A DNA stretch of 63,950 bases, taken from positions 1 to 63,950 of the forward strand of contig SVQH01000017.1 in NCBI GenBank assembly GCA_015065425.1, read 5' to 3'. Each line of letters begins with the position of its first letter. The stretch's first letter is position 1. The notes beneath the pieces are model-generated. The model was not told the origin of the DNA. It did not search any database and saw nothing but the letters and a program-made list of their open reading frames with translations. Made by a program: the position numbers and the translations under genes. This DNA comes from Oscillospiraceae bacterium. Its GTDB lineage: Bacteria; Bacillota; Clostridia; Oscillospirales; Acutalibacteraceae. Of this stretch, positions 1 through 63,950 are shown piece by piece.

Positions 1-77
1 AGCATATCTTAAAGGCTTTGGAATATTATCACAAATATCTTCAGCGACAGAGAAATAAGGATAGGGATGCGAGGTGA
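1..77 (+). repeat. Left copy of 77-bp perfect terminal inverted repeat
   Basis: The first 77 bases are identical to the reverse complement of the last 77 bases (63874-63950). Identity stops exactly at base 78, just after the TGA of the upstream reading frame. The repeat covers the 3' end of a gene that precedes a TnpW-like gene at both ends. An overlap of exactly 77 bases equals a common de Bruijn graph word size, so the contig was probably cut where two related mobile elements share sequence. A true telomere-like end is less likely. Confidence 0.95.
3..77 (+). CDS. C-terminal fragment of an unidentified mobile-element gene
   Basis: Frame 3 is open from the contig edge to a TGA at 75-77 and encodes 24 residues ending in a basic, helical stretch (ALEYYHKYLQRQRNKDRDAR). 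The TGA overlaps the GTG start of the next gene (GTGA, 74-77), which suggests translational coupling. The same frame and stop occur at the right end. It is probably an accessory or recombinase gene of the element, but the fragment is too short to name. Confidence 0.5.
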   Translation, partial: HILKALEYYHKYLQRQRNKDRDAR

Positions 78-355
78 GAAAATTGAAAGAGATATTTCCC
101 GATAACAAAACCATATTTGTTGTACCGCCTGAGCCCATTGATGAAAATGAGCTTTCAAGCATGTCAGATATTATGGCATCCCGCAGTGACGAAGCTGTTG
201 TTGACCGTAGCAAAATACGCCGTTTCGGTGAAGAAACCTTTCAAATGAAAATCGGTGGCACAACCTATGAGGTTTCTACGCATTTTAATCCTAAAGGCAG
301 ACAATGTATATTTGAACAGTTCAAGGAACTAATATTGTCTGAAAAATTATTGTAA
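74..355 (+). CDS. TnpW-like small transposon protein
   Basis: The product has 93 residues from a GTG start overlapping the preceding TGA. The C-terminal half has an IGGTTYEVSTHF segment followed by an EQFKELILSE helix. This resembles the short TnpW proteins that sit beside large serine recombinases in clostridial transposons. The N-terminal half is acidic and unremarkable. The equivalent gene at the right end (63596-63877) is diverged but keeps the QFKE-ILSE end. The role is unknown; position suggests an accessory or regulator of the recombinase 85 bases downstream. Family assignment rests on motif memory. Confidence 0.6.
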   Translation: MRKLKEIFPDNKTIFVVPPEPIDENELSSMSDIMASRSDEAVVDRSKIRRFGEETFQMKIGGTTYEVSTHFNPKGRQCIFEQFKELILSEKLL

Positions 356-380
356 TATCACACATTTGAAAAAAGGCAAT

Positions 381-417
381 CGGACATTGTAAAATGTGAA
401 TATCCTTGCGATGTCCG
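381..417 (+). promoter_or_regulatory. Conserved leader hairpin before recombinase
   Basis: CGGACATTG (381-389) pairs with CGATGTCCG (409-417), giving nine pairs with one G-U, ending about 11 bases before the AGGAG ribosome site. The right-hand recombinase has the same hairpin with compensating changes (CGGGCATTG with CAATGCTCG). This suggests a selected RNA structure that could control recombinase translation. Confidence 0.5.
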
Positions 418-440
418 GTTGTCGGAAAGGAGAATATTTA

Positions 441-2177
441 ATGACAACTGCAACAAATATTTCAGGACAAACAATAAATGATGAATTAATTACGGCTCTT
501 TACTGCCGTCTTTCAGTTGAAGATATAAAGGATGATAAATTCAAAAAGAAGAACGGCAGAGAAGATGAGTCAAACAGTATATCCAATCAGAAACAGATTT
601 TGCTTGACTACTGTAAAAAACACGGATACAAAAATATAATGTTTTTCATTGATGACGGTATTTCGGGTACAAGTTTTGACAGAAGCGGTTTCAACCAAAT
701 GCAGCAAATGGTTGAAGAAGGTAAGATTTGCAGAATTATAGTTAAAGACCTGTCTCGTTTTGGTCGTGAGCAGGTCGAAGCAGGCAGATTAACTCAAATT
801 GTATATCCGTCCCTTGGTGTAACTTTCATTTCCATTCAGGAAAATGTAAACAGCTCTACAGGTGACGGTATGGAGATGTTGCCGTTCTATAACATCTTTA
901 ATGAATGGTATGCCGCACAAACATCAAAGAAAATCCGTGCTGTATGGCAGTCAAAGGCTAACAACGGTAAACGAGTATCTTCTACAGTACCTTTTGGTTA
1001 TGTAAAAGACGCAACCGATAAAGAAAAATGGCTGATTGATGAACCTGCGGCAGAGGTTGTACGAAAAATATATGATTTGTGTCTTGCAGGGCGAGGACCT
1101 CTGCAAATCGCTCGTATATTGGAAGCGGAAAAAATATTGCTTCCGTCAGCATATTATGAATCTGTAGGCAGAAAACATTCAAATCCTGTGCCACAAAATC
1201 CTTATAGATGGGACCAAAAGACAATTGTTCACATTCTTGAAAACAGACAGTACACAGGTTGTGCAGTAAACTTCAAAACTACTACTGTCAGTTACAAGGT
1301 TCACAAGAAAATATATAACGCAAAAGAGGATTATCAGATAATCCCTGATATGCAAGAACCAATTATCAGCGAAGAAAAGTGGTTAAGAGTTCAGGAGCTT
1401 CGAGAAAACAGACGAAGACCTACTGCAACAGGAAGAACAAGCCTGTTTTCAGGTTTAGTTTATTGTTATGATTGCGGTTCAAAATTACACTTCTGTGCCG
1501 CTAAAAGTCTGAACAAAAATCAGGAGTTTTTCAGGTGTGCAAACTACAAGGACGGCAGAAGGGGTACTTGCAAAATCCATTATATCCGTAATATTGTGCT
1601 TGAGAAAATTGTACTTGAAGCTATACGAAACTTAGCAGAATTTATTCGTTACAATGAAAAGGTCTTTTTGTATATGATAGCAAAGCAGAACGATGCTATG
1701 AGAAAAGCAGAATATGAAAAAATGAAAAAGACCGTTGCTGACGGCGAAATCCGTATGAAAGAGTTAGACCGCCTTATTGAAAAGGTTTATGAGGATAATG
1801 CTCTTGGCAGAATGGATGATGACAGATACCGAAAGCTAATGGCGAAATATGAGCGAGAACAAAAAGAACTTGCCATAACGGTTTCAGAAGGTCAGGAAAC
1901 ATTGAAATCTGCTGAACAGAAATCTGTTGACTTAAGGTTGCTTCTTCGCACTTTCAGAGAAATGACGTATATACAGGAGCTTACACCGACACTTGTCAAT
2001 TCACTTATTGAGCGTATTGAGGTTCATAACAATGACAAATCAAGCGGTCACTGTTTTGTAAAGGTGGATATTTATTTTACAGCTATAGGAATGATTTGTA
2101 TTCCGACAGAGGAAGAAGTAATTGCTATGATGGAAGAAGCAAGAAAGAATCCGCAAGAATACCGCATTGTAGCTTAA
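441..2177 (+). CDS. Large serine recombinase (TnpX/TndX type) with DUF4368 end
   Basis: This site-specific recombinase of about 578 residues is expected to excise and insert its element through a 5'-phosphoserine intermediate. The resolvase domain begins ALYCRLS, placing the nucleophile at Ser25, with DDGISGTSFDR and KDLSRFGRE blocks following. A recombinase domain comes next, then a zinc ribbon (CYDCGSK, later FFRC), a coiled-coil region and a C-terminal DUF4368 segment (ELTPTLVNSLIERIEVH). The ATG at 441 is chosen because AGGAGA lies seven bases upstream; the in-frame ATG at 396 has no ribosome site. It is a diverged homologue of the gene at 61800-63509 and points the opposite way. The element body should lie beyond the left edge. 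Confidence 0.93.
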   Translation: MTTATNISGQTINDELITALYCRLSVEDIKDDKFKKKNGREDESNSISNQKQILLDYCKKHGYKNIMFFIDDGISGTSFDRSGFNQMQQMVEEGKICRIIVKDLSRFGREQVEAGRLTQIVYPSLGVTFISIQENVNSSTGDGMEMLPFYNIFNEWYAAQTSKKIRAVWQSKANNGKRVSSTVPFGYVKDATDKEKWLIDEPAAEVVRKIYDLCLAGRGPLQIARILEAEKILLPSAYYESVGRKHSNPVPQNPYRWDQKTIVHILENRQYTGCAVNFKTTTVSYKVHKKIYNAKEDYQIIPDMQEPIISEEKWLRVQELRENRRRPTATGRTSLFSGLVYCYDCGSKLHFCAAKSLNKNQEFFRCANYKDGRRGTCKIHYIRNIVLEKIVLEAIRNLAEFIRYNEKVFLYMIAKQNDAMRKAEYEKMKKTVADGEIRMKELDRLIEKVYEDNALGRMDDDRYRKLMAKYEREQKELAITVSEGQETLKSAEQKSVDLRLLLRTFREMTYIQELTPTLVNSLIERIEVHNNDKSSGHCFVKVDIYFTAIGMICIPTEEEVIAMMEEARKNPQEYRIVA

Positions 2178-2188
2178 CAAAGAGAAAA

Positions 2189-2218
2189 ACGGTGCAACCC
2201 CAAACGGGGTTACACCGT
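2189..2218 (+). terminator. Hairpin after left recombinase
   Basis: An ACGGTG-AACCCC arm pairs with GGGGTT-CACCGT around an AAAC loop, with one C-A mismatch, 12 bases after the recombinase stop. There is no strong T-run. The right recombinase is followed by a similar ACGGTG...CACCGT hairpin, so the structure may belong to the element end as well as act in termination. Confidence 0.6.
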
Positions 2219-2428
2219 ATCTCTCAAAAAACATCCTTATGGGGCGTGCCCATTACAGCAGTCCTCTTTTCGTTCTTATGATTCACAGATATTTATTTAG
2301 AAAATTGTCAAACAGGCACTCATAATAATAATTATTATTTCTGCAGATTTTTATTGAGCTTACGGCTTAAACGGTTTAATGTCAGGTAAATTGTTATCCA
2401 TATAATAAAAAAACTTATAATGAAAACA
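2219..2428. other. Gene-free stretch holding the likely left element boundary
   Basis: After the hairpin come CCTTA, then a GGGCGTGCCC palindrome (about 2241-2250). The right side shows the same order: hairpin ending in ACACCGTAT, CCTTA, then a GCCAC-AC-GTGGC palindrome. This is the best guess for the recombinase-proximal end of the element. The remainder is AT-rich with no convincing gene. Confidence 0.3.
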
Positions 2429-2454
2429 TCTCCCCGAAGAAAACTTCGGGGAGA
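2429..2454 (-). terminator. Intrinsic terminator of DUF2804 gene
   Basis: A perfect 11-bp stem (TCTCCCCGAAG with CTTCGGGGAGA, AAAA loop) lies 34 bases beyond the stop codon at 2489. A T-rich tract follows it on the minus strand. Confidence 0.85.
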
Positions 2455-2488
2455 ATCGGCTTATTGCTATTTATACATATTTTTGTTT

Positions 2489-3580
2489 TTACCACTTATT
2501 TTCCACATATTCGCAGAAGGCATACATATCCTTGATTTCAAGTACGGTTCCGTCATCAAGAGTTACATCTCCGTTCCAAAGCCCGTGCACCTGATGGGTG
2601 TGCATTCTTGCAAGGTTCAATATGTTTGTATCCGAATGATGGTCATAATAAGGAGTCATTGTAAGATTGAATCTGCCGTCTTCAGAAATAAATTTCCATT
2701 CTTCCATATATTTATCGGGCTTCGGGAAAACTTCCACATCAACAGCACCTATTTTATGTGCTTTTCCGTCATAGAAAAGAGCCGTTTCCGTTGCATTGGA
2801 CTCGTCGCCTATTGCCCATGTTATCTCAAAACCGAAAAGATGCTTTTTGCCTTCCTTATCCTTAAGATATGTAGAGCCGTTACCCCAGTACCATACCATT
2901 TCATGAGGAGTGTTTACTCTGCCCCAGTCAAGAGCACAGAAGGTATCGGTCTTTTTGAACTGATACACCGTATTTCCTACCTTATAAGTACCTTCGCAGG
3001 GCATACAGTTCTGCTTTGTGGTCATGAAATATCTTGTGGGGTTGTTTTCAAAAGGAAGAACAGTGGTTATATTTTCAAGTCCTTCGGGAATATCCATAGT
3101 GAAATTACATTCAATAAATGAGCCCTTGTAGGGTTTTTTGAAATAAAGATTTCTCTTGTTTTCTCTTGTATCAAAAATAACATGGGCATTTCCTACTTTT
3201 GCTTCAAAGTAATTGGGAACGTCGCCCTTGGGAGGAAGAACATATTTGCTTTCTCCGCCAATGAAAAGAGAAGTGCCGTCTGCAATCTTTTTACCGTTTT
3301 TAAGGTCAACGAGAACAGCGGAAACATAACCGCCGATTGAGATATTCGCAAAGGAAATCTGTACCATGTAATTTTTATTACCAAGCTGGTAGAAATCCCA
3401 TTCTTTCTTTCTCATCTTAGGTGAGGAAAGAGTTCTGTCATAATCGAAAACATTGTGTCTTGCCCAGCCTTTTGCGAGAAGGTCACCATTATAGTCAAGA
3501 AGTCTTGTAGGTTCTGTGTATTCGGTCTGCTTCGATTTTTCTGCCCATTCGTTAAAGGGGATATATGTTCTTTCGCTCAT
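2489..3580 (-). CDS. DUF2804 domain protein
   Basis: The 363-residue protein has no signal peptide or membrane segment. It fits DUF2804: an N-terminal LLDYNGDLLAKGWAR block, an internal LDWGRVNTPHEMVWYWGNG block, and a C-terminal strand-rich region ending in ALC-type EIKDMYAFCEYV. The family resembles lipocalin-like CrtC/AttH folds and has no established enzyme activity. AAGGAG precedes the ATG. It is the first chromosomal gene inside the left mobile element, is transcribed alone toward it, and has its own terminator. Confidence 0.8.
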   Translation of the reverse strand: MSERTYIPFNEWAEKSKQTEYTEPTRLLDYNGDLLAKGWARHNVFDYDRTLSSPKMRKKEWDFYQLGNKNYMVQISFANISIGGYVSAVLVDLKNGKKIADGTSLFIGGESKYVLPPKGDVPNYFEAKVGNAHVIFDTRENKRNLYFKKPYKGSFIECNFTMDIPEGLENITTVLPFENNPTRYFMTTKQNCMPCEGTYKVGNTVYQFKKTDTFCALDWGRVNTPHEMVWYWGNGSTYLKDKEGKKHLFGFEITWAIGDESNATETALFYDGKAHKIGAVDVEVFPKPDKYMEEWKFISEDGRFNLTMTPYYDHHSDTNILNLARMHTHQVHGLWNGDVTLDDGTVLEIKDMYAFCEYVENKW

Positions 3581-3699
3581 AAGTACACTCCTTTTTATAT
3601 TTATTGCTTTTATGATAGCATTTTATATAAAACAATTCAACAGTATAATTATTTTCTTCCTGTTTTTCTCAAAGGATATAGCTTCAAATTCCAAAAAAC

Positions 3700-3726
3700 G
3701 GGAAGCACTTTCATTTTGTGCTTCCC
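3700..3726 (-). terminator. Intrinsic terminator of metallophosphoesterase gene
   Basis: A nine-base stem (GGGAAGCAC with GTGCTTCCC) is followed on the minus strand by GTTTTTT, just downstream of the stop at 3743. Confidence 0.85.
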
Positions 3727-3742
3727 TTGGTAATTTATTCTG

Positions 3743-5455
3743 TTATCGTCCTATACCGAAAATCTTTATGAAGATGATAAAGAAGTTTTCAATATAAAGC
3801 ATGAGAGTATTTGCTGTATTTGAAAGACTTGTGAGGAGATTATTGCAATTCATTTCGATGCCGTAGCCCTGTAATGTGCCGTTGTTGTCAGCGACACCGT
3901 CACCGTCAAAAGCAAATTCATAAAGAAGAGGAGATACGAGAGCTACAAGGAAATACTGACCTGCCGTTACACCACCGAAGATTTCTGATGTGATTTTTGT
4001 GAAATCCTTTGACATTGAGTCAGTTCCGCCAAGCTGTTTTATTATTTCATTTGCACAGGAGAAGAAAATTTCGTCATTTACCGTTGAAAGGTCATCCTTA
4101 AGAATGAGAGAAACGGTTCTGAGAAGAATTTTTACCTCTGTACTCTGAACCTCAAAGGGTTCTTCACCTGCATAGTGCCATGCAACCAGTTCTGTTGCAA
4201 GGTCCCAGCCTGTTTCATACTCTGAATCGGGAATATTTATGTTATATTCTTTTCCGAGTTCCTGAACGGAATTTTCGCCGTAAAGGGGCATACGAAGAAG
4301 TTTTACAAGCTCACCTACTGCTGTGGATACAAGGGGATAGAATATGGAATCTTCGGCAATTCCCATTTTTTCCATGGAAAGTGACAGTTCAAGTCTGTAC
4401 TGAATACCTGCCTTGAGATATCCCTTTGCGAAAGCATTCATTCCCTCATGCATGAGAGAAAACTGCTCTTCTGTATAACCTTCAATATCCTTAAGAGGTT
4501 CGGTATCAATATCCTCAACGGTTCTTGTTCTGTAGGTTATCTCAGCATCGTTGAGATAAAATACTTTATACTGTAAAGGATACATGGTAAGAGATGTGTT
4601 TGCAAAGTCGTAAATCTTATTGCCGAGAAGAGTGGTATATGATGTGGTGTCAGAGCAATGCTCATGTCCCGTGAAAACGAGCTTTATACCTGCATCTGCA
4701 AAAAGACTTGCAGTGGTATAATGGAAACGGACAATAAAGTTACGGCTTATTATTCTCTGCATGGGAAGATGGTCAAGAAGATTGTGATGCATCATAAGAA
4801 TGGGATATCTTCCGTCTTTGTAAGCCTTTTTTGCTTCATCCAGTACCCATGATACTTTTTTTATGCTCATTCCGTCCTCAGTGGATTTGGAAGGGTCGTT
4901 ACTGTCAAGAGCAATAAGGCGGTAGCTGTCACCAAGATTAGCAGTGTAAGAGCCGTTTTCTTCCATAACACTCAAAGCACCGTTATAACCGAATTCGGCA
5001 TAAACCGATTTAAAGTCGTCAATCTTAAAATCGTTTTCGCCCTGACCGTAGTCGTGGTTACCGGGGATGACATATACGGGCTTTCCTGTTTCTTTTTCAA
5101 ATGCAGAAAGTTTTTCTGCAACATCGTAATGCTCCTGAAAAACCGTTCTTCCGTTATCGGCAAGGTCACCGGGGACAAGAACATATTCTATCGAATCATC
5201 CTCTGCACACTGACGCAGAAACTCATCAATGATAAGTCCGCTTTCATTATCCATGGCGGCACGTCTGTTTGCATACCAGAAAATTTCATGGTCATTTGTC
5301 TTTTCAAGCTCTTCCTGAGGCACATTGTAATGCAAGTCCGATGCTACGGCAAAACCGAGCTCCTTTGTTTCTTTTGTCACAAGTGCAAAGGACATGACGG
5401 AAAGTGTTGAAAAAATAAGAATAGTTGCGAGAATAATACTTAATATCTTTTTCAT
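3743..5455 (-). CDS. Secreted metallophosphoesterase with Phe-rich C-terminal tail
   Basis: The 570-residue exported calcineurin-like phosphoesterase has a signal peptide over residues 1-25 ending near MSFA. Metal-ligand blocks appear in order: ASDLH (about 38-42), VPGDLADNGR (about 95), IPGNHDYG (about 133), MMHHN and FTGHEHCSD. A large helical C-terminal region follows. The end is very hydrophobic and aromatic (LYIENFFIIFIKIFGIGR). Three other secreted proteins here end in similar tails, suggesting a shared surface-association signal. The substrate is unknown; a phosphodiester or nucleotide outside the membrane is likely. AGGAGAG precedes the ATG. Confidence 0.87.
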   Translation of the reverse strand: MKKILSIILATILIFSTLSVMSFALVTKETKELGFAVASDLHYNVPQEELEKTNDHEIFWYANRRAAMDNESGLIIDEFLRQCAEDDSIEYVLVPGDLADNGRTVFQEHYDVAEKLSAFEKETGKPVYVIPGNHDYGQGENDFKIDDFKSVYAEFGYNGALSVMEENGSYTANLGDSYRLIALDSNDPSKSTEDGMSIKKVSWVLDEAKKAYKDGRYPILMMHHNLLDHLPMQRIISRNFIVRFHYTTASLFADAGIKLVFTGHEHCSDTTSYTTLLGNKIYDFANTSLTMYPLQYKVFYLNDAEITYRTRTVEDIDTEPLKDIEGYTEEQFSLMHEGMNAFAKGYLKAGIQYRLELSLSMEKMGIAEDSIFYPLVSTAVGELVKLLRMPLYGENSVQELGKEYNINIPDSEYETGWDLATELVAWHYAGEEPFEVQSTEVKILLRTVSLILKDDLSTVNDEIFFSCANEIIKQLGGTDSMSKDFTKITSEIFGGVTAGQYFLVALVSPLLYEFAFDGDGVADNNGTLQGYGIEMNCNNLLTSLSNTANTLMLYIENFFIIFIKIFGIGR

Positions 5456-5658
5456 TTTTTTCTCTCCTGAATTCAGTTTAATACCATTTTAACAAATGTT
5501 TTTGGGTTTGTATAGATATTTTTTAAATAAAAATAATTATTTAATCTGTACAGCCAGCTCATTTTTCCTTTGCTTATATATAACATAAGCCAAAAGGACG
5601 GCTTTACATTTTGCATCTGAAATGTTATTATTTAATTATTAAAAGGAAGGTGAATATA

Positions 5659-6615
5659 ATGAAGCCGGTTCTTTACATTGTAGTTCCCTGTTACAACGAG
5701 GAAGATGTTCTTCCCGTAACAGCTCCCATGTTTCTTGAAAAATTAAAATCGCTTATCGGTATCGGGAAAATAGCACCTGAAAGCTGCATTCTGTTTGTGG
5801 ATGACGGAAGCCGTGACAGAACATGGAATATAATAACAGCATTAGCCGAAAAGAGCAGATATATCAAAGGGATTTCCCTGAGCCGCAACCGCGGGCATCA
5901 GAATGCCCTTCTTGCAGGACTTAATGAGGCACGGGATAAATGTGACATCACCGTAAGTATAGACTGCGACGGGCAGGATGACATAAATGCCGTGGATGAA
6001 ATGATAGATGAATATCTTTCAGGCAGTGAGATAGTTTACGGTGTCAGAAGCAGCAGAAAAACAGATTCTTTCTTAAAACGCAACACCGCAAGACTTTTTT
6101 ACAGACTCATGTCATTTATGGGAGTCGAAACAGTATACGACCACGCTGATTATCGTCTTGTTTCTTCAAAGGTACTTAAAAGTTTTTCAGATTTCAGGGA
6201 AGTAAATATTTATCTCAGAGGAATGCTTCCTCTTGTGGGATACAGAAGCTCCTGTGTATATTACGAACGAAAAGAACGGCTGGCCGGGAAAAGCAAATAT
6301 TCACCGGCAAAAATGCTGACCCTTGCCCTTGACGGCATAACAAGTCTTTCCGTAAAGCCCATAAGATTTATAACACTTTTCGGCAGTCTCGTTGCCGTTC
6401 TGAGCATCATCGGAATTATCTGGTCGGTAATAGTACAGATAACGGGAAACTCCGTTGCAGGCTGGGCATCTCTTACCTGCATACTGTGTTTTCTCGGCGG
6501 AGTACAGATGATAAGTCTCGGAATAATCGGAGAATACATCGGAAAAATATATCTTGAAACAAAAGGAAGACCCAGATATATAATAGCTGAAAAAACAGAC
6601 AAAAAACAAAATTAA
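5659..6615 (+). CDS. GtrB-like polyprenyl-phosphate glycosyltransferase (GT2)
   Basis: The 318-residue membrane enzyme has an N-terminal GT-A domain (VVPCYNEEDV, VDDGSRD, SIDCDGQDD) and two C-terminal membrane helices (about 240-300), ending in the usual GEYIGKIYLETKGRP. The family transfers glucose or a similar sugar to undecaprenyl phosphate on the cytoplasmic face, feeding later glycosylation outside. AAGGAAGG precedes the ATG at 5659. It is a single gene with a strong terminator and no partner flippase or acceptor transferase alongside. Confidence 0.88.
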   Translation: MKPVLYIVVPCYNEEDVLPVTAPMFLEKLKSLIGIGKIAPESCILFVDDGSRDRTWNIITALAEKSRYIKGISLSRNRGHQNALLAGLNEARDKCDITVSIDCDGQDDINAVDEMIDEYLSGSEIVYGVRSSRKTDSFLKRNTARLFYRLMSFMGVETVYDHADYRLVSSKVLKSFSDFREVNIYLRGMLPLVGYRSSCVYYERKERLAGKSKYSPAKMLTLALDGITSLSVKPIRFITLFGSLVAVLSIIGIIWSVIVQITGNSVAGWASLTCILCFLGGVQMISLGIIGEYIGKIYLETKGRPRYIIAEKTDKKQN

Positions 6616-6624
6616 CAAAGCAAG

Positions 6625-6660
6625 AAAGGTTTAAGTTTGCTGATGTAAACTTAAACCTTT
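6625..6660 (+). terminator. Intrinsic terminator of GT2 gene
   Basis: A perfect 14-bp stem (AAAGGTTTAAGTTT and its complement) with an eight-base loop is followed by TTTT, ten bases after the stop. Confidence 0.9.
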
Positions 6661-6773
6661 TTTGATGATGTAAAACAGTAATTCTGAAATTTTTAATATC
6701 GGAGGAATTCTCCTTCAAAGGCTTTATAAATCATAATTTATCCCGAAGCTTTTCATAAAGAACAAAAAAATTG

Positions 6774-9095
6774 TCAGTTTTCCGTAAGCTTTATACAGGT
6801 GATGGTGATATCGTCATGCTTTCCCGAATCTGAAAACTCAAGAGCTTTTTCAACGGCGGCATTTGCCAGTGTTATAACACCCGTGTTTTTATTATCCCTG
6901 AAAAGCTCCTTGAAGCATACATGGGGAATAACTGAGGCACCGTCCGACATGAGAAATACCGTATCGCCTGCACTCAGGACAATATTACTTTTTTGAAATT
7001 CCGTTTCCCTGAGAATTCCCAAAGGAAGAGAGCTTTTTTCAACGGCAAGAGTTTTGTCACCTCTTTTTATAACACTCGCCGCCGCACCTGCCTTGAAAAA
7101 GAAGGCTTCCCCGCTTTCAAGGTCTATTTTCAGTATATCAAGAGTTGAAAGACTTTCGTCTGCAGATTTTATAAGCAGTGCACAGTTTACTGCTTCAAAA
7201 GCGGATTCGGGAGAAAAACCTGCTCTGAGAAGTCTCGACATAAGAGAACTTGTCATTACGGAATCCACACAGGCTCTTGCACCCGAGCCCATACCGTCAC
7301 TCAATACGGCATAGAAATTTCCCGTACCGTCAAAAAAACATTCACAGGTGTCTCCGCTGAAATCCTCTCCCGTTCCCGTGTGAGAGACAGTATGATATTC
7401 TACCGTATATTTCTTTTCCTGAGTAAATGACAGAACCGTTCCTTCATCCGAATATTCATCTGCAACGGGTTCAAGATAAACCGTACCCGTTGCTTCAAAA
7501 AGTTTTTCAAGAAGAAATGATATATCAGGTATTACCGGCACATGAGAACAGTAAACCTGAAGGGTACTGTGCCCCGCCGTGGAGCTGAACGCACTGATTC
7601 CGAGAACGGAAAACCCCATTTCCCTGAAAACAGGTGCCACAGCAGAGGCACGGACGGGATCGGATTTTGGTATCCTGCTGAAATTTTCTGCGGCATCGTC
7701 AAGAATGTTTCCGAGAGAATAAAACTGCTGAGCTGCCGCTTTTTTTGTTTCATATATATCTTTTTTTGCAACAAGCTTTGCATTGTGTTCGCAATATGCC
7801 TGATTGAAGCTGTCCGTTATTCTGTCTGAAAGTCTGCATATAAGAGAAATGCGGTCGGGCAGGTCATCATAAATAAGTCTTCCCTTTTCAAGCATGGTTT
7901 TCTGTGCTTTTTCAAATGTTTTTTTCGTGATATCTCCGCATTTTGTCCAGCAAAAATCGTATTTTGTGCATTCCTTACATACATCCTCACAAACTGCTTC
8001 GGCAAATGACACAGACAAGCTTTTTTCCGTTTTCTGCAAAAGAGAAGATACGGCTGTAACGGACTGAGAAACATCTCTCAGAGCTTTAGCACTGCGTTTC
8101 AAATCGAAAAGAAGCATTCGCCCCTTTTCATCGTCATAGGCATCACGGCTGAGAGGCATTACCTTCTCTGAAATGCCGTAAAGCAGTTTTTCGGGAATAA
8201 AAACAAAAACGATACCCGAAAAAGCCGCTTCTGCTATAGCTGTTATTGCTGTTTCGCTGTCCCCTCTGAGCACAAGTGCAAGTGTTGAAGAAATTATCAT
8301 ACTTACCGCAACGGGTATTTTTCCGTAAGTACCCGTAAGCCCCGTAAAAAGTCCCGTAAGAATATATCCCGCCATAAGCTGAGGATGTCTTTCGTTGAAG
8401 CCTAAAGTCAGTGCACAGCTAACCCCCGTAATTGAGGATGCCGCCTCCTTTCCGCAAAGAGCAAACAGCATTATCGCAAAATATGCCGTGCATCGGGCAA
8501 GGGAGAAACCGCCTATTGTGAAACTGTCAAGAGAGAGAAGAATAACACAGCCTGAGAAAATGACAGCCACAGTATCAGACGGAGCAAAGAAAGCTCCTTT
8601 TTTTCTGAGAGCTCTTATATTCTGCAATTTCAGTATAAAAGCGGAAAAACAGGCTGATATGAGGGACTCGCACAGGCACATGATTATGTATGAGCTCTCT
8701 CCTCCCACTGCAAGAAAAACTGCAACCGACGAAAAAAATGTTGTAAGAAGTGCCGTGAGAGACGAAAAGAGCATCTGCCTTTTTGCAATAACCTTTTCAT
8801 TCACCCCGAGTTTTATGAGACATATCATAAGTACAGCCGCAACAAATCTCAGGGAGTCAAAGAACCCGAAGAAGAACACATACCCCGATGCCGCACCGAC
8901 AGCACCGCTTAAAAGATATGTACTGCCTATTCCCGCACAAAGTCCCGTTGCAAAAGGGGATATACCGCCTGCAAAAGATATTCCTCCCGAAAGAAAGCTC
9001 AGGATAAAGAACAATGCCTGAAAAAACACAGTCTTCAGTACGGCAAAACCTTTTCCCGTTTTATATAATTCAAGTCTTTTTCTCAATTCTTCCAT
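6774..9095 (-). CDS. spoIIE: Stage II sporulation protein E, PP2C phosphatase
   Basis: This protein dephosphorylates SpoIIAA to activate sigma-F in the forespore and helps polar septation. Roughly 773 residues run from the chosen start: a short cytoplasmic N-terminus, about ten membrane helices to near residue 290, a central regulatory region with a CKECTKYDFCWTKC cysteine cluster, and a C-terminal PP2C domain with LSDGMGSG, FLMSDGAS and KHDDIT metal and catalytic blocks. The ATG at 9095 has AAGGAC about ten bases upstream. The frame continues open to 9248, but those codons overlap the neighbouring terminator and lack a ribosome site. The gene fixes the host as an endospore-forming Firmicute. 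Confidence 0.95.
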   Translation of the reverse strand: MEELRKRLELYKTGKGFAVLKTVFFQALFFILSFLSGGISFAGGISPFATGLCAGIGSTYLLSGAVGAASGYVFFFGFFDSLRFVAAVLMICLIKLGVNEKVIAKRQMLFSSLTALLTTFFSSVAVFLAVGGESSYIIMCLCESLISACFSAFILKLQNIRALRKKGAFFAPSDTVAVIFSGCVILLSLDSFTIGGFSLARCTAYFAIMLFALCGKEAASSITGVSCALTLGFNERHPQLMAGYILTGLFTGLTGTYGKIPVAVSMIISSTLALVLRGDSETAITAIAEAAFSGIVFVFIPEKLLYGISEKVMPLSRDAYDDEKGRMLLFDLKRSAKALRDVSQSVTAVSSLLQKTEKSLSVSFAEAVCEDVCKECTKYDFCWTKCGDITKKTFEKAQKTMLEKGRLIYDDLPDRISLICRLSDRITDSFNQAYCEHNAKLVAKKDIYETKKAAAQQFYSLGNILDDAAENFSRIPKSDPVRASAVAPVFREMGFSVLGISAFSSTAGHSTLQVYCSHVPVIPDISFLLEKLFEATGTVYLEPVADEYSDEGTVLSFTQEKKYTVEYHTVSHTGTGEDFSGDTCECFFDGTGNFYAVLSDGMGSGARACVDSVMTSSLMSRLLRAGFSPESAFEAVNCALLIKSADESLSTLDILKIDLESGEAFFFKAGAAASVIKRGDKTLAVEKSSLPLGILRETEFQKSNIVLSAGDTVFLMSDGASVIPHVCFKELFRDNKNTGVITLANAAVEKALEFSDSGKHDDITITCIKLTEN

Positions 9096-9204
9096 TTTTT
9101 TCAGTCCTTGTTTTTTTCTTCTCATGATATGATAATATCTCAGAAGGAAAAAAACTGTCATAAACGGGCTGTGATAAATGTCGGTATTCGAGTAAAAAGA
9201 AAAA

Positions 9205-9246
9205 GAGAAGAGATATAAAGATACATTCTGTATCTTATCTCTTCTC
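9205..9246 (-). terminator. Intrinsic terminator of radical SAM gene
   Basis: A long inverted repeat (GAGAAGAGATA...TATCTCTTCTC, about 18 paired bases with a small bulge) begins a few bases after the stop at 9253. TTTTTCTTTTT follows on the minus strand. Confidence 0.88.
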
Positions 9247-9252
9247 ATCTTT

Positions 9253-11175
9253 TCAGCTGTGTGTAATTTCCGGCGTATCGTACATTACTCTCGCATTTTT
9301 GCGGTCAAACCAGACGATTCTTCTGCCGTAATCCTCAAGAGATGATGTAGGGTATGTATTTGTAAAGAAAAGTGTATTCTTCTTCTCTTCAAGAGGTTTA
9401 TACTTACCGATGTTGGAGTTGTTGTAATACTCATAAAAGTCATAAGAAAGAGTTATTTCCGTCTCTTTATCAAAGGGCTTTCTCAGCATTGAAAACTGGA
9501 AACGAATGAGCTCTTTCATTATATTTTCATCCGCACCGAGACTTAAGACAAAGGGTTCGATTTCTTTATAGAAACGCTCGGGCTCTCTTATGACTTCAAG
9601 GCATATACCTTCTTCAAGGGGCCATTCGATATTACCGAAGGCAGGGTCCATATATACACGTTCAATGGTCTTTCCGTATTTTTTTGCACCGAGTTTTCTT
9701 GTTATTTCATGATAATGCTTTCCTGCTATGGTATGGGGATTTTCCTTTGCCCAATCAATAAACTTTTCATAGAAATTTCTGAAGGAAAGTCCGTGTTCAT
9801 AATTCATATATCTTGCGGGGAACTGTAAAATTCCCATATAGTGGAAGCAGTTTATAAATGCACCGAAGGTACAGGTCCTTACCCACATATCATAGTCCAT
9901 AGAGTAGGTTGAAATTATGATATTTGAGTATTCTATGATGCCCTCCTGAGGCTTTGTGTGAAGCTGGGCGTAAGGTATTTTTGCCGTTTCAATTTTGAAT
10001 TCATCAATTACATCTTTCTGTCCGAGTTTTGAATTCATAAGCAGCTCGCAATAATGCATAAAGCAGCTTTTTGTTGTGGCTGAGTGCATCATAACATCAA
10101 GATTGTCTGCAAATGAATCGTAGGTTTCGCCGGGAAGTCCGTATATAAACTCGGAATATGCAGGAATACCTGCTTCGTTGTACATCTCAGTGAGTTTACC
10201 GTATTTTTCAAGGGTCATATTGCGTCTGCCGATATTTTTCAGTGCCTCGGGACACAGTGTCTGAAGTGCAAGAGAAGCACCTTTAAGAATACCGCAGTCG
10301 TTGAGTTTTTTGTTTATGTTGAATTCCTGAATTCCGCCGCCTTCAGTCGTACAGCACTTGAAGGCTTCGGGATAACCTGTTTTTTCCTTTATTCTGAGAA
10401 AAGCATCCACAATGTCATAATCACGGGGGAACATTCCGAAGTTTGAGTCTATGCAGAAGCAGAAAGCAATTTTATGGTCTGCAAACCACTGAATTTCAGC
10501 AATGACTCTTTCAAGAGGAAAATGACGGACTTTAAGATTGAAGCTTCCCCAGTCACAGTAAGCACATCTGAAGGGACAGCCTCTGATAGTCTCAAAAAGA
10601 GCTGAGAATGTTATGTTGTCTTTTTCAAGAATTTCATCAAACCATCCTTCAAGGTAGGGTGAAGGATAATCAAGAGTGGTTATCTCCTTAAAGGGATTGA
10701 GTACGGGACCGTTTTCACCGCGGTATGAAATATTGGGGATTTCCGAAAAATCATTATCCGTTGCAAGGTGAAGAAGAATGTCATGAAAAGCTATTTCACC
10801 TTCTCCGTGAATAAGAAAATCAACAAAGGGCAGTTCGTTGAGCTGTTCGCATGAATCATTGTCCACATTGTGTCCGCCGAAGATTATTTTACAGTCGGGG
10901 TACTGATTTTTCAGCTTTTCCGCAAAAACCTTATTGTATTCAAAGTTCCAGATGTAACAGGAAAAACCTACAACTGCAGGCTCTTCCATGGAGACAAGAG
11001 CTTCATCAATATCCTCTCTCTGATAGAGAAATCTTTTTACGGTGTAATTCTCTTTAATGATTTCATCCTTGAATGAATATGCCGCAAGAAGCCCCGTAGC
11101 ATAAGGAAGATAAGCAGATTTATTTTTACCCTCCCCGTGTAGTTCACATGCCTGAACAAAATATATATTCTTCAT
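9253..11175 (-). CDS. B12-binding domain radical SAM protein
   Basis: The 640-residue class B radical SAM enzyme has an N-terminal cobalamin-binding fold (about 1-150, with FGGHNVD and FLIHGEGE). The SAM domain follows, with its [4Fe-4S] motif CPFRCAYC near residue 205. A long C-terminal extension (about 400-640) has no family that I recognise. Family members perform methylations or ring rearrangements; the substrate cannot be read here. Its ATG overlaps the TGA of the GT2 gene (ATGA at 11172-11175), so the two are translationally coupled and probably act on the same glycan or lipid. Confidence 0.85.
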   Translation of the reverse strand: MKNIYFVQACELHGEGKNKSAYLPYATGLLAAYSFKDEIIKENYTVKRFLYQREDIDEALVSMEEPAVVGFSCYIWNFEYNKVFAEKLKNQYPDCKIIFGGHNVDNDSCEQLNELPFVDFLIHGEGEIAFHDILLHLATDNDFSEIPNISYRGENGPVLNPFKEITTLDYPSPYLEGWFDEILEKDNITFSALFETIRGCPFRCAYCDWGSFNLKVRHFPLERVIAEIQWFADHKIAFCFCIDSNFGMFPRDYDIVDAFLRIKEKTGYPEAFKCCTTEGGGIQEFNINKKLNDCGILKGASLALQTLCPEALKNIGRRNMTLEKYGKLTEMYNEAGIPAYSEFIYGLPGETYDSFADNLDVMMHSATTKSCFMHYCELLMNSKLGQKDVIDEFKIETAKIPYAQLHTKPQEGIIEYSNIIISTYSMDYDMWVRTCTFGAFINCFHYMGILQFPARYMNYEHGLSFRNFYEKFIDWAKENPHTIAGKHYHEITRKLGAKKYGKTIERVYMDPAFGNIEWPLEEGICLEVIREPERFYKEIEPFVLSLGADENIMKELIRFQFSMLRKPFDKETEITLSYDFYEYYNNSNIGKYKPLEEKKNTLFFTNTYPTSSLEDYGRRIVWFDRKNARVMYDTPEITHS

Positions 11176-11900
11176 TTTTTTTCAACCCTTTTCATTTTGA
11201 AAAATATTCTTAAAGTGGCTTTCATAAAGCCGATATGATATCTGAATGTGAGATGCGAGGAACCGTGTTGACGGCGGTATACTTTTGATGGAAACTCAAT
11301 AACGGGAAGTTTTTGAGTTTCCGCAAGAAGTGCCAGTTCAAGCACAAAGGCTTCGGGACAAAGAAATTTATGGTTCCGTATTATATCTATAGGTGTTGAC
11401 TGAAAAAGATATGTTACATCACTGCCTTTTGTTCTGAAAAGAACTTTCAAAACAAACTGAAAGGCACGATTCATAATAATTTTTATCCTGGGATATTCGC
11501 TGAAACCGTCTTTAAGAAGATTTCTCGACCCCGTTATTATGCAATCAGGATATTTTTTTGAAAGTTCTGCCATAACCGCGATATCATGGGGATCGTTTTC
11601 CATATCTGCACCAATCATAGTTATATGAGAGCCTTTACTCATAGAGATTCCCAGTCTTACCGCGTCTCCCACACCTTTTCCCTTCTGACATGCTATATTA
11701 AAAACAACATCGGGATACATTTCTTTAAAAGAATGAAGATAGCGGACAAAATTTTCATCGGAAAAAGGAGCATAAATAAGTGCAATATCGCTGATATCCT
11801 CCTTTTTACAGGAAGAAAGAATTATGCTGACCACTTCTTTTATGTCTTCAATTTCGTCTATTGTGGGTATTACTATACCCAATCCCGTAAACCTTTTCAC
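11172..11900 (-). CDS. GT2 family glycosyltransferase, soluble DPM1-like
   Basis: The 242-residue protein has GLGIVIPTIDEIEDI at the N-terminus, GVGDAVRLGISMSKG and a GADMENDP acidic motif in place of DXD, and no C-terminal membrane pair. This matches short dolichol-phosphate-mannose-synthase-like transferases. The start is GTG at 11900 with a weak AGG; no better start is visible. It is transcribed first in the pair with the radical SAM gene, divergently from the membrane protein at 12011. The acceptor is unknown. Confidence 0.78.
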   Translation of the reverse strand: MKRFTGLGIVIPTIDEIEDIKEVVSIILSSCKKEDISDIALIYAPFSDENFVRYLHSFKEMYPDVVFNIACQKGKGVGDAVRLGISMSKGSHITMIGADMENDPHDIAVMAELSKKYPDCIITGSRNLLKDGFSEYPRIKIIMNRAFQFVLKVLFRTKGSDVTYLFQSTPIDIIRNHKFLCPEAFVLELALLAETQKLPVIEFPSKVYRRQHGSSHLTFRYHIGFMKATLRIFFKMKRVEKK

Positions 11901-12010
11901 TGCTTTACCTGCCGTTTTAGTATGTTGACAAAAAAGTTAAAACTAATTATGATATATTATATCAAAAATAGATTTCTTTTACAACATTATTTTAAGAAAG
12001 GTTTATTTTT

Positions 12011-13429
12011 ATGAAAAAACAGTCTGAGAATATAAAAAAGCGAAAAGAAAAAGAGCTTAAAAAAAAACGTAAAGCCCTTGAAAAGAGAAGATTGGAAGCA
12101 AAAAAGAATGATCCGGCTTTTACGGAAAAAATGAAACAAAAAAAAGCGGAAGATAAAAGAATAAAAAGTGAAGCATTAAAAGAAAAAATCGGTACTGTCA
12201 CAAAAAACATTGCATCAAATAAACTCTTTTTGCCTGTTGCCGCTGTTCTTTGCTTCGCTGTGATGTGCGGAATATGCTATCTGAAGGATTACAGGATTTT
12301 TTCTGCGGATTTTAGGGTGAACGGTATTTTTCAATGCCTTTATTTGGGCGATTTTTCCATAGGATTAAGTTCACGGCTTTTGATTGGCAGCATTTTATCC
12401 TTGTTTACGGATATAGTTACTGCAAATACCATAAATATTTTTGCAAAAATTGCGTTGTATTTTTCATTGATAATGCAGGCTGTCCTTGCTGCCGCTGTTA
12501 TTAAAAAAGGAATTTCGGACAAGAATGTATTTGTTCTTCTTTTTTCGGTTATCTTTATTGTGAATCCCGTGACAGTGTGCTCATACTCCTTCTATTTCGG
12601 CACTCTTGACCTTTATAATTATATTGTATTCTTCGTATCTGTAATAATACTTATGAAAGGTAAAAGCTCGTTGCAGCTTATCGTGCCCGTGCTCGGTGTA
12701 ATAGGACTGCTGATACACTATTCATTCTTTTTTGCATTCTTTCCTGCTTTATTTGTCCTCGGTCTTTACAGAACCGTTAACAGTGAAGGTAAGGAACTGA
12801 AAAAAGAAGCTGCATCCTTAGGGGTAAATTCTGTTTTAAGTGTGGGTGGTTTCTTCTATCTTTCAGTATTCGCAAAACATTTTCTCAGAATGAATGCGGA
12901 AGAAATGATAGAGCATGTAAAACTAAAATCCGATCCCGAAAGTGTATATGTATTTGAAGATTATCTCAAATTTTATCTTTATGACATATATAAAGGGGAG
13001 CAGTTTACTGATACGGGTGCATCTCTCTCAGAGCTTATAAGAATAAACCTCGGACTTACAGAACCGAGTGTTTATATAAAATATCTTCTGTTTATATCCG
13101 TTATTCTTATTATTTTCTGGGCAATATGCGGTATTCTTATAAAAAGAGAAAAAGGAAAGCATAAACTTCCGTTCATAGCCGCCGCTGTAATGCCGTTTGC
13201 CCTTGTTCCTGAGCTTATTTTATCATCAGATGTGTGGAGATGGGTTGCAAGCACCGTTCTGTGTCAGTTCTTTGTGCTTTTCGCATTTTATCTTATGAAT
13301 GTGCCGTCTGTCACAAAACTTCTTGAAGATATAAAAAGAATAAAACTTCCCGTAAAAATTATCGGAATAATAGTCCTTATTATTTATATCGGAGTATGCT
13401 TCATGTTTGAACACTCATTATACAGATAA
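12011..13429 (+). CDS. Polytopic membrane protein with highly charged N-terminal coil
   Basis: The product has 472 residues. Residues 1-66 are almost entirely Lys, Glu and Arg with few hydrophobics, predicted as a cytoplasmic charged helix or coiled coil. Roughly ten membrane helices follow from residue 70 to the end. The membrane part is reminiscent of lipid-linked sugar transferases or EpsG-like polymer proteins, but I see no diagnostic catalytic motif. It is divergent from the GT2/radical SAM pair, which suggests a joint role in surface glycan assembly. AAAGG precedes the ATG. Function is unassigned. Confidence 0.7.
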   Translation: MKKQSENIKKRKEKELKKKRKALEKRRLEAKKNDPAFTEKMKQKKAEDKRIKSEALKEKIGTVTKNIASNKLFLPVAAVLCFAVMCGICYLKDYRIFSADFRVNGIFQCLYLGDFSIGLSSRLLIGSILSLFTDIVTANTINIFAKIALYFSLIMQAVLAAAVIKKGISDKNVFVLLFSVIFIVNPVTVCSYSFYFGTLDLYNYIVFFVSVIILMKGKSSLQLIVPVLGVIGLLIHYSFFFAFFPALFVLGLYRTVNSEGKELKKEAASLGVNSVLSVGGFFYLSVFAKHFLRMNAEEMIEHVKLKSDPESVYVFEDYLKFYLYDIYKGEQFTDTGASLSELIRINLGLTEPSVYIKYLLFISVILIIFWAICGILIKREKGKHKLPFIAAAVMPFALVPELILSSDVWRWVASTVLCQFFVLFAFYLMNVPSVTKLLEDIKRIKLPVKIIGIIVLIIYIGVCFMFEHSLYR

Positions 13430-13432
13430 AAT

Positions 13433-13469
13433 AAACACCGATGGCGAATGTTTCGTTTCATCGGTGTTT
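13433..13469. terminator. Bidirectional terminator between convergent genes
   Basis: AAACACCGATG pairs with CATCGGTGTTT. A T-rich tract follows on each strand, serving the membrane protein (plus) and the esterase (minus). Confidence 0.85.
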
Positions 13470-13495
13470 TTTATTTTATAACAGTTATAATTGAT

Positions 13496-14524
13496 TTATT
13501 TTGAATTTATAAATCTGATAATACCGTGCCAATCATTACGTGAGAAAAAATGCTTCCCCTGTCTTAAAGAATAACCGATATTGCCGTCAAAGAAACTTTC
13601 CCCGATTCCGGCTTTTTTGTCGCAGACAAATCCTATAAGACCGAGTTTTTCATAAGCAGGTGAAGCGGCAAAGCAGGAGAGCTGTTCATTTTCGGGGTGT
13701 GCCCAGTCATCTTCGGAAGCGGAAGTAACGGAAACGGAATTTGGGGCTATTGATGCAATAAGAAAATGCTGATCAAATGGCATATTTTTTTCGTTGTTTA
13801 CGTATTTTTTGTAGTTTTCACAGAACCAATAAGGGAAATTTCGACAGATATCTTCAATTTTTTCACCTGTTGTATCCCTTGATATGGCAGCTCCCGAACA
13901 TCCGGAGCAGTTGGAGTGCACGAAGCGGAAACGGTGGTCAAGGGCCCCTGCAAGAAGTGCTGTTTTTCCAAGTCTTGAATGACCGCAGACGGCGGCTTTT
14001 TTCATATCGAGACGAGGCTGTGTTTCTGCGTAATCAAGACAACGGCAGGCAGCCCATGCCCACAGGGCAATTTTTCCGCAATCGGTATCATTTCTTTTTC
14101 CGTCAGGATAAAACACTCCTGCAAGTCCGTCTGTGAAATCACCGTTATCCGCCGTTATGTCACCGTACCACAGATTAAAAGCAGCAAATCCGTTGTCAAG
14201 TATCTCTTCTGCAGGAAAATAAAAATTCGGGATATTTTTTTCAAAATTGATATTTACAAAAAACGGAAAAGGGCCCTCACCTTCAGGAAGCATAAGGGAG
14301 ACGGGAAAAGAAAAATCCTTCCCTCTGACCGTAACGCTTATTGTTATTTCCCACAGTTTTCCCTTTCCGCCGAAAACATTGTCATTACGAAGCTGCTTTT
14401 TCTCAAAGCTGATTTTTTCGGGAGATGATGGGAAATACCCGTATTCCTCCCGCTGTAATATTTCAAGCATATCTTCACGGGCAAGAAGCGACGGAAGATT
14501 TCTTTCAGTAACTGAATTCTCCAT
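13496..14524 (-). CDS. CE15-like alpha/beta-hydrolase, cytoplasmic
   Basis: The 342-residue esterase resembles bacterial glucuronoyl or acetyl-xylan esterases of the CE15 type. The nucleophile elbow is GHSRLGKTAL (Ser), followed by SNCSGCSGAAISR, FPYWFCENY and a C-terminal NDWHGIIRF His block. There is no signal peptide, unlike secreted CE15 enzymes, so it probably acts on imported oligosaccharides. GGAGG sits five bases before the ATG at 14524; an earlier in-frame ATG at 14542 overlaps the upstream gene's stop region and is less likely. It is second in a two-gene unit with the serine hydrolase. Ester substrate is unknown. Confidence 0.78.
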   Translation of the reverse strand: MENSVTERNLPSLLAREDMLEILQREEYGYFPSSPEKISFEKKQLRNDNVFGGKGKLWEITISVTVRGKDFSFPVSLMLPEGEGPFPFFVNINFEKNIPNFYFPAEEILDNGFAAFNLWYGDITADNGDFTDGLAGVFYPDGKRNDTDCGKIALWAWAACRCLDYAETQPRLDMKKAAVCGHSRLGKTALLAGALDHRFRFVHSNCSGCSGAAISRDTTGEKIEDICRNFPYWFCENYKKYVNNEKNMPFDQHFLIASIAPNSVSVTSASEDDWAHPENEQLSCFAASPAYEKLGLIGFVCDKKAGIGESFFDGNIGYSLRQGKHFFSRNDWHGIIRFINSK

Positions 14525-14538
14525 AATACCTCCAAAAA

Positions 14539-15399
14539 TCATGATTTATATTCTGCTGCAAATTTAGTAAGGTCCGGACCGCCGGAGTGGATGTCGTAGC
14601 CTTGCCAGGCGACAACTCTGTTTTCTGAGGGGATAACAAGAAGATTCTGTCCGTTCATACCGCCTTTATTGTAAGAGTCTCTTATGCCGTTGGGAGCGAA
14701 TTCATATCGTCTTTCAAGGACTGTTCTGACCCATTCTTCTGAAACTATGCGTTTTCCGTGATACATACCCCTGTTGAGATATACTCCGCCTATTTTTATC
14801 ATGTCCTCAACACGTATATAAAGTGCCGTTGCACCTATTGCGTGTCCTTCGGGACAGCAGCTCCAGGCAGCTTCTTTGAATTTCAGGGGAAGGAAAATAT
14901 TTTCCCAGCAGAAAAGGGAAAGGGGCTTTCCCGCCTTTTTATTTACTATACGGGAAAGAATATAATATCCTGCATCGTTGTAATGCCGCTCGGTATCGGG
15001 GGGACAGGTCCATTTTTTCAGCATTATCTCTTTAAGATAATCGGGGTCATAGTCTGAAGCGTCAAAAACATCCGTGTCAAAACCTCCGGGGAACCCTATC
15101 CTATGCCGCATGAGCATATCGACCGTAGCCTTTTCCCAGTATGGGTCATAGCCTTCGGGACATTCATCTCCCAGTATGTCGGTTACGGTTTCATCCACTC
15201 TGAGAAGCCCTCTGTCACAGAGAATACCGATTGCAGTTACAGTATATATTTTTGATACGGAATAAATATTCTGACAGGCATTGTTTTCCTTTATATCAAT
15301 TTTTTCAGGGTCTTCATCCCCTATCATTTCAGCAATGGAAAATACCCTGCCTTTGTTTTCTTTTATAAATTTTTCAAAATCGTTAAGAAAAGTACTCAT
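14539..15399 (-). CDS. Beta-lactamase-related serine hydrolase
   Basis: The 286-residue class C beta-lactamase / penicillin-binding-protein-like hydrolase has a SVSK motif (SxxK nucleophile, near residue 48), a YND block (Tyr-Asn) near 140 and a late GG-D segment. There is no signal peptide or membrane anchor, so a role as an intracellular esterase or D-amino peptidase is more likely than antibiotic resistance. Its stop lies 15 bases before the CE15-like start, so the pair is probably cotranscribed. Confidence 0.8.
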   Translation of the reverse strand: MSTFLNDFEKFIKENKGRVFSIAEMIGDEDPEKIDIKENNACQNIYSVSKIYTVTAIGILCDRGLLRVDETVTDILGDECPEGYDPYWEKATVDMLMRHRIGFPGGFDTDVFDASDYDPDYLKEIMLKKWTCPPDTERHYNDAGYYILSRIVNKKAGKPLSLFCWENIFLPLKFKEAAWSCCPEGHAIGATALYIRVEDMIKIGGVYLNRGMYHGKRIVSEEWVRTVLERRYEFAPNGIRDSYNKGGMNGQNLLVIPSENRVVAWQGYDIHSGGPDLTKFAAEYKS

Positions 15400-15481
15400 A
15401 CATCTTCTCCGCTTTCTTTCTTTTGTTTTATGATAGCAAATATATATTTTTTTTTCAACAATAATATACGGTAACCAAAAA

Positions 15482-15508
15482 ACGGCTGCCGTGTAATAAG
15501 GCAGCCGT
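15482..15508 (-). terminator. Intrinsic terminator of LCAT-like hydrolase 1
   Basis: ACGGCTGCC and GGCAGCCGT form a perfect nine-base stem followed by TTTTTT on the minus strand. It separates the hydrolase from the next operon. Confidence 0.88.
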
Positions 15509-15546
15509 CGACATATTTTTTAGAAAAAAACAAATTCGGTTTCAGT

Positions 15547-17208
15547 TTATCCGACAACATTATGTATCGGGAGCATATCTCTTATGGAAGCAAAAATACT
15601 ATTGAAAAAAGCCATAAGAGCACTGAAAAATCTCATAAGAACCGTCAAGGGATTGTTTGACCATAAACCGTCTGTAGCATCATCCTTGCCGACTTCGTTG
15701 AATACACCGTTTTCATATTCGTGGAACTGAGGATATCGTTCATCGCTGTGTACGGTAAAAGTACCGTCAGAGAGGAAAAACTCTGTTGCAATGGGGTCTA
15801 TAAGATTAAGCTGGTCATGCTTCATATTCTTGGAGAACCATGTAGTTTCGGGGAAAAGGCAGGTTCCCGCATAAACCTTCTTGTCCTTTGAAAGATATAT
15901 CGGGTCATAATCTTCCATGTATTCAATCTCACGAAGCTCATAAGCTGAAAAAGTCTCACCGAGAACAGTACCTCTTGCACCGAGGGAAAGCTCTGTTACG
16001 GTACCTCTTGCATCACCCGTAAGTTCACTGCCTTCAAAGAAGGGGAAGGAAGCATAGCCGTATTTTGCAAAAACAGCAGTCTTCATGCCATACTTTTCCT
16101 CGCAGTTTTTAAGCACCTTTGCATAAGCTGCTTCGCCCTTCTCATCAACAACACCCATGAGATCATGATATCTGTCTATTTTTTCAATAAATTCGGCATA
16201 CTGTCCTTCAGGTTCGGTTGTGCCGAAAACCTTAAGCTTTGCCTTTTCATAATATTCATCACCTATCATGGACCAGTATGAAGGGAAGGTGCCGTAAGAG
16301 ACAAGGGCAAGTCCCGGAATAAGTCTGTCGGAGATAACATCATATATCTCCTGTATTTTACTCGCACCCCAGCCGAGAACTTTTGCCTGATTCAGCACGG
16401 AAACAAGAACCATAATAAAAGTATCGATAACAGGGTCCTCAAATATACTCTGGCTGTTCATAAGCACGGTAATATATCTGTCAATGCTGTCTGCTTCAAA
16501 AGTGATTGAACCTGACATAAGAGCACCGACAATGATGTAGCCCGCAATGGGAGTTGTATTGAGAGCAAGATTTTTAACTCTGAATGGTGTACCGTAATAT
16601 CCTTCTTCACTCTTTGCAATATAAGCGGCTGCAACATTTGAGCCGTAGCAACGGGCATGGATGTTTACTTTGTCAACACCCTCTTTTGCACAGACATATT
16701 CAACAAAGGTGTGAAGGTCGTCTGCTATCTCATAAGGAGAATAACGCCAGTCATAGCGGAAATAATAATACTTGAAGCCGCCCATACCGTTTGAGGGCTG
16801 CTGAACAGAATAATTCCAGTCAATTCTTCCGTCAGGGTCTTCACCTTTTTCGTTAAGAACCGCTTCCTGATACACAGGAGCAAAGGCATCTACAAGAGAC
16901 TGAATATAAGTATCGTAATCTCCTGATGTCAAAGCGGGAACCAGAGCCTTAAGCACAGGTTCAACCTGAGTAAGAATATAATCCTCACGTGACATACCGA
17001 GAGGTTTGTTTACATCGTCAACCTGAACACGCTTTCCGCTTTCATCAAGAAGCCAGTTTCCGTTTTCATCTGTCTTATAAACAGGAGTATTCTGTTTACC
17101 CACAATATAAATTATGGGCAATTTTTTCTCTGTTGCGGCACTGACTGTAGGAAGAAAACAGCTCAGTAACATGATAAAAGATAAAACAATACAAAATAAC
17201 TTCTTCAT
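15547..17208 (-). CDS. Secreted LCAT/PDAT-like hydrolase 1 with Cys nucleophile
   Basis: The 553-residue exported alpha/beta-hydrolase has a signal peptide (1-24, cleaved near VSAA). The YDWRYSPYE block (about 152-160) is the LCAT-family YDWR signature. The elbow, normally GHSLG, reads ARCYG with Cys187 in the serine position. A later TCLFPETTW...KHD block holds a candidate catalytic His. The tail is aromatic and amphipathic (MAFFNSIFASIRDMLPI). A paralogue lies at 30079-31758 with the same replacement. Lipid ester or acyl transfer chemistry is inferred from the family. AAAGGAAG precedes the ATG. Confidence 0.8.
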   Translation of the reverse strand: MKKLFCIVLSFIMLLSCFLPTVSAATEKKLPIIYIVGKQNTPVYKTDENGNWLLDESGKRVQVDDVNKPLGMSREDYILTQVEPVLKALVPALTSGDYDTYIQSLVDAFAPVYQEAVLNEKGEDPDGRIDWNYSVQQPSNGMGGFKYYYFRYDWRYSPYEIADDLHTFVEYVCAKEGVDKVNIHARCYGSNVAAAYIAKSEEGYYGTPFRVKNLALNTTPIAGYIIVGALMSGSITFEADSIDRYITVLMNSQSIFEDPVIDTFIMVLVSVLNQAKVLGWGASKIQEIYDVISDRLIPGLALVSYGTFPSYWSMIGDEYYEKAKLKVFGTTEPEGQYAEFIEKIDRYHDLMGVVDEKGEAAYAKVLKNCEEKYGMKTAVFAKYGYASFPFFEGSELTGDARGTVTELSLGARGTVLGETFSAYELREIEYMEDYDPIYLSKDKKVYAGTCLFPETTWFSKNMKHDQLNLIDPIATEFFLSDGTFTVHSDERYPQFHEYENGVFNEVGKDDATDGLWSNNPLTVLMRFFSALMAFFNSIFASIRDMLPIHNVVG

Positions 17209-17301
17209 GCTAAAACTTCCTTTAATTAATTATTCGTTTTTATTTTACCATACTTATGCAAAAATGTATAGCTTTATAATAACCTTTTTCAGAAAAAATT
17301 T

Positions 17302-18219
17302 CTAATTTTTCTGCACATTCAGCAATTCCTGTGCCGTTGGCATTGAATTCTGTGCCCCCACACGGCTGACGGCAATGCTTCCCGCACGGTTGGCAAAATC
17401 AGAGGCTTTCATAATATCTCCGCTTCTCTTATATTCAAGGGCAAGTGCTGCAGTAAAAGAATCACCTGCGGCAGTAGTATCTCTGACTTCGGTGGGATAC
17501 GACGGTAAAAAGTGTATACTCTTTCCGTCAAACACACTGCATCCCCGTACACCGAGCTTTAACACTACATATTCCGGAGAGCATCTTCCGAAGAGAATTT
17601 CCGATGCCCTGAGGGCTGTTTCTTCGTCAACGGGGAATATTCCCGTAAGAGCTTCAGTTTCGTTTTCATTGGGTGTGATTATCGTAATACCCTGCATTTT
17701 TTCCAGTGCGAAGTTTTTTGCAGGACCGCAGTCAACAACTGTTATGATTCCTTTTTCTTTTGCCGTGTTCACACATTTTATCACGGCATCTTCTCTTGTT
17801 TCAAACTGCACAAGAAGCATATCTATATCATCTGTTATAAAAGATGCTGCTTCTTCAGGAACTATTTCAGCATTTGCACTCTCATAAACTATAATGCGGT
17901 TTCTGCCCTCTCCGTCAATTAAAATTGCGGCAAGTCCCGTGGAAGTACCTTCCTTAGAAATACCCGAAATATCGACATTGTTATTTACAAGATTTTCCAA
18001 AAGCTTATTTCCGTTTACATCATCAGCAACCTTTCCTATCATCCGAGTTTCGGCACCGAGACGGGATAGACCAATAGCCTGATTCGCTCCTTTGCCGCCG
18101 CATGCATAGGAATATTCGCTTCCGAGAACATTTTCCCCCACCTCGGGAAGTCTTGAGGCTGAAAGAATTATATCCATATTGATACTGCCCATAACTGCAG
18201 CTTTTATATCACTGTACAA
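17302..18219 (-). CDS. rbsK: Ribokinase
   Basis: This 305-residue PfkB-family kinase phosphorylates ribose to ribose 5-phosphate. GSINMDI opens the fold, GGKGANQA binds sugar near residue 43, and DTTAAGDSF near 246 carries the catalytic Asp and anion hole. The start is TTG with GAGGTGA eight bases upstream. It lies 15 bases after the epimerase stop, forming an rpe-rbsK unit that would feed pentoses into the pentose phosphate pathway. No ribose ABC transporter is adjacent. Confidence 0.9.
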   Translation of the reverse strand: MYSDIKAAVMGSINMDIILSASRLPEVGENVLGSEYSYACGGKGANQAIGLSRLGAETRMIGKVADDVNGNKLLENLVNNNVDISGISKEGTSTGLAAILIDGEGRNRIIVYESANAEIVPEEAASFITDDIDMLLVQFETREDAVIKCVNTAKEKGIITVVDCGPAKNFALEKMQGITIITPNENETEALTGIFPVDEETALRASEILFGRCSPEYVVLKLGVRGCSVFDGKSIHFLPSYPTEVRDTTAAGDSFTAALALEYKRSGDIMKASDFANRAGSIAVSRVGAQNSMPTAQELLNVQKN

Positions 18220-18234
18220 AAAATCTCACCTCAA

Positions 18235-18897
18235 TCAGAGAACGGCTCTGAAATCTCTTGCCGCTTCATTCATATTCTTATCCTTCATAAAAAGAGCACT
18301 TGTGCCGAGAACGAAAATGTCTGCTCCCTGACGGCTCAGCTTCATTCCGTTTTCAATACTTATGTTTCCGTCAACCTCAATGGGGATGTGATAATATCTG
18401 AAGCTGTCAAGAAGTATTCTTGTATCTTTTACCTTTCTTTCGGCAAAAGGAACTATTTTCTGACCTGCAAAACCGGGATTTACTGTCATCACGAGTGCCA
18501 TATCAAGAAGTTCCGCTGTATAACGGAAGTTTTCAACAGGCGTGGCGGGATTTATCGCAAGTCCCGCTTTTATTCCCTTGGATTTTATTTTTTCAAGTGT
18601 TCTTGCTATGTGTATTTCTGACTCAGAATGAACGCATACTATATCATTTTCCGAAAGACACATGCTGTCAATAAATTTTGACGGTTCATTCACCATCATG
18701 TGAACATCAAGGGGCATATCGGTTATTTTCTTAATTGAATTTATAAGGTCAAATCCCAATGTGATATTCGGCACAAAAGCCCCATCCATTATATCAATAT
18801 GAAGATAATCTATACCTGCTTTTTCAATTTCTTTTATCGATTCTTCCATATTGAGAAGATCCGCACACATTATTGATGCTGAAAGTTTTTTATCCAT
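18235..18897 (-). CDS. rpe: Ribulose-phosphate 3-epimerase
   Basis: The TIM-barrel epimerase of about 220 residues interconverts ribulose 5-phosphate and xylulose 5-phosphate. It shows LSASIMCADL at the start, HIDIMDGAFVPN, DVHMMVNEP, MTVNPGFAGQK and EVDGNIS metal and phosphate blocks. I prefer the ATG at 18897, with AAGGATGA suitably placed, over that at 18906, where the ribosome site would touch the start codon. Pairing with ribokinase supports pentose use. A related 6-phosphate epimerase (AlsE-like) cannot be excluded. Confidence 0.88.
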   Translation of the reverse strand: MDKKLSASIMCADLLNMEESIKEIEKAGIDYLHIDIMDGAFVPNITLGFDLINSIKKITDMPLDVHMMVNEPSKFIDSMCLSENDIVCVHSESEIHIARTLEKIKSKGIKAGLAINPATPVENFRYTAELLDMALVMTVNPGFAGQKIVPFAERKVKDTRILLDSFRYYHIPIEVDGNISIENGMKLSRQGADIFVLGTSALFMKDKNMNEAARDFRAVL

Positions 18898-18927
18898 ATT
18901 TTTCATCCTTATAAATTTTTAATATAT

Positions 18928-19097
18928 TCACATAATCTGCTCCGGTGATTTATCACCATATACTCTACCCTGTCGCCGTCGGTACGGCATTAGAGAGGAA
19001 CAACCGCTTTGGTATCCATGAGAGTAGGCTGCATCCCGCTGTTTTTAGCCCGGTTCACATCAAAAAGTATCATTTTCAGTGTTTCCGAACATGACAT
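18928..19097 (-). other. Unexplained leader: small ORF pair or structured RNA before rpe
   Basis: On the minus strand a 35-codon frame (19097-18990) ends TAATG, overlapping the start of a 20-codon basic frame (18990-18928). The same stretch contains compact hairpins: GCCGT-ACCG-ACGGC, GGTGAT-AA-ATCACC, and a TACTCT/AGAGTA pairing across about 55 bases. GC is higher than in neighbouring spacers. It could be a leader peptide pair, a cis-regulatory RNA for rpe-rbsK, or a small RNA. I recognise no known riboswitch. Confidence 0.3.
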
Positions 19098-19152
19098 ATC
19101 ATTGCCGCCTTTTTCATTAATTATATGACAGCCTTTATTTTAAGTCAAGAAA

Positions 19153-19356
19153 TTATAGATTTTCGTTGTCTTGCAAAAACTCAACATATTCCCCATAACG
19201 ATGCGGCCTTATGGGGCGGACAAAGGGATGTTTTCTGAAATACAGTAAAAGACATTCACCTATATCTTTATAGTCACTTACAAACTCAAATCCTATAAGT
19301 TCTCCGTTTCTTATTCTTTTTTTAATGGTATTATGATAAGAATACAACACCGACAC
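19153..19356 (-). CDS. Small conserved-looking protein of unknown function
   Basis: The frame gives up to 67 residues with YHNTIKKRI, NGELIGFEFV, GECLLLYF and RPIRPHRY blocks, and the density of charged and aromatic residues looks like a genuine short protein. The annotated first codon falls inside a terminator-like hairpin (19346-19380), so translation may begin at the TTG or GTG a few codons in, or the gene may be an N-terminally damaged remnant. No domain is recognised. Confidence 0.45.
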   Translation of the reverse strand: MSVLYSYHNTIKKRIRNGELIGFEFVSDYKDIGECLLLYFRKHPFVRPIRPHRYGEYVEFLQDNENL

Positions 19357-19380
19357 CCCTTTTTTCGGAGTATCGGTGTT
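19346..19380. terminator. Terminator-like hairpin
   Basis: AACACCGACACCCC pairs with CGGAGTATCGGTGTT (two mismatches) around a T-rich loop. Seven T follow on the plus strand and only a weak T tract on the minus strand. It lies just downstream of the minus-strand gene ending at 19409. Confidence 0.6.
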
Positions 19381-19408
19381 TTTTTGCCGCTTAATCAGAA
19401 ATTATGTT

Positions 19409-20175
19409 TCAATGTTTTCTTTCCTTTATTATATGATGCCATCCGCAATATGAAGATATAAAATTTTCAAAATTACTTATACTGTCAAGATCCATATTTT
19501 CAAAAGACACATAAGCAATTTCCGAAGTATTTCTGTTAATTCCTATGAGATATACACTATGAGGATATGAAGTCGATATGTGTTCGTGCGTTACCATACG
19601 GAAATCGAATCCCTCATAAGTGAAAACAGGTAACATATCACCCTCTATTACAGGTTCATCAACAAAGGTATAATCTTTTTCAATATGTTTCACAGTTTCT
19701 TCAAAGTTTTCCTTGCTGTATTTCGCAATTACGGTGTGTGCTTTGTCTGAGAAAATAGATTGTAAATGATATTTGTAATATGAAATATCCGAAAAATCAC
19801 CGTATTTATCAATTTCTATTATCGGCGAAAAATATAATTCGAGCTCTGTTTTTCCTTCAAGCGACTCATTATATGCTTCTATCTCAGACTCTCCCTCAAA
19901 AGCTCTGAATTCCACAACACCACCCATTCTTAAAAACAGCAAAAAAGCCAATGTAAACAAAAAAAGAACGACAGGAACTGTACATTTAAGAAAAGACGGC
20001 ATTTTTTTAACAAGAACAAAAAACAAGGAAACTGCAAAAGCAACCAACATTATTGCCACAAAATCATATATTACTATGTAGCTGTTGATTTTGTGATATA
20101 TAAAATTATAAATAATCAAAAAAGAGAAGCTAAGGAAAATGTCATTCCGACAGCAAAAACAATTTTATTTTTCAT
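19409..20175 (-). pseudogene. Membrane protein gene with apparent single-base frameshift
   Basis: An ATG at 20175 with an excellent AAAGGAGAAG ribosome site encodes MKNKIVFAVGMTFSLASLF and then hits TGA. The long frame to 19409 starts only from a TTG inside the same T6 run (near 20118-20123). One extra T would join them into a protein of about 255 residues with an N-terminal membrane region of two to three helices and a soluble C-terminal domain. No family is recognised. It may be a real decay or a homopolymer sequencing error. It directly follows the displaced phosphoribosyltransferase fragment. Confidence 0.6.
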
Positions 20176-20218
20176 TCAAATCTTCTCCTTTTTGCTCTTC
20201 GCATTTTTGATGTTTATC

Positions 20219-20340
20219 TCAAAGCTTTGAAAATCCGTGGCTGTTCATGAGTGCATCGAGCTTTATGCCTTCTTTACACATAGGACACTCGTGGGGACGC
20301 CGATGCATTCTTTTCCATTGAGAATATAAAAGAATAACCG
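20219..20340 (-). pseudogene. Displaced 3' fragment of the phosphoribosyltransferase gene
   Basis: Bases 20221-20301 match 26956-27036 at 80 of 81 positions and read in frame as the last codons of the gene at 26954-27598, ending GFSKL-stop (TGA rather than TAA). Upstream, the homology resumes after a 55-base deletion bounded by GCC in both copies (27037-27091 missing here) and fades near 20340. The fragment therefore was once longer. It marks the far edge of the 20.35-26.9 kb gene cluster. Confidence 0.88.
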
Positions 20341-20349
20341 CTTCAGCAC

Positions 20350-21285
20350 TTAATAATTGATTCTTTTTTCTTCCAAAACCAACGGTTTTTCATCTGCATT
20401 TTTTATCAAGAAAATAATATATTCCAATATAAATGACAAAAAAACAAATAACAGTAAAACAAGAAAAATCAAAATTCTTATAATTAAACCGTTTTCTACA
20501 TCAGCAAAACCATCACTTATCATTTTTGGCAACCACAGTAAAAAAAGCTCGACAAACATAAGAATGATACCGGCAAAGCTGCATAAAATGACTCTTCGCG
20601 GTATATTTACGGAATACTGAACAATGCCGCATATCGCAAAATCATAATACTTATTCAGGTTAAATTTTGATTTTCCTTTTTTTCTCATATCCTGAGTAAA
20701 ATAAACAACATCGGTTGAAGATGCATATTCAAGAATAATTCCTCTCAAAAACGGATTTGACGGCTTTATTTTTTTCAGAATTTCAACAAAGCTTTTATCA
20801 AAAAGCTCAAACTCCGTTGCGTGGGGTGTAAGTTTTATCCCGAAAATATGTATCATCAGAAAGTAGAATACAGATCGCAAAAAAAACATAAATCTATTTT
20901 CGCGGCTTTTTTTCTTTACACCAAGAACTACTTGTGCTCCGTTTTCCCATTTTTCAAGAAACTCAGGAATCTTTTCAGGAGGATTCTGCAAATCAGCATG
21001 AAGAATTATTACACAATCGCCTTTTGCCTGCTGCACACAGTAGAAGGTGTTTTTCAGGTAACCGGCATTTTTTGCATAAAACACACCTTTGACATTTTCA
21101 TAATGAGAACAAAGCTTTTCTATATTTTTCCGTGTTCCGTCTGTTGAGCCGTCATCAAAAAAAACAAGCTCATACTCATATTTTTCATTATTCTGAAATA
21201 CCGCATCTACTCTGCTGAATATTTCATCAAGCATTTCTTTTTCATTAAATATCGGAACAACAACGGAAACTGTTTTTTTTATCAT
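20350..21285 (-). CDS. GtrB/ArnC-like polyprenyl-phosphate glycosyltransferase (GT2)
   Basis: The 311-residue membrane glycosyltransferase has VSVVVPIFNEKEM, FFDDGSTDG and HADLQNPPEKI in the GT-A domain and two C-terminal helices (about 230-300). It would load a sugar onto undecaprenyl phosphate. It is last in a same-strand cluster with radical SAM, nucleotidyltransferase and GT39-like genes, and its stop nearly abuts the phosphoribosyltransferase fragment. AGGAAA precedes the ATG. Base composition is visibly more AT-rich than the flanking chromosome, consistent with acquisition. Confidence 0.85.
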   Translation of the reverse strand: MIKKTVSVVVPIFNEKEMLDEIFSRVDAVFQNNEKYEYELVFFDDGSTDGTRKNIEKLCSHYENVKGVFYAKNAGYLKNTFYCVQQAKGDCVIILHADLQNPPEKIPEFLEKWENGAQVVLGVKKKSRENRFMFFLRSVFYFLMIHIFGIKLTPHATEFELFDKSFVEILKKIKPSNPFLRGIILEYASSTDVVYFTQDMRKKGKSKFNLNKYYDFAICGIVQYSVNIPRRVILCSFAGIILMFVELFLLWLPKMISDGFADVENGLIIRILIFLVLLLFVFLSFILEYIIFLIKNADEKPLVLEEKRINY

Positions 21286-21300
21286 TTATTATTTCCTCTG

Positions 21301-22766
21301 TTATTTAAGATTATATTTTTTTATTATTTCAGGATATGCATGTGAATACCAGAAAACATATATAAACTCATACAATGCTGAAAATCCGTTAATAAGAAAA
21401 CTGAGAGGTCCCTTTAATGAAATAGAATGCAGACCACTTAAAATCGTCTGTTTTGCGAATTCAAAGGATTTACCTGTAGAATAAGCTTTCTTGTTTGTAA
21501 AACCTTTCCAATGAAACCAGCTTCTGATCACACGCAAATCCCTGTCAGGAACAGCTGAAAGGTTTTTACCTATATTTTCCGTTGCCACTACTTTTGATAA
21601 AGAATCTAAATCCACAGCAGCCTCATATCTGGATTGTTCAATCATATTATTGTAAAGTTCAGTACCGGGTAAAGGTGTAAAATGATAAATAGGTGTAAGA
21701 TTTGCATTTACGGTATTGATTAGAGCCACAGTTTCCCGCAATTGCTCAACTGTTTCATCCGGAAAACCGATTATAAAAGAACAGATACTTGTAATTCCGA
21801 TCTTTCTTAAAATATCTATAGTAGGTTTTATAGCTTCTTTATCTATGTTTTTATGGATTCTTTTGAGCATTTCATCAGAACCACTCTCAACCCCGAAAAA
21901 TATCCATCTGCAGCCTGCCTCATACATAAGACGATAGTCTTCCTGGTTTAACATACCAATTCTGAGTTGAACACCCCAATGAAAGTCAAGCCGCTTTCTT
22001 GAACTCTATTACAAAAGTCAACCATATCCGTCTTTTTAATACACCAGAGTTCATCCGAAAAGAAAACTCCGTCAAGTCCGAAATTTTCAATGAGATACTT
22101 GATTTCTTCGATAACATATTCATTGGGACGCTTTCTATGCGTACTTTTATGAAAATTAACATTGGAACAAAATGCACATCTGCAAGGACAGCCCTTTGAT
22201 GAATATATGTACATCATCTTATTGCAGCCCAAATAGTTTTGCATATATTTGGGCACATCTAACAACGACCAATCAGAAACCGGCATATCTCTTAAATCAG
22301 AAAACTCTCTGCAAGGATTAATTTTTATTTCTTCACCTTTTTTGTAAGCTATACCTTTTATTTCATTAAAATCCTTATTGTTTTCAAGACAGAATACTAA
22401 TTCTTTCCAGGTTTTCTCTCCCTCCCCAAAAGATACTATGTCAACATAGTCGCTATCAAGGACAAGCTGAGTCTGCATTGATGGCAGTTGCCCACCCCAT
22501 ACAACAAGCTTTCCTTCTTTCTTTATATGCGATGATATTTTGACAGCATCTTTTAATCCCCTTGAGGACATTACAGAAACTCCGACTATCTGAGGATCAA
22601 ATTTTTTCAAGAGGTAATCAATTCGCGTTTTATCAACACATCTGTCATATATTTTTACTTCATGTCCACATTGTTTTAAGTAAGTACCTATAGAAAGCAA
22701 TCCAAGGGGATTGGATAATGCCCTCGTATAATATCCGACTGACGGATTAATCAAAAGAATTCGCAT
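21301..22766 (-). pseudogene. Frameshifted B12-binding radical SAM protein
   Basis: Two overlapping frames make one gene. The N-terminal part (22766-21948) has a cobalamin-type domain (INPSVGYY, VWGGQLPSMQ, FGEGEKTW) and the cluster motif CPCRCAFC. The C-terminal part (21954-21301) continues the barrel (FFGVESGSDEMLKRI, FIIGFPDET, TPLPGTELY). The break is at a C4 run (21974-21977); adding one base or losing two joins TFIG to VQLRIGM. AGGGGTAG precedes the first ATG. Without correction the C-terminal half would need separate initiation, so the gene is either inactivated or misread. The expected product is near 485 residues. Confidence 0.82.
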
Positions 22767-22811
22767 TCTACTACCCCTAAAAGTATAAGTTTTTTCAACC
22801 GAAATAACTTT

Positions 22812-24257
22812 TTATCTTTGCCGAAATATACTTTTCAACAATTTTAATCCATGTTTAATATAATTCAGAAGAATTATCGGATTACAAAGACAACCCATCA
22901 CTTTATTAAAAATATATCGCGGTCTTAAATAAAACTTTAGCAAATATTTGTTTTTTATCTTTATAATTTCTTCTATAGATACGGTTTTTGTACCTATTGT
23001 ATTGGGAGAAAAATAGTCATTTCCCCAAGCTACTGACTTGACAGTATCATATTCTTTACAATTATCATATAATTGAGTTCCAAAATAAGGCATTGCGATA
23101 TGCACTTCCACAAAATCCGGATCGATCAAAAAAATAAATTCTAGTGTTTCTGTTATATCTTGATTGTTTTCCCAAGGGAAACCAATCATAAAGAACCCAA
23201 ACAAAGGTATTTTGTATTCCTTTATCAATTTTGCAGCACGGATATTATCCTCTCTTGTTGTACCTTTTTTTATTTTCATAAGAGTTTGATTGCTTCCGCT
23301 CTCAAAGCCGACTGCTAACATAAAACAACCGGCTTTTTTGAGCTTTTCCAGCAAGTCACATTCAAGAGGTTTCACTCTAGAATTGACCGTAAATTCTATT
23401 TTTCCGTACAAAGGAGAAGTAATTATTCTATCACACAATGCAATAGCCCATTCCGCATCAATGGTAAAAGTATCTGCCTTAAAAAAGAAATTTTTGATAC
23501 CATAAGTATAATAACATTCTTCAATCTCCGCAAAAACATTTTCTATGCTTCTTTTTCTTACGGTTTTTCCTGAAATGATGGGTGTAAGACAGTATGTACA
23601 CTGAGCAGGACAGCCTCTCGAAACCTGAATTGTTGCCATAGGCTCACCTGTATCAGGCCTTACATATAATTCATTTCTCATCAAATCTCTTGCAGGAAAC
23701 GGAATACTGTCAAGGTCGCAAAACCAAGTATCAAATGCTGTTTTTTTGTAGTCAGAATCTGTGTTGTATATAATTCCGGGAATTTCTTCAATTTTTCCGT
23801 TTTGCTTTAATATATAATCCGCCAACTGACCGATTATAGTATCAATTTCACCGCCCACAAGATACTTTACATTTGTTAAATCAAGAGTATCCAGCAGCTC
23901 ATAAGGGATATCAAAAAAGATAGCACCTTTTAATATGAATTCACATCTGTAAAAAGAGCATATCCAATTAACAAATTCAAGATCCGAAAGAACAGTTGCA
24001 TTTGTAATGCTGATAAATATAATATCGGGCAAAAACCGTTTTATATCTTCTTCAACCTCGCGAAGTTGTGCTTTTTCAGTTTGATAATCCCTAAGAAAAA
24101 CTTCATATCCTCTATTTCTAAGAATTGCCGCAGCACAGCCGATATCATTACAGGCATGTGCAGTTGCAACTGCAGATTCTTCAAGATTACACTGTGCCCT
24201 GTCCTCACTTCTCTGATATGCTTTTCCCGGCGGATAGATCAACATAATTCTATGCAT
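22812..24257 (-). CDS. B12-binding-type radical SAM protein
   Basis: The 481-residue protein has an N-terminal alpha/beta domain (about 1-150) resembling a cobalamin-binding fold with a weak ligand region. The radical SAM barrel carries CPAQCTYC near residue 215, then VGFESGSNQTLMKIKKG and FFMIGFPWE. The C-terminal 60 residues are basic and hydrophobic. It overlaps the 3' end of the nucleotidyltransferase gene by 19 bases, indicating coupled translation. Its role is unknown; tailoring of a nucleotide- or lipid-linked sugar is inferred from context. Confidence 0.82.
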   Translation of the reverse strand: MHRIMLIYPPGKAYQRSEDRAQCNLEESAVATAHACNDIGCAAAILRNRGYEVFLRDYQTEKAQLREVEEDIKRFLPDIIFISITNATVLSDLEFVNWICSFYRCEFILKGAIFFDIPYELLDTLDLTNVKYLVGGEIDTIIGQLADYILKQNGKIEEIPGIIYNTDSDYKKTAFDTWFCDLDSIPFPARDLMRNELYVRPDTGEPMATIQVSRGCPAQCTYCLTPIISGKTVRKRSIENVFAEIEECYYTYGIKNFFFKADTFTIDAEWAIALCDRIITSPLYGKIEFTVNSRVKPLECDLLEKLKKAGCFMLAVGFESGSNQTLMKIKKGTTREDNIRAAKLIKEYKIPLFGFFMIGFPWENNQDITETLEFIFLIDPDFVEVHIAMPYFGTQLYDNCKEYDTVKSVAWGNDYFSPNTIGTKTVSIEEIIKIKNKYLLKFYLRPRYIFNKVMGCLCNPIILLNYIKHGLKLLKSIFRQR

Positions 24258-25000
24258 TCTTCTGCCTCCCGGTTTTCTGCAAAATAATTCTCTGCTTCAA
24301 TAAGTTCAGACAAAGTATTGATATTAAATTCTCTTTGAGCAATACATAAGGCTAAGCCCTTCAAGCCTTCTGAAATGAGATGGTTCATGTAATCACAAAG
24401 GTCATAGGGTGTGTTTTTTTCTTCATTATATATTCTTTTGAGAAAATCAAGACAATTGTTATTAAATACACAAAAGCCTGTACCCTTTATATCATTTTTT
24501 ACAACATTTGGCTTCTCGGTACACTTTTTTATTATCATACCGACATCCGTTTCAACCGAAAAATTAGCTTTGATTTTTTCTCTGTTTTTTTCAAATGTAA
24601 TACCGCAGCAAAAATCATACTCTGCATTTTTAAGAACTTCTTTTACGGCTTCGGCATTAAATTCCGTAAAAACCTCATCTGCCAACTGTAAAATGATACC
24701 GTTATATGTTTTTATATGAGTAAGTGCAGCCATAAAAGCATTGATGATGCCTTTTCTTAAAGGCTGCTCAACATAAAATATATTAATTCCTTTATAATTA
24801 TCGGTTACGACTTCTTTTATTAAATCCCCGAATCTGCCGACGACAATAAAGACCTCAGTTACATTCAATTTAACAAGATTATTGAGTGCAAATTCAATCA
24901 GATGAATACTATTTATTTTGCTCAATGCCTTACAACCTTCCTGCCCGGTGCTGTCATTAAAACGAACACCGTCTCCGGCTGCCAATATTATTCCTGTCAT
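24239..25000 (-). CDS. Sugar-phosphate nucleotidyltransferase-like protein
   Basis: The 253-residue NTP-transferase fold protein has the N-terminal signature GIILAAGDGVRF followed by KAL (usually KxL or KPL). FIVVGRFGDLI, QPLRKGIINAFMAAL and ILQLADE match the nucleotide-binding and metal-binding regions. Family members join NTP to a sugar phosphate, phosphocholine or related headgroup; the substrate is not evident. The GGTGAGGATATAATG start is strong, and the gene couples to the radical SAM gene. It probably supplies the activated unit for the cluster. Confidence 0.78.
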   Translation of the reverse strand: MTGIILAAGDGVRFNDSTGQEGCKALSKINSIHLIEFALNNLVKLNVTEVFIVVGRFGDLIKEVVTDNYKGINIFYVEQPLRKGIINAFMAALTHIKTYNGIILQLADEVFTEFNAEAVKEVLKNAEYDFCCGITFEKNREKIKANFSVETDVGMIIKKCTEKPNVVKNDIKGTGFCVFNNNCLDFLKRIYNEEKNTPYDLCDYMNHLISEGLKGLALCIAQREFNINTLSELIEAENYFAENREAEECIELC

Positions 25001-25026
25001 TATATCCTCACCAACAAATAAAGATT

Positions 25027-26892
25027 CTATATAACATCATCTTTTACGGAAAGAAGAACTCCGTTTGACAGTGTTGTTCTTTTACATTCAAACATTTGTC
25101 TTATTGCCGCTTCTTTTATTCTCATTTCTTTATTTTCACTGATATAAATATATTTTGGTTTTTGCTCCGGGTTTACTTCATAATACTGCTTCAGCGCATC
25201 AAACCTTAGAAACTGAAACACTGTCGTATATGTAGCAAAAGGTCTGTCAATATATAAATACATCCAAGGCTTTTCCGAAAGAATAAGCACAGGATCCTCT
25301 TCATCACTCTCGGATTTTATAAAGTCAAGATCCTTCATAGTGTTTACATACGCTTTGTAATCGAGTTCACTTGCATAACAGCCATCCAAAGGTCCGGTTG
25401 ACAAATAAACATTTTCTGAAGACTCTGCCGAATTAAAATTATTAGTTTTTTGATAATATGAATAATAATGAACATAGTTCTGTATTTGTAAATATACAGA
25501 ATTTTGAAAAACAAAACATATACTAAAACACAAACAAATAACAGCAATACCGGATTTATTTAATATTATTTTCTTTTTATCAGTATTTTTATCATATGAA
25601 TAAAATTCTTTCCTTAATTCTTTAACTAAATCATAAATAAAAAATACTCCTGTGAGAGCACACACTAAACATGCCCAGCCAATGGTAGCAAAAACCGTTC
25701 TGGAAGATAAAAACTGAAACAACGCTCCTATTGTACCGGGAAGATACATACAATAAAACATTGGTTTATTTTTATTTTTCAAAAGAATAAAACAAACAAA
25801 AGAAAAGATAGTTAACGGCAACAAAACTGATAACATATTAATATCCTTATCTTTTATTATAAAAATGTGTACTAAAGTACCAATTAAATACATAGTTACA
25901 ACAATAAACAAACAAATCAAATATATAAGTCTGTGCATCAAATCATGGCGTTTTTTATCAAAGATCAAAAATACAAATAATAAAGGTAACAAAAACGACA
26001 AGTTGAAGCTAAGTTGATTGTAAACAGCAAGAAATTCGACAACTTTTGCACCTAAACTTTCAAAATATTCTGTATATTCCAGCATCATTTTAACATTATC
26101 TGAAAAGGAAGAAAGAGTGCCCCCCGTAGCGAAATAATAAATTACGCTGATTGCTGCAATTATGCCGATACCTGAAGAAAACAGTAGAATTGCCTTTGAA
26201 GAAAAAAACATATTATACTTTTCTTGGGAAAAACAATCATTTTGAATTTTATTTGAATATCTTTTGTCTTTTTTTATAAATACATTAAAAACTCGGTCTT
26301 TGACTCCTTTCTTTTTTCTCCAGAATATGCAAAATAACAGATACAGAGGGTATGCAAAAACAAAAAGCGGATTGCAGACACAACAAGAGCCAAAACAAAA
26401 GCCTGAGCAAATTAAATACGTTTTTTTTGGACTGTTATAAATTGCAAATAGCAACATTGACAAAAACAACAGTCCTAAAGCATATACAGAAGTATAACTA
26501 ATTGTTAAAATAGCATATGGCACTTGTGTGTAAAATACGGCAACAGCACAAACAGACGCAAATCCGTATTTTTGAAAAAATTTATAGATACTAAAGGCTG
26601 CAACAGTGTGAATAATAAGATATAATACTCTCAGAAAAACTATTATCCCCTCCGTAGAGCCTTTTATTTTCAACCATAAAAACACGGGAATATACTGAAA
26701 CAAAGAAGAAAACTGTGTTAAATGCCATTCATCCTGTATCAAACTGTCACCGTTAATAAGACGAAGAGGAACAGAAAAATAAAAAGTTTCATCTGGATTC
26801 GGAAAAGAAGAAATACAACTAATATGTAAAAGTAATCCAAAAAGAATAACAGTCAGAAAAAGAATATCATTTTTCTGAATTCTTTTTTTCAT
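25027..26892 (-). CDS. GT39-like polytopic membrane glycosyltransferase
   Basis: The 621-residue integral membrane protein has about twelve hydrophobic helices and a C-terminal soluble portion (about 500-621). The first periplasmic loop contains FPNPDETFYFSVPLRLING, placing an acidic DE pair where PMT/ArnT-type enzymes have catalytic Asp or Glu. Such enzymes move a sugar from polyprenyl phosphate to an acceptor outside the membrane, fitting the GT2 at 20350. It is the first gene of the cluster and is markedly AT-rich. GAGGAAG precedes the ATG. Confidence 0.72.
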   Translation of the reverse strand: MKKRIQKNDILFLTVILFGLLLHISCISSFPNPDETFYFSVPLRLINGDSLIQDEWHLTQFSSLFQYIPVFLWLKIKGSTEGIIVFLRVLYLIIHTVAAFSIYKFFQKYGFASVCAVAVFYTQVPYAILTISYTSVYALGLLFLSMLLFAIYNSPKKTYLICSGFCFGSCCVCNPLFVFAYPLYLLFCIFWRKKKGVKDRVFNVFIKKDKRYSNKIQNDCFSQEKYNMFFSSKAILLFSSGIGIIAAISVIYYFATGGTLSSFSDNVKMMLEYTEYFESLGAKVVEFLAVYNQLSFNLSFLLPLLFVFLIFDKKRHDLMHRLIYLICLFIVVTMYLIGTLVHIFIIKDKDINMLSVLLPLTIFSFVCFILLKNKNKPMFYCMYLPGTIGALFQFLSSRTVFATIGWACLVCALTGVFFIYDLVKELRKEFYSYDKNTDKKKIILNKSGIAVICLCFSICFVFQNSVYLQIQNYVHYYSYYQKTNNFNSAESSENVYLSTGPLDGCYASELDYKAYVNTMKDLDFIKSESDEEDPVLILSEKPWMYLYIDRPFATYTTVFQFLRFDALKQYYEVNPEQKPKYIYISENKEMRIKEAAIRQMFECKRTTLSNGVLLSVKDDVI

Positions 26893-26953
26893 ATCAATCT
26901 TCCTCTCTGCATTTTTTCTTTCTTTACTATTACGATAATTTATAAAATTCTAT

Positions 26954-27598
26954 TTAAAGCTTTGAGAATCCGTGGCTGTTCATGAGTGCATCGAGCTTTA
27001 TGCCTTCTTTACACATAGGACACTCGTGGGGACGCCATACCTGATAGCCTTCAAGGTCATTGGGGTCAAAAATGGAGTGCACGGGGAAGCCGATGCATTC
27101 TTTTTCTGTTGAGAAAATAGAAGAAATACCCGTAACCTTTCCGCCGTAATATCTTATGGCATCAATGGCGGCAAGAACGGTTTTACCTGAGGACACGGAA
27201 ACAGCAAGAATCATAATATTCTTGTCCTTTATCATGGGCACGATATTATCACGGAAAAGTATCTGATTTCCGTTTGTATATTCGGGAGAAACCACATAAA
27301 TTGACTTATGTGCATTCATATTAACGATATTGTCGGATTTTGTAAGAAAATTCGCAAGGCAGGCACCAATTACCTCCATGCCGTCAAGACAGAGAACGGT
27401 ATCCACCTTTGTATCTGCATAATAATATGAAGCCAACTCCTCAGCTACTGCCTTTGCTTCGGAAAGACGGGATTTCTGAGAAACAACATCGATATAGTAA
27501 TTTGTATGGCGGTTGCTCGTTGCAAAATGCCCGGGTGCCACACGAAGAAACAGATTTTTACGCTTTGTTTCAAATTTGACTGTAGGTAAGATTGACAT
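26954..27598 (-). CDS. Orotate-phosphoribosyltransferase-like protein
   Basis: The 214-residue type I phosphoribosyltransferase fold protein has VLCLDGMEVIGACLA, a PRPP-loop-like ILAVSVSSGKTVLAAI (about 129-144) where OPRT would have acidic residues before SG-T, and a C-terminal HECPMCKEGIKLDAL with a CxxC pair that may bind metal. The modified loop suggests a salvage or regulatory relative rather than PyrE. GGGGGAAA precedes the ATG. Its final 81 bases are duplicated at 20221-20301, with the intervening 6.6 kb cluster inserted between the copies. Confidence 0.75.
   Translation of the reverse strand: MSILPTVKFETKRKNLFLRVAPGHFATSNRHTNYYIDVVSQKSRLSEAKAVAEELASYYYADTKVDTVLCLDGMEVIGACLANFLTKSDNIVNMNAHKSIYVVSPEYTNGNQILFRDNIVPMIKDKNIMILAVSVSSGKTVLAAIDAIRYYGGKVTGISSIFSTEKECIGFPVHSIFDPNDLEGYQVWRPHECPMCKEGIKLDALMNSHGFSKL
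26956..27036 (-). repeat. Direct repeat: 3' end of phosphoribosyltransferase gene (intact copy)
   Basis: These 81 bases match 20221-20301 with one difference in the same orientation. Even the spacers beyond the two stop codons share an AAAATGC...GAAGATT block before the next ATG, so the duplication may once have extended into the following gene's leader. Confidence 0.88.
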
Positions 27599-27697
27599 AA
27601 AAATTTCCCCCTTTTACGGATATATTAAATAAATTATACACGAATATATAATGTTGTTCAAGTGGTTTTTTGTGTGTAAAACATACGGGATGTTCAT

Positions 27698-28072
27698 TCA
27701 GTCTGAAAAAACTGCATCAAGCCCGAATTTTTTAACAACTTCTTTCAGTCCCTCATAAACTTCTTCACGGGGAAAGCCGTTAAACTCAAGAAAATCGTCC
27801 GTTTTTTCGTCGAGATAAGAGTAAAACAGAAGTGACATTTCAAGACAGCCCTTACTGTTTTCTTCAATCATCTGAAATAACATATCCTCTGCTTTTCCTA
27901 TATTCCCTGCATCTGCCATTTCAAGAAGGGTCTGAAGCATACCTTTTTCATTTTCAGGCAAGCGGTCTTCAAGCTCTTCAGTAATCGTCGGAGAGTCAAT
28001 ATCAAAGAAAAACTTTGCAACCATTTTTACAAGCTGATAAATCTGTCTCATTATATAATCCTGCTCAAACAA
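27698..28072 (-). CDS. DUF6483-like small helical protein
   Basis: The 124-residue, helix-rich, acidic protein begins MFEQDYIMRQIYQLVKMVAKFFF, the pattern I associate with DUF6483 of Clostridia. The middle looks like a short helical repeat (LLEMADAGNIGKAEDMLFQM). The start is TTG with GGAGGAAAAAGCC directly upstream. There is no signal peptide. Function is unknown; it is probably cytoplasmic. Confidence 0.6.
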   Translation of the reverse strand: MFEQDYIMRQIYQLVKMVAKFFFDIDSPTITEELEDRLPENEKGMLQTLLEMADAGNIGKAEDMLFQMIEENSKGCLEMSLLFYSYLDEKTDDFLEFNGFPREEVYEGLKEVVKKFGLDAVFSD

Positions 28073-28119
28073 GGCTTTTTCCTCCGGGTATAGTTTTTAT
28101 AAATTACTGTTATTCTATG

Positions 28120-29253
28120 TTAATCGCATTCTGAAAAAACATCTTTTATTCCTTCAAGATACCCGTAGCCGTAAAGGTCATCGGGCTGAAGATAGCTGGT
28201 CTCTGTCCATTCATTCCAGCTGTTTACCGTAACAAGAGGTGCTTTCATAATTCCCTTACTCATAGAATCGTCTGCAAGTGTCTTTATTCTTTCACAGGCT
28301 TTTCTGAAATTTTCGGGAGTGTTATTTCTGACTACTCCGGGAACAAAATTATAAAACCTTACATTATTGTCCCAACCTACCGATATATTGGGATAATAAG
28401 GAATACTAAGCTTTTTTGAAGCATCAATAAACTTTTCTGCGTATTTATCCGTAAGTTCCGTATAGTCTCCGTCAAAATGAACCGAACCGCCCCAGTTATA
28501 ATTTGTAATTGAGTCTATACCGAGATAATCATAAATTTCGTATACCGTTTTTCCTTTATTGACGTCGCTGTCATCCAGCCGGTCATAAATACGGTCTCCC
28601 CAGTAAACGACCTGAAAATGAAGACCCTTAAAGCCTGCCTCTACGGTTTTTCTTCTGAATTCTGCGATTGCATCTCTGCACTCTTCGGTAGAAGCAAAGG
28701 AACGTATAAAATTATCAAGATCAAATATCATATATACGGGACAACCGTCAATCTGATAATAATTATCGGAGCTGAAGTATTTTTCAATGGTTCTGTCGCA
28801 GATACGGGAAAAAATTTCGGGAGTAACAGAGCCTTTCCAGATAACCGTTGAAAGGTCATTGTCAGAATTTCTTTTATCCCACAGATGTGTTGCATCATGA
28901 TTTGCCCACATGAGATAATACTTCATCTGCTTATTGTTACGGGCTTTCAGAAAACCGTCATTGAGACAATTTTCAAGAAAAGGACGGTCGTCGAACCAGT
29001 ACCAGTCATAAATGAACACATTTACACCGTAAGAAACTGCACAGTCTATCTGCATTTCCATGATTCGGCTGTCAGCTTCATTCACATAACCCCATAAAGG
29101 CTTTCTCGGCCATCTGCAGCCCTCATAGCCTTTATCTGTCATGGCCTTCACTGTCTGCCATTCACCGTAACCTTCGGGCCAGAAAATGCGTGTTCTCGGT
29201 TCATCCCCCGTATAAGAGGGCCATATAAAAGCGGCAATGTCATATTTTTTCAT
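28120..29253 (-). CDS. GH99-like / WbsX-family protein
   Basis: The 377-residue protein is related to the WbsX group and to GH99 endo-mannosidase-like barrels. It has AAFIWPSYTGDEP at the start, VFIYDWYWFDDRPFLE, HFQVVYWGDR and the hallmark VNSWNEWTETSYLQPDDLYGYGYLE at the end. No signal peptide is present, so it acts in the cytoplasm. AAAGGAGAG lies before the ATG at 29253; the preceding TTG in frame is less likely. A HAD phosphatase follows in the same direction. A glycosidase acting on imported or host-type mannans is plausible but unproven. Confidence 0.78.
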   Translation of the reverse strand: MKKYDIAAFIWPSYTGDEPRTRIFWPEGYGEWQTVKAMTDKGYEGCRWPRKPLWGYVNEADSRIMEMQIDCAVSYGVNVFIYDWYWFDDRPFLENCLNDGFLKARNNKQMKYYLMWANHDATHLWDKRNSDNDLSTVIWKGSVTPEIFSRICDRTIEKYFSSDNYYQIDGCPVYMIFDLDNFIRSFASTEECRDAIAEFRRKTVEAGFKGLHFQVVYWGDRIYDRLDDSDVNKGKTVYEIYDYLGIDSITNYNWGGSVHFDGDYTELTDKYAEKFIDASKKLSIPYYPNISVGWDNNVRFYNFVPGVVRNNTPENFRKACERIKTLADDSMSKGIMKAPLVTVNSWNEWTETSYLQPDDLYGYGYLEGIKDVFSECD

Positions 29254-29295
29254 TATCAAGCTCTCCTTTTATTGTATTTCACCACTGAATTCTGA

Positions 29296-29937
29296 TTATG
29301 TGAGCGGTAATTCTTCATATCTGTGAATATATATGTCAACAAGCTCTTTTAGTTCTTCTGCATGGGGTTCACTCTCATCAAAAATACCCACAACATTATA
29401 GTCGTTAGCCTTTGCCGTTTTTGCAGCATAAAGTGCATCTTCAAAAATCCATGTAGTCTCTTTTTCAGTACCGAGCTTTTCGAGAACAACATCATATACC
29501 TTAGATTCTGTTTTTGCGGCACCTACTGTATAGGTTGAATATATTGCCTCAAAATAATCAGCCATTCCGTATTTTTCCAATACCGCAACGAGAGCCGACT
29601 CTCCCGTAGCTGTGGCTATACCCATTTTTACACCTTTTGCCTTAAGCTTTCCGAGGAAGTCTTTTATGTCATTCTTAGGCTCAGCCTCTGCAAGATATCT
29701 CTCTTTGATATAATCAAAAAACATGGACAAAAGCTCGTCATAAGTCTCCTTCATATTGAACCTCTCTATTGCAAGCATAAGAGATTCTTTGAGATATTTT
29801 CCTTTGAAAGTTTCCTCGTCTTCCTTTGTCAGCTTGAGACCTATTCTGTCAAAGAATTTATCTTTTATTCCCTTCCAGACAGGCATTGAATCAAAAAGAG
29901 TTCCGTCAAAATCAAAAATTGCACCGGTGATATTCAT
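29296..29937 (-). CDS. HAD-superfamily phosphatase (phosphoglycolate / beta-PGM type)
   Basis: This 213-residue HAD hydrolase has motif I FDFDGTLFDS, motif II as TATGE, a conserved Lys in AAKTESKVYD and motif IV in WIFEDALYAAKTA. The helical cap lies between motifs I and II. The ATG at 29937 with GGGAGAAA is chosen over the long upstream frame, which is AT-rich and lacks a ribosome site. It could dephosphorylate or isomerise sugar phosphates from the surrounding glycan genes. Confidence 0.82.
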   Translation of the reverse strand: MNITGAIFDFDGTLFDSMPVWKGIKDKFFDRIGLKLTKEDEETFKGKYLKESLMLAIERFNMKETYDELLSMFFDYIKERYLAEAEPKNDIKDFLGKLKAKGVKMGIATATGESALVAVLEKYGMADYFEAIYSTYTVGAAKTESKVYDVVLEKLGTEKETTWIFEDALYAAKTAKANDYNVVGIFDESEPHAEELKELVDIYIHRYEELPLT

Positions 29938-30033
29938 TTGTTTCTCCCTGAAATTATAAATCTTTCTGCATTTTATACAATAATCACTATACAGTAAAAT
30001 AATCCGGCAGTCAAGAATCCATACAAAAAATAA

Positions 30034-30058
30034 CACCCTGTCCGCAAAGAACAGGGTG
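30034..30058 (-). terminator. Intrinsic terminator of LCAT-like hydrolase 2
   Basis: CACCCTGT and ACAGGGTG form an eight-base stem followed on the minus strand by TTATTTTTT, starting about 20 bases after the stop at 30079. Confidence 0.85.
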
Positions 30059-30078
30059 CAAAAATATAAATTCTATAC

Positions 30079-31758
30079 TCAGGAATTAAACAAACCGTTA
30101 AAGAAATCTGAAAGTGCCTTCCATATAAGCTTCATCATTTCGACAAAGGAAGCAAACACGCTTCTGAAAGTAGGCTTCTGCTGAACTTCCGTAATCCAGG
30201 ATCCGTCTGCCATATTCTCTTCTGTCATATTAACGAATTCTCTTTTATCGGAACTGTCAAAAACAAGGAATCTGCCGATGTCTCTGCTGTTTGAATTAAC
30301 TGTTACATTTGTATACTGAGTGAAGTATTCTGCAAGATATACGTATGAACTGCCGTAGTCGTGGTGCTTGTTCTTGATTATCCAGGTGGTTTCCGGGAAA
30401 AGACAGGTAGAAGCATCTATCTTGCGGTCAGGAGAGATATATTCTCCAAGTCCCTGTGCCTCTTTTTCAGCAATATATTCATCACTGAGAGTGTCGAAAA
30501 GACCTGCAGCAGTACCGCCAAAGGAAGCATCGACAAAACCAACAACACAGTCACTTGTTTCATCGAAATGTTCCATAATGGGAGCATTTGTAAGACCGTA
30601 GCCTGCAAGAACACCTATTTCAACACCGTATTCATCTGCGAACTTTTTGTAAAGGTCGGGAGCAGCCTTAACAATGTGTTCTCTGATATACTGAATCTTT
30701 TTAACAAGACCTGCATTTTCTTTTCTTGTTTCAGTGCCTTCTTTTCCGAAAACAAGGTCAAGTGCCTGATCAAAATCCTCTTCGTAAACACTGCACCAAT
30801 AGTTTGCCCAGGTGCCGATACCTGTAGCTCTGAGCATAGCAGGGATAAATGCTTCATAGAGTCTTTCATAAAGATTTTCAACACCGCCGAAGACCATATT
30901 CAGGATTCCCGCTTGTGTTGCGTAATCAAGCACTGCTTCCACAAGCTCAAGAGTAAATTCACTGATACCTTCAAGGTCAATACCCTGACCGTCCCGTCCG
31001 AAATATTCAGCCTGAAGTAAATATGACTGTGAATGCTTGTCACTGAATGCTATCTTACCGCTGAAGCAGTCGTTTACTATTGAACTGCCGTTTGACATAA
31101 CCTCGTCATAGAATACCTTTTTGACAAGACCCTGATCGCCGTATTTTTCAAGGTAAGCCGTGATAACACTGCCGCCGAGACATCTGCCCACAAGGCAAAC
31201 CTGTGAGCACTTTGTGGTTTTGATGATATCCTGAATATATTTGTGGAGTCTGTCAACGTGGTCATAGGGAGAAAGACGCCAGTCATAGCGGAATTTATAG
31301 TCATTGATATTGAATGTACCGTCAGCACCGGTATTCTGGGTTTGAGCTTTTTTATCCCACTTTTCTATTTCAGCCTTGGAAACACCTGTGCCGTACTTTG
31401 CATTTCCGTCTCCGTCAAGCTGAGTTTCATCCCAGATGGGTGCCAATTCTTCATAAAGTGCCTTACCGTAATTATCCCACTTATTGAAGGGCAGACCTTC
31501 AAGCAGGAAGGGCTTAAGTATGTTCATTGCAGTTTCAATGATTTTATCTGTTGTCATATCTCCTTCGTCATCGTCGGTTATGACATCAAAGCCTGTGGAA
31601 ATTTCATTTCCCTCGGCATCACAGATTTCAATGGAGCTGCCTGCAATAAAAATTATAGGACTTTTTTCTTTCTTTTCAGTTGCAGCGGCAGAAGCGGTTG
31701 AAGCAAAGATACCGAACACCATTAAAAGAGATAAAAACAGTGCTGTGATTTTTTTCAT
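30079..31758 (-). CDS. Secreted LCAT/PDAT-like hydrolase 2 with Cys nucleophile
   Basis: The 559-residue paralogue of the protein at 15547-17208 has a signal peptide (1-26, TASAAA). The RYDWRLSPYDHVDRLHKYI block matches LCAT. The elbow is VGRCLGGSVITAYL with Cys193 in the usual Ser position, reminiscent of the GxCxGG of dienelactone hydrolase. The conserved STCLFPETTW...KHHD block holds the probable His. The C-terminus is aromatic and amphipathic (MKLIWKALSDFFNGLF). GGAGG precedes the ATG. It may attack lipid or wall esters outside the cell; catalysis with Cys is inferred, not shown. Confidence 0.8.
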   Translation of the reverse strand: MKKITALFLSLLMVFGIFASTASAAATEKKEKSPIIFIAGSSIEICDAEGNEISTGFDVITDDDEGDMTTDKIIETAMNILKPFLLEGLPFNKWDNYGKALYEELAPIWDETQLDGDGNAKYGTGVSKAEIEKWDKKAQTQNTGADGTFNINDYKFRYDWRLSPYDHVDRLHKYIQDIIKTTKCSQVCLVGRCLGGSVITAYLEKYGDQGLVKKVFYDEVMSNGSSIVNDCFSGKIAFSDKHSQSYLLQAEYFGRDGQGIDLEGISEFTLELVEAVLDYATQAGILNMVFGGVENLYERLYEAFIPAMLRATGIGTWANYWCSVYEEDFDQALDLVFGKEGTETRKENAGLVKKIQYIREHIVKAAPDLYKKFADEYGVEIGVLAGYGLTNAPIMEHFDETSDCVVGFVDASFGGTAAGLFDTLSDEYIAEKEAQGLGEYISPDRKIDASTCLFPETTWIIKNKHHDYGSSYVYLAEYFTQYTNVTVNSNSRDIGRFLVFDSSDKREFVNMTEENMADGSWITEVQQKPTFRSVFASFVEMMKLIWKALSDFFNGLFNS

Positions 31759-31868
31759 GTTTTTTTCCTCCGAAAAAATTTATACCTCTAAATTTTAACA
31801 TACTATGAACGCATTGTCAACAGCACAACAAGCCTCTGTTGAATAAACATACAAAAATTTGCTTTTCG

Positions 31869-33185
31869 TCAATACTTACTCACCTTCATGGGTTTTCGGA
31901 AAACAGGCTTTTTCTCGCCCGCTTTTACCATTTCTCTTGAAAGCAGCTCTCTCATTTCCTGAAGAATTTTCCCGTACTCTTCGTTATTCACAAGATTGTT
32001 CTTTTCAAAAGGGTCGTTTTTCAGGTCATACAAAAAATCGTCATAGTAATGTACTGCACTGAATTTATGCCACCCTGAACCTTTTGCTTTTGCGGAATAT
32101 TTCCGGTCCTTTGTTCTGACACATCTTCCTATATGTGATTCACTTATCTGCACAAAAACGCAGTCTCTTTCAGGGGCTTTGAGTCCGTTTACGGGAAGAA
32201 TATTTCCGGAGTAGCTTTCGGGTACGGGAATTCCCGCAAGACTTAAAAGCGTGGGCGGAATATCAATAAGACTTACAAGGCAGTCCTTCACTTCGCTTTT
32301 TTTAACGGCACCGCCGCCGAAAACGAGGGGGGTATGAATACTCGCATCGTGGCAGCTGCGTTTATATTCTTCATTTCTCGTCTTAAAATGACAGCCATGG
32401 TCACTTGTGTAAACAATGACCGTATTATCATAAATACCTTTTTCTTTAAGTGCTTTTATAAGCCGTCCCACATTATCGTCAAGTCGGTTTATGGCAGCTA
32501 TGTAATCAGGGTATTCTTCCCTGTAATCACCTTTGAGAAAAGTAAGGTCCTCAGGGAGCGGATAATCTCGAAATTTTTCTACTGCATCAGCGGGTCCCTC
32601 AAAGTGTTTTCTGTCGTTCTGGTGATGGGGTTCAAGCTGAGAAACAAACATAAAAAAAGGTTTTTCGCCGTCGTGATTATTTATGTATTCTATTGCATAA
32701 TCATTTATGCAGTCTGCTCTGTATCCCTTAAACTCAAGCTTATTAAGATTTTCGTCAAAAACATAACCGTCATAGCCGTGAGAAGTAAATTCCAGCACAT
32801 CAGCAGCTCGCCAGTACTTATATCCACCCTGACGGCTTACGGGTACGGCAGTCTTTTCACAGTGCACTCCGATACCGGGGAAACGGTCGGACGCAAGATG
32901 CCATTTTCCGATATAAGCGGTATCATAGCCGTGTTCATTAAAATGATGTGCCAGTGTCACGGTATCCTCGGGAAGAGGTATGGCGTTTACATAACAGCGG
33001 TTTTCTGTGGCATACTGTCCTGTCTGAAGGCAAGCACGTGCAGGTCCGCACACTGGCTGACAGGTGTATGAATCTGTAAAATTGACACCTTCTTCACCCA
33101 TTTCCCACACATTCGGCATAAGAGTGATGTTAAGTGTATCCCATCTTTGCTGATCGGAAAAATAAAAAATTATATTAGGCTTCAT
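31869..33185 (-). CDS. Sulfatase (Cys-type), cytoplasmic
   Basis: The 438-residue alkaline-phosphatase-fold sulfatase has KPNIIFYFSDQQRWDT metal site 1 and the formylglycine motif C-G-P-A-R at Cys46-Arg50 followed by ACLQTG, then YIGKWHL and VYTSDHGCHF. There is no signal peptide. Activity needs a Cys-to-formylglycine maturase (radical SAM type in anaerobes), which I do not see in this window. The ATG at 33185 has GGAG upstream; the in-frame GTG at 33194 lies inside that site. It probably desulfates imported glycans or mucin fragments. Confidence 0.88.
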   Translation of the reverse strand: MKPNIIFYFSDQQRWDTLNITLMPNVWEMGEEGVNFTDSYTCQPVCGPARACLQTGQYATENRCYVNAIPLPEDTVTLAHHFNEHGYDTAYIGKWHLASDRFPGIGVHCEKTAVPVSRQGGYKYWRAADVLEFTSHGYDGYVFDENLNKLEFKGYRADCINDYAIEYINNHDGEKPFFMFVSQLEPHHQNDRKHFEGPADAVEKFRDYPLPEDLTFLKGDYREEYPDYIAAINRLDDNVGRLIKALKEKGIYDNTVIVYTSDHGCHFKTRNEEYKRSCHDASIHTPLVFGGGAVKKSEVKDCLVSLIDIPPTLLSLAGIPVPESYSGNILPVNGLKAPERDCVFVQISESHIGRCVRTKDRKYSAKAKGSGWHKFSAVHYYDDFLYDLKNDPFEKNNLVNNEEYGKILQEMRELLSREMVKAGEKKPVFRKPMKVSKY

Positions 33186-33206
33186 AAGCTCCACTCTCCA
33201 CCGTTT

Positions 33207-33908
33207 TTATTCCGTTTCCGGTAATACCTTATTCATATAAACTGCGTAAACAAGCGGAACGACTGTCAGAAATACCGGTACAATATATCGCAATATTACA
33301 TTTTCCGCATAAAATACCGAAAGTGCATTATTCACCGAATGTGCAATTATACACGGCACCAAAGAACCGCTTTTACTGAAGATTACAACGAACAGATAAC
33401 CTACCGCACAGGCATAGCATATCTGAAGCAAGGTGGGAATAAGTTCAGCCCCGTTAAAAAGATTTATAATATGACCTACACCAAAAGTAACGGAGCTTAC
33501 AATAACGGCAGCTTTCACATTATCCCTTGCCATCATCTTAAAAAGAAAACCGCGAAAAATGATTTCCTCTATAAAACCTACATTCAGCATATTGAGTATA
33601 TGAAAAACAATTTCACTTTTTGAGTTGCTTATATTGATGCCGCTCCAGAGGTTTACGGAAACAACAAGAAGCAAGGGAAGAAAATATAAAAACTTTTTTG
33701 AATGTGCGGGTTTTTTAAGTCCGTAAAAAGACACCCTTTTAAGGCAAATAATCAAAACAAGAAGAATGGCAGAAAACACAGTATTTATTATAACGCTCCT
33801 GTAATCCGTCACACCGAAATTACCGATGCAAAAAGAATTTATAACTACATATAAAATTATAAGCAAAATACAAAATATTGTCTCGTGCTTTTCAAAAAAT
33901 TTTTTCAT
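33207..33908 (-). CDS. CPBP-family intramembrane metalloprotease
   Basis: The 233-residue protein has about seven membrane helices and the CPBP/Abi motifs: EEIIFRGFLF (Glu-Glu and Arg), FGVGHIINL (His) and IIAHSVNNAL (His, Asn). These enzymes process membrane proteins or serve in bacteriocin self-immunity. The ATG at 33908 with GCAGGTG is preferred; the frame runs open to 33989 into the preceding NUDIX gene region. It lies 25 bases after the NUDIX stop, possibly cotranscribed. Confidence 0.82.
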   Translation of the reverse strand: MKKFFEKHETIFCILLIILYVVINSFCIGNFGVTDYRSVIINTVFSAILLVLIICLKRVSFYGLKKPAHSKKFLYFLPLLLVVSVNLWSGINISNSKSEIVFHILNMLNVGFIEEIIFRGFLFKMMARDNVKAAVIVSSVTFGVGHIINLFNGAELIPTLLQICYACAVGYLFVVIFSKSGSLVPCIIAHSVNNALSVFYAENVILRYIVPVFLTVVPLVYAVYMNKVLPETE

Positions 33909-33933
33909 TGTATACACCTGCAAAAGTATTAAA

Positions 33934-34398
33934 TCATGATTTACTGAATCGTAATTTGATATCAGAAAACATTTTTTTATGCTGTTCACAAAATAACTGA
34001 GGATTTTCTTCGAGAGAAAAGTATTTAAGCTCTAAAGTTTCTTCGTTATCGCAAAAAAGCTCTCCGCCGACAGCTTTTAACTTATATACGATACAAACAC
34101 TCTGATATCTGTCCCCGTTAGGACAGCAGGCATCAAGGTCTGTATATGTTCCAAGAAGTTCTCCCACTTCAACGTCAAGCCCTGTTTCTTCCTTGATTTC
34201 TCTTACGGCAGCCATTTCGGGCGTTTCACCAAGCTCCACCGCACCACCGGGAAATCCCCACAGCTTGCAGTCTCCCCGTCTTTGAAGAAGAACCTCTCCC
34301 TTGTCATTAAAAATACAACCGCCCGCGTGAACGAGCATTATCTTATCATGCCCCACGAATCCGCGAAGCCATTTCATATAATTTTTGTTGTCTGACAT
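33934..34398 (-). CDS. NUDIX hydrolase
   Basis: The 154-residue NUDIX protein has a complete box: GGAVELGETPEMAAVREI followed by KEETGL (GX5EX7REUXEEXGU). A HAGGCIFNDKGEVLLQRR strand pair precedes it. The ATG at 34398 has GGAG upstream. The family cleaves nucleoside diphosphates linked to other groups; the substrate is not predictable here. Confidence 0.88.
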   Translation of the reverse strand: MSDNKNYMKWLRGFVGHDKIMLVHAGGCIFNDKGEVLLQRRGDCKLWGFPGGAVELGETPEMAAVREIKEETGLDVEVGELLGTYTDLDACCPNGDRYQSVCIVYKLKAVGGELFCDNEETLELKYFSLEENPQLFCEQHKKMFSDIKLRFSKS

Positions 34399-34540
34399 AA
34401 AAAACTCCAAAATCAAATAATTATATATTTATCATAAACCAAATGTGTATATTTTTCAACAATGATAATAAAAGGCAAAAAGCTTTTTATATAAAAAGGT
34501 TCAAAACAGTATAAAATTTAATACAAAATATCAAAAAAAA

Positions 34541-34560
34541 GACTGTGTAAAAACAGCCTT
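34541..34560 (-). terminator. Weak hairpin with T8 after LysM-CAP gene
   Basis: On the minus strand GGCTGT pairs with ACAGTC (one G-U) and is followed by eight T, about 30 bases past the stop at 34588. Confidence 0.65.
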
Positions 34561-34587
34561 CTTATATGCATGCAAATATACGCATTT

Positions 34588-35196
34588 TTAAGTCCCGATA
34601 AACATCTGCGTCCAATAGTTTCCGTCGGCAACATAGCCGACACCTATCTGCGTAAAGGAAGAATTCAATATATTCGCACGGTGCCCCGATGAATTCATCC
34701 ATGCATTCACGACGCTTTCAGGAGTTGTTTGTCCTCTTGCTATATTTTCCCCTGCACTCCTGTAGGTGATACCAAAATTTTTTATCATCTCAAAAGGTGA
34801 GCCGTATACGGGGCTTGTGTGGGAAAAATATTTATTATCCTTCATATCCTGTGATTTATATCGGGCAACACGGCTCAGTTCCCAGTTATACTTAAGTTCC
34901 TTCAATCCGTTTTTCACTCTTATTTCATTAACAAGACGGATAACTTCCTTTTCAAAGCTTAAAGCTGCATAATCTGATGCTGGAATGTTCAATACCTGAT
35001 CGGGATAAATCAAATCAGGATTTGCTATCTGCGGATTTGCCTCTATAATCTCACTTAACCCTATTTCATATTTTACGGCAATTTTCCACATTGTATCTCC
35101 GGATACGACCGTATGAGTCAAAGCTCCTGTTGCACTTACCGTAAAAACGGAAACAATCATCATAACGCTTAAAATAAAAACAAACAGTTTTTTCAT
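34588..35196 (-). CDS. Secreted LysM and CAP-domain protein
   Basis: The 202-residue exported protein has a signal peptide (1-22), one LysM wall-binding motif (THTVVSGDTMWKIAVKY...PDQVLNIP, about 26-70), then a CAP/SCP domain with NEIRVKNGLKEL, SQDMKDNKYFSHTSP, AGENIARG and WMNSSGHRANILN. Related clostridial and bacillar YkwD or SafA-like proteins are associated with wall or spore layers. GGAGG lies before the ATG at 35196. The His and Glu residues of the CAP cavity appear intact. Confidence 0.88.
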   Translation of the reverse strand: MKKLFVFILSVMMIVSVFTVSATGALTHTVVSGDTMWKIAVKYEIGLSEIIEANPQIANPDLIYPDQVLNIPASDYAALSFEKEVIRLVNEIRVKNGLKELKYNWELSRVARYKSQDMKDNKYFSHTSPVYGSPFEMIKNFGITYRSAGENIARGQTTPESVVNAWMNSSGHRANILNSSFTQIGVGYVADGNYWTQMFIGT

Positions 35197-35325
35197 CTGA
35201 TATACCTCCGCTACCGTTATAAAATCATAATGCAATTCTGTTGCTTCTCAAAGCTTGCCGATGTTCATAAATTTTATTTTATCGGAATTTATGACAGTAC
35301 TTGCAATTATTGATCTCAATGTAGT

Positions 35326-35493
35326 TTATGGCAGATCACCACAGTTATGTATCTTTATAAGCTGATAAAAAATACCTTCCTTTTCAAGCAATAACATAAA
35401 CGAAAATTTACCCGACAAAATATACATTGCGGCAATTCCCGTAATTATCAAAACGCTGCCGCCGAAATATCCGTAATATTGTATTTCAGGTTT
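35326..35493 (-). other. In-frame 55-codon extension after the DUF3592 stop
   Basis: Directly after the TAA at 35494-35496 the same frame stays open for 55 codons to a TAA at 35326. It encodes a membrane helix (GGSVLIITGIAAMYILSGKF) and a short charged tail. It lacks its own start or ribosome site. It is probably the remains of a longer or neighbouring membrane gene cut off by the TAA. Confidence 0.35.
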
Positions 35494-35892
35494 TTAATAT
35501 TTTCGTTTATTGTAAGTATATCTGATTATTATAACACCCGGTACAAGGATCAGCAGCACTCCGAGCCATATATCCGCCGGTATCGAATCTGTTTCGTCGA
35601 GAACTGCTTTCTGCGGGTTTTCGGGATTGAAATAAACTGTTCTTGATGAACCTGTGAGCGGAAGCTGACCTGTGGCGTTGTCACTTTTTACCGTATATCT
35701 CTCACCGTCGACCTGATACTCATAAATAAGGAAAAAAGTTGTATGGGGGAGACCGTATTTGCTGAAAGTGGGTCTGGAGTAAACCTCATAGTCTGTATAA
35801 TATCCTTCAGTAAGTGCATATATCTCCTTGTTTTTATTCATTTTAAGCGTTTCATCAATTCCCCTCAAAAATGAAAATAAACCGAAAAGCAT
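35494..35892 (-). CDS. DUF3592 membrane protein
   Basis: The 132-residue protein has YEYQVDGERYTVKSDNATG, PLTGSSRTVYFNPENPQKAVL and a C-terminal membrane helix, matching DUF3592. The ATG at 35892 lacks a good ribosome site. A short frame starting MRKNKV just upstream would join it and supply a hydrophobic N-terminal helix if one T were added to a nearby T run, so the true start may be obscured by an indel. Function is unknown. Confidence 0.68.
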   Translation of the reverse strand: MLFGLFSFLRGIDETLKMNKNKEIYALTEGYYTDYEVYSRPTFSKYGLPHTTFFLIYEYQVDGERYTVKSDNATGQLPLTGSSRTVYFNPENPQKAVLDETDSIPADIWLGVLLILVPGVIIIRYTYNKRKY

Positions 35893-35970
35893 ACACAGTA
35901 TAAGTATGGGTATTAAACTTTATTCTTTCTCATTATTACCAGCAAGAAATTAAAATATTTACCGAAAGTC

Positions 35971-37377
35971 TTAATTTATCGAATCAAGATTTACACCCTT
36001 GGTCTCTTTTACCTTAAATCCAAGCATCACGACGGAAACACCGACACAGGGGACGGCAATTAACAGGCAGGTAAGCCATACGGGGAGGGCAAGCATTCCT
36101 ACAATAGCAAGAAGATAGCCGACGGCAAGACCGATTATTACTAAAAGTCCCTCTGCTCCCACAACGGAGGCTCTGATATCCGTAGGAACTTTTTCCGTCA
36201 TCATAATATTCATATAGTCTCTTCCTATCCAGTAACAGCCCTGATAAAGACCGCAGAATCCGCCGATAAGATAAGGGTTCCATAGATTATTGATTCCCAC
36301 TGCAAAAAGAATAAATCCCGTAATTGAGAGAACACCTGCACCTACAATGAGCTTCTTTCTGCCTATTGTATCGGCAATAAAGCCCGAAAAAAGTGTGAGA
36401 GTAGCATAGACAATGGGAAGCACAAACATGGACTTTGTTATATCAGAAGTGCTCATTCCCGCAATGTGCATTGAAGATTCATAATAAAGGGCAATGGCAG
36501 GCATCCCCGCATCAAAAATGATGTGGGAAATTATCAGACTTTTTGTATCCTTATTTGAAAATATATATTTTACGGCATTGAAAACACCCGACTGATTTCT
36601 CTGTGCCTTCTTTTCCTGTTTTTCTCTGAGCTTTCTCTCCTGTCTTTCTTCAAAAGGCACAGAAAGATATGCTGTTCTTTCGGCTATAAATACTTTCGTG
36701 TCCTTTGTAAATATTACAACCAGCAACGCCGCTATGATACCTGCAACGGCAGGTACAAGGAAAATCCTTCTCCAGAGCGAAGCATCATCACCCATAAGGG
36801 CATCACGAAGCAAAGGAATACACACAACACCGAAAATTCCGAGAGCTTTAAGAACACTGTAAATAGCAGCTCGAAATTTATCGGGAGCTTCTTCAAGTAT
36901 ATAAATTATCTGTATATCGTGTCCGAAGAAGAAACCGATAACGGCATAGCCTAAAAGAAAAACAAGATAATTGGGTGAAAAATAAATAATGAGAAGTCCC
37001 ACACCCATACCGAGAGTAGATATGGCAAAAAGCGGTTTTCTGCCCCATTTGTCGGCAAGTGCCTTATAAAAGGGAGTAATTGCCCCCAGCACATAGCTTA
37101 TGATACTGACAGAAGTATGAAGCGACAGTCCCTCTTCAAAGGTATAGTATTTTCCGAGGAAGGGATTATTCACAAAAAACTCCGTAACAAAAGAGGACTG
37201 AACGGAAACGGAAAGATTACTTGTAACCTCGTCAATTATGTTTACAAGTGCAATTATCACAAGCAGTACGAGAAAATACGTACTACCCGAGGGCTTTGCT
37301 GCCTTTTTCTGCAAGGAAACAAGCTGCCGTTCCTCAAAAGCCTTGGTTCTGAGAATGTTTCTTTTCGTATTTTTCAT
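35971..37377 (-). CDS. Major facilitator superfamily transporter
   Basis: The 468-residue, twelve-helix transporter has the cytoplasmic loop motif DKWGRKPL between helices 2 and 3 and its repeat DTIGRKKL between helices 8 and 9, as in sugar-porter-like MFS proteins. The N-terminus is basic, and a charged central loop (about 235-265, FEERQERKLREKQEKK) separates the halves. It is divergent from the FAD oxidoreductase at 37534. It may import a sugar or organic acid used by the adjacent enzymes; the substrate is inferred only from context. Confidence 0.85.
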   Translation of the reverse strand: MKNTKRNILRTKAFEERQLVSLQKKAAKPSGSTYFLVLLVIIALVNIIDEVTSNLSVSVQSSFVTEFFVNNPFLGKYYTFEEGLSLHTSVSIISYVLGAITPFYKALADKWGRKPLFAISTLGMGVGLLIIYFSPNYLVFLLGYAVIGFFFGHDIQIIYILEEAPDKFRAAIYSVLKALGIFGVVCIPLLRDALMGDDASLWRRIFLVPAVAGIIAALLVVIFTKDTKVFIAERTAYLSVPFEERQERKLREKQEKKAQRNQSGVFNAVKYIFSNKDTKSLIISHIIFDAGMPAIALYYESSMHIAGMSTSDITKSMFVLPIVYATLTLFSGFIADTIGRKKLIVGAGVLSITGFILFAVGINNLWNPYLIGGFCGLYQGCYWIGRDYMNIMMTEKVPTDIRASVVGAEGLLVIIGLAVGYLLAIVGMLALPVWLTCLLIAVPCVGVSVVMLGFKVKETKGVNLDSIN

Positions 37378-37485
37378 AAGATTCTCCTTCCCGTGAAAAT
37401 TGTTTTATAATTAATACTAACATAAAACTTGCAGCAAAGCAAGGAGAACAGAAAAACAAGCGAATATGTCTCATCTGCTTCGGTC

Positions 37486-37514
37486 TTTACTTTTTTTCCC
37501 TATGATAGTATAAT
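37486..37514 (+). promoter_or_regulatory. Sigma-A type promoter of FAD oxidoreductase
   Basis: A -35-like TTTACT (37486-37491) and a -10 TATAAT (37509-37514) are 17 bases apart, 19 bases before the ATG at 37534. Confidence 0.6.
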
Positions 37515-37533
37515 TTTTTATGAGGTGAAAGCT

Positions 37534-38787
37534 ATGAAATATGATCTTATTGTTGCAGGCGGCGGTCTTTCAGGCGTTGCGGCGGCGGTCAGTGCCGCAC
37601 GGGAGGGACTTAAGGTTTTATTGACAGAAAAATCCGGATGTCTCGGCGGGGCAATTTCAAACTGCCTTATTTATCCTTTCATGCCATACTGGACTCGTAC
37701 AGACAAAGACAATAAAAACAAACAATATTTATCTCAGGGCATTTTCAAGGAAATGAAAATTCGCCACGACAAATATGTTTCCGATTGCAAGGATCATGAA
37801 TTCAATTCGGAATATTTAAAAATTGTCCTTGACGATATGACTACTGAAGCCGGCGTTGATGTGCTTTTTCACGGTGTTGTTTATGACGTAAAAATAACTG
37901 ACCGACAAATAACCTCAGTGGATATAACCGCAAAAAGTCAACATATCACCGCAGAGGCGGATTTCTTCATTGATGCAACAGGTGACGGCGACTTGTTTTA
38001 CCTTGCAGGATGCGACTTTCAGCTGGGCAGGGAAAGCGACGGATTTTGTCAGCCTATGACTACCTGCTTCAGAATGAGCGGAGTTGATCTCGACCTTTTC
38101 ACAGAAGACAGACCCCGTTTACAGGAGCTTTACAAAGAAAAACAGGCAAAAGGCGAGATTACAAATCCCAGGGAAAATATACTTGTATTTTTCGGTGTGG
38201 GTGAAGATGTTCTGCATTTTAATACTACCCGCGTAATAAAGCTTGATCCCACAAATCCCTTTGATGTAAGCCGTGCAGAGGTTATTGCACGCCGTCAGAT
38301 ACATGAGCTTGTCAGTTTTTTGAAGGAAAACTCAAAAGCCTTTGACGAAAGTGCTCTTATTTCAATCGCTGTCAATATCGGTGTACGGGAAAGCCGTAAA
38401 CTCAAAGGCGTACATATTCTCACAGCGGATGAACTCATAGACTGTACCCGATTCGAGGACTCGGTTGCACTCGGAAATTACGATATAGATATACATAATC
38501 CCACGGGAACCGGTACCAGCCACAGATATTTCGGAGAAGGAGAATATTACACAATTCCCTACCGTTCACTTTTACCCAAAGAATTCGATAATCTTCTCGT
38601 TGCAGGAAGATGCATTTCCGCAACTCACGAGGCTCAGGCATCCGTAAGAATATTGCCGATATGCTGCTGTCTCGGTGAAGCAGCAGGCACAGCGGCAGCA
38701 CTGGCACACAAAACAAATAAAAATGCACATACCGTCGACATAAAAAACTTGCAAAAGAAGCTTACTGAAAACGGTGCTGTGCTGTAA
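37534..38787 (+). CDS. FAD-dependent oxidoreductase (FAD_oxidored type)
   Basis: The 417-residue flavoprotein starts MKYDLIVAGGGLSGVAAAVSAAREG, a Rossmann dinucleotide fold, with TEKSGCLGGAISN next. DATGDGDLFYLAGCDF and a C-terminal LLVAGRCISATHEAQASVR FAD-contacting block are typical of the PF12831 group common beside glycan-use genes. GAGGTG precedes the ATG at 37534; the longer frame from 37429 overlaps the promoter. The substrate, perhaps a sugar or polyol, is unknown. Confidence 0.85.
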   Translation: MKYDLIVAGGGLSGVAAAVSAAREGLKVLLTEKSGCLGGAISNCLIYPFMPYWTRTDKDNKNKQYLSQGIFKEMKIRHDKYVSDCKDHEFNSEYLKIVLDDMTTEAGVDVLFHGVVYDVKITDRQITSVDITAKSQHITAEADFFIDATGDGDLFYLAGCDFQLGRESDGFCQPMTTCFRMSGVDLDLFTEDRPRLQELYKEKQAKGEITNPRENILVFFGVGEDVLHFNTTRVIKLDPTNPFDVSRAEVIARRQIHELVSFLKENSKAFDESALISIAVNIGVRESRKLKGVHILTADELIDCTRFEDSVALGNYDIDIHNPTGTGTSHRYFGEGEYYTIPYRSLLPKEFDNLLVAGRCISATHEAQASVRILPICCCLGEAAGTAAALAHKTNKNAHTVDIKNLQKKLTENGAVL

Positions 38788-38868
38788 AATAATTATTAAC
38801 AAAAAGTTGCAAACTGACGTATCCCCTGTCAGGCAGACAAAATAACAAAAGCAGTAAAACATCCGGGG

Positions 38869-38913
38869 GGGGCTGTATCAAAACATCGTAAGCAGATGTT
38901 TTGACACAGCCCC
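38869..38913. terminator. Bidirectional terminator between convergent genes
   Basis: A 19-base stem (GGGGCTGTATCAAAACATC with its complement, one mismatch) around a seven-base loop lies between the FAD oxidoreductase and the SDR stop codons. A run of eight G begins one arm. Confidence 0.82.
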
Positions 38914-38933
38914 TTCGTTTTACATTATTCTGA

Positions 38934-39701
38934 TCAGATAGTTGTCCAACCGCCATCTACGGTAAGAAGCTGACCTGTTGTGTAGCTTGAAGCATCTGAT
39001 GCGAAGTAAACAACAGCACCGTCAAGCTCGCCTGCCTTACCCACTCTTCCCATGGGGCAATAAGCCATAACTGCCTGAGCGAATTCAGGAGTATTGATAA
39101 CCTGATCTGTCATTTCACTCTCAAAGTATGCGGGACCGATTGCATTAACGGTAATGTTGTACTTAGCCCACTCACATGCAAGAGCCTTTGTAAGCATTGC
39201 AACACCGCCCTTACTTGCACAATATGCACTGATGGGACTTCCGTTCATTGAAACTGTTGAATGGATTGAACCAATGTTAATAATTTTTCCGTAGTTCTGC
39301 TTGATCATAACTTTTCCGACTTCACGTGCCACGAAATAAACACCGTTGAGATTCGTGTTGATAGTCATATTCCAAATGCTGTCTTCCTGTAATTCAGCAG
39401 GAGCACCTGTTCCGACACCTGCATTATTTACAAGAATATCAATTCTTCCGAATTTATCTACAACAGCGGCAACGGCACTCTTGATGCTTTCGTTATCAAC
39501 AACGTCACATTTAACGGAAATGCACTCGACACCTAAAGCCTCGACTTCTGCTTTGACCTGTTCAAGTTTTTCAACTCTTCTTGCAAGTACGGCAACATTA
39601 GCACCCTCTCTTGCAAGTGCAAGTGCAAACTGACGACCAAGACCTGAAGATGCACCGGTAACTACGGCAACCTTACCACGGATATCAAACAAACTGCTCA
39701 T
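38934..39701 (-). CDS. Short-chain dehydrogenase/reductase
   Basis: The 255-residue classical SDR has cofactor motif TGASSGLGRQ, NNAGVG, catalytic Ser in IGSIHST and the YCASK Tyr-Lys pair, ending in a VDGGW C-terminal signature. GGAGG lies upstream of the ATG at 39701. Similar enzymes act as gluconate 5-dehydrogenase (IdnO-like) or 3-oxoacyl reductases; the neighbours favour a sugar or sugar acid substrate, which is inference. Confidence 0.87.
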   Translation of the reverse strand: MSSLFDIRGKVAVVTGASSGLGRQFALALAREGANVAVLARRVEKLEQVKAEVEALGVECISVKCDVVDNESIKSAVAAVVDKFGRIDILVNNAGVGTGAPAELQEDSIWNMTINTNLNGVYFVAREVGKVMIKQNYGKIINIGSIHSTVSMNGSPISAYCASKGGVAMLTKALACEWAKYNITVNAIGPAYFESEMTDQVINTPEFAQAVMAYCPMGRVGKAGELDGAVVYFASDASSYTTGQLLTVDGGWTTI

Positions 39702-39938
39702 TAAAAAATTCCTCCAATCTGAAATCAATCAACTGACGGTCTTTTATATCGACAGTAATTTACCTGAATCAATATCAAAGCCCGTCAATTCATTTTTTTA
39801 CATTTTAACTCTATCATATTGTAAAGCTGTTGTCAAACACATTTACAGTCAAAATCCGAAAAGGACGGGAAAACGAAGCTAAGGATAGTCAGTCAATCAT
39901 AAATCCGCCTCTTAATTTTCTGATTTTTCATCCGAAAT

Positions 39939-42119
39939 TTATATTAAGCTACCGGCCCGTACTTTAATTTCAAATGTTTTGTGAATATCCGCACATGAGG
40001 TGCCGACCGAAACTGTGTAATCTCCGTCATGCATACCCAAAACCATACGGCGGTCATAGTAGCAGAATGCCTCATTGGGAACTGATATACTCAGCTCAGC
40101 CTTTTTGCCCTTCTGAAGTTCAACACGCTTGTATGCTTTAAGCTCCTTCAAGGGCATTACAACGTCACAATTTATGCCTGTCAGATAAATCTGTATAACC
40201 TCTGCACCGTCGTACTCGCCCGTGTTCTCCACGGTAAGACTTATGCTCAGGCTGTCACCGTTATTAGTGCAGCGGAAATTATCCAGAGAAAAGGTGGTAT
40301 AGCTCAGACCGTAGCCGAAGGGATAGAGCGGAGAACCGTCATTTTCAATATATCCGTAGCCTCTGCCCGACGGCTTCATTGAATAAAAAAGAGGAAGCTG
40401 ACCGACAGTTTTCGGGAATGTTATGGGAAGCTTGCCGCCGGGGCTAATTTCTCCGAAAAGAAGCTCACTTATTGCCTGTGCACCCTGTTCACCGGGATAC
40501 CATGCCTCCAGCACTGCACCGCAGCCGTCCAACCAACTGCTCATATCTATGGGTGAGCCGTTAAGGAGTACAACTGCCGAATTGGGATTGGCAGCGGTCA
40601 TTCTTCTTATACTCTCCTCCTGATTTGTCTTAACTTCAAATTCAATTTTACCCACAATAACGGCATTGTCATCCTTCTGCATTTTGCGTGTTACACCCGG
40701 CAGACGGATATCGGAGCGATCCAGACCTTCACCCTCTACAAGAGCCGTCATATAAACGGCAGCATCGCACTCGGAAGCTACCTTCTCAATGTCCTCGTCC
40801 TCGGCAAAAATCACCTCGGCAAAGCCGTCCAGGTACTCACGAAGGTATTGCAAAGGTGTCTTTGCATCCTGTGCAGTCCATTTCACCTCGAACGGACCGG
40901 AATAATTCTCGCCTACGGGAATAACATCTGCACCCATACCGAACACAGCCAGCTTTTTGATTTCATTCTTCTTGAAAGGCAGAACACCATCGTTTTTCAG
41001 AAGAACCATGGATCTTCGTGCTGTTTCAAGTGCCAACTGTTTATGCTCATCACAGCGTACAAGCCTCTGAGCCTCATCTCTGTCGGCAAAGGGCTTATCC
41101 ATAAGACCGATGCTGAATTTTGCTGTCAGCACACGCAAAAGTGCACGGTCAATATCTGCCTCGTCAATCCATCCCTCATTATATGCAATCATCAAATCGT
41201 CATAAGAATTTTGCGGCAAGTCAACATCCATACCTGCCTTCAGGCTCACCGCCTGTGCTTTCCATTCTGTATCGTAAAGTCTGTGTGCTTCCCAGACACC
41301 TTCAACAGAATTATAGTCCGACACAACAAAGCCGTCAAAGCCCCACTCATTACGAAGAATATCGGTAAGCAGCCGCTCGTTACAGGTGCAGGGAACACCG
41401 TCCCAACTGTTATAGGCAGCCATAATTGACATGGCTCCACCTTGCTTAATACACTTTTCAAAGGGCTTGAGATAAACCTCACGCATAGTACGTTCGCAGG
41501 TGTCGGAAACATTTGAATCTCTTCCGCCGTAAGAATAGTTATCCGCATAGTGCTTAGGTGTTGCAATAACACCGTTTTTCTGCAGCCCTTTACAAATCGC
41601 AACACCCATATCGGAGTTTAACAGCACATCCTCACCGAAGCTTTCAATGGTTCTGCCCCAACGGCAGTCACGCACAACATTAACCACGGGGGTAAGTGCC
41701 TGTCTGACACCGACCACGGCACATTCCTTGCCGATAACATCGCCTATGCGTTCAACCAGCTCGGCGTCAAACATTGATGCCATACCAATAGGCTGCGGAA
41801 AGCATGTTGCCATCCCCCACTGTGCACCGTGAAGTGCCTCACCATGCTCAATAGGCGGAACAGACTGCGAATTGCACTCCATACTAAGGCTGATATCACG
41901 GTTTATTGCATCGGTAACCTCTGCCGGGGAAACAGGTCCGCCCCTGTGCTCATGCAAAAAATGACCGGGGTTTCGGAAATTTCCGAACTTATACATACGC
42001 CGCTCCTCATAGTCATCACGTATGGGGTACAGCATCTGACAGGAAAGCTGACAGAGCTTTTCCTCAAGCGAAAGCTTCGAGAGTAATTCCTCTGCTCGCT
42101 CATTCGGTTTCTTATTCAT
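39939..42119 (-). CDS. GH3 beta-glycosidase, cytoplasmic
   Basis: The 726-residue glycoside hydrolase family 3 enzyme has an N-terminal barrel with KHYADNYSYGGRD substrate block and the nucleophile Asp in GFVVSDYNSVEG. The middle alpha/beta sandwich includes RSMVLLKNDGVLPF, and a C-terminal fibronectin-III-like domain follows (EYDGAEVIQIYL). There is no signal peptide, so it cleaves imported oligosaccharides, likely beta-glucosides or xylosides. GGGG precedes the ATG. A promoter and palindrome lie upstream, and an AraC regulator is the next gene on the same strand. Confidence 0.92.
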   Translation of the reverse strand: MNKKPNERAEELLSKLSLEEKLCQLSCQMLYPIRDDYEERRMYKFGNFRNPGHFLHEHRGGPVSPAEVTDAINRDISLSMECNSQSVPPIEHGEALHGAQWGMATCFPQPIGMASMFDAELVERIGDVIGKECAVVGVRQALTPVVNVVRDCRWGRTIESFGEDVLLNSDMGVAICKGLQKNGVIATPKHYADNYSYGGRDSNVSDTCERTMREVYLKPFEKCIKQGGAMSIMAAYNSWDGVPCTCNERLLTDILRNEWGFDGFVVSDYNSVEGVWEAHRLYDTEWKAQAVSLKAGMDVDLPQNSYDDLMIAYNEGWIDEADIDRALLRVLTAKFSIGLMDKPFADRDEAQRLVRCDEHKQLALETARRSMVLLKNDGVLPFKKNEIKKLAVFGMGADVIPVGENYSGPFEVKWTAQDAKTPLQYLREYLDGFAEVIFAEDEDIEKVASECDAAVYMTALVEGEGLDRSDIRLPGVTRKMQKDDNAVIVGKIEFEVKTNQEESIRRMTAANPNSAVVLLNGSPIDMSSWLDGCGAVLEAWYPGEQGAQAISELLFGEISPGGKLPITFPKTVGQLPLFYSMKPSGRGYGYIENDGSPLYPFGYGLSYTTFSLDNFRCTNNGDSLSISLTVENTGEYDGAEVIQIYLTGINCDVVMPLKELKAYKRVELQKGKKAELSISVPNEAFCYYDRRMVLGMHDGDYTVSVGTSCADIHKTFEIKVRAGSLI

Positions 42120-42202
42120 AAAAACATCCCCTTTTCTTTTCTGACTGCAAATCTTATCCTTTAAGCTTAACCGTAATTATATTTATCTGGTTTGTCGGGA
42201 TA

Positions 42203-42246
42203 ATTATATCATAAATCAAAGGAAAAAAACAATAACTTCAGTTATT
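42203..42246 (-). promoter_or_regulatory. GH3 promoter with overlapping palindromic operator
   Basis: On the minus strand TTGTTT (42227-42232) and TATAAT (42203-42208) lie 18 bases apart. The perfect palindrome AATAACT-TC-AGTTATT (42231-42246) overlaps the -35. A similar TAACTCAGTTA occurs before the beta-helix gene at 54009. Confidence 0.5.
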
Positions 42247-42348
42247 ATTATGCTACTCCGATACAGAACACCTGACACTTATGAAACTGAGCATTTCAAT
42301 AAACATCAGGATACCCAACCGGTTCTGATTGCAGGTATAATTCATTGT

Positions 42349-43080
42349 CTATAGCTCCGATTTTGCTAATTTAACATACTCGGATGGTGTCATATTATAA
42401 TAGCGTTTAAATAAAGTAACAAAATATGCTTGTGACGAAAAACCGACTTCAATGCATATCTCTTTTGAGGACATTCCGCTGATAAGCAGGTTTTTTGCTT
42501 TTTCAAGCTTTTGTCTTACAATATAAGAACTGAGATTTTCTCCGATTTCTCTTTTGAAAATTTGTGATAAATAATCTGCAGAAATTCCGCAATATTTTGC
42601 AACAGCAGAAACGCTGATTTTTTCTGAAAGATTTTCGTTTATATATTTTATGCAGTTTCTTATGTGCGGAGAAAACTCGGGCTGTTTCTTATTCTTTTTG
42701 ACATCTTCTGTCAGCCTTACTATTTCAATTCCTAAGCACATAAATATTTCGTTTTTATCAGTAAGCTTGTCAATTGTTTTTATTACTCTGTCTGAAAATT
42801 CATAAGCTTTGTTTTCGTTTAACCCGCCCTGAATAGCATACCGTGTGGCAAGAGTAATTGTGCTGACAGCCATATATTTATGTTGCATTAACTCATCATC
42901 TGACATTTTCCCCATAATAATATGAGAATCTAAATTTTTAAGCTGAGTTATCAGTGATTCAATATCACCTTGCTGAACACAGGAAAACAATCGTATTTCA
43001 GCACCGTAAGGTGTATGCTTTTCATCAATAGTGTTCTTATTCTCAATCGTCTTAACTGTTACAAGTTCACCTATGTTCAT
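42349..43080 (-). CDS. AraC-family transcriptional regulator
   Basis: The 243-residue protein has a C-terminal double helix-turn-helix: ISVSAVAKYCGISADYLSQI and then MSSKEICIEVGFSSQAYFV...MTPSEYVK. The N-terminal 135 residues are helical with no recognised cupin. It probably senses a glycan breakdown product and controls neighbouring CAZyme genes. It starts four bases after the kinase stop, so the two form an operon. Confidence 0.87.
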   Translation of the reverse strand: MNIGELVTVKTIENKNTIDEKHTPYGAEIRLFSCVQQGDIESLITQLKNLDSHIIMGKMSDDELMQHKYMAVSTITLATRYAIQGGLNENKAYEFSDRVIKTIDKLTDKNEIFMCLGIEIVRLTEDVKKNKKQPEFSPHIRNCIKYINENLSEKISVSAVAKYCGISADYLSQIFKREIGENLSSYIVRQKLEKAKNLLISGMSSKEICIEVGFSSQAYFVTLFKRYYNMTPSEYVKLAKSEL

Positions 43081-43084
43081 TAAA

Positions 43085-44026
43085 TCACATCTTTTCTTTT
43101 AGCTTTTTCATTTCCTTTTTTAAACGGTTATTACATAAAACTTCCCAAAGCGGCATAATCAGACCGCCACCCAAACGGCAAGATGCTTCATTCATTGCCC
43201 CGTAATACGCCACTCTGAAATCGGCATATTCGGATAATTTATATTTTTGTTTATATACTTCATACAGTCCGTAAGCATCGCCCCACATATTGCGAAGCTG
43301 AAACAAGTCATATTCCCTGTCCGCCCACATACAAGTACATGGGTCAATAAATGCAGTGAGCTTTAAGGTTTTCGAGTCAGCCATTATGTTCATTATATTA
43401 AGGTCGCTGTGAATCAGCACAGCCTTCATCTTTTCTTCGGGCAATTTATTGAAAAGCTCCGTTGCTTCGGAAAGAAGCTGCAGCTTTTTCTTACTGAATT
43501 TTCCGTTTTCGGATAAATCTTTCAAGGCAGTGAGCCAAGGCTCCTGCTTTTCTTTTTTATAGTATTCGTACCAGCTGTCATAAGAAGGATTGGAAAGCGA
43601 GCCGAATTTTTCATTGGTGATGCTGTGCCATTGAAGCATACCTGAAACAACATCATTTGCAAATTTTTGTTTTCGGCTCTTGCTTTTCAGCAAAAAAATC
43701 GGATTTAATACATTCTGTCCTTCAACAAAGGTCATAGCTAATACTGCTGTTTCGGCATCTTCATAAGTAAAAAGAACTTCCGGCATTTTTACGGTTGTAT
43801 TTTCAGATAAAATATTAAGCTGCTGAGCTTCTTCATGCTGTGAACCCTGCACCCTGTAGGCTTTGATTGCAATAGTTTTACCGTCGGAAAGAACGGCTTT
43901 ATAAACTCTGCCAAAACTGCCGCCGCCGATGAATTTAATTTTATCGGCTTTCTTATTAAGTTTTTCAAAAACAATTTTGGGAAAAACAGGTAATAAATGC
44001 TTGTCACTGATATCAAGTATTTTCAT
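43085..44026 (-). CDS. APH/choline-kinase-like phosphotransferase
   Basis: The 313-residue protein-kinase-fold enzyme has a glycine-rich loop GGGSFGRVYKAVL and IAIKAY lysine, then VLIHSDLNIMNIM (catalytic Asp and Asn) and FIDPCTCMWADREYD (metal-binding Asp). It belongs with aminoglycoside phosphotransferase or fructosamine-kinase relatives; the loop is more like that of Ser/Thr kinases. The substrate is probably a small sugar or amino sugar. GGAGG precedes the ATG. It is cotranscribed with the AraC regulator. Confidence 0.8.
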   Translation of the reverse strand: MKILDISDKHLLPVFPKIVFEKLNKKADKIKFIGGGSFGRVYKAVLSDGKTIAIKAYRVQGSQHEEAQQLNILSENTTVKMPEVLFTYEDAETAVLAMTFVEGQNVLNPIFLLKSKSRKQKFANDVVSGMLQWHSITNEKFGSLSNPSYDSWYEYYKKEKQEPWLTALKDLSENGKFSKKKLQLLSEATELFNKLPEEKMKAVLIHSDLNIMNIMADSKTLKLTAFIDPCTCMWADREYDLFQLRNMWGDAYGLYEVYKQKYKLSEYADFRVAYYGAMNEASCRLGGGLIMPLWEVLCNNRLKKEMKKLKEKM

Positions 44027-44242
44027 TTTTCTCCTCCATTAGCTGATAAATCTGAACTGTCGGACAGCGGTGAATAAAAAATCGTAAGAAAATTTCCGCA
44101 AATATTTATAAAACCAAAGATTGCATATCATTACGCAGCCTTTGATTTAAATTTTATCATAAGATAATATTAAATTCAATAAACACAAAATTTTCATATC
44201 TGCAAATCAAAACAATCACGGAAAAGTGATAAATATATAATA

Positions 44243-44270
44243 TTGACAATTCTTTGTGTTATCATATAAT
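44243..44270 (+). promoter_or_regulatory. Sigma-A promoter of GH5 gene
   Basis: Consensus TTGACA (44243-44248) and TATAAT (44265-44270) are 16 bases apart, 30 bases before the ATG at 44300. GGAGG (44287-44291) follows. Confidence 0.82.
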
Positions 44271-44299
44271 TTAATTAACACATTCCGGAGGATAAAGAT

Positions 44300-45790
44300 A
44301 TGGACAGGATATCTGTTGAAGGTAGAAAATTTGTTGATAATTTTGGCAGAACAAGAATCTTTAACGGTGTAAATTACTGTGATAAAGGTGAATATAACGG
44401 GTGGGGCGTTCCGAGAACCTTTCATCTGAACGGCGACAAGGATTCTGAAAACCTGGTACGGGAACTCAGTGAAAACGGCTTTAACATTATCCGTCTGGGT
44501 GTAACATGGGCTGCGATTGAACCCGAACCGAACAGGTACGATGAAGAGTATATTAACAGAATCGAAGATTTTGCAAATCTTTGCGAAAAATACGGAATAT
44601 ATTTTTACCTTGATTTACATCAGGATTTATACGGCGGTCCGAGTGATGCAGGTGACGGTGCACCCCTTTGGGCTTGTATGCCGGACGGTGCGAAATTCAA
44701 ACCCGTTAAATTCGTATGGGCTGAAGGGTATTTTTTCAGAAAAGCCGTTCACAGATGTTTCGATAATTTCTGGGCAAACAAAGAATATGACGGCATTGGA
44801 ATTCAAACCCGTTTTCTTAATATGTGGACTCATCTTGCCGAAAGATTTAAGGATCATCCCGCACTTTTCGGCTTTGATTTATTCAACGAGCCTTTTCTCG
44901 GTTCAAGCGGCGGTAAGGTTTTCAGAAAGCTTATATTAAATCTTGTAAAAACGGTACTTACTGATAAACGCTGTAAAAAGCTTTGGATGATAAAGCAGCT
45001 CGTCACAGGTAATGCAATACGTGTTTTAGAGCCATTCAATGATCCCTCACTTTTCCGCAAGGTCACAAGTGCAGGAGATAAACTTGTCAAAAAATTTGAT
45101 GAAGAGGTTTATTCCGATTTTATAAGCACAGCTGCAAAAACCGTGAGAGATGTTACAGATAACGGAATAATAATTATGGAAAACAGTTACTATTCTAATC
45201 TCGGTATACCTTACTGTGCAAAAGCTGTAAACTATAACGGTGTAAGAGAGAAAAATCTCTGCTATACGCCTCATGCCTATGACCTTATGGTTGATACTCC
45301 TGCATATAAATATGCAAGTGATTCACGCGTGTGGTCCATCTTCAGTGAGCAGAAAAAAAGTGCAGATCGTCTGAATGTTCCTTTGATGGTTGGGGAATGG
45401 GGCGGTCATTCCGACGGAACAGAATGGCTATCTCATATAAATTTTCTTCTTGATAAATTTGACGAAAATCAGTGGAGCCATACATATTGGTCTTTTTACA
45501 ACGGAATGTTCACCAGTCCGATATCTCAAAGTCTTGTGAGAAGTGTGCCGGTTGCGGTTTGCGGAACAATAGAAAAATATTATTCGGACAGAGAAAACAA
45601 TGCTTTTGTTCTGGAATTTAATCAAGAGAAAGATTTCGATGTACCTACCGTAATTTATGCTCATAAAGAAATTGAAAATATTGAAACTGACGGTGAATAT
45701 ATAATTTTACCCATTGCCGACACACCGCACAGCAGAATTGAAATTAAAACAAGCATCGGGAAGCATAAGGTTATTGTCAGTTTTAAGTGA
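44300..45790 (+). CDS. GH5 glycosidase, endoglycoceramidase-like
   Basis: This 496-residue TIM-barrel glycosidase resembles GH5 endoglycoceramidases and related beta-glucosylceramidases. YLDLHQDLY lies near residue 104, the acid/base is in GFDLFNEPF (Glu197) and the nucleophile in VGEWGGH (Glu366). A C-terminal beta domain (about 410-496) follows the barrel. No signal peptide is present, so it acts in the cytoplasm, unlike secreted homologues. Glycolipid or aryl-glucoside cleavage is inferred from motif similarity. It has its own strong promoter. Confidence 0.84.
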   Translation: MDRISVEGRKFVDNFGRTRIFNGVNYCDKGEYNGWGVPRTFHLNGDKDSENLVRELSENGFNIIRLGVTWAAIEPEPNRYDEEYINRIEDFANLCEKYGIYFYLDLHQDLYGGPSDAGDGAPLWACMPDGAKFKPVKFVWAEGYFFRKAVHRCFDNFWANKEYDGIGIQTRFLNMWTHLAERFKDHPALFGFDLFNEPFLGSSGGKVFRKLILNLVKTVLTDKRCKKLWMIKQLVTGNAIRVLEPFNDPSLFRKVTSAGDKLVKKFDEEVYSDFISTAAKTVRDVTDNGIIIMENSYYSNLGIPYCAKAVNYNGVREKNLCYTPHAYDLMVDTPAYKYASDSRVWSIFSEQKKSADRLNVPLMVGEWGGHSDGTEWLSHINFLLDKFDENQWSHTYWSFYNGMFTSPISQSLVRSVPVAVCGTIEKYYSDRENNAFVLEFNQEKDFDVPTVIYAHKEIENIETDGEYIILPIADTPHSRIEIKTSIGKHKVIVSFK

Positions 45791-45846
45791 AAAGCAACAA
45801 ACTGTTTCGTTACATGTTTTCCCCTGAATAAATACACAAAATAACA

Positions 45847-45871
45847 GACTGCTCCCCCCGTGAGAGCAGTC
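45847..45871. terminator. Terminator between convergent GH5 and XRE-TPR genes
   Basis: GACTGCTC and GAGCAGTC form an eight-base stem. The minus-strand side is followed by TGTTATTTT. Confidence 0.7.
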
Positions 45872-45892
45872 ATAATATTATATATCAATCTT

Positions 45893-46987
45893 TTATTTGC
45901 TGAGTTCTTGTATAATCGCTTTGAATTCTTCTGTATCACGAACAGGGTCAAAATCTTCATCTTGAAGCCATTTGTCCCGCATGATTTCGCAAAGAGTGCG
46001 ACTGTCGCTTGTTTCAAAATCTGAACGCTTCACAACAACGCTTCCAAGGAGAATTGAATGTTTAATTATTTGTTCCGGACGGTTATCAAAGCCTTTTGCA
46101 CATTTTACTGCAGTTTTCAGCTTTTCAAATGCCTCAGTTTTTCTATTTAAGCGTAGCAAGGTTCTTGCATAATGATAAAAAAGCCGAGCATTGCCCCAAT
46201 TTTCATTAGGTGCTTCGCTGTCATATAAGATTTGGTCAAGCATAAGCCGTTTTTCTAAAACAGCAAGAAGTTCATTGTCAGGTAAAAGCTGATATGAAAT
46301 CAATGTATAAATACCTGCCGCCAGAATATCAAAACCCTGTTCAATTCTCTGACGGCTATTAGGTAACCATTCGTCTTCAGAAAGGCTCCACCACATCTGA
46401 TTTTCTTTGCCGTATTCAACTGAAGGAAATGTTTCGTATATAGCTCTGCCAATTTCTTTTCTTCCCATTTCACAATGATTAAAAGCAAGACGCGACATTG
46501 CCCTGAGCCTTATATTCTGGTCGGGACAGTACTTCATAATTCTTTCACCAAGTGCAGTAATTTCAGCATCGTACTTTTCCATATTCTCTTTCCATTGCGG
46601 TATATTTCCATCTTCGTCAGTGGAAAGAAAAAGGGCGTACATTAAATTATCTAATAATTCATAATTGTTAGGAAATTCTTTTACTCCGTTACGGGCAATG
46701 AGGATACACTCGTCAATATTTCCTTTGCTTATTGCTTCCTGAAAAGCTTCAAGATAGCTTCCAACCGCTTCTTTTTCTTTTGTTTCATCTACACCCATAA
46801 GCCTGTCGGTGGAAATGCCGAAAAATTCAGCTATGGTTGGTATCAGCTCAATGTCGGGATAACAAGAATCATTCTCCCAACGGGACACCGATTGACAGGA
46901 AACACCAAGAACCTCTGCAAATTCTTCCTGAGTAATTTCCCGTTCTTTTCTTAATTTTTTTATCGTTTCACCTATATTTAATTTCAT
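45893..46987 (-). CDS. XRE-family regulator with helical repeat domain
   Basis: The 364-residue protein has an N-terminal XRE helix-turn-helix (IGETIKKLRKEREITQEEFAEVLGV, recognition helix CQSVSRWENDS), then a long helical region (about 75-364) resembling TPR-type repeats. The start at 46987 follows GAGG. Such regulators often sense a peptide or stress state; no partner gene is evident nearby. Confidence 0.83.
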   Translation of the reverse strand: MKLNIGETIKKLRKEREITQEEFAEVLGVSCQSVSRWENDSCYPDIELIPTIAEFFGISTDRLMGVDETKEKEAVGSYLEAFQEAISKGNIDECILIARNGVKEFPNNYELLDNLMYALFLSTDEDGNIPQWKENMEKYDAEITALGERIMKYCPDQNIRLRAMSRLAFNHCEMGRKEIGRAIYETFPSVEYGKENQMWWSLSEDEWLPNSRQRIEQGFDILAAGIYTLISYQLLPDNELLAVLEKRLMLDQILYDSEAPNENWGNARLFYHYARTLLRLNRKTEAFEKLKTAVKCAKGFDNRPEQIIKHSILLGSVVVKRSDFETSDSRTLCEIMRDKWLQDEDFDPVRDTEEFKAIIQELSK

Positions 46988-47182
46988 AACCAAAACCTCG
47001 TTTATGAATTGAAAGCGACGTCTCTTTCTGCCTATATTGTGACATATTAAACTTCATATTTCAACATCACGCTCAGAGAGTTTTTTTCACGGTATTGGTG
47101 AATGTAATTAAATAATAAATCCTTCTTGTATAAAACATATAAACGGAACAGAATAAGAGGACAAGAGGACATTCAAAAAATG

Positions 47183-47198
47183 GATACCGGGTGGTATC
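47183..47198 (-). terminator. Terminator of corrinoid methyltransferase operon
   Basis: GATACC and GGTATC with a four-base loop lie immediately after the stop at 47201, followed by TTTTTT on the minus strand. Confidence 0.78.
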
Positions 47199-47200
47199 TT

Positions 47201-48163
47201 TTATTTTTTATAAATACCTTCTTCGTACCAGATTCGGTTCATAAGCTCATATCTTTCCAGCACAAGCCCTGTATATGCACAGTTTGAAGTGCAGAACACA
47301 TAACCCCAACCGTTCATACCCTCACAAAGAGAACGGCGTACATCAGCGATAACCTCTTCTTCTGTACCCGTCTGCAACAGTCCGCAGTTTACGTTGCCGC
47401 AAAGGGCAACCCTATCGCCGTAATGCCGTTTCACAAAAGCGAGGTCTATTCCGCCCTGTGGGTCAAGAGAATGGAGAGCATCGGGATTACACTCAACAAT
47501 CTGGTCAATAATCGGCATGATGTTACCATCGGTATGCTTTATTGTGTAAAAACCCATATCCCGATAATCTTTTATTACCTTCTGAAGATAAGGTGCAACA
47601 AATTCGGAAAACATAGACGGAGAAAAGAAAGGATTAACATTAAAGCAGTAATCTGAACAAAGTGCAAATCCGTCAAGAAGACCTTCATGCCTTGAAAGCT
47701 TTTCTGCAAGGCTTACCCAATCATCAAGCCTTCTTTGTGCTTCGGCTTTAAGTCCGTCCTCATCCTCATACATTCTCTCGGTAAAAGCCATCATATTCTC
47801 ACCGTTAGGAATTTCAAATGTCGGATCACCATGAATCATCAGAAAGTATTTATCGCCCGATTTTTCGCGGATTGTTTCAAGAAGTCTTACAATATCCTCA
47901 TAGTTCCACGGATTCGGATGCACAAAAATTGCACTGTGATGATATTTTTCGGCAACCTCGATATGGCAATCGGCAATATAATCAATGTGCAGCCTCTGCT
48001 CGGTTTTGCTCATCTGTTTCCACTGCTCAAAACGCTGCTGCGAAGGATGAATTTTTCCGATTGCTTCAAGAGTCAGAAAAAACACAAGTTCAAAGGTAGG
48101 ACAATGCCCCTCAATCGGCTCTCTTTTAAGTGCTTTTATAAATCTTTCACGCTCTGTCATCAT
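47201..48163 (-). CDS. UroD-fold methyltransferase-like protein (third of operon)
   Basis: The 320-residue protein is of the uroporphyrinogen decarboxylase / MtaA-CmuA superfamily. TERERFIKALKREP at the start is the usual opening, with YTIKHTDGNIMPI near 210, SLDPQGGIDL and ALCGNVNC later. The decarboxylase Arg pair is not obvious, favouring methyl transfer from or to a corrinoid. It is last in the operon and carries the terminator. Exact substrate is unknown. Confidence 0.75.
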   Translation of the reverse strand: MMTERERFIKALKREPIEGHCPTFELVFFLTLEAIGKIHPSQQRFEQWKQMSKTEQRLHIDYIADCHIEVAEKYHHSAIFVHPNPWNYEDIVRLLETIREKSGDKYFLMIHGDPTFEIPNGENMMAFTERMYEDEDGLKAEAQRRLDDWVSLAEKLSRHEGLLDGFALCSDYCFNVNPFFSPSMFSEFVAPYLQKVIKDYRDMGFYTIKHTDGNIMPIIDQIVECNPDALHSLDPQGGIDLAFVKRHYGDRVALCGNVNCGLLQTGTEEEVIADVRRSLCEGMNGWGYVFCTSNCAYTGLVLERYELMNRIWYEEGIYKK

Positions 48164-48227
48164 GACACCTCAAGACATCATATTTTCTTACAGGCTGTTT
48201 TAACCGTACCGAGCAGTCTGCTGTTAT

Positions 48228-49214
48228 TTAATACAGTGCATTTATCTTTTCAAAATATGCGTTGATGTTTTCCCATTTTGATGCTGCAGGAACATCACAG
48301 CCCGTTGAAATCATAAAATTTTCATACATCGAGCACTCATCAAACACTCTCTTTACATCTGTTTTTATGTCATCGGGAGTTCCCGTGCGGAACAAAACAG
48401 GATTGACATTACCCATAACGATTTTATCATACGGCAATACCTCAAGTGCCTTTTTGAGATTGATTGCGTTGCCGAGATGGATGATATCTGCATTGAGCCC
48501 TGATATCATTTCCAACATATCCCCGGCCGCATTACCGCAGTTGTGATAGCAGACAATGAAATCATCGCTGTTTATTTCACCAAAAATCTCATTTACGAAG
48601 GGCATTGAAAATTCTTCCGCAAGAGCAGGAGAAAGCAGACCTGCGGCAGGCTCAGCCATAATAACGCCGTCTGCCCCCGCTTCTTTGAATGCCTTTATAT
48701 ATTTGATTATAAACTCTGTTGCTTTTGAAAGCAGAATTTTTACCTCATCGGGGCTGTCAAAGCATTCCATCATAAGCTCCGTCATATCAAAAAGTCTGCC
48801 TGCAAGGGAATACGGACCGATAACTCCGCAGAAAACGGGAATATCGGTTATAATTTCTTTCGCTTTTTTTATTCCTTCAATGCAGATACTTGTTCTGCCT
48901 GCACCGATTTCGGGAACGGTTATGCTTTGAGCATCGGCAATGTCATCGATTATACCTTTTTCAACAGCGGGAATATCGTCGTCATAAAAGCGGATTCTTG
49001 CTCCGAAGGCTTCTGCTTCAACAGATAAATCCATCATATTGAGTGATGCTCCGACATTGCATTTTTCGGCAATAGCCTGCATACCTTTAACCTGCATATC
49101 GGCGGATAAAATAAGCTCTTTTACGCTGATACTCAAAAGCTGAGTTGCGGGAAAAGATAAGATTGGAACGGTTTTAGTTTTATTTTTTAATAATTCAACA
49201 GCTTTTTTCTTCAT
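48228..49214 (-). CDS. MtaA/CmuA-like corrinoid methyltransferase
   Basis: The 328-residue UroD-fold methyltransferase is closest in pattern to MtaA/MtbA. It has IGPYSLAGRLFDMTEL, MAEPAAGLLSP, a zinc-ligand-like VCYHNCGN (His and Cys, about 238-245), HLGNAINL and STGCDVPAA with a further Cys. In the family these residues bind Zn that activates the thiol or other acceptor. It starts four bases after the DUF2284 stop. It probably moves the methyl group from the corrinoid protein to an acceptor, perhaps tetrahydrofolate in a bacterium. Confidence 0.82.
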   Translation of the reverse strand: MKKKAVELLKNKTKTVPILSFPATQLLSISVKELILSADMQVKGMQAIAEKCNVGASLNMMDLSVEAEAFGARIRFYDDDIPAVEKGIIDDIADAQSITVPEIGAGRTSICIEGIKKAKEIITDIPVFCGVIGPYSLAGRLFDMTELMMECFDSPDEVKILLSKATEFIIKYIKAFKEAGADGVIMAEPAAGLLSPALAEEFSMPFVNEIFGEINSDDFIVCYHNCGNAAGDMLEMISGLNADIIHLGNAINLKKALEVLPYDKIVMGNVNPVLFRTGTPDDIKTDVKRVFDECSMYENFMISTGCDVPAASKWENINAYFEKINALY

Positions 49215-49218
49215 ATAA

Positions 49219-49746
49219 TCACCAAAGTATAATACAGAAATATGTTACGGTGTTTGCACCGTTGCTATAGTTTATCCCCGCTTTTTTTGCAAGTTCAACA
49301 ACATTGATTCCGCAGGCTTCAACCGACGGCACAGCTTTTTCGGGAAATCTGCACGGTGCATCGGGATATGTACATTTTTCGCAGAGTCCGCAGCCTTCAC
49401 AGCCTAATGCCATAAATTTTTCACCGTCATTGCACAAAGTATCTGTAATACTCTGCAAAACCAGTTTTGCTCTTTTTTGTCCTTCAAGCATACCTTCAAA
49501 ATCAAAGCTGTCCTCAAGGTCATACTTACAAGTAAATATACAAGCTGATTTATAGCTTTTGATTTTACTCTCAAGTTCGGAAAGCTCGCCCACTCCGGGC
49601 GGGCAGGTCCAGCAGGTGCCGTATTTTCCGCAACGGTTGGCTTTGCACATATCGACAACTGCCTGTGAAAACGGAATTTCAGCCGAGGATATCAGTCTGT
49701 ACTGAAATATTTCGGGATTTTCAAGGTATTTTTCTATATTCATCAT
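49219..49746 (-). CDS. DUF2284 metal-binding protein
   Basis: The 175-residue Cys-rich protein has CKANRCGKYGTCWTCPPG near the N-terminus and CEGCGLCEKCTYPDAPCRFP in the second half, consistent with iron-sulfur or zinc binding. DUF2284 proteins often accompany corrinoid methyltransferases. The ATG at 49746 overlaps the corrinoid gene's TGA (ATGA). An electron-transfer or corrinoid-reducing role is an attractive inference because no RamA-type activator is present. Confidence 0.82.
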   Translation of the reverse strand: MMNIEKYLENPEIFQYRLISSAEIPFSQAVVDMCKANRCGKYGTCWTCPPGVGELSELESKIKSYKSACIFTCKYDLEDSFDFEGMLEGQKRAKLVLQSITDTLCNDGEKFMALGCEGCGLCEKCTYPDAPCRFPEKAVPSVEACGINVVELAKKAGINYSNGANTVTYFCIILW

Positions 49747-50375
49747 CTGCAAAGCTCAACAGCGGCATCGGCTGCACTTGCAGCATCGGATGTATATTTA
49801 TCCGCACCGATTTGTGCACAAAATTCTTCAGTTACAGGTGCTCCGCCAACCATAATCTTTACCTTATCTCTTACACCTGCATTTTCAGCACATTTTACAA
49901 CATCCGCCATAACTTCCATAGTTGTTGTTAGAAGAGCCGAACAACAGATAATCTGACAATTCTGCTCAACGGCTGTTTTTATAAAGGTTTCGGGTGAAAC
50001 ATCGGTTCCAAGGTCAACAACCTCAAGTCCTTTGCCCTCCATCATCATTTTAACAAGATTTTTACCGATATCGTGCAAATCGCCCTGAACGGTACCGATG
50101 CAGACTCTGCCTGTTGACTGAACGCCGTCCTCAACAAGCAAAGGCTTCAGAATCTGCATACCCATGTTCATGGCTCTTGCGGCAACAAGAACTTCGGGGA
50201 CATAAACCTCATTATTTTTGAACTTTTCGCCGATTATGTTCATACCGGAAAGCAGACCCTCATTAAGAATCTGTGCGGCAGAAAGACCGTCGTCAACCGC
50301 CTTCTGCACAAGCTCTTTAACGATTTTAGCTTTGCCCTTCTGAAGATTTTCTGATATTTCAAGATAAATACTCAT
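49743..50375 (-). CDS. Corrinoid (B12-binding) methyltransferase protein
   Basis: The 210-residue cognate corrinoid protein has an N-terminal helical cap (about 1-85, GLLSGMNIIGEKFKNNEVYVPE) and a Rossmann cobalamin domain with GDLHDIGKN, where His101 is the lower cobalt ligand. The C-terminal IMVGGAPVTEEFCAQIGAD completes the fold. It carries the methyl group between two methyltransferases of the operon. GGAGAAACAGTT precedes the ATG at 50375. Confidence 0.92.
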   Translation of the reverse strand: MSIYLEISENLQKGKAKIVKELVQKAVDDGLSAAQILNEGLLSGMNIIGEKFKNNEVYVPEVLVAARAMNMGMQILKPLLVEDGVQSTGRVCIGTVQGDLHDIGKNLVKMMMEGKGLEVVDLGTDVSPETFIKTAVEQNCQIICCSALLTTTMEVMADVVKCAENAGVRDKVKIMVGGAPVTEEFCAQIGADKYTSDAASAADAAVELCR

Positions 50376-50516
50376 AACTGTTTCTCCTTTTTCCGTTTGT
50401 AACATTCTGTACCGCTAAAGGGTCATACCCGTATATGTTAAAAAAGACTTAAAACAACGGTATATCTGTAAGAGTGCATCTGCGGACGATTTTCTCATTC
50501 ATAGAACAAGGCTTTT

Positions 50517-51635
50517 TTAGAGTCTGATTTTCTTTATTTCTTCCGCATAATACTGCACAAGCTCAAATTTTGTGCCGGGCATCAGTCTGTGGTCGGGACA
50601 GGGAATAAATCCGCCCATCGCTACAAGCCGCTTTATTCTTTCAATCTCAGCATCAACTGCCGCTTTATCCTTACGGAGTGCGGTTTTGTCCATTCCGCCA
50701 ACACCGAGCATTTCCTTGCCGTATTTTTTTCTTGCAGGCTCGAACTGGTCGCCCCATACGCCGATTTCAATGGGAAACATTGTATTGACACCGTTTTCAA
50801 ACCATGTTGGGAGCAGTTTTTCGGTTACTCCGTCACAGTCAAGTGAAATGATGTCAATGCCGTATTTGTGACACAAATCGTTTCTCTTTTTGTAGTGCTT
50901 TGCACACAGTTCATCAAAAATTTCAGGTGAAATCAATGGTCCGTTTTTGAAACATATATCTTCCCAATAATGTGCAAAATCAAATTTCGCCCCCGTTTCA
51001 AGAATCGCCTTAACGCATTGATACTGCATTTCGGCATAAGTATCAACGATATCCGCAAATAAATCCTCATCTTCATCATACATAAGATAACTCATACCGA
51101 CTACCGACGTCATATCACGGATATTCCCGAGAACGCTTCCGAGATTAAGACCGATAGGTCTTTCCTTGTCACGGGTTTCATTGAAATTTCTGAAATATTC
51201 AAAATCAACTCTGTCGGGAGAGTACTGCATTTTTGGTCTGTAAAGAGTTTCAAAGGCTTCCCTGTCTTTAAGCAGATAATCATCTTCAGAAGGGATTGAA
51301 GTAATGCCGGGTTTAATACGCTCAATAAGCCCCACGCTGTTCTGCACTCTTCTTGCTCCGTCGGGCAAAACCTCAAGCTCTTTTTCCTCAAATCTCGGAT
51401 AAAGTCCGTTATTTGCACCTCTTGTACATGACCAGTTGAAATCCCAGCCAATAAGTCTGTCAAGAATTCTGTCTTTCTCCGTACCGTCCCCGTTGTTTTC
51501 GGCAAGTTCTGAAGGAATTTTGCCCTGCTGTGCCCATTCCTGCAAAAGCTCACCCCAGTAACCGAAGTGAACCGCCGGCAGACGGTCTGTATTTTTATAG
51601 TGAAGAATGTTCAACGCACGTTCTCTGTTAGTCAT
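50517..51635 (-). CDS. UroD-fold methyltransferase-like protein (first of operon)
   Basis: The 372-residue protein opens TNRERALNILHYKNTDRLP, typical of UroD-superfamily methyltransferases in corrinoid systems. Later blocks are HYWEDICFKNGPLISP, ISLDCDGVTEKLLP and a C-terminal GGFIPCPDHRLMPGT. It may serve as substrate:corrinoid methyltransferase (MT1). It leads the operon, 141 bases ahead of the corrinoid gene. Its promoter probably includes a TATAAT at 51670-51675, inside the 3' end of the glycosidase remnant. Confidence 0.78.
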   Translation of the reverse strand: MTNRERALNILHYKNTDRLPAVHFGYWGELLQEWAQQGKIPSELAENNGDGTEKDRILDRLIGWDFNWSCTRGANNGLYPRFEEKELEVLPDGARRVQNSVGLIERIKPGITSIPSEDDYLLKDREAFETLYRPKMQYSPDRVDFEYFRNFNETRDKERPIGLNLGSVLGNIRDMTSVVGMSYLMYDEDEDLFADIVDTYAEMQYQCVKAILETGAKFDFAHYWEDICFKNGPLISPEIFDELCAKHYKKRNDLCHKYGIDIISLDCDGVTEKLLPTWFENGVNTMFPIEIGVWGDQFEPARKKYGKEMLGVGGMDKTALRKDKAAVDAEIERIKRLVAMGGFIPCPDHRLMPGTKFELVQYYAEEIKKIRL

Positions 51636-51668
51636 TGAAAAATCCCCTTTCCGCCGATTATAGCAGAA

Positions 51669-52038
51669 TTATATCACATCACTTTTAATAAATAAATCAT
51701 CATTATCACTGTAATAAGTAAGGATAATTGTTGCTTTTCCGTTCTTATCAACACCATAAAGGAAATAGATATTTTCAATCTTATTTTTTTGCCGGAATTT
51801 CCTTTTCACAGTCATAAAGCATACCATACCAATAAAAAGCGTAGTAACCCTTTAACTTTTCATAGGAGTAAAAATCAAAAACACCGTTAAAAACTGACGG
51901 ACGGGCATCATAATACATCAGCATATTGGTGGGCAAGTGCTGAGACGCACACATACAAGCCATTGTAAATAATGCATCCTTAATACCGTGAATTGCTTTA
52001 AGGAAATAGACATAATAAAAAAACGAAAATACCTGCAA
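51669..52038 (-). pseudogene. C-terminal remnant of a glycosidase
   Basis: An open stretch encodes NMLMYYDARPSVFNGVFDFY then LKGYYAFYWYGMLYD, the kind of C-terminal segment found in GH39-like or related xylosidases and arabinosidases. It has no real start, since the frame begins inside the terminator of the next gene. The frame breaks at an A7 run (about 51782-51788). One fewer A joins it to a 30-residue ending (IENIYFLYGVDKNGKA) that stops at 51669. The gene has lost its N-terminus and is decaying. The exact GH family is uncertain. Confidence 0.6.
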
Positions 52039-52069
52039 ACGGAAAACAAACGGTTCGATTTGCAGGTAT
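52029..52069 (-). terminator. Intrinsic terminator of beta-helix gene, repeated unit
   Basis: ATACCTGCAAA and TTTGCAGGTAT form an 11-base stem followed by TTTTCGTTTTTT on the minus strand. Related sequence occurs at 42320-42350 and 54250-54290. Confidence 0.8.
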
Positions 52070-52077
52070 AATTCAAT

Positions 52078-54009
52078 TTATGATGAAATCGGGGTCTTGA
52101 ATATTGCCTTGTTCATCGAAACACAAAGCTGTCCGAAAAGCAAATCGCTGAAATTGTTAACCGTTATTTCCTGCGGGGAAACAACGGGGTATGCAGCATT
52201 ATATGAATCGGTAATATGCTTTGAATTAACCATGGGGAAAATAAAATTCATTCCGATACTGTGAACAAAGAAGCCGTCAATTTCTATTCTTTGAGGCAGA
52301 TAACAGGTATATCCGAAATTATGGTCCTCGGAATTTTCAGCATTGACAATATTGTTTGAAATGCCTGTGGGATAAAACTTACAGTTGCGGATAATAAGCT
52401 CACCGTTCCAGGTTGAACCGTAATCTGAACGAAGGTCAACAAAGCTGTCGGATAAAACAGTTGTATTCTCAATCAGAGCTGTTCCCATACCTATCAGCTT
52501 TATTCCGTGATGGCCGAGAACGGAATTTTTAATCGTCGCATTAAGAACCCCCTGATGTGCATCAAATCGAGAAAAAGCACAGCCGTCATACATGAGATTC
52601 TTGCAGTAGTTAGTACCTGCAATTCCCCAGTAATCACCGTCTGTTATATCGTTAGTCTGCTTGCAGTTGATAAAGCTTGCATTGACTGCCGTTGCGGCAC
52701 CTATATCGTAAGTGCCCATTGAAACGGATGTACCTGCAGAGCCTATGGTTGAATACTTTTTATGTCCCGTGAATGTACCGTTCTTTACAGTGACATCGGC
52801 ACAGCAGGAAAGGCTGACAAAAGCCGAATAGGGAGCCCCTGTTTTGCCCTCATTTATAACATCGTGATATATGCCGTCTATAACGGTATTAGAACGTCTG
52901 ACCTGAATACCCCTTGCATAATAGGTGTATTCGGAAGGAGCACAGTTTGCAATAGTTGTGAATCTGCCGCCTTTTACGGTTAATGTTTCGGTGTCGATGG
53001 GATAAACGGTGGCACCGGTAATTGCATCAAAGTCCCATATAAGGGGAGTATCGGGCGAAATATTTCCGCTTTTATCAACAAGAATAACATCTGACTGATT
53101 GCTGCCCGAATTCTGGTTTGCACCCTTGCGGATATAACGCTTTACATTTGAATCTGTAAGCACCACAAGGCTTTTGGCCGAAAGTGTCGTGCCTATATTT
53201 GTGGCATCAATTTTAAGAGGAGAAACCTTATCCGTTATAGAATATGAGCTTTCTGACGGAGCAATATTGAATACCCATGCACCTATTTTTTCAACGTTAG
53301 TATCGTCAATTATAAAACGAGCGGTTGACCAATCGGTATCGGTCTTGATGATAGCGGTTTTGTTTGCACCGCCGATATAATATGTTGCAGTTTCATTTGC
53401 AAAAACACTCAAACCGTTTTCGTTTGCATATTCATGGGTTTTTACAATAGCTTCAAAATCATCTGCTTTGCCGTCACCCACAGCCCCGAAATCCTCATAA
53501 ATAACGAAATCAGAGAAGGTTTTATTATACTCATAACCGTCTTTAAAATCGTAACTGCCTTCTGCATTCAGCAGAACTTCATCAGCGAAAGCCGAAATTC
53601 CTCTTGAAATTCCGGTTTTCGTACTGCCCGTGATATAGACATTACCGTTTTCAACCCTGAGATTGAAGCTGTCGGTATCGGAAAGAGCCGTGCTGATTAT
53701 AAAGCTTTTTTCCGCAGCAGTCTCTGTTATTGCAATCTCCTTGCCACAGGCTTTATGAAATTCATTGTTCAAAGTTTTTGCTGCATTGAAGTACAAAGAG
53801 GCCTCTGTACTGTCGGGAGTAACAACGCAGTATTCGTCTATGGACACACCGTTTACGGTTATCCCGTCAAGCGGTCTCACAATATACGGGCTTTCATAGC
53901 TACCCTGTGAAAGCTCATATTTCAGCACCGATTCAGAGAAAAACTGCGAAAGCGGAGCAGGCAAGCAAGAAACAATACACATAAACACCGCAATTATTTG
54001 TGAAAACAT
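52078..54009 (-). CDS. Secreted right-handed beta-helix polysaccharide enzyme
   Basis: The 643-residue exported protein has a signal peptide (1-24). An N-terminal domain (about 45-150, VNGVSIDEYCVV) resembles the accessory domain seen before many clostridial glycan enzymes. A pectate-lyase-3-type beta-helix then begins at YEDFGAVGDGKADDFEAI (about 172), followed by many parallel-strand coils (NTVIDGIYHDV, DVTVKNGTFTG). It may be a lyase or hydrolase for pectin-like or other anionic glycans, but no catalytic residue set is certain. GGGGG precedes the ATG. The upstream region has several palindromes. Confidence 0.8.
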   Translation of the reverse strand: MFSQIIAVFMCIVSCLPAPLSQFFSESVLKYELSQGSYESPYIVRPLDGITVNGVSIDEYCVVTPDSTEASLYFNAAKTLNNEFHKACGKEIAITETAAEKSFIISTALSDTDSFNLRVENGNVYITGSTKTGISRGISAFADEVLLNAEGSYDFKDGYEYNKTFSDFVIYEDFGAVGDGKADDFEAIVKTHEYANENGLSVFANETATYYIGGANKTAIIKTDTDWSTARFIIDDTNVEKIGAWVFNIAPSESSYSITDKVSPLKIDATNIGTTLSAKSLVVLTDSNVKRYIRKGANQNSGSNQSDVILVDKSGNISPDTPLIWDFDAITGATVYPIDTETLTVKGGRFTTIANCAPSEYTYYARGIQVRRSNTVIDGIYHDVINEGKTGAPYSAFVSLSCCADVTVKNGTFTGHKKYSTIGSAGTSVSMGTYDIGAATAVNASFINCKQTNDITDGDYWGIAGTNYCKNLMYDGCAFSRFDAHQGVLNATIKNSVLGHHGIKLIGMGTALIENTTVLSDSFVDLRSDYGSTWNGELIIRNCKFYPTGISNNIVNAENSEDHNFGYTCYLPQRIEIDGFFVHSIGMNFIFPMVNSKHITDSYNAAYPVVSPQEITVNNFSDLLFGQLCVSMNKAIFKTPISS

Positions 54010-54038
54010 TTTTCCATCCCCCTAAAAACCTTTTACTG

Positions 54039-54122
54039 TTATAACACATAACAATTCCGATAACTCAGTTAAAAAGACTTGTTATGTTTCTATTATATCT
54101 TTAAGATTGAAGTTATGCAAGA
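54039..54122 (-). promoter_or_regulatory. Promoter and nested palindromes before beta-helix gene
   Basis: On the minus strand TTGCAT (54117-54122) and TATAAT (54094-54099) are 17 bases apart. Downstream lie CATAACA...TGTTATG (54049-54088) enclosing TAACTCAGTTA (54063-54073), then the perfect palindrome TGTTATAACA (54039-54048). The layout suits repressor control. Confidence 0.6.
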
Positions 54123-54181
54123 GTAAGTATTAGAGAATGCTTTCTGTTAACCATTTAATATCACCAATCTTCTGAATATAA

Positions 54182-54300
54182 CAGAATTATATCACATTGT
54201 TTTTATTAAATAAATAAGGTGCAATTGTTTAAAAGGCGAAAAAATAAAAATACCTGAAAACGGAACACAAGTGGTTCTGCTTGCAAATATTGCACATTTA
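54182..54300 (-). repeat. Second copy of intergenic promoter-terminator cassette
   Basis: CAGAATTATATCACAT plus a TTTTA-TAAATAAAT tract repeats 51664-51695. A degenerate ATACCTG...TTGCAAATAT arm pair repeats the terminator at 52029-52069. The glycosidase remnant lying between these parts in the other copy is absent here. With 54010-54181 this is the whole gene-free gap before 54403. Confidence 0.55.
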
Positions 54301-54402
54301 TTGTATGAACTGCATAAAAAAAGCATTATTATTTTGTTGTTTTGAGTATATATACTACTTCTTGTTTTATGATAAAATGAAAAAAAATACATAAGAGGTG
54401 TT

Positions 54403-56511
54403 ATGATGAAAGAAATGACAGAAAAAAAGAGAAAAATTATTTCTTTTGCAGGAACGGCATTGAGTCTCATTCTTCTGATTGTATCCCTGCAATTTTATCA
54501 CCGTGAATATCTCCCATGGACTAATGTAGGCTTAGTCTATACCCTTGCCGCACTTTCATGCATTGCATTTTGTGCCTTGACGGTATTTACCTTACTGATA
54601 AAAGAAAAAAGTATTCCGAAAATTATAATAAAAACTTTTATTTCCACATTGGTTTATGTGCTTGTCCTTTTTGTTCTTACATTAATTCTCAACAATGTAT
54701 TGGGCTTAAACGGACACCTTGACAGCATCCTTTATGATAGGATACCTTCAAATCAATTTGCCATAACGATAACCTATGTTGTTATCGGCTTGATGACAAG
54801 TATTCTTCTCAGCATTTTTCTTAAGCACGCCTTCAGGATAAAAATCATTCCTCTTATTCAGGCGATACTTATTATACTCCCCGGCATTTACGGACTTGTC
54901 GAGCTTGATGATATTATCCCTTCACTTGAAGGCTTGTATCCCGCCTACCGGTTTTTTGCTTCTCAGGGAGGTACCGAAACTGCTGATAAAAACATTTTTT
55001 ACGATTTTGCTTTTTCGACGGAAAAGCTTCAGCCCTATGATAATCTCGGCACGGATACCGGGATGAGTATTTCTCTTGCAAAAAATGAGCGTGAAGCTTT
55101 CCAATTAGCGGTGTATTCCGATAAAAATGACAAAAAAATAAGTGTTACCTGCAGCGACTTCTCCAATGAAAAAGGCGAAAGCATTCCCGTAAGAATTTTT
55201 AATGAAAGATTTGTGGAAGTTCCGATGTACGGTACAAACAAATTCACCGATATGTATCCCGACGGACTTCTTCCGCTTTCAAAGGAAACACGTATTGAAC
55301 TCATAAAAGATGAGCTTTCAATATTTTATATTGAAACCGTCAGTACAAAAGAAACTTCTGCCGGGGAATATACGGCAACTCTCAAACTTTATGACCAAAA
55401 CGACAATGAAATTCTCTCCAAAGAAATAAAGGCTGAAATCTGGGACTTTGTTCTCGATGAAGAGTACTTCTCCGAAAGTGCAATGGGACTTTTCTCCGGA
55501 GCTTTCTGGGAGCTGATGGGATATGAACCGGCAGGATACGGCGGAAACGGTGGTCTAAGGGAACCGCTTGACGATGAACGACAAAAAGTTTATGAGCAAT
55601 ATTATAATTTCCTTCTTGAACATCACATTAGTGCGTATGTTCTGCCCTATGATATACTCGATGAGAGAGCAGATGCCTATATGAGCGACCCTGCCGTTAA
55701 GTCCTTCCAGATTCCCTACACCGAGGATGAAGAATTATTAAAACAGTATTATGAAAAAGTTACGTCCAATGAAGAATGGGTTAGAAAAGCTTACTTTTAT
55801 CCCATTGACGAGCCTAAGGATGAAGAGGCATATAACAGATATACCGAAATGACAGATTATCTGGCAAGACTGTTTCCCGGATATAATATGGTTACTCCCT
55901 TCTTTGTCACCGATGTTGAAATAGGAGGAACAACATATTCCTCCGCAGAGCTTCAGAGTGAAAAAAGCTCAATTTTATGTCCCATTTCAAATATTTTCGA
56001 TGAAGAAGATTTCAATCGGAAGCTGTACAGCACTATTGAGGAAAATGAAAATTCAAAACTCTGGTGGTATGTATGCTGCGGCCCCACAGGCGAATACAAC
56101 AATCTCTTTATACATCTGGATGCAATACGCCACAGAATTTTATTCTGGCAGCAATACGAGAGAGATGTCGATGGCTTCTTGTACTGGAACAGTATTTATT
56201 GTGACAAGGGGAATCCCTGGGAAACCTCAAAAACCTGGGACAAGTATGAATCTGCCGGTGACGGTTGCCTGATATATCCCGGCAAGTTTATGGATATAGA
56301 TGAACCCGTTGCAACATTAAGACTTAAAAATGTTGCAGACGGTATGGAGGATTATGCTTATCTTCGTCTTTGCGAGAAAATCAAGGGAAGCGAATGGGTG
56401 GATCAGAAAATTTTGGAGATAACCGATTCACTTACAAGCTATACCACCGATGATACATTGCTTCAGAATGTGCGAAAAGAACTGGCAAAAGCCATTTGTG
56501 AAGCACAATAA
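54403..56511 (+). CDS. Membrane-anchored DUF4091 glycosidase-like protein
   Basis: The 702-residue protein is built of two parts. Residues 1-170 contain about five membrane helices. The large extracytoplasmic part has a beta-sandwich region (about 200-345) and a TIM-barrel-like region ending in the DUF4091 signature GDGCLIYPG...PVATLRLKNVADGMEDYAYL. YFYPIDEPKD in the barrel offers candidate acidic catalytic residues. DUF4091 proteins are usually soluble or secreted, so the N-terminal membrane block is unusual. AGAGGTG precedes the ATG. Confidence 0.8.
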   Translation: MMKEMTEKKRKIISFAGTALSLILLIVSLQFYHREYLPWTNVGLVYTLAALSCIAFCALTVFTLLIKEKSIPKIIIKTFISTLVYVLVLFVLTLILNNVLGLNGHLDSILYDRIPSNQFAITITYVVIGLMTSILLSIFLKHAFRIKIIPLIQAILIILPGIYGLVELDDIIPSLEGLYPAYRFFASQGGTETADKNIFYDFAFSTEKLQPYDNLGTDTGMSISLAKNEREAFQLAVYSDKNDKKISVTCSDFSNEKGESIPVRIFNERFVEVPMYGTNKFTDMYPDGLLPLSKETRIELIKDELSIFYIETVSTKETSAGEYTATLKLYDQNDNEILSKEIKAEIWDFVLDEEYFSESAMGLFSGAFWELMGYEPAGYGGNGGLREPLDDERQKVYEQYYNFLLEHHISAYVLPYDILDERADAYMSDPAVKSFQIPYTEDEELLKQYYEKVTSNEEWVRKAYFYPIDEPKDEEAYNRYTEMTDYLARLFPGYNMVTPFFVTDVEIGGTTYSSAELQSEKSSILCPISNIFDEEDFNRKLYSTIEENENSKLWWYVCCGPTGEYNNLFIHLDAIRHRILFWQQYERDVDGFLYWNSIYCDKGNPWETSKTWDKYESAGDGCLIYPGKFMDIDEPVATLRLKNVADGMEDYAYLRLCEKIKGSEWVDQKILEITDSLTSYTTDDTLLQNVRKELAKAICEAQ

Positions 56512-56580
56512 TACTTTTATGTAATTCAATTTATTTAAAGATAAATCCGTCCTCTTTATAGGGTTACTGAGGACAAAAAA

Positions 56581-56615
56581 AGAGTCAATGCAAAACTTTT
56601 CTCTGCATTGACTCT
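56581..56615. terminator. Terminator after DUF4091 gene
   Basis: AGAGTCAATGCA and TGCATTGACTCT form a perfect 12-base stem. Seven T follow on the minus strand and TTTGTTT on the plus strand, so it may work both ways. Confidence 0.8.
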
Positions 56616-56824
56616 TGATTTGTTTACCGCCCCCCCAAAGATAATGTATGCATCATCAAAGGAATCAGTATTCATTTTTTCAATAATCATTACCATTCAA
56701 AAATCAAGTTGAGGTTCGATTCCTGCCGTTCCTGAAAAGATGGGAACACGAACGGTAATCATTAAAAGATAGTTAACTAATCAAAATTTATTATTCTTAG
56801 AAAAAAAGCAGATGTCAGACTGAA
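56616..56824. other. Gene-free spacer with tRNA T-arm-like fragment
   Basis: No gene is seen. Near 56709-56725 the sequence GAGGTTCGATTCCTGCC resembles a tRNA T-arm, but only the inner pairs match and no acceptor, D or anticodon arm is found. It may be a leftover attachment site or chance. Confidence 0.3.
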
Positions 56825-57925
56825 TTAAAGCTCAAAAAACTGATGAAACAGCATACAGAGATCGTGAAAAAAAGATAAAATACACTGTCCGAATTCAGCG
56901 AGCGAATCCCCCAGATCTTTTATTAAACGCTCAAATACGGAAAGTCTGTTGTCCTCATCATAACCGTTTACATCCTTATATACGCGGATATAATCAATTA
57001 GCCATTCTATAGGGTAGACATTTGAGGGTTCATCCCAACCGCTGAAATCAGAATTGATATACATGGATAATATCATACACATTCTGTATTGCGGGGATTC
57101 TTCGGTCTTTGATATTTCTTTTCCGTCGACATAAAAGGTTATTCCCTCAGGCCGCCAATCCATAGCATAGGTATGAAATTCATTGGAATAATCTGCCGCC
57201 TCGCCCCTGAGCTCGACCATGTCCGACCATTCGCAAAGATCGGGGTCGTTCCAGGCGTGAACCTTAGGTTCAATCACTCCGGGATTCCTGAAGAAGGTCT
57301 CAAAAATATCAATTTCGCCGTTTTGCTCGGACGTTCCGTCAATCCCGACATCCTCTTCAGCACCTATAAGCCACCATGCAGCATATCCGCCACCGCCGAT
57401 TTCGGGCATCTTCATTCTTATTTCAAAATACCCGTACTGTGTGGCGTATCCCTCGAAAGGCTCAACATCCGTTTTTTGCTCGCCGCCGGGATGAAGATTA
57501 TTCTTTTCCCATGTCTGAATACCGTTTGCTATCCATTTAAGATTATCGGGATCCGACGAACCCGGCTGACCGCCGAAATAATCGGGAGAATCTTTCAGTA
57601 TATATAAATTAAGACAACCGTCCTCGACCTTATATCGTGCAGATGCCCCGTCTGTACTTCCTGTGCAGTGAGGAAGATATTGAGGCAGCCAGTAGTCTGT
57701 ATTTAATTTTCCGTCATTAAATTCAGTGCTGAAATCAAGTACATAGCCTTCCTTCTCCGGAACACCGTTCTCTGCTTCATCTGAAGCCCCCGAAAGCCCG
57801 CTTTCATCCCCCTCATTTATTTCAGTGCAAAATCCCACAGACGACAAGCCCATCAGCATAATTAAAGCAAGTATCAAAGAAAGACTCTTCTTAAACACAA
57901 TGTTCATCCTTTCCCGTAAATTCAT
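56825..57925 (-). CDS. Secreted GH16 beta-glucanase with Phe-rich C-terminal tail
   Basis: The exported glycosidase of about 357-366 residues has a signal peptide (ends near SVGFC), an acidic linker (about 35-58) and a jelly-roll GH16 domain with catalytic GEIDIFE (Glu204, Asp206, Glu209 counting from 57925) and FHTYAMDWRPEGITFYVDG. Likely substrates are beta-1,3/1,4-glucans. After the domain a tail ends CILSFFHDLCMLFHQFFEL, resembling those of three other secreted proteins here. The start is uncertain: GTG at 57898 has AAAGGATG at good distance; ATG at 57907 or 57925 has poorer sites. Confidence 0.88.
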   Translation of the reverse strand: MNLRERMNIVFKKSLSLILALIMLMGLSSVGFCTEINEGDESGLSGASDEAENGVPEKEGYVLDFSTEFNDGKLNTDYWLPQYLPHCTGSTDGASARYKVEDGCLNLYILKDSPDYFGGQPGSSDPDNLKWIANGIQTWEKNNLHPGGEQKTDVEPFEGYATQYGYFEIRMKMPEIGGGGYAAWWLIGAEEDVGIDGTSEQNGEIDIFETFFRNPGVIEPKVHAWNDPDLCEWSDMVELRGEAADYSNEFHTYAMDWRPEGITFYVDGKEISKTEESPQYRMCMILSMYINSDFSGWDEPSNVYPIEWLIDYIRVYKDVNGYDEDNRLSVFERLIKDLGDSLAEFGQCILSFFHDLCMLFHQFFEL

Positions 57926-58152
57926 TCTTTTTGAGGTAATTATATCATACTTTTATGGTAAAAACAACCTGATGTCCCTTTACAAAAATTATATCTGTTT
58001 TCTTATTACAAAAGTTGCTACATCAGTACACAAGCGGCTGATGTAAGACTTATTCGCTTTTTCTTATCCCGGCTATTCTTTCATCCATAACGTCACCCAA
58101 GTATATTTATCAACTAAATTATACCACGCAATACATATAAAAACAGTAAACC

Positions 58153-58240
58153 ATCCGAAACGGATAGTTATTTTAATTATATAATAGTAGCTTTTCTTCA
58201 ACAATTGGTTGAAATATCAAACTGTATTCCCGAAACGGAT
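58153..58240 (+). promoter_or_regulatory. Dyad-rich control region before XRE-methyltransferase
   Basis: The 366-base gap 57926-58292 holds no gene but three dyads: ATCCG-AAA-CGGAT (58153-58165), TTCAAC-AATTG-GTTGAA (58197-58213) and CCG-AAA-CGG (58230-58238). The first and last share CCGAAACGGAT and similar AT-rich flanks, suggesting paired operators for the XRE protein itself. Confidence 0.5.
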
Positions 58241-58292
58241 TATTTAATTTACATTACATAAGTGGTAAAATATATCTGAAGGGGTTGAAATT

Positions 58293-59111
58293 ATGAATAT
58301 CGGTAAAATTATATCTGAAAAAAGAAAAAATCTGGGTATTACTCAACAAACTTTAGCGGAGAAATTGCACGTTTCCTTTCAAGCAATTTCAAAATGGGAA
58401 AACGGCATATCGCATCCTGACATTGAACTGCTGCCAATTCTTGCAAAAACACTTAATATATCAATAGATTCTCTTCTCGGTTATCCGACACAGTCGGCTA
58501 CGGAATATGATAACCACTATGCAGGAAAAGAATATTACTGGGGATTACAACCGAATAGGCTCTTATATGAAATAATGCAAAGAAAACCGCCGATAAAGCC
58601 TTATAAGATTCTTGATATCGGTTGCGGGGAAGGAAAAGATGCTGTTTTTCTTGCAAAAAACGGATATGATGTAACGGCTTTTGATATTTCTGAAAAAGGA
58701 ATACGAAAGGCTAAAACTCTTGCCGATGTGCACGGTGTAACTGTTGATTTTTTCAAAGCAGATATAAAAGACTTCAGGATAGAAACTGACTATGATATCA
58801 TATTTTCAAGCGGTGTATTTCACTATATTCCTCAGAATTTAAGGCAAAGTATTATTAACAATCTAAAAACACATACAAGAGTAAACGGATTGAATATCAT
58901 AAATGTATTTGTCGGAAAACCTTTTATTCCGCCTGCTCCCGATATGGAAAAAAAAGAATTGCATGTTGATATCTGGAAATCAGGTGAACTGTTCACATAC
59001 TACCACGATTGGCACATTCATAAGAGCGAAGAAACAATTTTCAACTGCGAAAGCAGCGGTATTGCACATAAGCATTGTAAAAACGTGATGATCGCTGAAA
59101 AGATTATGTAA
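58293..59111 (+). CDS. XRE helix-turn-helix fused to SAM methyltransferase
   Basis: In this 272-residue fusion, residues 1-66 are an XRE domain (ISEKRKNLGITQQTLAEKL, VSFQAISKWENG). From about 95 comes a class I methyltransferase with ILDIGCGEGKDAVFLAKNGYDVTAFDIS (SAM site) and DIIFSSGVFHYIP, resembling TehB-like enzymes. It might sense and methylate a toxic compound, coupling binding to gene control. AAGGGG precedes the ATG. The region upstream has candidate autoregulatory operators. Confidence 0.85.
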   Translation: MNIGKIISEKRKNLGITQQTLAEKLHVSFQAISKWENGISHPDIELLPILAKTLNISIDSLLGYPTQSATEYDNHYAGKEYYWGLQPNRLLYEIMQRKPPIKPYKILDIGCGEGKDAVFLAKNGYDVTAFDISEKGIRKAKTLADVHGVTVDFFKADIKDFRIETDYDIIFSSGVFHYIPQNLRQSIINNLKTHTRVNGLNIINVFVGKPFIPPAPDMEKKELHVDIWKSGELFTYYHDWHIHKSEETIFNCESSGIAHKHCKNVMIAEKIM

Positions 59112-59500
59112 TATCATTGCCACATATTTAAATTTGCACGTAACAAACCTACAACTGAACTATCAAATAATAAGATAATCGTGCGAAGCATCACCGACAC
59201 AAGTTTACTTATGTGTGTTTTATTTGCAAAACTAATTACAATTAAAATTAGGAATAATAATTGAAATCAGTCAATCAATTTGAAGATGTTAGTGTGTACT
59301 CAGGACTCGAATCTGCGACCAATCATAAACATAGTATCCATCGCCCTTGGAGCGGGTACTATACTCTTTGCTTCTTTCTGCTCAGCCACTCCCTTCTTCT
59401 GTCACAAGCAGCGGGAGTGTGTGAGCAAGTTAACTGCCGGATGCGGAAATGAACACGTAATGACACGGGTGATAGAACTGTTGAATGTGACAAGAAAAAA
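59112..59500. other. Gene-free spacer with tRNA-like and possible small RNA sequence
   Basis: No convincing gene is seen; the short frames read as junk. On the minus strand CAGATTCGAGTCCTG (about 59303-59317) is a degenerate tRNA T-arm without the remaining arms. The plus-strand 59340-59500 stretch has higher GC and runs into a strong terminator, so a small RNA is possible but unsupported. Confidence 0.3.
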
Positions 59501-59520
59501 AACCATCCTGACGGATGGTT
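59501..59520. terminator. Bidirectional terminator after ABC operon
   Basis: AACCATCC-TGAC-GGATGGTT is flanked by A8 on one side and T6 on the other, so it works on both strands. It ends the minus-strand ABC operon whose last stop is at 59559. Confidence 0.88.
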
Positions 59521-59558
59521 TTTTGTTTGGGACCGTTACACCTTTTTGAACCCCTTAT

Positions 59559-60353
59559 TTATTCAACATTAACACCTTTTCTGAGTACTCTCTTACATAT
59601 TACACTCATACTCAATATAATTACAACATACAATATTGATGCTATAATTGCCAAAGTCTTAAAAGCATTTACATCTATACTGATTGTTCCTGTTTTAAAC
59701 AGCTCCATTACTGTCGGATCAAATAATCCGTAAGCGAAAACCAGTCCTAATACCAATGTCTGTGCTACCAGATAAATGATAAAACCATATAATACTGAGA
59801 ACCCTACCTTACCGCTATTCCTTTTATATCCCTGAATTATTCCTAAAAAGCCGCATTGTATAGCATTAAACAGCTCTAAAAAAATAACTATTACAGCAAT
59901 AGAAACAAAGAACGTTGTGCTCATATTAAAGCCTATAGTAATAGTTCTGATATACTCTTTTATAGTTGTCCATGCATCCGGGGTATAATATGCCGTGAAC
60001 AGGCTTAATAACACAACCGCAAAGCCTATCAGGAAAAATATAAGTGTCTGTATAAATTTTGAATTATATATATCACTTTTGGTAACAGGCAGCGTATGTG
60101 TCAGATACGACTCATCCTTATAAAGAGACTCTTTAAATCTTATCCAGCTTCTCATCATCGTGTTAATAACAATATTTGCAATCATTGCAATCACACAGCC
60201 GGATGAAATTTTGCCAAGAATGTCAAGCATTATGGTTTGCTCGGGCAAGGATAATAATCTTGTTGTTATTGCAAAAAATAGTGAAAGAATATAAAACACG
60301 CTCATATTCTTGAGCATGTATTTCAGGTCATACTTTAGTAGTTTTATCAGCAT
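59559..60353 (-). CDS. ABC-2 type transporter permease
   Basis: The 264-residue integral membrane protein has six hydrophobic helices and begins MLIKLLKYDLKYMLKNMSVFY, typical of ABC-2 permeases linked to YtrA-type regulators. YLTHTLPVTKSDIYNSKFIQ forms the usual cytoplasmic loop. Its start overlaps the ATPase stop by seven bases. It is probably an exporter with the ATPase; the substrate is unknown, with antimicrobial peptides common for this class. Confidence 0.85.
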   Translation of the reverse strand: MLIKLLKYDLKYMLKNMSVFYILSLFFAITTRLLSLPEQTIMLDILGKISSGCVIAMIANIVINTMMRSWIRFKESLYKDESYLTHTLPVTKSDIYNSKFIQTLIFFLIGFAVVLLSLFTAYYTPDAWTTIKEYIRTITIGFNMSTTFFVSIAVIVIFLELFNAIQCGFLGIIQGYKRNSGKVGFSVLYGFIIYLVAQTLVLGLVFAYGLFDPTVMELFKTGTISIDVNAFKTLAIIASILYVVIILSMSVICKRVLRKGVNVE

Positions 60354-61042
60354 TTGAACATCCTCCTGAAAATTTCATCTATAGAAGCATTTTCTTGTCT
60401 TCTCAAATCATCAGTATCACCCTGCAGCACTATCCTGCCCTTATCTATAAACACAGCTTCATCTAATATTCTTTCAATATCAGCTATTAAATGGGTAGAA
60501 ATAATAACACTTGCATTTTCATTAAAGTTAGACAATATAGTATCTAAAATATAATCTCTTGTTGCAGGGTCAACTCCGCCCAGCGGCTCGTCAAGTATAT
60601 AAAGCTCCGCCTCTCGGGAGAGAACAAGGACAAGCTGCACCTTTTCCTTCATACCCTTGCTCATTTTAGATAAGCTCTGATTTTCATCCAAGTCCAGATC
60701 CTTTAGGAGACGCATTGCCTTCTGAATGTCAAAATCGTCATAAAAATCTTCAAAATAGCGAAATATCTCTTTTACCTTCATCTGATTATTTAAATAAGTT
60801 CTTTCGGGAAGATATGAAATTATTTTCTTTGTTTCTACGCCGATTTTATTGCCTTTAACAAAGATTGCTCCGCTTGTCGGTGTCAACAAATCGTTTATTA
60901 ATTTAATAAGCGTAGTTTTACCTGCGCCGTTTTTGCCAAGCAAACCGATAATTTTACCGCTTGATAAATTAAGATTAATATCGTTAAGCACACATTTTTC
61001 ATCAAACTTCTTGCTTAAGTTTTTAATTTCCAAAAACTCCAT
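60347..61042 (-). CDS. ABC transporter ATP-binding protein
   Basis: The 231-residue ATPase has Walker A GKNGAGKTT near residue 37, signature LSKMSKGMKEK, Walker B LYILDEPLGGVDP and switch His in STHLIAD. It pairs with the permease encoded by the overlapping gene. GAGGAA precedes the ATG, directly after the GntR stop, so all three genes are one operon. Confidence 0.92.
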   Translation of the reverse strand: MEFLEIKNLSKKFDEKCVLNDINLNLSSGKIIGLLGKNGAGKTTLIKLINDLLTPTSGAIFVKGNKIGVETKKIISYLPERTYLNNQMKVKEIFRYFEDFYDDFDIQKAMRLLKDLDLDENQSLSKMSKGMKEKVQLVLVLSREAELYILDEPLGGVDPATRDYILDTILSNFNENASVIISTHLIADIERILDEAVFIDKGRIVLQGDTDDLRRQENASIDEIFRRMFKC

Positions 61043-61043
61043 T

Positions 61044-61403
61044 TTATTCCTCTATCCCTTCAAGATATTTTATTGACTCAGCTTTTCCCAAGCCTATCCT
61101 TTTCATTCCCTGAAAATAACTTTTTGCAAGAGTAACGGCGTATTCATCTTTTAGCTTTTCAATCAGCTTTTCATCCTTGGTAACATACTTACCATTAGTT
61201 CTTTCGGTGTATATAAGGTCCATATTCTCAAGCTCTGCCAAGGCTTTTTGCATTGTGTTGGGATTCACATTAAATGTTGTTGCAAACTCCCTGACAGACG
61301 GAAGCTTCTCTCCGCACTTAAACACCCCTGATATAAGATATATTTTCATATAATCCAACAGCTGTATATAAATCGGAATATTGTTATCAAAAATGAACTC
61401 CAT
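61044..61403 (-). CDS. GntR-family regulator, YtrA type
   Basis: This 119-residue repressor has an N-terminal winged helix (PIYIQLLDYMKIYLISG, LPSVREFATTFNVNPNTMQK) and the short C-terminal dimerisation region typical of the YtrA subgroup. The ATG at 61403 follows GAGGTGACA. It leads the ABC operon and probably represses it until a wall-active antibiotic or similar signal appears. Confidence 0.9.
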   Translation of the reverse strand: MEFIFDNNIPIYIQLLDYMKIYLISGVFKCGEKLPSVREFATTFNVNPNTMQKALAELENMDLIYTERTNGKYVTKDEKLIEKLKDEYAVTLAKSYFQGMKRIGLGKAESIKYLEGIEE

Positions 61404-61436
61404 ATTGTCACCTCGTTGTATTACTTGCTTAATACA

Positions 61437-61470
61437 GTGATATTGTATCACAGGAAAGCTTCTATGTCAA
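61437..61470 (-). promoter_or_regulatory. GntR-ABC promoter with operator over the -10
   Basis: On the minus strand consensus TTGACA (61465-61470) and TACAAT (61442-61447) are 17 bases apart. A perfect dyad GTGATA-TTG-TATCAC (61437-61451) covers the -10, a classic position for GntR autorepression. Confidence 0.8.
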
Positions 61471-61539
61471 TACTAAAAAATAAACCCTTGAAAACTCACG
61501 GCTTGTTTTTATATCACAAAAATAGTGTGGAGGCAAGGA

Positions 61540-61712
61540 AATCTATGCGAAGCCTTGCATATCATCAATTTTGCAGAAATTACATGTCATCATTGCGAAA
61601 GTTTTTTTGATACACACCTAAAGATGTGGTGAGATACAACACTGCATTGCCGTGTTGATGATATACACGCTAAAGCATGATGATATACCATTGCTTTCGC
61701 AATGTATAAAAA
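61540..61712. repeat. Array of short hairpins separated by GATATAC-like spacers
   Basis: At least five small palindromes lie in a row: TATGC...GCATA (about 61542-61559), CACC...GGTG (about 61616-61631), CAACAC...GTGTTG, CACGCTAAAGCATG, and CATTGC-TTTC-GCAATG (about 61689-61704). They are joined by GATGATATAC or close variants (ATCATC, GATACA) and fill most of the gene-free gap beside the right element. No protein-coding potential is seen. Confidence 0.6.
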
Positions 61713-61761
61713 AATCCCCGTTCTTGGCCACGTGTGGCTAAGGACAGTTTAGGGGAAATAT

Positions 61762-61789
61762 ACGGTGTAGTCAGTTACGGCTACACCGT
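61762..61789 (-). terminator. Hairpin after right recombinase
   Basis: ACGGTGTAG and CTACACCGT form a perfect nine-base stem ten bases past the stop. It matches the hairpin after the left recombinase in position and outer stem sequence. Confidence 0.65.
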
Positions 61790-61799
61790 GTTTTCATTT

Positions 61800-63509
61800 T
61801 TACGAAGCCTTTTTGGAAAAGACTTTCATTTCTTCTTTTGTCTTTTCTAACATTTCAGCATCGGGGAACTGCATTATACCAACGCCGACAAAGTGTATTT
61901 TTATAGGAACACGTTTCTTTCCGTCTGCTCCTCTTACTCTGTCAAAGACTTCAATCTTATCAATGAGCTTATTAACAATAGAGGGTGTCAGCTCCTTTAT
62001 ATCAGTACACTGACGGATGTTAGCAAGAAAATTTCTGACATCAATGTTTTCTTGTTGTGCGGTATTGATAAGCTTCTCAGCATCCTCAACCTTTTGCATT
62101 AAATTCCTCTGCTCATTTTCATAATTGGTAAGCATACGTTTATAACGGTCATCAGGCAGCTTACCAAGAACATTTTGTTCAAATACCGCCTCAATGAGTT
62201 TATCCAACTCTTTAATGCGTTTCTTGTTTTTCTCAAGCTCATACTTTGCTTCTTTGAGATTGTTTGCGATGCTCAATCTGTGTTCCTTTGCAAACAAGTA
62301 AAGAAATACAGGCTCATATTCCATAATATATTCTGCCGCTTCTCGGATGGTTTTCAACACCATTTTCTCTAATACTACATTTCTGATATAGTGAATGGAG
62401 CAACTACCTCTGTTTTCCTTATAAGCAGAGCAACGGAAGAATTCCTGATTTTCGTTTATGCTTTTTGCTGCACAGAAATATAGTCTTGAGCCACAATCTC
62501 CACAGTAAACCAATCCTGAAAATATGCTTTCTCTGCCCGTTGCAGTATTTCTGCGACGGTGCTTTTTTATTTCTTGAACTCGCTCCCAAGTGTCCATATC
62601 AATAATCGGTTCTTGAGTATTTGGAATAACAACCCAATCATCTTCTGAAAAAGACACTCTTTTGTGAACCTTGTAACTGACTGTACTTGATTTGAAATTA
62701 ACTGTACAACCGGTATATTGTAAGTTGTTGAGTATTTTTTCAATGCTGTTTTCAGACCAACGGTATGAAGTGGTAATCGGATTTCTCATCTTCCTGCCTA
62801 TTGCACTGTAATATGCAGTTGGAGTTAAGATTTCTTCACGCTCAAGTCTGCGTGCAATTTTTGTAACGCCTAAGCCTTCAAGAGCTAATTGATAAATATA
62901 TCTGACTACTTCAGCGGCAGGTTCATCAATAATCCACTGTTTAGGATTTTCTTCATCCTTTTTATAACCAAAAGCAACTGTAGGAGAAACCCTTTCTCCG
63001 TTGTCGGACTTGGATTTCCAAACCTGACGCACTTTCTTACTGGTCTGTGAAGCATACCACTCGTTAAACAAGTTGTGAAACGGCATCATTTCTGTTCCCT
63101 TACCGCTTATTGTTTCAACATTCTCCTGAATGGATATAAAGTTAACACCTAAAGACGGATAAAGCACCTGAGTATAGTGGTCAAACAATATATGCTCACG
63201 ACCGAAACGGGATAAATCCTTTACAATAACTGTACCGATTTCACCTGTTTCTATCATTCGCTCCATACGCTGAAAGTCAGGTCTGTCAAAGGTTGTGCCT
63301 GATATACCGTCATCAACAAAGAACATTGTATTCTTATAACCATGCTTCGCGGCATAGTCTGCAAGAATACGCTTCTGATTAGTAATACTGTTGGATTCCG
63401 AATCCTTGTTCTCTTTGTCCTTGTCTTTATCCTTTATATCATCAACAGATAAACGACAGTATAATGCGGTTATTTTTTCATTAATATTTTTCTCGGCTTT
63501 CTTTGCCAT
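61800..63509 (-). CDS. Large serine recombinase (TnpX/TndX type) with DUF4368 end
   Basis: This 569-residue homologue of the left recombinase points inward from the right edge. The resolvase domain has ALYCRLSVDD with nucleophile Ser21, DDGISGTTFDR and KDLSRFGRE. A recombinase domain follows, then zinc ribbon CGDCGSRLYFC...FFRC, a charged coiled coil, and DUF4368 (ELTPSIVNKLIDKIEVF). The ATG at 63509 follows GGAAAGGAG; the upstream in-frame ATG at 63578 overlaps the leader hairpin. The protein differs from its partner throughout, so the two ends are separate elements of one family rather than copies of a single recent insertion. Confidence 0.93.
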   Translation of the reverse strand: MAKKAEKNINEKITALYCRLSVDDIKDKDKDKENKDSESNSITNQKRILADYAAKHGYKNTMFFVDDGISGTTFDRPDFQRMERMIETGEIGTVIVKDLSRFGREHILFDHYTQVLYPSLGVNFISIQENVETISGKGTEMMPFHNLFNEWYASQTSKKVRQVWKSKSDNGERVSPTVAFGYKKDEENPKQWIIDEPAAEVVRYIYQLALEGLGVTKIARRLEREEILTPTAYYSAIGRKMRNPITTSYRWSENSIEKILNNLQYTGCTVNFKSSTVSYKVHKRVSFSEDDWVVIPNTQEPIIDMDTWERVQEIKKHRRRNTATGRESIFSGLVYCGDCGSRLYFCAAKSINENQEFFRCSAYKENRGSCSIHYIRNVVLEKMVLKTIREAAEYIMEYEPVFLYLFAKEHRLSIANNLKEAKYELEKNKKRIKELDKLIEAVFEQNVLGKLPDDRYKRMLTNYENEQRNLMQKVEDAEKLINTAQQENIDVRNFLANIRQCTDIKELTPSIVNKLIDKIEVFDRVRGADGKKRVPIKIHFVGVGIMQFPDAEMLEKTKEEMKVFSKKAS

Positions 63510-63532
63510 AATTATAACTCCTTTCCGGAAGC

Positions 63533-63570
63533 CGAGCATTGCATTAGGTATTTCCATTTTACAATGCCCG
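63533..63570 (-). promoter_or_regulatory. Conserved leader hairpin before right recombinase
   Basis: On the minus strand CGGGCATTG (63570-63562) pairs with CAATGCTCG (63541-63533), nine pairs with one G-U. Compared with the left copy, an A-T pair has become G-C and a T-G pair has become T-A, which preserves the stem. Confidence 0.5.
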
Positions 63571-63595
63571 ACTGCCATTTTTCAAATGTGCGGTT

Positions 63596-63877
63596 TTATG
63601 ACATCTGTTCCGACAGTATAATTTCTTTAAACTGCTGTAACAACGATTTATTTAACTTGCCGTCAAACACACCCGTCACATCATAAATAATGCCGTGTAT
63701 CTGTTCTGAAACTTTGATTTCATCGGGAACAATGTGAAACTCTTCCGTCTCCGTTATTTCATCAGGCTTTGGAATTGCATATTCCATAAAATCAACGGGA
63801 ATATTATCATCTATTCTGCCTGAACCTTTTCTTGAAACAATCTTAGGGGCTATTGAAAGTTTCTTCATCCGCATCAC
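63596..63877 (-). CDS. TnpW-like small transposon protein
   Basis: The 93-residue counterpart of the gene at 74-355 starts at a GTG overlapping the preceding TGA in the same GTGA arrangement. The C-terminal half reads HGIIYDVTGVF and ends LLQQFKEIILSEQ, matching the EQFKELILSE end of the left protein; the N-terminal halves differ. It lies 86 bases ahead of the recombinase start, with the leader hairpin between. Role unknown. Confidence 0.58.
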   Translation of the reverse strand: MMRMKKLSIAPKIVSRKGSGRIDDNIPVDFMEYAIPKPDEITETEEFHIVPDEIKVSEQIHGIIYDVTGVFDGKLNKSLLQQFKEIILSEQMS

Positions 63878-63948
63878 CTCGCATCCCTATCCTTATTTCT
63901 CTGTCGCTGAAGATATTTGTGATAATATTCCAAAGCCTTTAAGATATG
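63874..63948 (-). CDS. C-terminal fragment of an unidentified mobile-element gene
   Basis: This frame is the exact equivalent of the one at 3-77 and is identical in its 24 residues. It is cut by the contig edge. Confidence 0.5.
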   Translation of the reverse strand, partial: HILKALEYYHKYLQRQRNKDRDAR

Positions 63949-63950
63949 CT
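63874..63950 (-). repeat. Right copy of 77-bp perfect terminal inverted repeat
   Basis: Reverse complement identical to bases 1-77. The adjoining sequences then differ immediately although the genes remain homologous. Confidence 0.95.

What the first reader, a model, noticed from the sequence alone, without database searches (positions are those of the whole stretch)
3743..57925. Shared aromatic amphipathic C-terminal tail on four unrelated secreted proteins
The metallophosphoesterase, both LCAT-like hydrolases and the GH16 enzyme have signal peptides, unrelated catalytic domains, and end within 20-35 residues of Phe/Ile/Leu-rich amphipathic helix (for example NFFIIFIKIFG, AFFNSIFASI, ALSDFFNGLF, LSFFHDLCMLF). 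None has an LPXTG or lipobox. A common tail on different enzymes suggests a surface-retention or sorting signal of this lineage, possibly with a dedicated partner. The beta-helix and CAP proteins here lack it.
Basis: partly seen in the sequence, partly recalled or inferred. Interest (0 to 1): 0.72.

Follow-up and report, generated by a model that had tools for sequence, protein, structure and literature searches.

The report
Shared amphipathic tail on exported proteins
An uncultured gut Clostridia lineage ends many unrelated exported proteins with the same kind of short, phenylalanine-rich helix with one greasy side, probably a general way of holding them on the cell membrane, and the tail matched no described protein family in our searches.

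Summary
The tails exist as described, but the four in the window are divergent members of something clearer elsewhere in the genome. A profile of six tails from outside the window finds further copies, 12 of 15 new rows ending 0-2 residues before a stop codon; consensus about SF[FW]xxIxxFFxKIxxFFRNLF. Of 19 C-terminal carriers, the 16 with complete 5' ends all have predicted signal peptides. Their bodies differ. All 17 other congeneric genomes have it (190 matches); a class sample has it in 2 of 392, own included, though some sister genera carry it. It is separable: one congeneric GH16 orthologue lacks it. Lys/Arg flank the greasy face and Asp/Glu sit opposite, 14 s.d. beyond shuffles, as in lipid-binding class A helices; phosphoesterase orthologues keep amphipathicity at 21% tail identity. 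Best reading: a general C-terminal in-plane membrane anchor that works like the PBP5 anchor but is used on many unrelated proteins. A dedicated partner is neither shown nor excluded. Nothing was localised.

The parts
3746..3850 (-). C-terminal tail (residues 536-570) of the secreted metallophosphoesterase; most hydrophobic and least certain of the four
   Evidence: translation; AlphaFold helix 536-565; last 30 residues significantly amphipathic in 55 of 79 orthologues, internal controls 28 of 237; this tail alone p 0.28
3743..5455 (-). secreted metallophosphoesterase carrying the tail
   Evidence: PF00149, 4.1e-14; nearest solved structure Lmo2642, 2xmo
15550..15651 (-). tail (residues 520-553) of LCAT-like hydrolase 1, PLTVLMRFFSALMAFFNSIFASIRDMLPIHNVVG
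   Evidence: E 0.0047 among 287 C-termini, profile without window sequences; p 0.025; a similar tail in the 3 orthologues found
15547..17208 (-). LCAT-like hydrolase 1
   Evidence: no Pfam hit
30082..30174 (-). tail (residues 529-559) of LCAT-like hydrolase 2, PTFRSVFASFVEMMKLIWKALSDFFNGLFNS
   Evidence: p 0.013; E 0.61; meets the heptad pattern
30079..31758 (-). LCAT-like hydrolase 2
   Evidence: (PF02450, 1.8e-4)
56828..56947 (-). tail (residues 327-366) of the GH16 enzyme
   Evidence: p 0.0005; E 0.66; kept in 2 of 4 congeneric orthologues, short in one, absent in one
56825..57925 (-). secreted GH16 enzyme
   Evidence: PF00722, 1.5e-14

Best explanation
The tail is a modular C-terminal in-plane membrane anchor. 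The protein is exported by its signal peptide (inferred), folds outside, and a flexible linker rich in Gly, Asp, Glu, Pro, Asn and Ser ends in a 20-25 residue class A amphipathic helix, ideally three heptads FFxKIxx closing in FRNLF near the C-terminus. The Phe/Ile/Leu face lies in the outer leaflet of the cytoplasmic membrane, Lys/Arg at its edges contact lipid head groups, and Asp/Glu face away. This keeps enzymes and giant adhesin-like proteins at the cell without lipid modification, sortase or dockerin. Shown by sequence: recurrence, C-terminal position, predicted signal peptides, charge geometry, separability, lineage restriction. Inferred: helix formation for most tails, membrane binding, and retention.
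For: (1) Recurrence: from 6 seed tails outside the window, 12 of the 15 non-seed rows with E<=0.01 end 0-2 residues before a stop codon; one (L050) ends 15 before it and two (L045, L054) are N-terminal. Domains of the carriers differ. (2) With the 18-tail profile, 19 of 21 listed own-genome rows at E<=0.001 (22 in all, one not listed) are C-terminal; 16 of the 16 with a readable 5' end have a predicted signal peptide, against 44 of 287 sampled ORFs with a signal peptide and no further transmembrane stretch. All 18 profile members come from this genome, so most of these rows match by construction. (3) In relatives, not used for the profile, 17 of 17 congeneric genomes match, and in 26 of 28 fetched loci the tail ends within 5 residues of the C-terminus. 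(4) Reversed-profile control in the own genome: 0 rows at E<=0.001, best 0.0069. (5) Charge geometry in 69 tails: Lys/Arg at a mean of 118 and Asp/Glu at 164 degrees from the hydrophobic face; difference 46.5, 2000 shuffles 0 with s.d. 3.3 and maximum 11.4; 23 tails under 60% identical give 43.3. The hydrophobic positions were imposed by the search pattern and are not counted as evidence. (6) MPE orthologues: 56% mean pairwise identity in the body and 21% in the tail (32 sequences), yet hydrophobic-moment z 2.29 (79 sequences) against 0.52 in 237 internal 30-mers. (7) Not transmembrane: 1 of 71 tails reaches 1.7 over 19 residues. (8) Separability: GH16 orthologue L303 stops right after the domain, with no tail seen in the next 210 bases in three frames; by eye 7 of 12 LCAT-like genes carry a tail. 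(9) Precedent: the C-terminal amphipathic helix attaches E. coli PBP5 to the outer face of the inner membrane, and the form lacking the last 18 residues is soluble (PMC2909392, passages). (10) Among the weak library matches are LL-37/CAP18 and phenol-soluble modulins, membrane-active helices, next to unrelated families such as phiKZ_IP, PorH and YhfH; none is significant over 18 queries.
Against: No lipid-binding or localisation data. In the canonical form some polar positions are conserved beyond what lipid binding needs (Arg/Lys 62 of 72 and Asn 40 of 72 in FRNLF), which hints at recognition. The exact seven-residue repeat fits a coiled coil as well as a surface helix; the moment is 0.618 at 100 and 0.619 at 103 degrees. 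None of the three S11 carboxypeptidases of this genome, the family of the precedent, ends in the canonical tail. The window MPE tail is not significantly amphipathic alone and is nearly transmembrane-like, as are 8 of 79 orthologous tails; 24 of 79 orthologous tails are not significantly amphipathic. 8 of 26 tail proteins match a loose lipobox inside the signal peptide, so some could be lipoproteins.
Confidence: 0.63

Rival explanations
1. The tail is a docking peptide read by a dedicated partner of this lineage (scaffold, wall or sorting protein) that retains or assembles its carriers.
For: Conserved polar residues and a closing FRNLF near the C-terminus in unrelated proteins. Shared Phe codons are no more alike than chance (0.578, expected 0.593; 17 own-genome rows, one of them a 51-aa chance frame), so the similarity is not recent copying. 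Patchy, lineage-bound distribution.
Against: MPE tails drift to 21% identity while amphipathicity stays. Genus g348 uses a shorter variant followed by an extension. No partner is known; none was searched for.
Confidence: 0.2
2. The tails assemble with each other as coiled coils or helical barrels, building multi-protein complexes at the surface.
For: Exact heptads with hydrophobic g, a and d positions.
Against: Class A charge placement. Divergent MPE tails lack strict heptads.
Confidence: 0.08
3. The tail binds lipids other than the cell's own membrane (substrate lipid, vesicles, host membranes), like an interfacial lipase helix or a membrane-active peptide.
For: Library matches, none significant, to LL-37/CAP18 and phenol-soluble modulins. 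LCAT-like carriers may act on lipids.
Against: Carriers include a GH16 enzyme and Flg_new adhesin-like giants with no evident lipid role.
Confidence: 0.06
4. The tail is simply the last helix of each catalytic domain.
For: All 79 MPE orthologues examined run on at least 32 residues past a Gly-Tyr-Gly-like landmark (loose pattern), and 55 of 79 are significantly amphipathic there.
Against: Similar tails on many unrelated domains; a GH16 orthologue without it; LCAT-like paralogues without it; sequence homology of the MPE to Lmo2642 ends at profile position 335 of 567.
Confidence: 0.03

Closest known systems
C-terminal amphipathic anchor of E. coli PBP5 (DacA family)
   Same: Exported protein whose last element is an amphipathic helix that attaches it to the membrane (18 residues in PBP5; PMC2909392, passages).
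   Different: PBP5 is one enzyme family; here the tail sits on many unrelated proteins with a shared heptad sequence, and the S11 enzymes of this genome do not end in the canonical form. Membrane binding is shown for PBP5, not here.
Tripartite C-terminal sorting signals (LPXTG, PEP-CTERM, GlyGly-CTERM, MYXO-CTERM)
   Same: One short C-terminal module on many unrelated exported proteins of one lineage (MYXO-CTERM: dozens per genome; PMC11980579, passages).
   Different: No processing motif seen, no transmembrane helix, no basic cytoplasmic cluster.
Class A amphipathic helices and in-plane anchors of monotopic proteins
   Same: Lys/Arg at the polar/non-polar boundary, acids opposite; interfacial basic residues are thought to help anchor such helices (PMC6914677, passages). 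In-plane anchors as a class: PMC1564421, passages. The definition of class A is recalled.
   Different: As far as recalled, those are described in individual proteins, not as a tag shared across a secretome.
Dockerin modules
   Same: C-terminal module on unrelated exported proteins; dockerin-like repeats occur in this genome too, including on an S11 enzyme (recognised by eye).
   Different: Calcium-binding repeats (recalled) against one amphipathic helix.

Membership tests
PBP5-type C-terminal in-plane membrane anchor | Exported protein with a signal peptide | tested here: met
   16 of 16 carriers with readable 5' ends, home-made predictor; the four window genes too
PBP5-type C-terminal in-plane membrane anchor | Last element is an amphipathic, non-transmembrane helix | tested here: met
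   Charge geometry, 1 of 71 transmembrane-like, predicted helix 536-565 in the MPE model; the window MPE tail is borderline
PBP5-type C-terminal in-plane membrane anchor | Binds the outer face of the cytoplasmic membrane; removal releases the protein | not testable with these tools
   Needs fractionation or liposomes
PBP5-type C-terminal in-plane membrane anchor | Homology to the DacA/S11 family | tested here: not met
   Carriers scanned belong to other families or have no Pfam hit; it may work like that anchor but is not a member of that protein family
Sortase-type tripartite sorting signal | Processing motif, then transmembrane helix, then basic residues | tested here: not met
   one LPATD upstream of the linker in L069, taken as chance
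Bacterial lipoprotein | Lipobox cysteine at the signal-peptide cleavage site | tested here: inconclusive
   Strict pattern in 1 of 26 tail proteins (L002), loose pattern in 8 of 26 (patterns recalled)
Described protein family in Pfam or NCBIfam | Match above the curated cut-off | tested here: not met
   18 canonical tails, no significant family; PF12699 phiKZ_IP reaches 24.5 bits on L068, cut-off 27
Phenol-soluble modulin or cathelicidin | Free peptide with homologous sequence | tested here: not met
   Best E 0.0011 (PSMalpha) over 18 queries, PDB best 0.6; here the helix ends large proteins

The most novel reading that the evidence does not exclude
A lineage-specific surface-sorting system, parallel to sortase and dockerin, in which a shared C-terminal heptad helix (FFxKIxx repeats ending FRNLF) is read by an unknown partner or self-assembles, displaying dozens of unrelated proteins, including frames of 4,000-10,000 aa, on an uncultured gut bacterium.
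Probability: 0.22. Interest if true: 0.82.

Novelty: new variant of a known kind. Interest (0 to 1): 0.6.

Why it matters
If right, a Gram-positive-type lineage keeps part of its exported proteome at the cell with a plain amphipathic helix in place of a lipid, a covalent wall link or a dockerin. That would add a route to surface display, give a sequence tag for predicting surface proteins in uncultured gut Clostridia, and offer a small transplantable tether. It also makes a question testable: how giant exported proteins without known anchors stay on such cells.

Tried and rejected
Crude Phe/Trp counting did not separate signal-peptide proteins outside the window. The first profile does not recover the four window tails genome-wide at E<=10; they are divergent. 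Sortase-type, transmembrane and strict lipoprotein readings were tested and mostly dropped. Recent copying of one DNA module was tested through Phe codon sharing and not supported. S11 enzymes were checked as carriers and do not end in the canonical tail. Two N-terminal look-alikes (L045, L077) were set aside as possible atypical signal peptides.

Papers: the 10 searches listed no title that reports such a shared tail; searches returned no papers. Only passages were seen of PMC2909392, PMC1564421, PMC5817068, PMC12445088, PMC11980579 and PMC6914677. PMC5817068, a review of surface display in monoderm bacteria, has no occurrence of amphipathic, amphiphilic, monotopic or in-plane in its main text. 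This is no proof of absence in print.

Limits: signal peptides and transmembrane segments were called with a home-made rule and ORFs without a gene finder; kinship labels are the tool's and unnamed. Tails of L016, L023 and of the LCAT-like paralogues L002 and L011 were recognised by eye; L016 then scored E 0.0033, L023 is not among the rows printed there. Rows dropped: 3 of 72 tails before the charge test (one from the window, one from a 51-aa chance ORF, one irregular); 1 of 80 MPE loci (L142, short ORF). Two MPE loci without the 5' end (L170, L204) were kept. The LCAT-like structure job had not finished at the last poll and is not used. L072 was not scanned against Pfam.
Full report
What was claimed and what is there. 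Four secreted proteins of the window end in Phe/Ile/Leu-rich amphipathic stretches. Three of the four are amphipathic beyond shuffles of their own residues (GH16 p 0.0005, LCAT-like 2 0.013, LCAT-like 1 0.025), the metallophosphoesterase (MPE) is not (0.28), and the CAP and beta-helix proteins show nothing.

The wider family. The genome gives 13 rows, 12 genes, similar to LCAT-like 1. By eye 7 of the 12 end in such a tail, among them L003, L006 and L007, whose tails are cleaner than those of the window, and 5 do not, L009 being unclear. A profile of 6 tails without any window sequence was run on the genome. Of 15 non-seed rows with E<=0.01, 12 end 0-2 residues before the stop, one 15 residues before it (L050), and two are N-terminal (L045, L054/L077). 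The consensus of 18 tails is xSFFxxIxxFFxKIxxFFRxLF. Carriers read in full include Metallophos proteins (L075; L078 with a weak tail, E 0.058), an Abhydrolase_2 esterase (L019), a GLUG protein (L069), three Flg_new proteins of 2,107-2,417 aa, two of them with Big_2 (L066, L067, L076), and a 4,594-aa frame (L072, not scanned); L064, L065 and L073 have no Pfam hit and L068 only a sub-threshold one. Two more were recognised by eye: L016 (Metallophos) and L023 (papain, lectin-like, LRR_5).

Export. With the 18-tail profile the own genome gives 22 rows at E<=0.001; 21 are listed, 19 of them C-terminal. Three of the 19 frames start beyond a contig edge; the other 16 all have a predicted signal peptide, against 44 of 287 sampled ORFs with a signal peptide and no further transmembrane stretch. 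All 18 profile members come from this genome, so most of these rows match by construction; the independent evidence is the first profile above and the relatives below. The reversed profile gives 0 rows at E<=0.001, best 0.0069.

Distribution. All 17 other congeneric genomes have 1-16 matches, 190 in all; 11 genomes of other families of the order have none. Of the 30 loci fetched there, 28 are from relatives, and in 26 of these the tail ends within 5 residues of the C-terminus; L098 and L099 did not fit the pattern. In a class sample 2 of 392 genomes match at E<=1e-5, the own genome and one other with a single row. In an order sample 1 of 245, the own genome; the 18 listed genomes of other genera of the same family have none. 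Against strict genus restriction: the MPE occurs in 10 of 80 sampled genomes of the family; of the 8 outside the genus, 7 have tail rows at E<=0.1, and g383, g387, g346 and g373 have strong C-terminal ones (best E 1.7e-9 to 1.9e-5); g348 has a shorter variant with an extension, and G708 has none. Of 24 MPE-bearing genomes reached through named records, 24 of the 80 loci fetched, 17 have rows at E<=0.001 and 7 none; G421 and G441 there look identical to G001 and G007. Record titles are Clostridia, Clostridiales, Oscillospiraceae and Ruminococcaceae MAGs; those that name a source are mostly from herbivore guts.

Separable from the enzyme. GH16 orthologues were found in 4 of 25 relatives, all congeneric: two keep a tail, one (L304, frame interrupted) ends in a short FSSFLQRLF, and one (L303) stops after the domain with no tail in the next 210 bases in three frames. 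LCAT-like 1 orthologues, in 3 of the same 25, all end in a similar tail. The MPE keeps a 31-42 residue extension after its last conserved Gly-Tyr-Gly column in the 32 aligned sequences, with 56% mean identity in the body and 21% in the tail; across 79 orthologues the last 30 residues have a hydrophobic-moment z of 2.29 against 0.52 in 237 internal stretches, significant in 55 of 79 against 28 of 237; 8 of 79 are transmembrane-like. All 79 run on at least 32 residues past a loosely defined landmark. The MPE model (mean pLDDT 83.4) ends in a helix 536-565 of falling confidence; the nearest solved structure is Lmo2642.

Geometry. In 69 canonical tails Lys/Arg lie on average 118 degrees and Asp/Glu 164 degrees from the hydrophobic-moment direction; the difference of 46.5 exceeds all 2000 shuffles (maximum 11.4). 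Hydrophobic positions were required by the pattern and prove nothing. Net charge averages +1.8. Tails are not transmembrane-like (1 of 71). The 20 residues before them are rich in Gly, Asp, Glu, Pro, Asn, Ser and Thr. Shared Phe codons are used as expected by chance (0.578 and 0.593), so recent copying is not supported.

Mechanism. An exported protein whose last helix is amphipathic, cationic at its edges and joined by a flexible acidic linker resembles the PBP5 anchor, which tethers that enzyme to the outer face of the inner membrane (PMC2909392, passages). I therefore read the tail as a general in-plane anchor, 0.63. The conserved Arg-Asn of FRNLF and the exact heptads leave room for a partner or self-assembly. 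Whether retention at the membrane, under a cell wall, suffices for surface display of giant proteins is open.

Known or new. No Pfam or NCBIfam family matches significantly and the paper searches listed no report. The physics is known; its use as a shared tag across unrelated exported proteins appears to be a new variant.

Noticed in passing
396-2177 (+) and 61800-63578 (-): Two genes that look like large serine recombinases (recognised by eye), 54% identical, face inward near both ends of the window, which is itself a whole contig (C13).
   Followed up: partly
L045 (G000:C14:16329-16388), L077 (G000:C10), window 52078-54009: Tail-like helices at the N-terminus of an alpha/beta-hydrolase-like and a beta-helix-like protein (functions by eye); the window beta-helix protein begins in a similar way. 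They may be odd signal peptides or N-terminal anchors.
   Followed up: no
L055 (G000:C22:44805-44858): A canonical tail-like stretch in the middle of a 179-aa frame, about 100 residues before its end.
   Followed up: no
L080 1378-2499: An S11 carboxypeptidase-like protein ends in dockerin-like repeats (repeats recognised by eye).
   Followed up: no
L040, L044, L052, L091, L106, L107: A motif like DxDxxxxCDxC often stands before the linker and tail.
   Followed up: no
G016:C38 (L100), G014:C33 (L105), G007:C5 (L093): Open frames of 10,643, 10,516 and 7,197 aa end in the tail.
   Followed up: no
L068 tail: PF12699 (phiKZ internal head protein) hits the tail just under its cut-off, so automatic annotation may mislabel such proteins as phage proteins.
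   Followed up: partly
L026 about 9000-9170: A 68-codon frame ending in a tail without signal peptide, possibly a gene remnant.
   Followed up: partly
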